Assembly: GCA_003456175.1 (NCBI GenBank)
Contig: DMPB01000165.1
Span: 37,550 to 61,879 of the forward strand
Length of the DNA stretch: 24,330 bases
Direction: 5' to 3'
From: Chitinophagaceae bacterium
GTDB lineage: Bacteria; Bacteroidota; Bacteroidia; Chitinophagales; Chitinophagaceae
Shown here: positions 1 to 24,330 of the stretch, piece after piece
Layout of the letters: each line of letters starts with the position of its first letter
How positions within the stretch are numbered: position 1 is the first letter of the stretch
Made by a program: the position numbers and the translations under genes
Notes under the pieces: generated by a model
The model's database searches: none
The model's input: only the letters and a program-made list of their open reading frames with translations
What the model was told of the DNA's origin: nothing

Positions 1-45
1 GTGGGTGCTTTAGCAATTATTTTTACGGCTATCAGCAGAGATTAG
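1..45 (+). CDS. Possible 3' end of a plus-strand membrane protein (partial)
   Basis: Frame 1 from the window edge is open for 14 codons and reads VGALAIIFTAISRD, then TAG at 43-45. The hydrophobic stretch followed by a charged tail resembles the C-terminus of a membrane protein. Its stop would overlap the stop of the permease on the other strand (42-44), a plausible convergent arrangement. The fragment is too short to assign to a family and could be chance. Confidence 0.3.
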   Translation: MGALAIIFTAISRD

Positions 46-1097
46 TGATTGGTGCTAACATCAAACACATCGCGTAGGGCATTGCCCAACAAATTAAACG
101 CAAGCACTAATAACATAATTGCGATACCTGGTGCCAGCGCCAGCAAAGGCTTATTGGTGATAATGAAGTTGTAGTTTTCTTTCATCATTAACCCCCAGCT
201 TGGTTGTGGTGGTTGCACGCCAATACCTAAAAAACTAAGTCCAGCCTCAATAACAATGGCACTTGCAAAATTACTAGCAGCAAGTACCAATATGGGGCCT
301 GCAATATTGGGTAATATGTGCTTGAGAATAATGATATAATGGGGCAAGCCCAATATTTTTGCCGCCTCTATATAAGTAAGATTTTTAACGGCCAACACCT
401 GCCCGCGTACCAACCTTGCTACGCCCACCCACATGGTTAAACCCACAGCTACAAACACCTGCCAAAAACCTTTACCTAATAATAAAGTAAGTGCAAATAC
501 CAATAGTAGCGTAGGTATGCTCCACATTACATTCACCAACCATTGTACTACGGTATCGATGTTGCCACCAAAATAGCCGGCAATACTTCCCAAACAAACC
601 CCTAATAAAAGCGATATTACTACTGCAATACAGCCCACACTAATACTAACCCGTGTGCCGATAATAAGGCGACTTAGTACATCTCTACCAAACTTATCGC
701 TGCCTAAACGAAACAGCAACTGCTGTGGCAATGGCTTGTATAACTGAACAAGGGGAACAGTAAGTGTATCGGTAACGCCGTCATCAACATAGCGTTGTAC
801 AATTATGTTTGTTGGGGTAGTTCGAATTATTTTTTCAATTGGTTGCAGCGTGTAAGGGTATTGGTAACCTTGCCACCAATTACCATTTACCGTAAGGTTA
901 CTCCCCTTTTTTATTAAAAGTACTTGTATTGAAAAGCCAGCTGGTTTATTCGCCAACTCTGGCACAATAGTATTTGCATGGGTACTGTTATCTGGCGCTA
1001 TTGTGTATGCTCCCACGGCAGTAATTAAAGTAACTACAATAATCAGTAATGCTACTAGCGAACGAGGTTGCCTTAATAAAGCCTTTAAAGTTGCCAT
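42..1097 (-). CDS. ABC transporter permease, OppC/DppC family
   Basis: Inner-membrane permease subunit of a peptide/nickel-type ABC importer (BPD_transp_1 family). A first membrane helix lies at about residues 13-33. The family signature LGSDKFGRDVLSRLI follows at 131-145, then about five more helices. The EAA loop that contacts the ATPase is visible at about 244-265 (EAAKILGLPHYIIILKHILPN). Residues 35-130 form a long extracytoplasmic insertion between helix 1 and the signature, much longer than in E. coli DppC/OppC; as far as I recall such insertions are common in Bacteroidota homologues. The ATG at 1097 gives a normal N-terminus. No ATPase, binding protein or second permease is in the window, so the substrate cannot be assigned. 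One copy of the 14-bp motif lies inside (885-898). Confidence 0.92.
   Translation of the reverse strand: MATLKALLRQPRSLVALLIIVVTLITAVGAYTIAPDNSTHANTIVPELANKPAGFSIQVLLIKKGSNLTVNGNWWQGYQYPYTLQPIEKIIRTTPTNIIVQRYVDDGVTDTLTVPLVQLYKPLPQQLLFRLGSDKFGRDVLSRLIIGTRVSISVGCIAVVISLLLGVCLGSIAGYFGGNIDTVVQWLVNVMWSIPTLLLVFALTLLLGKGFWQVFVAVGLTMWVGVARLVRGQVLAVKNLTYIEAAKILGLPHYIIILKHILPNIAGPILVLAASNFASAIVIEAGLSFLGIGVQPPQPSWGLMMKENYNFIITNKPLLALAPGIAIMLLVLAFNLLGNALRDVFDVSTNH
885..898 (+). repeat. 14-bp motif ATTTRCCGYAAGGT, copy 1
   Basis: Exact match inside the permease gene, read there as LTVN. Confidence 0.85.
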
Positions 1098-1106
1098 GAA
1101 TTTGAG

Positions 1107-1232
1107 ATGCCTGAAGGTAAAAAATTAAGATTCGGTAAAAAAGCAATAAGTAGCGGAAAAACCAATAAACGATTTGTAATTTTAAGAGTCTTTCATATAC
1201 CCAAGAATCAACAACCAACTAAAGCAACCTAA
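1107..1232 (+). CDS. Small basic ORF, 41 aa, uncertain
   Basis: ATG at 1107, TAA at 1230-1232. The product is lysine/arginine rich at the N-terminus (MPEGKKLRFGKK...) with a short hydrophobic patch (RFVILRVFHIP). It sits between the divergent start of the permease and the next small ORF, which begins 1 nt after its stop. No Shine-Dalgarno sequence is seen, which is usual in this phylum. It matches no family I recognise and may be chance in AT-rich intergenic DNA; the close spacing to the next ORF is the only supporting sign. Confidence 0.2.
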   Translation: MPEGKKLRFGKKAISSGKTNKRFVILRVFHIPKNQQPTKAT

Positions 1233-1233
1233 C

Positions 1234-1335
1234 ATGAAACAGTTCTTTTTCATTGCATGCTCGCTTGTAGGCTTTATGCTGCTTTGCTTAATCTCATTTT
1301 GGCCCGAAAGAAAGCATATAAGCAAAGTGCATTAA
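1234..1335 (+). CDS. Candidate small membrane protein, 33 aa
   Basis: ATG at 1234, TAA at 1333-1335. The predicted peptide is one strongly hydrophobic segment (residues 4-23, FFFIACSLVGFMLLCLISFW) followed by a charged tail (PERKHISKVH), the layout of a single-pass small membrane protein. Its stop overlaps the stop of the convergent glycosyltransferase (1332-1334). The composition is far from random for an intergenic reading frame, but no homologue family is recognised. Conservation in related genomes would decide. Confidence 0.35.
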   Translation: MKQFFFIACSLVGFMLLCLISFWPERKHISKVH

Positions 1336-2483
1336 TGCACTCTTCTTTGCTTCCATTGGTACGAGCCAAACTTGCCCAACCAACCTGCAACCACAATATA
1401 CACGATATGTAGTGGTTGCATCTTTGGAAAAACAGATAGTAGCTTTTCCTTACGGTAAAAATGGGCTACAGGCCGCATAAATTGTAACTCTATCCATGTT
1501 TTTAGTACCAAGGCCAACAAAGCTGTTACACCAATAGCAACATTTACCAACAACCAAACAGGCAACAACAGTAATACCAAGTTAAAACAATACACCAGCA
1601 CAAGTACCCAAAAAATACGCTTGTCAGAAAAGTGGCTTGCCTTGCTTGCCCAACGTATCCGCTGATTGTAAAAATCGCCCCAAGTAGGCATAGGCTGTGT
1701 ATGCACAACGGCTTCACTACTATACAAATAATGTACTTGTTGCGGGTATTGTTGTTGCATTTTATACATCAGCAACATATCATCGCCGCTAGCAATATTA
1801 TCAATCCCTGCAAAGCCGCCAACTTTATAAAAAGCCGCCTTGCTGTACATTAAATTAGCGCCATTACACATACTATGCACACCTGCACTTACCGCAGCAG
1901 CTGTGATGCCTTGCAAACTCAAAAAATCCAAACATTGAAAAGCACTAACAACAGAACCCGTATGTTCGTACGCTACAGGAGCAGCTACAAATACTGCATT
2001 ATGTTGTTGCAACCAAGCATCAAAATGCTGTAACCATTGAGGCGGTACGGTACAATCGGCATCAGTAGTAACAATGTAATCGTTGGTCGATTGCTCTATA
2101 GCTACTGCAATAGCCTTTTTCTTATAAGCATTCAACACCTCACCTTGCAGGGCATCGGCCAGTTGAATAAGGCGTAGCTGCGAATATTGCTTTTGCAATG
2201 CACGCACTACATCGGCAGTAGTATCGGTACTGTGATCATCTACTACAATTACCTCAAAAAAATGGCTAGGATATTGCTGTTCCAATACCGATCTTAAACA
2301 CTTGCCAATATTTTCAGCCTCGTTTCTAGCAGGAATAATTATCGAAAAAGTATGCTTGGGAGTAGTATTTTCCCTTACGGTAAATGTTAGTAAGCGAAGC
2401 AACCAATACCGATATAGCATTATCAGCACACTGTATGCCAGCGTTAACAATACGATGCAGCCGATAATAAGGTTGATGAGCAT
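1332..2483 (-). CDS. Membrane-anchored family 2 glycosyltransferase
   Basis: GT-A fold inverting glycosyltransferase. One helix at residues 3-26 is followed by a cytosolic catalytic domain beginning FSIIIPARNEAENI (46-59). VVDDHSTD is at 80-87, the metal-binding DAD at 141-143, the acceptor-side GDD at 233-235 and the Q-x-x-R-W motif QRIRW at 274-278. Three or so helices follow (about 289-330 and near the C-terminus). This order is typical of processive or lipid-acceptor GT2 enzymes making cell-envelope glycans or glycolipids; donor and acceptor cannot be read from the sequence. It lies 19 bp downstream of the hydrolase on the same strand, so the two are probably one operon. Two copies of the 14-bp motif lie inside it. 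Confidence 0.9.
   Translation of the reverse strand: MLINLIIGCIVLLTLAYSVLIMLYRYWLLRLLTFTVRENTTPKHTFSIIIPARNEAENIGKCLRSVLEQQYPSHFFEVIVVDDHSTDTTADVVRALQKQYSQLRLIQLADALQGEVLNAYKKKAIAVAIEQSTNDYIVTTDADCTVPPQWLQHFDAWLQQHNAVFVAAPVAYEHTGSVVSAFQCLDFLSLQGITAAAVSAGVHSMCNGANLMYSKAAFYKVGGFAGIDNIASGDDMLLMYKMQQQYPQQVHYLYSSEAVVHTQPMPTWGDFYNQRIRWASKASHFSDKRIFWVLVLVYCFNLVLLLLPVWLLVNVAIGVTALLALVLKTWIELQFMRPVAHFYRKEKLLSVFPKMQPLHIVYIVVAGWLGKFGSYQWKQRRVH
1447..1460 (-). repeat. 14-bp motif, copy 2
   Basis: Two end mismatches; inside the glycosyltransferase gene, read as FYRKE. Confidence 0.7.
2372..2385 (-). repeat. 14-bp motif, copy 3
   Basis: One end mismatch; inside the glycosyltransferase gene, read as FTVR. 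Confidence 0.8.
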
Positions 2484-2502
2484 TAGAACAAAGAAAAGCC
2501 GA

Positions 2503-3348
2503 TTAGCGATTGGTTGCTACACTTTCATGCAAGGTTGCAATAAATGGAAGCCAATGTTCCATCCATTTGGCTTGTAGTAACTGATGGCCTCCAGGTAGTA
2601 CAGTTACGGTAGCATTATTGCCCATCAAACGTTTAAAAGCTTCACCTCGCTTGTATTTGATAATTTTATCGTACTTACCAAACACCATGCGAACAGGTAT
2701 TGCATATTGTTGCAGCAGTAGTGCTAACGCTTTTCTGTTCGGGTAAAAAGCTCGCATCACCGTCCACCGTTGGTATAACAAAGCCCTAGCATTGGGTTCG
2801 TGTAAGTAATGCATCGCAAATTTCACCACACTACTGTTAATCAGTTTAAGTTGTTGAGTAAGTTGTAACAGCTTAAAAATCCAAGCAGGATTTTCCATAG
2901 TGCGTTTAAAAAACCGATTTCCCCATGTTGTTTGTGTGCTGATGTAATACCAAAAATTCGTTTGCAAGCCATCGGAAGCAAGCAAAAAAAGCGAGTTCAT
3001 AAGTTGCGGATAGTGTTCCGCAAAGCTTAAAGCAACGCGGCCTCCCATACTATAACCCATCACATGAAATTGCTTTCCAGCAAAAGTGGGTATCTGTTGT
3101 ATGCAATTATATAAATCGGAAGGTGTAAATGCTTCAGTTTCGGGCCAAGTACTGCCATGATGTGCAGGAAAATTGATAGCTAGTAGCGTGTAATTTACCG
3201 TAAGGTGTGCTGCCAATGCTTCAAAATAGTGGGCTCCTTCTCCATATCCATGCAAGCACAACAATAATTGCGGTCCACCTTGCCACAACTTATATGTGAT
3301 GGTAGCACCCTGTTGCAGGTGAATTGATGGTTGTGCTGTATGACTCAT
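2503..3348 (-). CDS. Alpha/beta-fold hydrolase
   Basis: A 281-aa cytosolic alpha/beta hydrolase. HGYGEG at 33-38 is the oxyanion-hole region. The nucleophile elbow is G-Y-S-M-G-G, with Ser100. Asp227 (in FGKYDKII) and His255 (in PGGHQLL) complete a plausible Ser-Asp-His triad. The spacing fits small esterase/acyl-hydrolase members of the family. The substrate is unknown. It is the first gene of the pair with the downstream glycosyltransferase, which may place it in envelope lipid or glycolipid metabolism, but that is inference from context only. A TACATTTG element upstream would give a leader of about 40 nt. One 14-bp motif copy is inside (3193-3206), encoding LTVN. Confidence 0.88.
   Translation of the reverse strand: MSHTAQPSIHLQQGATITYKLWQGGPQLLLCLHGYGEGAHYFEALAAHLTVNYTLLAINFPAHHGSTWPETEAFTPSDLYNCIQQIPTFAGKQFHVMGYSMGGRVALSFAEHYPQLMNSLFLLASDGLQTNFWYYISTQTTWGNRFFKRTMENPAWIFKLLQLTQQLKLINSSVVKFAMHYLHEPNARALLYQRWTVMRAFYPNRKALALLLQQYAIPVRMVFGKYDKIIKYKRGEAFKRLMGNNATVTVLPGGHQLLQAKWMEHWLPFIATLHESVATNR
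3193..3206 (+). repeat. 14-bp motif, copy 4
   Basis: Exact; inside the hydrolase gene, read as HLTVN. Confidence 0.85.
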
Positions 3349-3396
3349 TTAACGAAAAAAAAGTAAAATTTAATTTTTTAGTGTTGGAGAATTGCT

Positions 3397-3404
3397 CAAA
3401 TGTA
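3397..3404 (-). promoter_or_regulatory. Candidate -7 element for the hydrolase/glycosyltransferase operon
   Basis: On the minus strand these bases read TACATTTG, an exact match to the Bacteroidota TAnnTTTG -7 consensus, about 50 bp before the hydrolase start. I see no clear TTG at the -33 spacing. Confidence 0.4.
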
Positions 3405-3417
3405 CCCAATTTTGAAA

Positions 3418-3431
3418 TAGTTGCATAACTA
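3418..3431. promoter_or_regulatory. Candidate MarR operator dyad
   Basis: Inverted repeat TAGTT-GCAT-AACTA ends 5 bp before the marR start, within the divergent hydrolase/marR region. MarR proteins commonly bind short dyads next to their own gene. The arms are only 5 bp, so chance is possible. Confidence 0.3.
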
Positions 3432-3436
3432 ACTAT

Positions 3437-3877
3437 ATGCCAAACAACCAATTTAAAAGAGGAGAGCTTTACAGCGTTATTAACAGCGTTGCTGCTACGG
3501 CTGTAGCAAGGCGCCTTCAGAAGAATTTTAGAAACGCCGGGTTAGATATTACCGTAGAACAGTGGAGTGTATTATATCATTTATGGAAAGAAGATTGTTT
3601 GAGCCAGCAAGAATTATGTAACAGAACGTTTAGAGATAAACCTAGTATCACAAGGCTCATTGATAACCTCGAAAGATTATCGTTAGTACAGCGTGTTGCT
3701 AAAAAAGAAGATCGTCGCATTAACCTAGTATGCCTCACCGATGCCGGCAAGCAACTACAAGAAATGACAATACAACTTGCTAACGAAACCATGAATGAAG
3801 CTTTAATTGGCGTAAGCAAAGAAGAAATTGAAGTTGTAAAAAGTGTATTTCAACGCGTGTACGACAATCTTATATAA
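3437..3877 (+). CDS. MarR-family transcriptional regulator
   Basis: 146 aa, the usual family length. A winged helix-turn-helix spans roughly residues 40-110: the helix containing QQELCNRTFRDKPSITRLIDNLERLSLV, then a wing with D-R-R (KKEDRRINLVCLTDAG), which is the characteristic MarR wing. Flanking helices at both ends would form the dimer interface. It probably binds as a dimer to a palindrome and is released by a small ligand. It lies 35 bp upstream of the acyl-CoA dehydrogenase on the same strand and divergent from the hydrolase, so those are the most likely targets, along with itself. The ligand cannot be deduced. Confidence 0.93.
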   Translation: MPNNQFKRGELYSVINSVAATAVARRLQKNFRNAGLDITVEQWSVLYHLWKEDCLSQQELCNRTFRDKPSITRLIDNLERLSLVQRVAKKEDRRINLVCLTDAGKQLQEMTIQLANETMNEALIGVSKEEIEVVKSVFQRVYDNLI

Positions 3878-3912
3878 ACATCACAATTTACCACCATTAA
3901 AATGGCTTCCAT

Positions 3913-5706
3913 ATGAGTACTGTAACGAACGAAACAAAGGCCCTTAAGGGCGGCGAATGGCTCATCAAAGAGAGCAACGCTTTTGAAACCTTCATCCCCG
4001 AAGATTTTGATGAAGAGCAACGCATGATTAAAGATATGTGCTTGCAGTTCTTACAAGCCGAAGTATGGCCTATCATAGACCGTATTGATAAGCTAGAACC
4101 CGGACTCATGCCTTCGTTATTAGAAAAAGCGGGCGAACAAGGCTTACTAAGCACCAGCTTTCCTGAAGCGTATGGTGGCCTTGGTAAAGATTTTATTACC
4201 AGCACTTTGGTGAACGAAGGTTTGGGGGCAGGTCATAGTTTTAGTGTAGCAGTGGCTGCACATACAGGTATTGGTACTTTACCCATTCTATATTTTGGTA
4301 CAGAAGCACAAAAGCAGAAATACATACCTAAACTTGCTAGCGGCGAGTGGAAGGGTGCCTACGGTTTAACAGAACCTAACAGCGGCAGCGATGCATTAAG
4401 TGCTAAAACTACGGCTAAACTAAGCGACGATGGTAAGTACTACATCTTAAACGGACAAAAATGTTGGATCACCAACGGAGGCTTTGCCGATGTATACACC
4501 GTGTTTGCAAAAATAGATGGCGATAAATTCACTGGTTTCATTGTTGAACGTGGTATGGAAGGCTTTACCCAAGGTGCTGAAGAGCACAAAATGGGTATTA
4601 AGGGCTCGTCAACCGTACAACTTTACTTTCAAGACTGTAAAGTGCCCGTAGAGAATGTACTTGGCGATATTGGAAAGGGCCACGTAATTGCTTTCAATAT
4701 CTTAAACATCGGTCGTTTAAAGCTTGATGCTGCTGCTTTAGGCGGTGCAAAACATGCTACTAACGTTTCTATTGAATATGCCAACACACGTGAGCAATTC
4801 AAACAACCCATCAGCAATTTCGGAGCCATCAAGCATAAAATGGCAGAAATGGCCATTCGTCTTTGGGTGTGCGAAAGTGGTTTGTACCGTTCTGCAAAGT
4901 GGATCAGCGATAAAGAACACGAACTACTAGAAAGTGGTAAGCCCTTCAACGAAAGCTTACTCGGTGCAGCAGAAGAATATGCCATTGAGTGCGCCATGCT
5001 TAAAGTATACGGCAGCGAAGTACTCGATTATGTGGTAGACGAAGGCGTACAAATACATGGTGGTAATGGCTTTAGCGATGAATACATGATTAGCAAAGCC
5101 TACCGCGATAGCCGCATCAATCGTATCTACGAAGGCACCAACGAAATTAACCGACTACTTACCGTTGATATGGTGTTGAAGCGTGCTATGAAAGGCAAGC
5201 TCGATTTAATGACACCTGCCATGGCGGTACAAAAAGAGTTAATGAGTATTCCTGATTTTGGTAGTGGCGAAGAAGAAGCTTACGCAAAAGAAAAGAAATA
5301 CATCACCAACTTCAAGAAAGCTATCTTAATGGTAGCAGGCGCAGCCGTTCAGAAATTAATGATGCAGCTCGAAAAAGAGCAAGAGGTATTATTAAACATA
5401 GCTAATATGGCTATTGAAACCTATCATGCAGAAAGTGCCTTGTTAAGAGCTATTAAACTTACAGAGCAAAAAGGTGAAGCAGCAACAACAGCCGAGTGGG
5501 ATATTGTTCGCACTTATATTACCGATGCCGCCGATCGTATCAACAAAGCAGGTAAAGATGCACTTAACGCATTTGCCGATGGCGATGAACTTCGCATGAT
5601 GCATATTGGCTTAAAGCGTTTTACGAAAGTAGAACCTTTCAACACCATCGCTGCACGCCGCCGTATTGCCAATAAGTTAATTGCCGATAATGGTTACCGC
5701 TTCTAA
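3913..5706 (+). CDS. Acyl-CoA dehydrogenase, long VLCAD/ACAD9-like form
   Basis: FAD enzyme that introduces the alpha-beta double bond in acyl-CoA, the first step of beta-oxidation. Visible motifs are GLTEPNSGSD (151-160) and WITNGG (185-190) of the flavin/substrate site, QIHGGNGF (380-387), and the catalytic base Glu407 in RIYEGTNEI. At 597 aa it is about 200 residues longer than the common 380-aa form. The extra C-terminal helical domain (about 430-597) is the hallmark of the VLCAD/ACAD9-like group, usual in Bacteroidota. The ATG at 3913 was chosen because the ATG at 3902 runs into a stop after four codons. It follows marR by 35 bp and is probably co-transcribed. No 14-bp motif copy occurs in this gene. 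Chain-length preference is not readable. Confidence 0.95.
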   Translation: MSTVTNETKALKGGEWLIKESNAFETFIPEDFDEEQRMIKDMCLQFLQAEVWPIIDRIDKLEPGLMPSLLEKAGEQGLLSTSFPEAYGGLGKDFITSTLVNEGLGAGHSFSVAVAAHTGIGTLPILYFGTEAQKQKYIPKLASGEWKGAYGLTEPNSGSDALSAKTTAKLSDDGKYYILNGQKCWITNGGFADVYTVFAKIDGDKFTGFIVERGMEGFTQGAEEHKMGIKGSSTVQLYFQDCKVPVENVLGDIGKGHVIAFNILNIGRLKLDAAALGGAKHATNVSIEYANTREQFKQPISNFGAIKHKMAEMAIRLWVCESGLYRSAKWISDKEHELLESGKPFNESLLGAAEEYAIECAMLKVYGSEVLDYVVDEGVQIHGGNGFSDEYMISKAYRDSRINRIYEGTNEINRLLTVDMVLKRAMKGKLDLMTPAMAVQKELMSIPDFGSGEEEAYAKEKKYITNFKKAILMVAGAAVQKLMMQLEKEQEVLLNIANMAIETYHAESALLRAIKLTEQKGEAATTAEWDIVRTYITDAADRINKAGKDALNAFADGDELRMMHIGLKRFTKVEPFNTIAARRRIANKLIADNGYRF

Positions 5707-5757
5707 GTAATTTTAGGTAGGTGCATTTATAACAATAAAGTTTTTGATTACCAATAC

Positions 5758-5797
5758 AATCCTCTCTATCAGTTAACCTTGTAGGGAGGATTTTTTT
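5758..5797 (+). terminator. Intrinsic terminator of the acyl-CoA dehydrogenase gene
   Basis: Stem AATCCTCTCTA / TAGGGAGGATT (one G-T pair) followed directly by a run of seven T, about 50 bp after the stop codon. Confidence 0.85.
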
Positions 5798-5800
5798 GTT

Positions 5801-5889
5801 GGGGCGTTACGGCGCTTGAGCCGCCGTGCTTTCCGTTACAATACACAGCTTGCCAGCAAGCTATGTATTTACACTTCAATCACTAACGC
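5801..5889. repeat. Palindromic repeat element, about 89 bp
   Basis: The ends GCGTTA (5804-5809) and TAACGC (5884-5889) pair with each other. Inside are a hairpin ACGGCG/CGCCGT (5809-5827) and a near-perfect 14-bp stem (AATACA-C-AGCTTGC, loop CA, GCAAGCT-A-TGTATT, 5840-5869). The skeleton GGGCGTTA...GCTTTCCGTTACAAT...hairpin...CACTTCAATCACTAACGC resembles an interspersed intergenic palindrome I recall from Bacteroidota genomes; this is memory, not a search. It lies between a terminator and the kinase gene, and makes the kinase reading frame look 47 codons too long. Only one copy is in this window. Confidence 0.55.
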
Positions 5890-5956
5890 AATAGCATTGC
5901 AATATGTACCCACTACACTATATTTGATTGTAAAGCACCTATATCTTATCACCTGC

Positions 5957-8035
5957 ATGTTGCAACAAAGCCAACCATACCGCCTCATCTTATCGATGTT
6001 TCTTGGGCTGAGTACATTTATTGGCATAATAAGTTGCACCAACACATCTAACACCAATAAAATATCAGCATCAGAACTTACTTTCAATACAAATCATCGC
6101 ATTATAGATAGCTTTATCAGCACCTATCAAACCGATAAGGCCATTATATTTCTGCAGCAACTGAACAACGAACCTCAAAACAATTACCTCCGATATTATT
6201 ACTGGATGAACTATTACAGAGGTGCCGAGCATTTTGATTCACTACGCATTTATGTAGATAGTGCTATTAACACCATTAGCAAGTTAAGCAACTATCAAAA
6301 CTATAAAGCCTTATTAAGCGATGCCTATGCCAAACGTGGCGAAGCAGAGCTTGGCTCGCTTCAATACGAGCAAGCCACCAACAGTTTTTTTAGTGCCAAA
6401 CAAATTGCTTACGAACGTAACGATACTTGTGCAGCAAGCCGCTACACCTACAGGTTGGGTATGGCCTGCTACAGGCAAGGTAATTACACCCTTGCAGCAC
6501 GAAATTTTCGGCAAGCTTTTAGTGAATCAGAACATTGCGATGCCAACAATTACACACAGTATTATAAACGCCAAGAACTACTCAACAATATAGCATTAAG
6601 TTATAGCAAACAGAACTTACACGATAGTGCACTACTGTACTATCAAAAAGCACTCGATTATTTAAAAGGAGGCGAGCAAAGGTTTCCGCAGTTGGCTAAA
6701 AAACTAGAAGTAGCAAGAGCTGTTATTTATGGTAATATCGCAACGAGCCTATTGGTATTAGGCGATACTGCTACAGCAGAACAACATTTACTGCAAAGTT
6801 ATCAAACCAATAATGCACCATTAGGCGAACAAGCCGATGCACAGTATTCTGCTTTAAAGCTCATTAATATATACTTAGCGCAGCAACGCTGGAGTGAAAG
6901 TAAAGTATTACTAGAAAGGGTGGGGGCGTACATGGATACTACCAAAAATGTACCCGAACGCATCAAAATATTTTGGAATAGAGGCATGGCTATGCTATAC
7001 CAAAAGGGTTTCAAAAGTTATGCTTTAGCTAATACTTACTATACCACTTACGACAGCATCAAACTTAAGTTCGATAGCGCCCAGACCAACCTCACTCAAA
7101 ACGATATTACACTACAATTAAAGCAGTTAGAAAAACAGTACGAGCTTCGTAATTTGTTGAAAGAACAAGAACAGCAGCAACGTATTAACACTATTGCCTG
7201 GAGTTTGGTAATTATTACCATTATTACTTTAAGCATTATTCTGTGGTTGCTTCAAAAAAGCAGGCGGCATGTTCAAGCATTAAAAGACTCGAACACTACG
7301 ATTGAACAGCAAAAAGCAGCTTTAAACAGTGCTTTGCAAAAAGCAGAAACCGAAGCATCCGATAAAGATAAAATTGTACGTGTGGTAGCGCACGACTTAC
7401 GCAATCCATTAGCTGCTATGTCGTCGTTATCTAACTTGATTATCGATAACCCACACAGTTTTAACGACAGTCTTGAGCCTATTCGTATGATTAAAGCTAG
7501 CTGCGATAGCAGTTTAGATTTAATTAACGACTTGCTTGAATCGGCCGATTTTCAACAACAAAAGGCGCTTACAAAAACTCCTATTGGCTTGCAAGAGTTA
7601 CTGAAGCATGCTGTTGAAATGATGCGTTTTAAAGCCGATGAAAAACATCAATCGCTTGTACTACAGCTACCTGAAACACCGGCAACAGTACTTGTTAGTA
7701 AAGAAAAGATTTGGCGTGTTTTAGCCAATTTAATTGCGAATGCTATCAAATTTAGTCAGCATAAAAGCATGATTGAAATTGGAGCTACTGTGAACGATAG
7801 CGGTACTTTAATTTATGTGAAAGACGATGGTGTAGGTATTCCTGCACGTTTGCAGCCATATGTGTTTGATGCCTTTACCACAGCCAAACGCAAGGGCACA
7901 CAAGGCGAACCTACCTTTGGTTTGGGCCTATCTATTTGCAAGCAAATTATGGATGCCCATGGCGGCAGTATTTATTTTGAAAGTGAAGAGTTAGGAGGCA
8001 CTTGCTTTTATATTCATTTACCGCAAGGTGCATGA
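5957..8035 (+). CDS. Lipobox-bearing TPR sensor histidine kinase
   Basis: 692 aa from the ATG at 5957. The frame is open upstream to a TTG at 5816, but that stretch lies on the palindromic repeat, and the ATG gives a sensible signal sequence. Residues 9-27 look like a lipoprotein signal ending in a lipobox (GIISC, Cys27). A helical TPR-type region follows (about 45-400, including tyrosine/alanine-rich repeats such as AEHLDS- and GNYTLAARNFRQAF-like units), then one membrane helix at about 412-432. The kinase core has the H-box AHDLRNPL with His479, the N-box near Asn591 (NLIANAIKFS), G1 DDGVGIP at 623 and G2 GLGLS at 655. The sensor would therefore be periplasmic and the kinase cytosolic. There is no receiver domain, and no regulator gene is adjacent; the receiver at 11070 is 3 kb away. 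The last codons carry a 14-bp motif copy (HLPQG). Confidence 0.88.
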   Translation: MLQQSQPYRLILSMFLGLSTFIGIISCTNTSNTNKISASELTFNTNHRIIDSFISTYQTDKAIIFLQQLNNEPQNNYLRYYYWMNYYRGAEHFDSLRIYVDSAINTISKLSNYQNYKALLSDAYAKRGEAELGSLQYEQATNSFFSAKQIAYERNDTCAASRYTYRLGMACYRQGNYTLAARNFRQAFSESEHCDANNYTQYYKRQELLNNIALSYSKQNLHDSALLYYQKALDYLKGGEQRFPQLAKKLEVARAVIYGNIATSLLVLGDTATAEQHLLQSYQTNNAPLGEQADAQYSALKLINIYLAQQRWSESKVLLERVGAYMDTTKNVPERIKIFWNRGMAMLYQKGFKSYALANTYYTTYDSIKLKFDSAQTNLTQNDITLQLKQLEKQYELRNLLKEQEQQQRINTIAWSLVIITIITLSIILWLLQKSRRHVQALKDSNTTIEQQKAALNSALQKAETEASDKDKIVRVVAHDLRNPLAAMSSLSNLIIDNPHSFNDSLEPIRMIKASCDSSLDLINDLLESADFQQQKALTKTPIGLQELLKHAVEMMRFKADEKHQSLVLQLPETPATVLVSKEKIWRVLANLIANAIKFSQHKSMIEIGATVNDSGTLIYVKDDGVGIPARLQPYVFDAFTTAKRKGTQGEPTFGLGLSICKQIMDAHGGSIYFESEELGGTCFYIHLPQGA
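8016..8029 (+). repeat. 14-bp motif, copy 5
   Basis: Exact; last codons of the histidine kinase (HLPQG). Inverted partner of the copy at 8112 across a terminator. Confidence 0.85.
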
Positions 8036-8056
8036 TGCTGGTTATCATGTAACTCA

Positions 8057-8099
8057 TTCAATAAAGAAGGGGCTGCGATGCAGCCCCTTCTTTATTGAA
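8057..8099. terminator. Bidirectional terminator hairpin between convergent genes
   Basis: A perfect 20-bp stem (8057-8076 with 8080-8099, loop GAT) has a GC-rich core GGGGCTGC and AT-rich ends, so it can end transcripts from both the kinase and the nfu side. It is bracketed by 14-bp motif copies at 8016 and 8112. Confidence 0.85.
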
Positions 8100-8111
8100 A
8101 CAATATCAAAA

Positions 8112-8125
8112 ACCTTACGGTAAAT
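8112..8125 (-). repeat. 14-bp motif, copy 6
   Basis: Exact; begins 1 nt after the nfu stop codon. Confidence 0.85.
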
Positions 8126-8126
8126 C

Positions 8127-8726
8127 TTACTCGGCCTCGGCAACAACTTCTTTAACCTCCGGTATCATACGCTTCATCATACCTTCAATACCGGCTTTTA
8201 AAGTAATCATACTGCTAGGGCAACCGCTACAACTGCCTTGCAACATCAAATTAACTACGCCATCGCGATAGCTTTTAAATTGTATAGCTCCACCATCCAT
8301 TTCAACGGCGGGCTTCACATAATTTTCAAGTAATTCTTTCACACGCTTTACTACATCATCATCGTCGGCAGCTACTGTATTGGTAGCTTCTTGCTTCATT
8401 TTAGCTACCTCTTCTTCGTTCACTACAATACCACCATTTTCTAGGTATTCTTTCAAAAAATCTTTGATGGTAGGTATTACATCTTGCCAATCTTCGGTAT
8501 CGGGTGTTTTGGTAAGTGTAATAAAATTGCTAGCAATGAATACACTTTTAATGAACGGAAAACTAAATAGTTCTTTCGCTAATGGCGAAGGGCCAGCTAA
8601 GCTTTCGTCTTGAAAATCAATGCTTTTGCCCGGATACAAGAGTTTGTTAGCTACAAACTTCATTGTTTCTGGGTTGGGCGTCATTTCTGTATAAATACTT
8701 ACGAGGGTGTTACCTGTTTTAATCAT
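8127..8726 (-). CDS. nfu: Nfu-type iron-sulfur cluster scaffold/carrier
   Basis: 199 aa, two domains. The N-terminal Nfu_N domain is recognised by TEMTPNPETMKFVANKLL (13-30) and FPFIKSVFIASNFITLTK. The C-terminal NifU-like domain has DGGAIQF near 144-150 and the C-x-x-C cluster ligand Cys166/Cys169 (GSCSGCPSS). Members of this family accept a 4Fe-4S cluster as dimers and pass it to target enzymes. An acidic linker (AADDDD, 119-124) joins the two domains. The gene lies downstream of the fatty-acid-hydroxylase gene on the same strand, but an exact TACATTTG promoter element just upstream suggests its own promoter. No isc or suf genes are nearby. The transcript end is the 20-bp hairpin at 8057-8099. 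Confidence 0.93.
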   Translation of the reverse strand: MIKTGNTLVSIYTEMTPNPETMKFVANKLLYPGKSIDFQDESLAGPSPLAKELFSFPFIKSVFIASNFITLTKTPDTEDWQDVIPTIKDFLKEYLENGGIVVNEEEVAKMKQEATNTVAADDDDVVKRVKELLENYVKPAVEMDGGAIQFKSYRDGVVNLMLQGSCSGCPSSMITLKAGIEGMMKRMIPEVKEVVAEAE

Positions 8727-8746
8727 AACCTTCTTTTTCGAGAGTA

Positions 8747-8754
8747 CAAATGTA
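8747..8754 (-). promoter_or_regulatory. Candidate -7 element for nfu
   Basis: Reads TACATTTG on the minus strand, an exact TAnnTTTG match, about 20 bp before the nfu ATG, giving a short leader. It sits inside a small dyad GTACA-AA-TGTAC (8744-8755). No clear TTG at -33. Confidence 0.45.
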
Positions 8755-8839
8755 CAATTTCTGCTTGGTCGGGTTTGTTAAGGTGTGCTTTCGAATGCTA
8801 TATTTTCTATTATCGAAATGGTTGTTACCAAATTCAACC

Positions 8840-8853
8840 ATTTACCGTAAGGT
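8840..8853 (+). repeat. 14-bp motif, copy 7
   Basis: Exact; overlaps the hydroxylase stop codon. Confidence 0.85.
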
Positions 8854-9671
8854 TAATAATCGGTTCGAATATCTTTTCTGAAAGGCACTTGTAATTGGGT
8901 ACCAATAGCCTTATCATCTACACCTTGCAATACATCGAGGCCATATTGTATTTCGTAAGGCGGCGTAAAATGGTAGGTACCCAATAAACGATCCCAAATG
9001 GCGAAAATGTTGCCGTAATTGGTATCGGTTTCGGGCCTTACATAGTGGTGATGTACTTTGTGCATGTTCGGACTAACAATCACGTAGCTAATGGCTACAT
9101 CGAGCCACATAGGTAGTTTGATGTTCGCATGATTAAACTGTGATAACACTACGCTTAAGCTTTGGTATAAAAATACCAACCAAATAGGTGCCCCCATTAT
9201 CAATACGGCTAGTGTGGTAAATACAGCTCTGAATACACTTTCGCCCGGATGATGCCGATTGGCAGTGGTAGTATCTACCTGCGTATCGGCATGATGTACC
9301 ATATGAAAACGCCACATCCATTTGACTTTATGTTGAATAAAGTGTACCAAATAAGCACCAATAAAATCGAGCCCTAACAAACCCACTATAGCAGCCAACC
9401 ATAAAGGCATAGCCCACCACTGCAACACACCAAAACCGTACTTTATGGCGGCATCGCTAGCCAATACAATGGTAAAAGCCAAACTAAAATTCACCACAAT
9501 GGTGGTAACTGTGAAAAAGAAATTAGGTAAGCTATGCCTGATTTTATTGTAGTTAAACTGCATTAATGGCACTGCATACTCTAATAACCAAAAAAAGGCA
9601 ATACCACCTGCTAAAATCATGGCTCTGTGAGCACTTGGTATCTGACCAAAATATTGAACTATGGCTTCCAT
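8853..9671 (-). CDS. Fatty acid hydroxylase / sterol desaturase family membrane protein
   Basis: Membrane di-iron oxygenase, 272 aa. Histidine clusters: H110-x3-H114 (HFIQH), H123-x2-HH127 (HMVHH), H140-H141 (NRHHPGE) and H204-x2-HHH209 (NMHKVHHHY), the metal-ligand pattern of the family. Four or more hydrophobic segments surround them (about 18-38, 52-70, 88-110, 150-175). The frame continues upstream to an ATG at 9782, but that 37-residue extension is read straight through the dnaN terminator, so I place the start at the ATG at 9671 (MEAIVQYFG). The likely role is hydroxylation or desaturation of a lipid; the substrate is not deducible. A 14-bp motif copy overlaps its stop codon (8840-8853). 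Confidence 0.9.
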   Translation of the reverse strand: MEAIVQYFGQIPSAHRAMILAGGIAFFWLLEYAVPLMQFNYNKIRHSLPNFFFTVTTIVVNFSLAFTIVLASDAAIKYGFGVLQWWAMPLWLAAIVGLLGLDFIGAYLVHFIQHKVKWMWRFHMVHHADTQVDTTTANRHHPGESVFRAVFTTLAVLIMGAPIWLVFLYQSLSVVLSQFNHANIKLPMWLDVAISYVIVSPNMHKVHHHYVRPETDTNYGNIFAIWDRLLGTYHFTPPYEIQYGLDVLQGVDDKAIGTQLQVPFRKDIRTDY

Positions 9672-9732
9672 AAGCACACTATTGAATTTGAAATGTATTA
9701 CCTTTTTTTTTGGATTGGTGATAGGTGAAGCT

Positions 9733-9746
9733 ACCTTTCGGTAAAT
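9733..9746 (-). repeat. 14-bp motif, copy 8
   Basis: One mismatch (CCGAAAGG); 5 nt beyond the dnaN terminator T-run. Confidence 0.7.
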
Positions 9747-9751
9747 GAAAT

Positions 9752-9779
9752 AAAAAAAGCGAGTACATACTGTACTCGC
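9752..9779 (-). terminator. Intrinsic terminator of dnaN
   Basis: On the minus strand, stem GCGAGTACA / TGTACTCGC with loop GTA is followed by seven T, 24 nt after the dnaN stop codon. It implies that the downstream hydroxylase gene is transcribed separately. Confidence 0.88.
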
Positions 9780-9802
9780 CATATCAATAACAAAGGTTTG
9801 TA

Positions 9803-10918
9803 TTAGTTATTCAACATTAATGGCATTACCAACATCAGCAAATCTTCATCGGCTTCTTGCTCTGTTGGTTTAATTAAACCAGCTTTTGTTGGTGTACTCA
9901 ATTCAACATTTACTTCTTCTGTATCGGCTGCATTCAACATTTCAATTAAGAATTTAGCATTGAACGCAATTTGAATGTCTTCACCATTATAAGTACAAGT
10001 CATACGTTCGTTCCCTTCAAAGCTAAAATCAACATCTTGAGCCTGTAATTGCAACTCACTACCACTAATACTTAGCGCCACTTGATTGGTACTTTTATTG
10101 CTAAATACACTTACACGGCGAAGGGCACTTTGAAAATCGGCCTTGTTTACCAACATTTTGTAAGGGTTTTCAGCAGGTATTACCACTTTATAATCTGGAA
10201 AACGAGCATCAATTAAGCGACAACTCATTTGCGTACTTCCATGGCTTACAAACAGGTGGTTACTGTTGTAGCTTAGTGTGATGGTATCGTCGTTATCTGG
10301 TATTGCATTGCGCAATAAATTCAAAGGTTTCTTAGGTACAATAAAGCTGTCGGTTCCGGCAGGGGTAGCATCGGTGCGGCGATAACGTACTAAACGGTGA
10401 GCATCGGTGGCAACAAATTGAACAGCATCTTTGGTAAGTTCAAAATACACACCCGTCATAGCCGGACGAAGATCATCGTTACTTACAGCAAATAATGTTT
10501 TATTGATAGCTGTTACCAATGCACCACTTTTCATGGTAAAGCTGTTGGTATCATCGGCTACAGGCTCTTTCGGGAAGTTATCTGGGTTTTCGCCCATTAC
10601 CTTGTACTTACCGCTATTGCTGGTAATTTCTACGCCATACTTGCTATCAATAGAAATCGTAAGGGGTTGGTCGGGCAGGTTTTTCAAACTATCCATCAAA
10701 ATTTTAGCCGGAATACATACGCGGCCGGGCTCTTTGCTTTGCACTTCCATTTGCACACGCATTACCGTTTCTAAATCGGTACTTACGATGCTTAATTTGT
10801 TACCCTCAATTTCAAACAAAAAATCTTCTAAAATGGGTAGTACAGTGTTGCTATTAATAACACCACTGATTTGCTGCAACTGTTTTAATAACGACGATGA
10901 CGATACAACAAACTTCAT
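9803..10918 (-). CDS. dnaN: DNA polymerase III beta subunit (sliding clamp)
   Basis: 371 aa, full length for the beta clamp. It begins MKFVVSSSSLLKQLQQISGVI, with the typical N-terminal pattern NTVLPILEDFLFEIEGNKLSIVSTDLET. Later signatures include FVATDAHRLVRYRR, the IDARFPDYKVVIP hinge segment, and the C-terminal end VMPLMLNN, which matches the usual M-P-x-(K/R/L) tail. The protein is a ring-shaped homodimer that tethers DNA polymerase and recruits repair proteins. No dnaA or recF is adjacent, so there is no sign here of the replication origin. A terminator follows the gene. The ATG is preceded by AT-rich DNA without a Shine-Dalgarno site. Confidence 0.98.
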   Translation of the reverse strand: MKFVVSSSSLLKQLQQISGVINSNTVLPILEDFLFEIEGNKLSIVSTDLETVMRVQMEVQSKEPGRVCIPAKILMDSLKNLPDQPLTISIDSKYGVEITSNSGKYKVMGENPDNFPKEPVADDTNSFTMKSGALVTAINKTLFAVSNDDLRPAMTGVYFELTKDAVQFVATDAHRLVRYRRTDATPAGTDSFIVPKKPLNLLRNAIPDNDDTITLSYNSNHLFVSHGSTQMSCRLIDARFPDYKVVIPAENPYKMLVNKADFQSALRRVSVFSNKSTNQVALSISGSELQLQAQDVDFSFEGNERMTCTYNGEDIQIAFNAKFLIEMLNAADTEEVNVELSTPTKAGLIKPTEQEADEDLLMLVMPLMLNN

Positions 10919-11069
10919 ATGCTTTAGTCTAAAATTTTCAAATACAAATTACTTAACAACATGCCAAGCGGCAACAAACCTAACAAAAAAACCAATGAGT
11001 AGTTACCACAACTGCAACTATCGTTACCCACAAAATTGAATGTGCTAATTAAAGTACCACAAGCTTATG

Positions 11070-11480
11070 TTATGCCGCTGTATGGTGTGCTAATAACTGA
11101 CGGAACCGCTCTTTATGTACCGGCTTAATAATATAATCGCTTACAATGGTGTACTGCTTACTCTTATTAATATCTACCTCATCAATACTAGAACTTACCA
11201 TATAAATGGGCACTTTGCGTGGCAAGCGATTGTACATTTCCCGAAAGGCATCTAAAAACTGCCAACCATTCATAATAGGCATGTTGATGTCTAAGAAAAT
11301 TATATCAGGCAGTGCTACCAAACCATCAATTGCTTTTTGTAGAAAATGTAAAGCCTCCTTACCGTTGGGGAACGATTGTAAACTGCTCACCAAACCGGTA
11401 GCTTCCAAAGTTTTTTTGGCAGCAAACTGGTATATACGGTCGTCATCAACCAATACAACATTCATAGCGGCAGGCATCAT
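11070..11480 (-). CDS. Single-domain response regulator (CheY-like receiver)
   Basis: 136 aa, a receiver domain alone with no output domain. The acidic pocket is Asp12-Asp13-Asp14. Phospho-acceptor Asp64 lies in IIFLDINMP, the Ser/Thr switch position is in VSSS (95-98), and conserved Lys119 is followed by Pro (IIKP). The phosphorylated protein would signal by protein contact. The true start could be Met6 (11465), which places MNVVLVDDD at the usual N-terminus; Met1 and Met2 are alternatives. Its kinase is not identified; the orphan kinase at 5957-8035 is the only one in the window, and a link is speculation. It lies divergent from recX and downstream of nothing obvious. Confidence 0.9.
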   Translation of the reverse strand: MMPAAMNVVLVDDDRIYQFAAKKTLEATGLVSSLQSFPNGKEALHFLQKAIDGLVALPDIIFLDINMPIMNGWQFLDAFREMYNRLPRKVPIYMVSSSIDEVDINKSKQYTIVSDYIIKPVHKERFRQLLAHHTAA

Positions 11481-11555
11481 ACGTAGTAAAGTTAGCCATA
11501 TTAGCAGTATTTTTCGGCTTTTTTTAGAACACTTGTTAGTTTTAACAGATAATCG

Positions 11556-12047
11556 TTGATAGCGGTGCTACCTCAAAAACGACTCACACCACAACAGGCC
11601 CTACCTAAATTGGCACATTACTGTGCTTATCAAGAGCGGAGCCATGCCGAAGTGAAGCAAAAACTTGCCAGCCTCGGCGTATTTGGTACCGATGCCGAGC
11701 ACATCATAAGTCATCTAATTACCGAAAACTATTTGAACGAAGAACGTTACGCCCAACAATTCGCTCAGGGCAAGCATCGCATGAAAGGCTGGGGTAAGCT
11801 AAAAATAAAACATGCACTCCAACAACAACAAGTAAGCAGCTTTAACATCATACTAGCGCTAAAAAGTATTGATACCGCAGCTTACGAAGCCAAAGCATTA
11901 CAGTTGGCAATACAAAAAAGCCAACATTTACCGCAAGGTAACCAGTACACACAACAAGCCAAGTTAATCGCCTACTTACAACAAAAAGGTTACGAAAGTC
12001 AAGTAATTCAAAACGCCTTACGGCAAATGAAAAACGCCGAAGAATAA
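11556..12047 (+). CDS. recX: RecX-family regulator of RecA
   Basis: 163 aa. It consists of repeated three-helix units typical of RecX: ALPKLAHYCAYQERSHAEVKQKLASLGV, then HIISHLITENYLNEERYAQQFAQGKHRMKGWGKLKIKHALQQ, the family's most recognisable stretch, then two weaker repeats ending AYLQQKGYESQVIQNALRQM. RecX binds the RecA filament and limits its activity. No ATG is available at the 5' end; TTG at 11556 or GTG at 11565 is the likely start, with no clear ribosome site. recA is not adjacent. Two 14-bp motif copies in inverted orientation lie in the last 130 bp. Confidence 0.85.
   Translation: MIAVLPQKRLTPQQALPKLAHYCAYQERSHAEVKQKLASLGVFGTDAEHIISHLITENYLNEERYAQQFAQGKHRMKGWGKLKIKHALQQQQVSSFNIILALKSIDTAAYEAKALQLAIQKSQHLPQGNQYTQQAKLIAYLQQKGYESQVIQNALRQMKNAEE
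11926..11939 (+). repeat. 14-bp motif, copy 9
   Basis: Exact; inside recX (HLPQG). Inverted partner of the copy at 12016. Confidence 0.85.
12016..12029 (-). repeat. 14-bp motif, copy 10
   Basis: One end mismatch; near the 3' end of recX, read as ALRQM. Confidence 0.75.
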
Positions 12048-12055
12048 AACCATAA

Positions 12056-13177
<1,122 letters not shown>

Positions 13178-13205
13178 TTGTATTTTTTACTGGTTGCCAT
13201 AAAGC

Positions 13206-13235
13206 ACAATGCCTCACCAAATGGTGGGGCATTGT
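13206..13235 (+). terminator. Hairpin after kdnB
   Basis: Stem ACAATGCCTCACC / GGTGGGGCATTGT with loop AAAT (one G-T pair), 28 bp after the kdnB stop. No T-run follows, so it may be a stabilising or weak terminator hairpin. Confidence 0.6.
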
Positions 13236-13296
13236 CATAGGCTAGCACTAAACTTGCAAAAAGAGAAAGATGAATCTATTTTAATAGTGCTTATAA

Positions 13297-13327
13297 AAAA
13301 GCAGAATGTAGAGGGACATTCCGCTTT
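13297..13327 (-). terminator. Intrinsic terminator of kdsD
   Basis: On the minus strand, stem AAAGCGGAATGT / ACATTCTGCTTT (one G-T pair, 6-nt loop) runs into a T-run, about 200 bp after the kdsD stop. The G-T pair forms only in the minus-strand RNA, which supports that direction. Confidence 0.65.
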
Positions 13328-13449
13328 ATTGTGTCTTGTGTCAGCATTGAAATAACTCTAATAAAACTGCATCTAGGCAGTAATTACTTGAGAACACTGC
13401 AAAAATGTACCATGCAGCTATCACTACAAAAGGCTTAAACACAAGTAGC

Positions 13450-13467
13450 GATGTGATTTTTCACATC
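13450..13467. promoter_or_regulatory. Perfect dyad GATGTGA-TTTT-TCACATC
   Basis: A 7-bp perfect inverted repeat around TTTT. It looks like a compressed Crp/Fnr-type site (TGTGA-N4-TCACA) or a simple hairpin in the kdsD 3' region. It lies between convergent genes, so an operator role has no obvious target. Confidence 0.25.
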
Positions 13468-13510
13468 ACCCTTTAAAAGCTTGTTTAGCAGCAGTGCTGT
13501 AGCATCATTC

Positions 13511-13524
13511 ATTTACCGTAAGGT
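13511..13524 (+). repeat. 14-bp motif, copy 11
   Basis: Exact; 1 nt from the kdsD stop codon. Confidence 0.85.
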
Positions 13525-13525
13525 G

Positions 13526-14485
13526 CTATAAAATTCCCTCTCGTACCAAATCGTGCAAGTGCAGTATGCCCAAGTATTGCGAACCATTGGTTACAACAAG
13601 CTGACTGATATCGTAAGTTTTAATAAGCTCTAAGGCTTCTACTGCAAGGCTTTCGGCGCTAATGGTTTTGGGCGTGTGATTCATAATATCGCTGGCAGCA
13701 ATGGCCGTAAGGTTGTCTGTTTTTTCAAGCAATCGGCGAATATCGCCATCGGTGATAATACCCAAAAGTTCATTCGTATTGTTCACTACAGCGGTTACAC
13801 CCAACAAACTTTCGCTGATGGCTACAATTACCTGCTTTAAATTGGCTGTTGGCAGCACCTTTGGCGCTGCATTTTGATGGCTTAAATCGCTTACGCGTAA
13901 ATACAAACGCTTGCCCAAAGCACCACCGGGATGATATTTAGCAAAATCTCTTCCTGAAAACTCGTTAAGTTCCATCAAGCATACGGCCAAAGCATCTCCC
14001 ATTACCATTTGTGCCGTTGTACTTGTTGTGGGAGCTAGATTATTCGGGCAAGCCTCTTGATCTACCGTTGTGTTTAGTACAATATGTGCTTGCTTTGCCA
14101 AAGCACTATCTACATTACCTACCATTCCAATAATGGTGTTACCAAACCCCTTTAATAAGGGAAGCAGCACTTTCACTTCTGGACTGTTGCCACTTTTGCT
14201 AATTAGCATTACCACATCATCTGGCTGTATCATGCCCAAATCGCCATGTATGGCATCGGCGGCGTGCATAAATAAGGCCGGAGTACCGGTACTATTGAGC
14301 GTGGCAACAATTTTTTGCGCTATAATGGCACTTTTGCCAACACCAGAAACAACTAACCTGCCTTTACAAGCGTGTATCGCTGTTACCGCTTTTTCAAAAG
14401 AAGCATCTATATAGTTATTTAGAGCTGCAATACTTGCTGCTTCTAATGCAATTGTTTTTTGTGCCGACGCAATAATCTGTTTCAT
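13526..14485 (-). CDS. kdsD: Arabinose-5-phosphate isomerase (KdsD/KpsF family)
   Basis: 319 aa, the family's normal length. The N-terminal SIS sugar-isomerase domain (about 35-175) contains VVSGVGKSAIIAQK with Lys51, HAADAIHGDLGMI with His80, and ISKSGNSPEV. GGALGKRLYLRVSDL (188-202) links to two CBS domains (about 205-260 and 265-319), with GIITDGDIRRLL in the first. The enzyme interconverts ribulose-5-phosphate and arabinose-5-phosphate, the first committed step to Kdo of the lipopolysaccharide core. It faces the kdnB-like gene and diverges from recQ. A 14-bp motif copy begins 1 nt after its stop codon and a degenerate copy is inside near 13700. Confidence 0.95.
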   Translation of the reverse strand: MKQIIASAQKTIALEAASIAALNNYIDASFEKAVTAIHACKGRLVVSGVGKSAIIAQKIVATLNSTGTPALFMHAADAIHGDLGMIQPDDVVMLISKSGNSPEVKVLLPLLKGFGNTIIGMVGNVDSALAKQAHIVLNTTVDQEACPNNLAPTTSTTAQMVMGDALAVCLMELNEFSGRDFAKYHPGGALGKRLYLRVSDLSHQNAAPKVLPTANLKQVIVAISESLLGVTAVVNNTNELLGIITDGDIRRLLEKTDNLTAIAASDIMNHTPKTISAESLAVEALELIKTYDISQLVVTNGSQYLGILHLHDLVREGIL

Positions 14486-14688
14486 ACGGCTACGAAGGTA
14501 AAAACTTTAACACCTTAGCACCATGCAAAACCTTTTGTTCAAGTAACTTCGCCATCCTTTCAAAAAAAGTTGTACCTTTTATGGGTTACAACAAAAATGC
14601 TCTGTCAGGTGTAACAATAAATCAACGGCCCTAAAGGCCAACACCTAAATGTAGTTTCAATATCCAAAGGCTATTTATATAGCATAAA

Positions 14689-14694
14689 AGGAGG
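14689..14694 (+). promoter_or_regulatory. Strong Shine-Dalgarno site of recQ
   Basis: AGGAGG lies 11 nt before the recQ ATG. Such a full match is exceptional in this window, where the other genes lack recognisable ribosome sites, and it fixes the recQ start. Confidence 0.7.
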
Positions 14695-14705
14695 AAGTAA
14701 AAGCA

Positions 14706-16994
14706 ATGGCAACAACAAGAAGACCCGCAGTAAAGAAAGCAGCCACCGTTCGCCGCACCCCGAAAACTGTTAAAGGCAGTACCACCATCACCGAAAATCA
14801 TGGTTACGATATATATGCAGGTTTAGAAAAGTTCTTTGGCTTCAAAAAATTTAAAGGTCGCCAAGAAGAAGCTATCAATAGCCTATTAAACGGCCACGAC
14901 ACTTTTGTTATTATGCCTACTGGCGGTGGCAAAAGTTTGTGCTACCAACTACCTGCCATGCTTATGGAGGGCTGTGCTATTATTGTTAGTCCACTCATTG
15001 CCCTTATGAAAAATCAGGTAGATCTGGTACGAGGTTATAGCGAAAGCGATGATGTAGCTCACTTTTTAAACTCGTCTTTAAATAAAGGACAAATAACACA
15101 AGTTAAAAGCGACTTGCTCAAGGGAAGCACCAAATTATTATATGTTGCCCCAGAAACCCTTACCCGACAAGATAATCTTGAATTTTTCAGCGATTTAAAA
15201 ATATCATTTTTTGCAGTTGATGAGGCCCACTGTATTAGCGAATGGGGCCACGATTTCAGACCAGAATATCGCCGCTTACGGGAAATGATGGATGAAATAA
15301 ATCCTAACATTCCTGTAGTAGCACTTACAGCTACAGCTACTCCAAAAGTGCGAAGCGATATCGAAAAGAACCTCGGTTTGCGTAAGCCACAAATTTTCAT
15401 TAGCAGCTTTAACCGCGACAACCTGTATTACGAAATACAGCCTAAAATCAAAAAAGACCAAACGGTTAAGCATATTGTAAAATATATTGCCCAGAACAAG
15501 GGCAAGAGCGGTATCATTTATACACTTAATAGAAAAACTACCGAAGAATTAGCAGAAATATTAGTTGCTAATAATATTAAAGCAGTAGCCTACCACGCCG
15601 GCCTCGATGCTAAAGTTCGTGCCGATAGGCAAGATCAGTTTTTAAGTGAAGATGTGCAGGTAATTGTGGCTACCATTGCCTTTGGCATGGGCATCGATAA
15701 ACCCGATATTAGGTTTGTAATGCACTATAATATTCCCAAAAGTATTGAGAACTATTATCAAGAAACCGGTCGTGCGGGTAGAGATGGCCTCGAAGGCAAG
15801 TGCATTTTATACTACAGCCATAAAGATGTAAGTAAGCTAGAACACCTCATGCGTGATAAGCCGCTTACCGAACGCGAAATCAACGCTCAGCTTATCAATG
15901 AAATGGTAGCTTTTGCGGAAAGTAGTGTGTGCCGACGCAAAATTTTACTCCATTACTTTGGCGAAAATTGGGATACTAAAAATTGTGGTAACTGCGACAA
16001 CTGTAAAAATCCAAAAGATAAAATTGAAACCCAAGAAGAGGTTGTAAAACTTCTTAAAGTGGTACGTGCATTAGACGAACGCTTCCCGGCCGAATATGTA
16101 ATTAATATCGTTACAGGTAAGCTTACGCCTCAAATTGGCATGTTCCGCCACGATGTACTTGCAGAGTTTGGAATTGGTAAAGACAAAGACGAGCATTTCT
16201 GGAATAGCCTCATCCGCCAAATGCTGCTAGAAAACCTCATTCAAAAAGATATTGAAGAATATGGCTTGCTTAAATTCACCGAACATGGCGAAGCTTATTT
16301 AAAGCAACCAAGCCCCTTCAAAATTGTACTCAACAATTTATTTGAAGATGCTAATGCCGATGATGATGAATGCGAAGGAGGCAGTAATAGTGGCGCCGCT
16401 ACCGATGCCGTACTTTTTGAAATGCTCAAAGAACTACGCCAAAAAGAAGCTAAGAAAAAAAGCCTACCGCCCTTTGTAATTTTCTTAGAAACCAGCCTGC
16501 AAGATATGGCCACGATGTACCCCACATCTATGGCCGAACTCGAAAAGTGCAGCGGTGTAAGCAAAGGCAAAGCCTTACGTTATGGTAAGCCATTTTTAGA
16601 GTTAATTGCCCGATACGCCGAAGAAAACAATATTGAAAAGCCAGACGATTTTGTAATGAAATCGGTGGCTAATAAGAGCAGTAATAAAATTTTTATCATT
16701 CAAAACGTTGATAAAAAAATACCACTCGATACCATTGCTAAAACCAAAGGATTACAGCTACACGAGTTACTTGAAGAAATGGAAACCATCGTAGCTAGCG
16801 GTACCAAACTCAACGTGAATTATGCTGTTGACGATATGCTAACAGAAGATGAACAAGATGAAATTATAGAATACTTTAAAAGTTGCGAAACCAGTAGCTT
16901 ACAAGTAGCACAAGAAGAACTAAGCGACCTCGGTGTAGAATGGGAACAACTAAAACTGATGCGTATCAAATTTTTGTGTGAATACGGCATTTAA
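14706..16994 (+). CDS. recQ: ATP-dependent DNA helicase RecQ
   Basis: 762 aa. After a Lys/Arg/Thr-rich tail (1-32) comes the helicase core: Walker [15 protein letters not shown] (70-83), DEAH box 172-175, the aromatic-rich loop [16 protein letters not shown] (176-191) typical of RecQ, and motif [12 protein letters not shown] (352-361). A zinc site follows in the RQC region, with Cys409, Cys427, Cys430 and Cys433. An HRDC domain lies at about 575-640 ([25 protein letters not shown]...[14 protein letters not shown]). The last 110 residues form a further helical, HTH-like domain ([22 protein letters not shown]), making the protein about 150 residues longer than E. coli RecQ; longer RecQs are usual in Bacteroidota. 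It unwinds DNA with 3'-5' polarity in recombination and fork repair. A terminator follows. Confidence 0.97.
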
Positions 16995-16996
16995 GC

Positions 16997-17010
16997 ATTT
17001 GCCGTAAGGC
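16997..17010 (+). repeat. 14-bp motif, copy 12
   Basis: One end mismatch; 3 nt after the recQ stop. Inverted partner at 17070 across the recQ terminator. Confidence 0.8.
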
Positions 17011-17025
17011 ACTCCACCAAAAACC

Positions 17026-17057
17026 AAAAGCAATGTAATACTTACATTGCTTTTTTA
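17026..17057 (+). terminator. Intrinsic terminator of recQ
   Basis: Stem AAAAGCAATGTAA / TTACATTGCTTTT, loop TAC, followed by T-run 17051-17056. It lies between inverted 14-bp motif copies at 16997 and 17070. Confidence 0.88.
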
Positions 17058-17069
17058 TTTGCTATATTA

Positions 17070-17083
17070 ACCTTGCGGTAAAT
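17070..17083 (-). repeat. 14-bp motif, copy 13
   Basis: Exact; downstream of the recQ terminator. Confidence 0.85.
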
Positions 17084-17155
17084 GTGTGGATAACATGCAA
17101 GCATCAATAATTTGTATTATTCCGTAAATGCACTTATTTTGCAATGCCTTGAAAT

Positions 17156-17189
17156 AAAAAAAGGTCCTTCCGTAGAAACGGACTGACCT
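17156..17189 (-). terminator. Terminator of the candidate small RNA
   Basis: On the minus strand a 12-position stem (AGGTC and TCCGT paired with ACGGA and GGACCT, interrupted by tandem G-A/A-G mismatches, loop TTCT) is followed by seven T. Confidence 0.7.
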
Positions 17190-17298
17190 CTAACGATTGC
17201 TTGCCATATGAAAAAGAGATAAAAATCTTTTCGAATTGCTCAGCACTTAAACTGAGCGTTGGCCTCTACACGATTTGCTTTTCTAACGATTGCCTGCC
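17189..17298. repeat. Spaced repeats of TCTAACGATTGCYTGCC
   Basis: Two 17-bp copies differing at one base, at 17189-17205 and 17282-17298. A degenerate copy, TCTACACGATTTGC, lies at 17265-17278. All lie within the candidate small RNA. Confidence 0.65.
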
Positions 17299-17350
17299 TT
17301 TGAAATTAACTTTGTTCTTTCGTTCGTTATTTGTGTATCACCAACGAGAA

Positions 17351-17381
17351 CAAAAGTATTACCCTACAGTAATGTAGACAA
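17351..17381 (-). promoter_or_regulatory. Promoter of the candidate small RNA
   Basis: Minus strand: TTG at 17381-17379 and TACTTTTG at 17358-17351, separated by 20 bp. Both boxes and the spacing match the Bacteroidota -33/-7 consensus. Confidence 0.6.
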
Positions 17382-17387
17382 TTCAAT

Positions 17388-17395
17388 TATTTTTG
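17388..17395 (+). promoter_or_regulatory. Candidate -7 element for the alpha-solenoid gene
   Basis: TATTTTTG, an exact TAnnTTTG match, 73 bp before the start of the 516-aa gene and back to back with the small RNA promoter. No TTG at -33. Confidence 0.4.
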
Positions 17396-17468
17396 TTTTT
17401 CAGTACGGCAAACCCGTTACTAAAAACTTAAAACCCTTGCCAACATTGGCTTTGAAGCTAAAAAATCT

Positions 17469-19019
17469 ATGATGTCCAACCGTTCTGCCGATATTGTTTT
17501 TCACCTCATAAAATCTTTAGAAAAGGCAGAAAAGCGGCATTTCAAGCTCTACATCACTCGTAATTCGGCAAAGCAAGACCTAAAAATTATTCAGCTTTTC
17601 GATGCCATGGATAAGCTTGAAGAATACGATGAAAAATGGCTACTCAAAAAAATGGGCGCCATTACCAAACCTCAGCTAGCTAATATGAAAACACACTTGT
17701 ATAAACAGGTGTTGGCTAGCCTTCGCTTATTAAAAACAGCAGAAAGCACCGATTTGCAGTTAAGCGAACAGCTCGATTATGCCAGAATTTTATACCATAA
17801 AGGCTTAAAACTACAAGCACTTAAAATACTTGAGAAAGCCAAAGAATTAGCAAAAGCCAACAGTAAGTTTAACTACTTAGCACAAGTAATTAGCTTAGAG
17901 AAAAAAATTGAAAACTTACATATCACACGTACTTCGCAAGAAAAGATTGAACAAATAACCCAAGAGTCGCTCAACATTAGCGAGCACATTCAAAGCGTAA
18001 GTAAGCTAAGCAACTTGGCACTACTGCTATACCGTTGGTACACGCAGCATGGCCATGCACGTAACCCAGAAGATGAAATTGATGTAAAAGCGTTTTTTAA
18101 ACAACACCTTCCGAAGCAGGTAGAAAAAATTACCGACTTCTACGAGCTTTTATACTTGTATCAGGCGCATTGCTGGTATGCATTTATCAGGCAAGATTTT
18201 TTAATGTATTATCGTTACAGTCAAAAATGGATTGATTTATACATTAAGCAACCAGAAATGATAATGGTTGAAACAGGCCACTACATTAAAGGCATGCACA
18301 ACCTATTAAATGCTCACTTTGACTTACGCAATTTCAAAGCATTTGAACAAACGCTAGCACAATTTGAAGCGTTTGAAAAAACCGAAGTTGCACAATTGCA
18401 CGATAATTTTCGTACACACACTTCTATATACATCAATAGTGCCAAAATTAACCGTCATTTAATGATGGGAACTTTTGAAGCGGCACTGCCTTTGGTGCCA
18501 GCTATTGAAACCAAGCTCGCTGCCTACGAGTTGTATGTAGATAGGCATCGTATTCTTATTTTCAACTACAAATTTGCCCTCTTATATTTTGGTGCCGGCA
18601 AGTTTGATACCTGTATTGATTACTTGCATCGTATTATTCACGGGCCGGTTGATTTGCGTAACGATTTGCAGAGTTATAGCCGATTGCTACACCTCATGGC
18701 ACACTACGAATTGGGCAACTACGATTTAATGGACTCACTTACCAAATCGGTGTACCGCTTCATGGCAAAAATGGAAAGCTTCACCGTGGTAGAAGAACAA
18801 ATTTTTAAGTTCTTGCGGCAGTCTTTCAATTTAAGTCCACGCCAAATGAAGCCCGAGCTCGAAAAACTCCTACAAAATGTTAAGCACCTCGAAAACAACC
18901 GCTATCAAACCCGCACACTAGCTTACTTAGATGTAATCAGTTGGCTTGAAAGTAAAGTGCAAGGCACCACCATGAGTCAGGTAATACAACAGAAATACCA
19001 AACAAGTAAGCACCGTTAA
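17469..19019 (+). CDS. Alpha-helical repeat (TPR-like) protein of unknown function
   Basis: 516 aa, no signal peptide or membrane helix, so probably cytosolic. The sequence is almost wholly alpha-helical with tyrosine/leucine-rich helix pairs (YARILYHKGLKLQALKILEKAKELAKA near 104-130; FALLYFGAGKFDTCIDYLHRIIHG near 367-390), as in TPR-type solenoids. The conserved-looking N-terminus (SADIVFHLIKSLEKAEKRHFKLY) lacks a catalytic motif. I do not recognise a named family. The start is the first of two adjacent ATGs. Upstream is the promoter shared back to back with the small RNA; downstream is the outer-membrane barrel gene after 143 bp. A 14-bp motif copy begins 4 nt after the stop. Confidence 0.8.
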   Translation: MMSNRSADIVFHLIKSLEKAEKRHFKLYITRNSAKQDLKIIQLFDAMDKLEEYDEKWLLKKMGAITKPQLANMKTHLYKQVLASLRLLKTAESTDLQLSEQLDYARILYHKGLKLQALKILEKAKELAKANSKFNYLAQVISLEKKIENLHITRTSQEKIEQITQESLNISEHIQSVSKLSNLALLLYRWYTQHGHARNPEDEIDVKAFFKQHLPKQVEKITDFYELLYLYQAHCWYAFIRQDFLMYYRYSQKWIDLYIKQPEMIMVETGHYIKGMHNLLNAHFDLRNFKAFEQTLAQFEAFEKTEVAQLHDNFRTHTSIYINSAKINRHLMMGTFEAALPLVPAIETKLAAYELYVDRHRILIFNYKFALLYFGAGKFDTCIDYLHRIIHGPVDLRNDLQSYSRLLHLMAHYELGNYDLMDSLTKSVYRFMAKMESFTVVEEQIFKFLRQSFNLSPRQMKPELEKLLQNVKHLENNRYQTRTLAYLDVISWLESKVQGTTMSQVIQQKYQTSKHR

Positions 19020-19022
19020 TAC

Positions 19023-19036
19023 ATTTACCGCAAGGT
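19023..19036 (+). repeat. 14-bp motif, copy 14
   Basis: Exact; 4 nt after the stop of the alpha-solenoid gene. Confidence 0.85.
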
Positions 19037-19162
19037 TATTCACCGTATAAATCTCTGCGTTCGTATAGAATTGGGCTAAAAAAGGATAAACGGTACGTTG
19101 TGCATTAAACCTTTTTGCAACTTGCAGGTTCTACGAAGAGTTTCTTAATTTATTTTTTTGCT

Positions 19163-22018
19163 ATGAGAAAACTTTACCTCTTATTGGTGAGTACGTTGCT
19201 AACCTCGGCGCTATGGGCTCAATCTGGCACTGTTGAAGGTGCTTTAAAAGATACCGTTAACAAACAAAATTTAAAAGCAGCTACGGTTAGTGTATTAGAG
19301 TCAAGCGATAGCAGCTTGGTAACTTTCGGACTTAGTACCGATGGTGGTAATTTTTTAATTAAGAATATACCTTACGGTAAATATCTGCTGCAGGTTAACT
19401 TTCAAAGCTTTGAAGCCAAGTTCGTTCCATTTATAATTGATGCCCAAAACCCACAAGCTAAATTGGGCAATGTATACTTACTACCACAGGCCAACATGTT
19501 AGATTCCGTAGTGGTATCACAAAGTCCCGTTCGAATTAAAGGCGATACGGTAGAGTACAATGCTGGTAGCTTTAAAACCAAACCCAACGCTGTAGTAGAA
19601 GATGTGTTGAAAAAATTACCCGGTGTACAAGTGAATAAAGACGGTACTATTACTGCACAAGGCGAAACTGTACAACGTGTTTTGGTAGATGGTAAGCGTT
19701 TCTTTGGCGACGACCCCAAACTAGCAACACGTAACTTACCTAGCGAGGTAATTGATAAAATTCAAGTGTTCGATGCCCAAAGCGATCAAAGTGCATTTAC
19801 AGGTTTTGATGACGGTACCCGTCAAAAAACCATCAACATCACTACCAAAAAAGACAAAAGGAAAGGCTTTTTTGGCAAAGGAATGGTAGGTGGCGGAACG
19901 CAAGACCGTTTTGAAAGCAGTTTAAGTTTCAACCGCTTTAATGGTAATCAACAACTTACATTCATTGGGCAAGCCAATAATGTGAACCGTCAAGGGTTTA
20001 GTTTGCAAGACATACTTGGCGTAATGAACAGCGGTGGTGGTGGTTTTGGAGGTGGTGCACGTGGCGGCGGCGGTGGTGGCCGTGGTGGCGGTGCACTCGT
20101 ACAAAACCTATTGAGTGGTACCAATAATAACGGTATCACTACCATTTATGCCGGCGGACTTAACTACCGCGATGTATGGAGCAAAAAAACCGAAGCTTAT
20201 GGTAGCTATTTTTATAACAATAGCCGTGTAGATAGAAATCAAACATCTTTTACAGAAAACCTAATTAAGGGCGATAGCAGCATTTTTCAAACCAGCTTAA
20301 CCGATAACGTTAATAAGAATCAAGTACACCGTTTCAACTTTAACATTGAAACCAACTTCGATTCTATGAACAGCCTCATTATTCGTCCGAATGTTACCTA
20401 TCAGAACAGTAGAACCGATAATGAAACCACCACCACAAGTATTCGTGGCCAAAGCAAGTTACTAAATAGCAGTACTGCTCGCAGTACTAGTAATAGCGAA
20501 GGCTACAATGCCAATGCCGATATTACATTTAGGCACCGTTTCAAAAAACGTGGCCGTACTTTTTCCGTTAATACACAGTTTGGTGGTAATCAAAACGATA
20601 GAACAGGCTACAACTTCAGCATAGTTACTACGAACCCGCCATTGGGTGGCAGCAGAATAGATACTATTAATCAGCAAAACATTAACAACACCCTTGGGCG
20701 CAACTTTAGTAGTAATTTGAGCTATACTGAGCCTATTGCCAAAGGCATTTTAGCAGAAATTAGTTACAACTATGGGTACACATTCAACAACAACGATCGC
20801 AAAACATTTGATTTCGGAAAAACCAGCGGCCAGTTCGATGTTGTAAATACCAACCTCACCAACAACTTCGAAAATACCAATATTAGCCACCGTGGTAGCC
20901 TTGGCTTACGTATGCAAAAACAAAAGTATAATGGTGGTATTAGCTTAGGCGTACAATCGGCAACACTTGAAAGTTACAACGTAACCAAAGACAGTACCCT
21001 TAGCCAAAAGTTCATTAACCTATTCCCTTCGGCCAACTTCACGTATAATTTTTCGCGTAGCAAAAACCTTCGCTTCAATTACCGTGGCCGAACCAACCAA
21101 CCTAGTGTAACACAGTTACAACCCGTGGTAGATAATAGTAACCCACTATACATTCAAGAAGGTAACCCTGGCTTAGCACAAGAATTCAACAACAGCTTCA
21201 ACCTCAACTATAGCCAGTTTGATGTTGTAACCTTCCGTAACTTTTTTGTAGCACTTAATGGTAGCGTAACAGCCGATAAAATTGTAAACAGTACCATATA
21301 CACACCCGCTGGCGGACAAATTGTACGACCCATTAACATGAGTGGTGTATTTAATGTAGCAGGTTTTGTGAATTTCGGCTTCCCCGTTAAAAAGCTGAAA
21401 GGCAACATCAATTTCGGTACCAATATTACCCATGCACAAGATGTTAGTATGGTTAATAACATAAAAAATTATACCCGCAATACCAATACAAGCCTTACGG
21501 TAAATTTCAATACAACCAAGTTTGAAAACCTCGATATCAACATATCTAGCACCACTAATTACAACTTTGTTCGTTACACCTTACAACCCGAACAAAACGC
21601 CAACTTCTTCACCCAAATTTTTGGTTTAGATCTTACCCATACTTCTAAAAAAGGTTTGATTTTAGGCAGCGAGTTCGATTATACTTACAATGGTGGCCGT
21701 ACCGATGGTTTCAACCAAAGTATTCCTCTCTTAAACCTCAGCATTGGTACACAAATCTTTAAAAACAAAAGCGGCGAACTAAAACTCACCGTGTACGATG
21801 TGCTTAACCAAAACCAAAGCATAGTACGAACTGTAACAGATAATACCGTACGCGATGTAAGAACCAATATTCTTACACGCTACGCCAGCCTAACATTCAC
21901 CTATAACCTCCGAAAATTTGCTGGTGCCAATATGCCAATGCCATCGTTTATGAACAATATGTTCCGCAGATCGCAGCGTACCGGTGGTGGTATTATGATG
22001 GGTGGTCCGGGCATGTAA
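19163..22018 (+). CDS. Outer-membrane beta-barrel protein with carboxypeptidase-regulatory-like domain (TonB-receptor-like)
   Basis: 951 aa from the ATG at 19163; the frame is open further to a TTG at 19115, but this ATG opens a clean signal peptide (MRKLYLLLVSTLLTSALWAQ). Next come a CarboxypepD_reg-like beta domain (about 20-105), then a plug-like region with DSVVVSQSPVRIKGDTVEY and GVQVNKDGTITAQGETVQRVLVDGKRFFGDD. A long Asn/aromatic-rich barrel of the OMP_b-brl type (about 225-920) follows. A glycine-run linker at about 290-311 and a Met/Gly-rich tail (GGGIMMGGPGM) are low-complexity. Such proteins sit in the outer membrane and resemble SusC-type receptors, but no SusD partner is present, so a transported substrate cannot be named. 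Two 14-bp motif copies are internal and one follows the stop by 3 nt. Confidence 0.9.
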   Translation: MRKLYLLLVSTLLTSALWAQSGTVEGALKDTVNKQNLKAATVSVLESSDSSLVTFGLSTDGGNFLIKNIPYGKYLLQVNFQSFEAKFVPFIIDAQNPQAKLGNVYLLPQANMLDSVVVSQSPVRIKGDTVEYNAGSFKTKPNAVVEDVLKKLPGVQVNKDGTITAQGETVQRVLVDGKRFFGDDPKLATRNLPSEVIDKIQVFDAQSDQSAFTGFDDGTRQKTINITTKKDKRKGFFGKGMVGGGTQDRFESSLSFNRFNGNQQLTFIGQANNVNRQGFSLQDILGVMNSGGGGFGGGARGGGGGGRGGGALVQNLLSGTNNNGITTIYAGGLNYRDVWSKKTEAYGSYFYNNSRVDRNQTSFTENLIKGDSSIFQTSLTDNVNKNQVHRFNFNIETNFDSMNSLIIRPNVTYQNSRTDNETTTTSIRGQSKLLNSSTARSTSNSEGYNANADITFRHRFKKRGRTFSVNTQFGGNQNDRTGYNFSIVTTNPPLGGSRIDTINQQNINNTLGRNFSSNLSYTEPIAKGILAEISYNYGYTFNNNDRKTFDFGKTSGQFDVVNTNLTNNFENTNISHRGSLGLRMQKQKYNGGISLGVQSATLESYNVTKDSTLSQKFINLFPSANFTYNFSRSKNLRFNYRGRTNQPSVTQLQPVVDNSNPLYIQEGNPGLAQEFNNSFNLNYSQFDVVTFRNFFVALNGSVTADKIVNSTIYTPAGGQIVRPINMSGVFNVAGFVNFGFPVKKLKGNINFGTNITHAQDVSMVNNIKNYTRNTNTSLTVNFNTTKFENLDINISSTTNYNFVRYTLQPEQNANFFTQIFGLDLTHTSKKGLILGSEFDYTYNGGRTDGFNQSIPLLNLSIGTQIFKNKSGELKLTVYDVLNQNQSIVRTVTDNTVRDVRTNILTRYASLTFTYNLRKFAGANMPMPSFMNNMFRRSQRTGGGIMMGGPGM
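19369..19382 (-). repeat. 14-bp motif, copy 15
   Basis: Exact; inside the barrel gene, read as IPYGKY. Confidence 0.85.
21492..21505 (-). repeat. 14-bp motif, copy 16
   Basis: One end mismatch; inside the barrel gene, read as LTVNF. Confidence 0.8.
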
Positions 22019-22021
22019 TCC

Positions 22022-22035
22022 ATTTACCGCAAGGT
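22022..22035 (+). repeat. 14-bp motif, copy 17
   Basis: Exact; 3 nt after the stop of the barrel gene. Inverted partner at 22104. Confidence 0.85.
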
Positions 22036-22058
22036 TAACAACGTTAATTAACCATAAT

Positions 22059-22095
22059 AAAAAGCCAGCATTTGAATATTAATGCTGGCTTTTTT
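22059..22095. terminator. Terminator hairpin after the barrel gene
   Basis: Perfect 14-bp stem AAAAAGCCAGCATT / AATGCTGGCTTTTT with an 8-nt loop. T-runs on both strands allow it to end both converging transcripts. Motif copies at 22022 and 22104 flank it. Confidence 0.9.
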
Positions 22096-22103
22096 ATAAG
22101 TAT

Positions 22104-22117
22104 ACCTTACGGTAAAT
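22104..22117 (-). repeat. 14-bp motif, copy 18
   Basis: Exact; just beyond the stop of the MerC-like gene. Confidence 0.85.
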
Positions 22118-22125
22118 AAAATGAT

Positions 22126-22518
22126 TTAATGGTTACAATCGTCGCTATGGGCATGGTTGTGTACACGACAAAGTTTGTAATTAAGCCAGTGGCCAGCTAC
22201 AATAGCCAATACTGCAGGTAACAAAAACCATAAATGCAATTCGTGCCAAATTACTTTAGCCACCAAACAGGCAATACCCAGCGTAAATAAACCAATAGGC
22301 CACCAACTATGATGGTGCTTTTTATAGCCATGCTGCAAGCTGTACACACCCAGTGCAAAGGCTACAGCAATCATTACATATTCAAAGGTGGCATTATCGA
22401 GCAGTTCAACACCAAATAAAGGAATGCTACTTACCACTAATGGTAATAAGGCACAATGTATGGCACAAGCTACCGAAGCAGCAATACCCAACGCATCCCA
22501 ATTGAACTTAACTCCCAT
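22126..22518 (-). CDS. MerC-domain membrane protein
   Basis: 130 aa with four hydrophobic helices. The first helix carries C-A-I-H-C (residues 18-22) followed by ALLPL, the arrangement seen in the MerC family, where cysteines in helix 1 bind metal. The C-terminus is His/Cys-rich (CRVHNHAHSDDCNH), as is the loop KKHHHSWW, suggesting metal binding. MerC proteins were described as mercury importers, but chromosomal Bacteroidota members next to Fur-family genes more likely handle another metal; that is inference. The gene is divergent from sco-fur, and its predicted promoter (TTG at 22558-22560, TATATTTG at 22529-22536) overlaps a 21-bp dyad, so repression by the neighbouring regulator is likely. 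Confidence 0.85.
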   Translation of the reverse strand: MGVKFNWDALGIAASVACAIHCALLPLVVSSIPLFGVELLDNATFEYVMIAVAFALGVYSLQHGYKKHHHSWWPIGLFTLGIACLVAKVIWHELHLWFLLPAVLAIVAGHWLNYKLCRVHNHAHSDDCNH

Positions 22519-22528
22519 AATCGAACGG

Positions 22529-22560
22529 CAAATATACTAAGCATTTGGCTGGCTTTGCAA
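22529..22560 (-). promoter_or_regulatory. Promoter of the MerC-like gene
   Basis: Minus strand: TTG at 22560-22558 and TATATTTG at 22536-22529, 21 bp apart, matching the Bacteroidota consensus. The transcript would start a few bases before the ATG. The TTG lies inside the adjacent dyad. Confidence 0.6.
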
Positions 22561-22573
22561 CCAAGTTGCAAAG
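22553..22573. promoter_or_regulatory. 21-bp operator-like dyad
   Basis: Perfect 9-bp arms CTTTGCAAC and GTTGCAAAG separated by CAA. The size fits sites of Fur/Zur-type dimers. It covers the -33 box of the MerC-like promoter and lies 75 bp upstream of sco. Confidence 0.6.
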
Positions 22574-22621
22574 GTTTTGTTGATTTTAGCAAATCAGTAC
22601 GAAGCAGCTACTAGCATCACG

Positions 22622-22629
22622 TAATTTTG
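22622..22629 (+). promoter_or_regulatory. Candidate -7 element for the sco-fur operon
   Basis: TAATTTTG, an exact TAnnTTTG match, 19 bp before the sco ATG. No matching TTG at -33, which could mean a weak or activated promoter. Confidence 0.4.
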
Positions 22630-22648
22630 CAGCATCAAACTACGCAGT

Positions 22649-23311
22649 ATGTTTAAGAACAAGTGGGTTTTGTATCTAGGCTTTTTTGGCTTATTGGTAT
22701 TGGGTTTTTGGCTATTTGTGTTTAAGGGTACCGATAAATGGAAAAAGAAAAGTCCTATTTTAACCTATGTACAGCCATTTGCCTTTAAAAATCAAGATGG
22801 TATTCGTTTTACCAATCAAGATATGTTGGGTAAGGTTAATGTAGTAGAGTTTTTCTTCACTACATGCAAGGGTATTTGTCCGAACATGAACAGTAACATG
22901 CGTAAGGTGTACGATCGCTTTAAAACCTATCCCGATTTTCAAATTGTAGCCCACACTTGCGACCCCGACCGCGATAGTGTGCCCGTTTTAAAAAAATACG
23001 CCGATAGTCTTGGTATTGATACCCACAAATGGGTGTTTTTAACAGGCCGAAAAGATAGCCTCTATAAACAAGCCCGTGTAAGCTACTTACTAGACGACCC
23101 CAAGAATGAGCTGAAAGATGTTGCCAGCGATTTTATTCATACCCAATTTTTCGCCGTGGTTGATAAAAACGGGCGTGTACGTGGTCAAATATTCGACGGA
23201 CTTAAAACTGCCGATTTACAAAAATTAGAGAACTTAGTACAACGTTTGTTAGATGAACCAGCCGAACAAACCAACTTTGTAAATGGTATCTTTAACAACA
23301 ACCCGCAATAA
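22649..23311 (+). CDS. SCO1/SenC-family copper chaperone
   Basis: 220 aa. One N-terminal membrane anchor (residues 6-26) is followed by a thioredoxin-fold domain outside the inner membrane. The copper ligands are visible: Cys73 and Cys77 in TTCKGIC, with His164 in DFIHTQF. Family members deliver copper to the CuA site of cytochrome c oxidase or keep its cysteines reduced. The Fur-family gene starts 3 nt after its stop, so they form one operon; the divergent MerC-like gene completes a small metal-related group. No oxidase genes are in the window. Confidence 0.93.
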   Translation: MFKNKWVLYLGFFGLLVLGFWLFVFKGTDKWKKKSPILTYVQPFAFKNQDGIRFTNQDMLGKVNVVEFFFTTCKGICPNMNSNMRKVYDRFKTYPDFQIVAHTCDPDRDSVPVLKKYADSLGIDTHKWVFLTGRKDSLYKQARVSYLLDDPKNELKDVASDFIHTQFFAVVDKNGRVRGQIFDGLKTADLQKLENLVQRLLDEPAEQTNFVNGIFNNNPQ

Positions 23312-23314
23312 GGT

Positions 23315-23734
23315 ATGCAAGAGAAAGTAGCCCAACTGCTCAAAAAAAATCAAATGAGTGTTACTGCAAGTCGTACCAAAATATTGGAGCTATTCTTGGC
23401 ATCGCAGGGAGCGTTGGCACATGCCGATATTGAACGATTAACCAACGGATTTGATCGGGTAACCATTTATAGAACGCTGCAAACTTTTGTAGATAAGGGT
23501 TTGGTACATACGATACCCACCGCCGACAACAGCGTACGCTATGCTTTGTGCAAAGATGAATGCTCGCAAGGCCACCATCACGATGATCATGTACATTTCA
23601 TGTGCGACGACTGTGGCAATACCTATTGTTTAGATCATATACATGTGCCGGCAGTGCATTTGCCGCAAGGTTTTGTGGTAAAACAAACCGATGTTGTAGT
23701 TAGCGGTATTTGTAGTAATTGTACCTTACGGTAA
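23315..23734 (+). CDS. Fur-family metal-responsive regulator (possibly Zur-like)
   Basis: 139 aa. The N-terminal winged helix (about 1-80) includes TASRTKILELFLASQGALAHADIERL and the recognition helix DRVTIYRTLQTFVDKGLV. The C-terminal domain has His-rich HHHDDHVHF and two cysteine pairs (CDDC near 97-100 and CSNC near 133-136), the structural zinc site of the family. Fur, Zur and PerR cannot be separated safely from motifs; the neighbours (MerC-like and SCO proteins) and the non-Fur-like dyad at 22553 favour a metal other than iron. It is co-transcribed with sco. Its last codons (T-L-R-stop) are made by a 14-bp motif copy that contains the stop codon; another copy encodes HLPQG nearby. Confidence 0.92.
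   Translation: MQEKVAQLLKKNQMSVTASRTKILELFLASQGALAHADIERLTNGFDRVTIYRTLQTFVDKGLVHTIPTADNSVRYALCKDECSQGHHHDDHVHFMCDDCGNTYCLDHIHVPAVHLPQGFVVKQTDVVVSGICSNCTLR
23658..23671 (+). repeat. 14-bp motif, copy 19
   Basis: Exact; inside the Fur-family gene (HLPQG). Confidence 0.85.
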
Positions 23735-23736
23735 AT
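23723..23736 (-). repeat. 14-bp motif, copy 20
   Basis: Exact; contains the stop codon of the Fur-family gene. Partner at 23817. Confidence 0.85.
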
Positions 23737-23770
23737 GAAACCACGCAACAAGAACGTATCAACAATTATA

Positions 23771-23809
23771 TCAGAGATAAGGGGCGCCGTTGGCGCCCCT
23801 TATCTCTGA
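23771..23809. terminator. Long hairpin between convergent fur and enoyl-CoA hydratase genes
   Basis: Perfect 18-bp stem with core AAGGGGCGCC / GGCGCCCCTT and loop GTT. No T-run on either side, so termination strength is uncertain. Motif copies at 23723 and 23817 flank it. Confidence 0.75.
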
Positions 23810-23816
23810 GTGCAAC

Positions 23817-23830
23817 ATTTACCGTAAGGT
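23817..23830 (+). repeat. 14-bp motif, copy 21
   Basis: Exact; 13 nt beyond the stop of the enoyl-CoA hydratase gene. Confidence 0.85.
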
Positions 23831-23843
23831 AATAGTATTGTAT

Positions 23844-24329
23844 TTAATTGTTTTGTACTGCTTTTTGCATTTTACTTTTAAAACGTTCAATAGCTTTTTT
23901 ACTGTGTTCGCTTAAAATAAGCTTGCCGCTAATGGCTGCCCTTTCGAACAGTAGCGTTTCCCAATGGTCGGTACCTTGCCATAACGCCTTCTTTAATTCG
24001 GCCATGGCTTTCGGGCTACTCATTGCTAGTGTGGTAGATAGGCGAGCAATGCTATCTTCCATACTTTCTAGGCTTGGGTGTAACTCGGCATATAAACCTT
24101 TGCGGCGAGCCCAATCGGCATTACGCCACATAGCAGCATCGATAGCTAATTGACTAAAAGCACTCGTACCTAACTTACGTTCTACAGCGGGGCCAACTAC
24201 AAACGGGCCAATGCCTACCGCTAGTTCGCTTAGTTTAACTTCGGCACCTTCTACAGCAATGGCATAATCGGCGGCTGCAGCAAGGCCAACGCCACCACCC
24301 ACACACTTACCATGAACACGGGCTATAAT
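23844..24329 (-). CDS. Enoyl-CoA hydratase/isomerase family protein (5' end outside window)
   Basis: The frame is open to the window edge, and reading back from there gives IIARVHGKCVGGGVGLAAAADYAIA. This is the crotonase-fold segment whose G-G-G backbone forms the oxyanion hole for the CoA thioester. The GTG at 24302 is therefore not the start; the N-terminal third lies beyond the window. A Glu in ELAVGIGP corresponds to the second catalytic region of hydratases, though the usual E/G pattern is only partly visible. The C-terminal helical part ends in KKAIERFKSKMQKAVQNN. The enzyme hydrates or isomerises an enoyl-CoA; the exact pathway is unclear. A 14-bp motif copy lies 14 nt after its stop. 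Confidence 0.88.
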   Translation of the reverse strand: MIARVHGKCVGGGVGLAAAADYAIAVEGAEVKLSELAVGIGPFVVGPAVERKLGTSAFSQLAIDAAMWRNADWARRKGLYAELHPSLESMEDSIARLSTTLAMSSPKAMAELKKALWQGTDHWETLLFERAAISGKLILSEHSKKAIERFKSKMQKAVQNN

Positions 24330-24330
24330 A

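Follow-up and report, generated by a model that had tools for sequence, protein, structure and literature searches.

A hairpin word tiled on both strands of one Chitinophagaceae genome: a candidate tag of self DNA

Copies in the window and in the genome

The window analysed here, a stretch of 24,330 nucleotides of Chitinophagaceae DNA, repeats a 14-bp word, ATTTRCCGYAAGGT, so often that the question arises which process this word serves. A sequence-only reading had proposed a DNA uptake sequence. Our recount confirms that the repeated motif is real: we obtained the same 15 exact copies and, allowing up to two mismatches, 23 matches (five with one mismatch and three with two), as compared to a mean of 0.92 and a maximum of 4 in shuffled windows. 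The 21 copies reported earlier, 11 in one and 10 in the other orientation, fit this recount, which adds two sites with two mismatches at 6786 and 13700. The former has a compensated stem pair; the site at 13700 was rejected as a member of the hairpin family described below. Including compensated and 2-bp-stem variants, the window has 24 family members (Table 1), of which nine are intergenic, eight are sense and seven antisense within genes.

Table 1. Members of the hairpin family in the window
Position	Strand	Form	Location
885..898	+	exact, ATTT-ACC-GTAA-GGT	antisense in ABC-transporter permease gene 42-1097
1447..1460	-	variant TTTT..GGA	sense in glycosyltransferase gene 1332-2483
2372..2385	-	variant, GGG end	sense in glycosyltransferase gene 1332-2483
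3193..3206	+	exact	antisense in alpha/beta hydrolase gene 2503-3348
5278..5289	-	2-bp stem, TTTT-GC-GTAA-GC	antisense in acyl-CoA dehydrogenase gene 3913-5706
6786..6799	+	compensated stem, ATTT-ACT-GCAA-AGT	sense in histidine kinase gene 5816-8035
8016..8029	+	exact	sense, end of histidine kinase gene 5816-8035
8112..8125	-	exact	directly beyond stop of NifU-like gene 8127-8726
8840..8853	+	exact	3′ end of opposite-strand fatty acid hydroxylase gene 8853-9782
9733..9746	-	GAAA-loop member	sense, near 5′ end of ORF 8853-9782
11926..11939	+	exact, read as HLPQG	in recX
12015..12028	-	GCC..GGC stem	antisense, end of recX
13511..13524	+	exact	directly beyond 3′ end of opposite-strand SIS/CBS gene 13526-14485
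15376..15387	+	2-bp stem, GTTT-GC-GTAA-GC	sense in recQ
16997..17010	+	GCC..GGC stem	3 nt beyond recQ stop
17070..17083	-	exact	strand opposite to site 16997
19023..19036	+	exact	4 nt beyond stop of gene 17469-19019
19369..19382	-	exact	antisense in outer-membrane protein gene 19115-22018
21492..21505	-	variant, GGC end	antisense in outer-membrane protein gene 19115-22018
22022..22035	+	exact	4 nt beyond stop of outer-membrane protein gene 19115-22018
22104..22117	-	exact	beyond stop of MerC-family gene 22126-22518
23658..23671	+	exact, read as HLPQG	in FUR-family gene 23315-23734
23723..23736	-	exact	antisense, 3′ end of FUR-family gene 23315-23734
23817..23830	+	exact	beyond 3′ end of opposite-strand enoyl-CoA hydratase-family gene starting 23844

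Two further structures lie close to sites of Table 1. A terminator-like hairpin (9780-9758) is found directly upstream of the GAAA-loop member, and because of it the start of the gene in this ORF may be later. The sites beyond recQ are separated by a 13-bp hairpin (17026-17054).

The host genome is a single MAG of an uncultured bacterium, 81% complete, of which 3.12 Mb were searched. There the word has 946 exact matches (448 on the forward and 498 on the reverse strand), the core TTTRCCGYAAGG has 1879, and neither reversed control has any. Thus, the over-representation on both strands that the uptake proposal implied is genome-wide and not limited to the window, in which exact copies are about twice as dense (0.62 per kb) as in the genome on average (0.30 per kb). 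Copies were found in 51 of 52 sampled 8-kb segments. The gene content of the two poorest was looked at: L011:1-8000, a low-GC segment without copies, lies beside a recombinase gene, and L017:8001-16000, with one copy, carries a capsule-type gene cluster. An uptake sequence should be scarce or absent in DNA of recent acquisition; copy number per segment, however, tracks GC content (r 0.55), which may explain the copy-poor segments.

In the host sample 261 of 471 copies lie in genes and 210 in the 12.4% of the sequence outside them; genes were called with a simple hexamer caller of our own, not a published one, and masked N (42.5 kb in the first set, 9.4 kb in the held-out set) counted as non-coding. 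The 3′-end bias noted earlier is better called an intergenic enrichment, with a peak where genes converge (4.5 per kb; codirectional 2.2, divergent 1.6). Copies inside genes are distributed evenly along the gene length. Antisense copies are the majority within genes (170/261; 69/102 held-out; 232/354 in a further count), and within 100 nt after stops 78 copies have the same orientation as the gene and 67 the opposite one. As is expected of uptake sequences, the copies within genes occupy all reading frames, which extends the earlier observation of several frames, and do not appear as insertions: 11 of 13 sites aligned without gaps to congener homologues, with residues replaced, and 62 of 76 RecX alignments have no gap within 4 residues of the recX site at 11926..11939. 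Conservation of the flanks ends about one base beyond the word on each side.

Among the genomes searched the word is restricted to its host. The core TTTRCCGYAAGG occurs 0–22 times in each of 393 other genomes of the family, congener included, which carries 5 copies; thus the idea that the motif is common to relatives was rejected, the maximum of 22 being far below 1879. Likewise TTTACCGTAAGG has 1132 copies in the host and 0–5 in each of 394 other genomes drawn from the class. When 340 kb of congener sequence (G001) were searched de novo, no comparable word emerged; the best 10-mer there exceeded a Markov model 11-fold as compared to 146-fold in the host (G000). In viral contigs the inverted pair had no match and the 15-mer was found in 47 stretches with one copy each, a number with no computed expectation alongside. 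In a literature text search ACCGTAAGGT appeared, among the matches listed, only in papers unrelated by title, the longer strings were absent there, and the papers listed included none that describes a word of this kind for Bacteroidota. A few genomes of the family lie above the reversed control for TTTRCCGYAAGG (G397, 22 against 4; G184, 17 against 3; G249, 16 against 3; G410, 15 against 1).

Hairpin structure and spacing on each strand

What the earlier reading did not include is that the motif forms a base-paired hairpin whose stem varies in length. TTT is followed by a stem of 2–3 bp, the loop GYAA and the complementary arm, so that the family can be written as 5′-(C)ATTT, stem (RCC..GGY, AC..GT, GC..GC or ACT..AGT) and loop GYAA. 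We counted complementarity given the 5′ arm and the loop only. ACC is then followed by GGT in 364 of 546 cases, GCC by GGC in 81 of 107, ACT by AGT in 16 of 34 and ACG by CGT in 5 of 11; with 2-bp stems AC is followed by GT in 133 of 190 and GC by GC in 28 of 57. Complementarity thus persists while stem length varies. In held-out DNA the outer stem pair covaries with an odds ratio of 144 (p 7e-16), and covariation is also present in intergenic copies alone. The ACC..GGT pairing is kept less in genes (sense 45/91, antisense 76/127) than between them (145/180). Other arms are weakly paired (GCT 3/39, GCA 4/37, GCG 1/14), show some pairing (CC 5/19, CCC 3/8), or none (AAC 0/7, ATC 0/16, TCC 0/9) or no excess (TC 2/37). 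Altered loops gave isolated paired cases only, except G[AG]AA with ACC (15/25). TYAC loops after TTTRCC were discarded as a separate form; they are opposite-strand members with a long palindrome, AAA following in 24 of 25. A class with a 4-bp stem, ACCC..GGG, is not relied on because most of its members lie within genes and the outer pair is frequently missing. By prediction a 2-bp stem would not fold on its own; therefore a protein would have to hold this form of the hairpin.

The copies are in addition spaced separately on each strand, which the earlier reading had not noticed either. Same-strand copies are rarer within about 1 kb of one another and opposite-strand copies are not depleted. 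There are 28 same-strand spacings below 500 bp where 61 are expected (held-out 13 and 21), and among all pairs 300–600 bp apart 22 are same-strand and 48 opposite, the numbers being equal at 1–2 kb. Members with a 2-bp stem also avoid same-strand 3-bp members (40 vs 96). Neighbours 2–4 kb apart are mixed, with 27 same-strand and 10 opposite in genes and 26 and 48 among the others. Each strand is tiled with one copy about every 2.1–2.5 kb; judged by the coefficient of variation, regularity did not reach significance in held-out DNA (p 0.13). Strand bias to replication, which would have spoken for a different role, is not seen: with respect to the G-rich strand the copies divide 199 vs 205, GC skew being a weak proxy in a MAG without known ori and ter. 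Nor did we find polarity of the KOPS or matS type or confinement to ter, as the strands are mixed at kilobase scale and copies are present nearly throughout the sampled segments. Because of the depletion on the same strand only, the lack of a G-rich-strand bias and the near-even orientation after stops, recognition seems to involve one strand only, with single-stranded DNA as the probable substrate.

Possible readers of the word

From these sequence features we suggest, giving the proposal an about even chance, that the word is a species-specific, genome-wide tag of self DNA in natural transformation, which would be DUS-like but read as a single-stranded hairpin. The uptake proposal is borne out as regards occurrence on both strands, in genes and in gaps, without insertion, and has to be changed in view of the hairpin, the strand-separate spacing and the pilus genes. 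The tag would work like the uptake sequences of Neisseria and Haemophilus, yet on one strand: incoming DNA of the same species could be favoured by an uptake or strand-processing step which recognises the hairpin on the handled strand. If one copy were enough for each tract of roughly 1 kb that is handled, a second same-strand copy within this distance would be useless, whereas a copy on the opposite strand would be useful. Biased recombination (molecular drive) could then propagate copies that had arisen by chance.

The host MAG encodes ComEC, DprA and a ComEA-like (HHH) protein, genes for which the sequence-only reading had proposed to look; the type IV pilus genes it also named, which both known groups with uptake sequences have, fared differently, since there is no convincing match to the pilus ATPase (PF00437) in the 81% complete MAG. 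Partial matches scored 25.2 bits (cut-off 24.9) and 18.6 bits, each over fewer than 60 of 370 positions. Therefore the pilus-receptor route of the known DUS is unlikely here; the result tells against this route and not against uptake itself. Riemerella is described to transform using other outer-membrane parts (PMC8459023). One point against the proposal concerns DUF5689, the candidate that would bind DNA at the cell surface in Riemerella competence: the congener has it, but the host MAG gave no match. The hairpin reader would probably be a pilus-independent competence component of the Bacteroidota type.

The uptake sequences known so far are reported not to be palindromes, and their orientation not to influence fragment uptake (PMC1939737). 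Instead of such a linear, orientation-neutral duplex word we find hairpin covariation and same-strand depletion, which therefore call for a new reading step or a role outside uptake. Among such roles a Chi-like recombination signal is the foremost, though we consider it unlikely. It would be directional and recognised on single-stranded DNA by a resection machine, of RecBCD/AddAB type or another, and either strand would therefore need copies of its own. Spacing that is separate for the two strands and extends over about 1 kb is expected of such a signal and is observed, and copies in genes and throughout the sampled chromosome agree with it. However, the G-rich strand is not preferred (a weak point, see above), a hairpin of 14–15 bases is unlike the Chi words described, copies are enriched outside genes, and neither the congener nor the other genomes searched are enriched, whereas recombination machines are conserved.

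Next, and likewise unlikely, comes another reader of single-stranded hairpins, for example, a nuclease, HUH enzyme or defence system, sparing tagged self DNA during transfer, replication or phage attack. The covariation and the tiling would suit it, as would the two copy-poor, low-GC stretches; but no candidate was identified, transposases of the Y1_Tnp (PF01797), RAYT or IS200 type had no match in the 81% complete MAG, and viral contigs carry the 15-mer as single copies only. A nucleoid, repair or segregation protein that binds double-stranded DNA at dimeric half-sites RCC/GGY would account for an imperfect dyad, wide dispersal and intergenic preference. We hold this to be quite improbable, as independent half-sites predict neither the covariation of the outer bases nor kept complementarity at variable stem length nor strand-specific depletion.

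Still less probable is an RNA element for processing, stability or termination of transcripts. GYAA is indeed a GNRA loop on a C–G closing pair, with predicted RNA energies of -3.2 (ACC stem) and -5.2 kcal/mol (GCC stem), and copies gather on the 3′ sides of genes. Against this stand the antisense majority, the near-even orientation after stops, the flat distribution along genes and an Rfam search of the window without match at gathering scores. As intrinsic terminators the copies were rejected, with the T-run on the 5′ side, more than half of the copies in genes and no clear orientation after stops; two copies in close inverted arrangement may nevertheless also serve for termination, as they do in Neisseria. 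The REP-type repeat considered earlier, or a MITE-type insertion, would explain hairpin, copy number, intergenic enrichment and close inverted pairs, but is made very improbable by the missing Y1_Tnp match in the 81% complete MAG, the mostly ungapped copies in genes, their number there and the short conserved flank.

To our knowledge uptake sequences have been known from two proteobacterial groups. If the self-DNA tag is true, it would be a third origin, distinguished by its paired stem and by spacing that is separate for the two strands; DNA could be marked as self at a single-strand step, and an undescribed hairpin reader would be expected in a pilus-independent competence system. With 1879 core copies against 5 in the congener it would also be a young natural case of molecular drive. 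More tentatively, the word may represent a new class of genome tag: a hairpin read as single-stranded DNA and tiled per strand, by which a Bacteroidota cell without pilus could recognise its own single-stranded DNA in gene exchange, and which would have arisen and spread in one lineage since the split from the genus-mate.

Comparison with known systems

The DUS of Neisseria (ATGCCGTCTGAA) resembles the host word in having more than 1000 copies, in genes and gaps and with close inverted pairs, and its spacing has been tied to conversion-tract length (PMC2397512, PMC2346458). In the accounts cited here no hairpin is described for the DUS word, and its reader is the type IV pilin ComP (PMC12061091), whereas the host has no convincing pilus ATPase. 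Many recent DUS are argued to come by recombination and not by point mutation (PMC2397512); for the host word we can set beside this only the mostly ungapped copies in genes. The USS of Pasteurellaceae (AAAGTGCGGT, ACAAGCGGTC) have a similar copy number, and one orientation is commoner in genes (PMC2346458), as is antisense here (232/354). They are described as non-palindromic and orientation-neutral in uptake (PMC1939737), in contrast to the paired stem and strand-separate spacing found here. The reverse complement of the host word, ACCTTGCGGTAAAT, has GCGGT in common with both USS, which is probably a coincidence.

Chi sites are read directionally on single-stranded DNA, but are short linear words without hairpin, and E. 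coli Chi is biased to the leading strand, whereas the host word is a hairpin without G-rich-strand bias. REP elements of RAYT transposases are, like the host word, short dispersed hairpins with a constant 5′ flank; they are inserted and mostly extragenic, whereas more than half of the host copies lie in genes, mostly ungapped, and the 81% complete MAG has no Y1_Tnp match. Integron attC sites are bound to cassettes and not tiled over the chromosome as the host word is. The likeness lies in the folded DNA hairpin, which in attC is recognised by a protein (PMC11641012). By the descriptions of the uptake sequences of Neisseria and Haemophilus, it is the hairpin and the per-strand spacing which set the host word apart from them.

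Abundance of the word and its occurrence among relatives

The window contains 15 exact copies of the 14-bp word together with five copies carrying one mismatch and three carrying two, where shuffled sequence yields a mean of 0.92 with up to two mismatches allowed. The sequence-only reading had counted 21 copies; its 15 exact copies stand, and the mismatched ones number eight instead of six. That the word is a genome-wide signal, as this reading had proposed, is borne out by the host genome G000 (a single incomplete MAG whose 213 contigs total 3.12 Mb, with a completeness of 81%): the exact 14-mer is present 946 times, 448 and 498 times on the two strands, and the reversed pattern is absent, so that the word is neither restricted to the window nor due to chance. 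The core TTTRCCGYAAGG is found 1879 times in G000 and its reversed control not once.

Relatives carry few copies. The exact pattern occurs 0–4 times in each of 58 relatives and the core 0–22 times in each of 393 other genomes drawn from the family, two sets which overlap in part. The congener G001 has only two exact and five core copies; a comparable over-represented word was not found in the 340 kb of G001 examined. G001 aligns to the window over its first 20 kb, with an identity of mostly 66–79%. A few genomes of the family draw exceed their own reversed control, the highest core count being 22 vs. 4 (G397), and the word TTTACCGTAAGG occurs 1132 times in G000 vs. 0–5 times in each of 394 other genomes drawn from the class. 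Amino-acid identity between the DnaN of the window and its relatives reaches 83%, and the best 80 of 562 DnaN loci (named genomes, 1.16 Mb), mostly from Chitinophagaceae, for example, UBA1930, Foetidibacter, Limnovirga, and Sediminibacterium, contain one copy of class A, which we define as [ACT]TTT[AG]CCG[ACT]AAGG. The prevalence of Chitinophagaceae among these DnaN relatives assigns the host to this family of the Bacteroidota. Given the low counts in the relatives and the lack of a comparable word in the 340 kb of G001, the word is, within the genomes searched, of recent origin and limited to one species or narrow lineage.

An unrelated dispersed word, TTGCGTCGCACTCTTG (20-mer CTTGCGTCGCACTCTTGTAC; stretches L073 and L076), occurs in 82 of the 244 family-draw genomes tested for it (reversed control 0), with a maximum of 1423 copies in G230, followed by 811 in G093, 758 in G163, and 546 in G081. 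Of 66 copies in 182 kb of G230, 59 lie between genes, and partial conservation extends for tens of bases into the flanks; this word thus resembles a repeat of REP or terminator type more than an uptake word.

A hairpin with a variable stem

Two sets of host DNA were analyzed, a first set of 60 stretches including the window (735.7 kb, 693.2 kb minus masked N) and a held-out set of 18 further stretches (297.0 kb, of which 9.4 kb are N). The flanks of 96 exact copies have a C before the word in 82% and after it in 1% and are otherwise not conserved. When the 5′ arm and the loop were fixed and the following bases read as 3′ arm, the complement followed ACC in 364 of 546 cases (GGT) and GCC in 81 of 107 (GGC), the two-base arms AC in 133 of 190 (GT) and GC in 28 of 57 (GC), and the rarer arms ACT in 16 of 34 (AGT), ACG in 5 of 11 (CGT), and ACA in 6 of 41 (TGT). 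In the same test the complement was not in excess for AAC, ATC, TC, and TCC. Six of seven altered-loop controls gave isolated paired cases only; in the seventh, G[AG]AA, the ACC arm was paired in 15 of 25 cases and hence this is a minor loop of the hairpin family. The outer pair is A–T in 379 cases, G–C in 82, A–G in 75, A–C in 54, A–A in 41, G–G in 8, G–T in 7, and G–A in 2, and the inner pair C–G in 506, T–A in 22, A–T in 10, G–C in 7, and any other in 15 altogether. For the outer pair, the A/G and T/C cells of the held-out set give an odds ratio of 144 (p 7e-16). Pairing is stronger between genes (ACC with GGT 145/180, GCC with GGC 23/27, AC with GT 39/43) than within them, where ACC is followed by GGT in 45 of 91 copies in sense and in 76 of 127 in antisense orientation.

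The stem therefore has two or three pairs and retains its complementarity, a behavior predicted neither by a fixed duplex word nor by two independent half-sites. Predicted DNA folding energies are −1.7 kcal/mol for ACC, −3.4 for GCC, −0.8 for ACT, and 0 for AC; with energies near zero, the short forms, if folded, would have to be stabilized by a protein.

The copy in recX (reading HLPQG) has no gap close to it in the alignments with 62 of 76 relatives, and in the 30 rows shown the relatives carry other residues at this place. Thirteen in-gene sites, two-bp-stem members included, had alignable homologues within the portion of G001 that was sampled, three further sites falling outside the alignments; 11 of the 13 show base changes and no gap (for example, PYGK vs. 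PVGK and HLPQG vs. KLPAG in the congener) and two are gapped. Thus, in genes the word has mostly taken the place of existing bases, by mutation or by conversion, instead of being inserted.

Gene context and strand-separate spacing

Genes were called with a home-made caller. Of 471 class-A copies in the first set, 210 lie between genes, in DNA which, counting N, makes up 12.4% of the sequence. Of the copies in genes, 91 are sense and 170 antisense; all frames are used, several having been noticed for the window before. The held-out set, 91% coding, has 72 intergenic, 33 sense, and 69 antisense copies (first base left open). Antisense copies are about twice as frequent as sense copies in genes (232 vs. 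122) and mostly lie in the frame reading [x]LTVN or similar, a surplus for which codon fit could be the source. The suspected 3′-end bias is rather an enrichment between genes: convergent gaps are densest (4.5 class-A copies per kb, codirectional gaps 2.2, divergent gaps 1.6), and within genes copies are evenly spread along the length in both orientations. Up to 100 nt past the stop codon, 78 copies have the orientation of the gene and 67 the opposite one.

Blocks of 8 kb (n = 52) hold 6.2 copies on average. As copy number correlates with GC content (r 0.55), the position of the two poorest blocks near recombinase and capsule genes (table) is only suggestive.

Coordinates of features in the window and in sampled genome stretches (L numbers)
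Stretch	Position	Feature	Observation
Window	9803-10918	dnaN (1.1 kb)	0 copies of the word
Window	17469-19019	516-aa gene	no Pfam match at 1e-3; homologous stretch in congener, 66% DNA identity
L011	1-8000	poorest 8-kb block	0 copies; 30% GC; ~5 kb from tyrosine recombinase gene
L011	1-14100	low-GC region; histidine kinase/LytTR pair; 805-aa protein without Pfam match	0 class-A copies in called genes
L011	12794-14062	tyrosine recombinase gene	
L017	8001-16000	second-poorest 8-kb block; glycosyltransferase/capsule genes	1 copy
L011	16557-16599	close inverted pair	
L012	4776-4812	close inverted pair	
L047	8874-8905	close inverted pair	
L037	7100-7155, 12254-12309	near-identical inverted pairs, 5 kb apart	same 32-nt spacer (one base differs); small duplication

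Of class-A neighbors less than 1 kb apart, 44 pairs of the first set share a strand and 148 do not, where strand relabelling predicts 89.9 same-strand pairs; the held-out set has 19 and 54 such pairs (34.7 expected on one strand). Same-strand spacings below 500 bp number 28 against 61.1 ± 5.1 expected and 13 against 21.4 ± 3.0 (p 0.003), respectively. The coefficient of variation of the spacing is 0.755 vs. 0.913 after relabelling in the first set; its drop in the held-out set is not significant (0.857 vs. 0.916, p 0.13). With this exception, hairpin and strand-separate spacing replicate on held-out DNA.

Counting all pairs in 1.03 Mb, same/opposite numbers are 6/59 at 12–100 bp, 18/48 at 100–300, 22/48 at 300–600, and 45/69 at 600–1000, and in successive bins from 1 to 4 kb 84/83, 87/88, 150/180, and 144/140. 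Scaled from the 1–2 kb bins, same-strand pairs are depleted up to 1 kb, while pairs on opposite strands match the baseline between 300 bp and 1 kb and exceed it below 300 bp. Neighbors lying entirely in genes follow the pattern below 1 kb (26 same vs. 80 opposite); at 2–4 kb they are 27 same and 10 opposite, as expected from independent tiling, and the remaining pairs at this distance (26 same, 48 opposite) run counter to the in-gene trend. Members with two-bp and three-bp stems also avoid each other on the same strand (AC 40 same, 96 opposite; GC 5 same, 17 opposite), which argues that the stem variants share one job. A strict strand bias to replication, named beforehand as speaking against uptake, is not seen with GC skew as a proxy: copies do not favor the G-rich strand (199 vs. 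205, stretches of at least 8 kb). Hence, by this proxy, replication polarity is not the cause of the spacing.

Close inverted pairs, 12–60 bp between starts, are 25 times minus–plus and nine times plus–minus. Among 20 minus–plus pairs of the first set with a spacer below 60, ten have a spacer below 20 and six one of 30–39. Such pairs could form long stems and may also serve as terminators; among those inspected no obvious T-run was seen.

A putative uptake tag and its rivals

Covariation in the hairpin and strand-separate tiling together point to recognition of the signal on a single strand, in the simplest case as single-stranded DNA. Either strand would be exposed over about 1 kb by transformation, in which one strand enters, or by resection at breaks. 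Lineage restriction, ungapped copies within proteins, and copies between genes are typical of uptake sequences spread by biased recombination.

The search for competence genes suggested by the sequence-only reading was successful for ComEC, DprA, and a frame of 313 aa that HHH_3 matches three times; for ATPases of type IV pili, Tad, or T2SS, G000 gave only two partial PF00437 matches, one barely above the cut-off. In Riemerella, PMC8459023 names as essential for transformation ComEC, DprA, ComF, RecA, DUF5689, HHH, and DUF1343 proteins as well as an outer-membrane-placed protein with a carboxypeptidase-like domain. Bacteroidota can, as this case shows, transform with parts other than pilus ATPases. 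DUF5689 (PF18942) was not found in the 81% complete G000, and a draw of 19 relatives has it in 15 genomes, G001 among them; its absence may be an assembly gap.

From the measured anatomy we infer, with about even confidence, that the word would best be explained as an uptake-sequence-like tag, read as a single-stranded hairpin in a pilus-independent competence route; the one-strand signal, the marks of uptake words, the set of ComEC, DprA, and HHH_3 frame, and the Riemerella precedent speak for it. The strongest rival, a Chi-like recombination signal, we consider unlikely. Another reader of the single-stranded hairpin comes close behind.

No description of such a word in Bacteroidota was found among the open-access journal papers listed in the literature search. 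Known uptake words (DUS and USS, taken as printed in PMC2346458) are, according to PMC1939737, not palindromes, about 10% lie in inverted repeats, fragment uptake is unaffected by orientation, and a report cited there describes significant even spacing. In Neisseria, according to PMC2397512, inverted DUS pairs act as terminators, the spacing matches conversion tracts, and many recent DUS arrived by recombination. According to PMC2346458, one orientation of the uptake words is commoner in genes, and the word of G000 resembles them in this respect.
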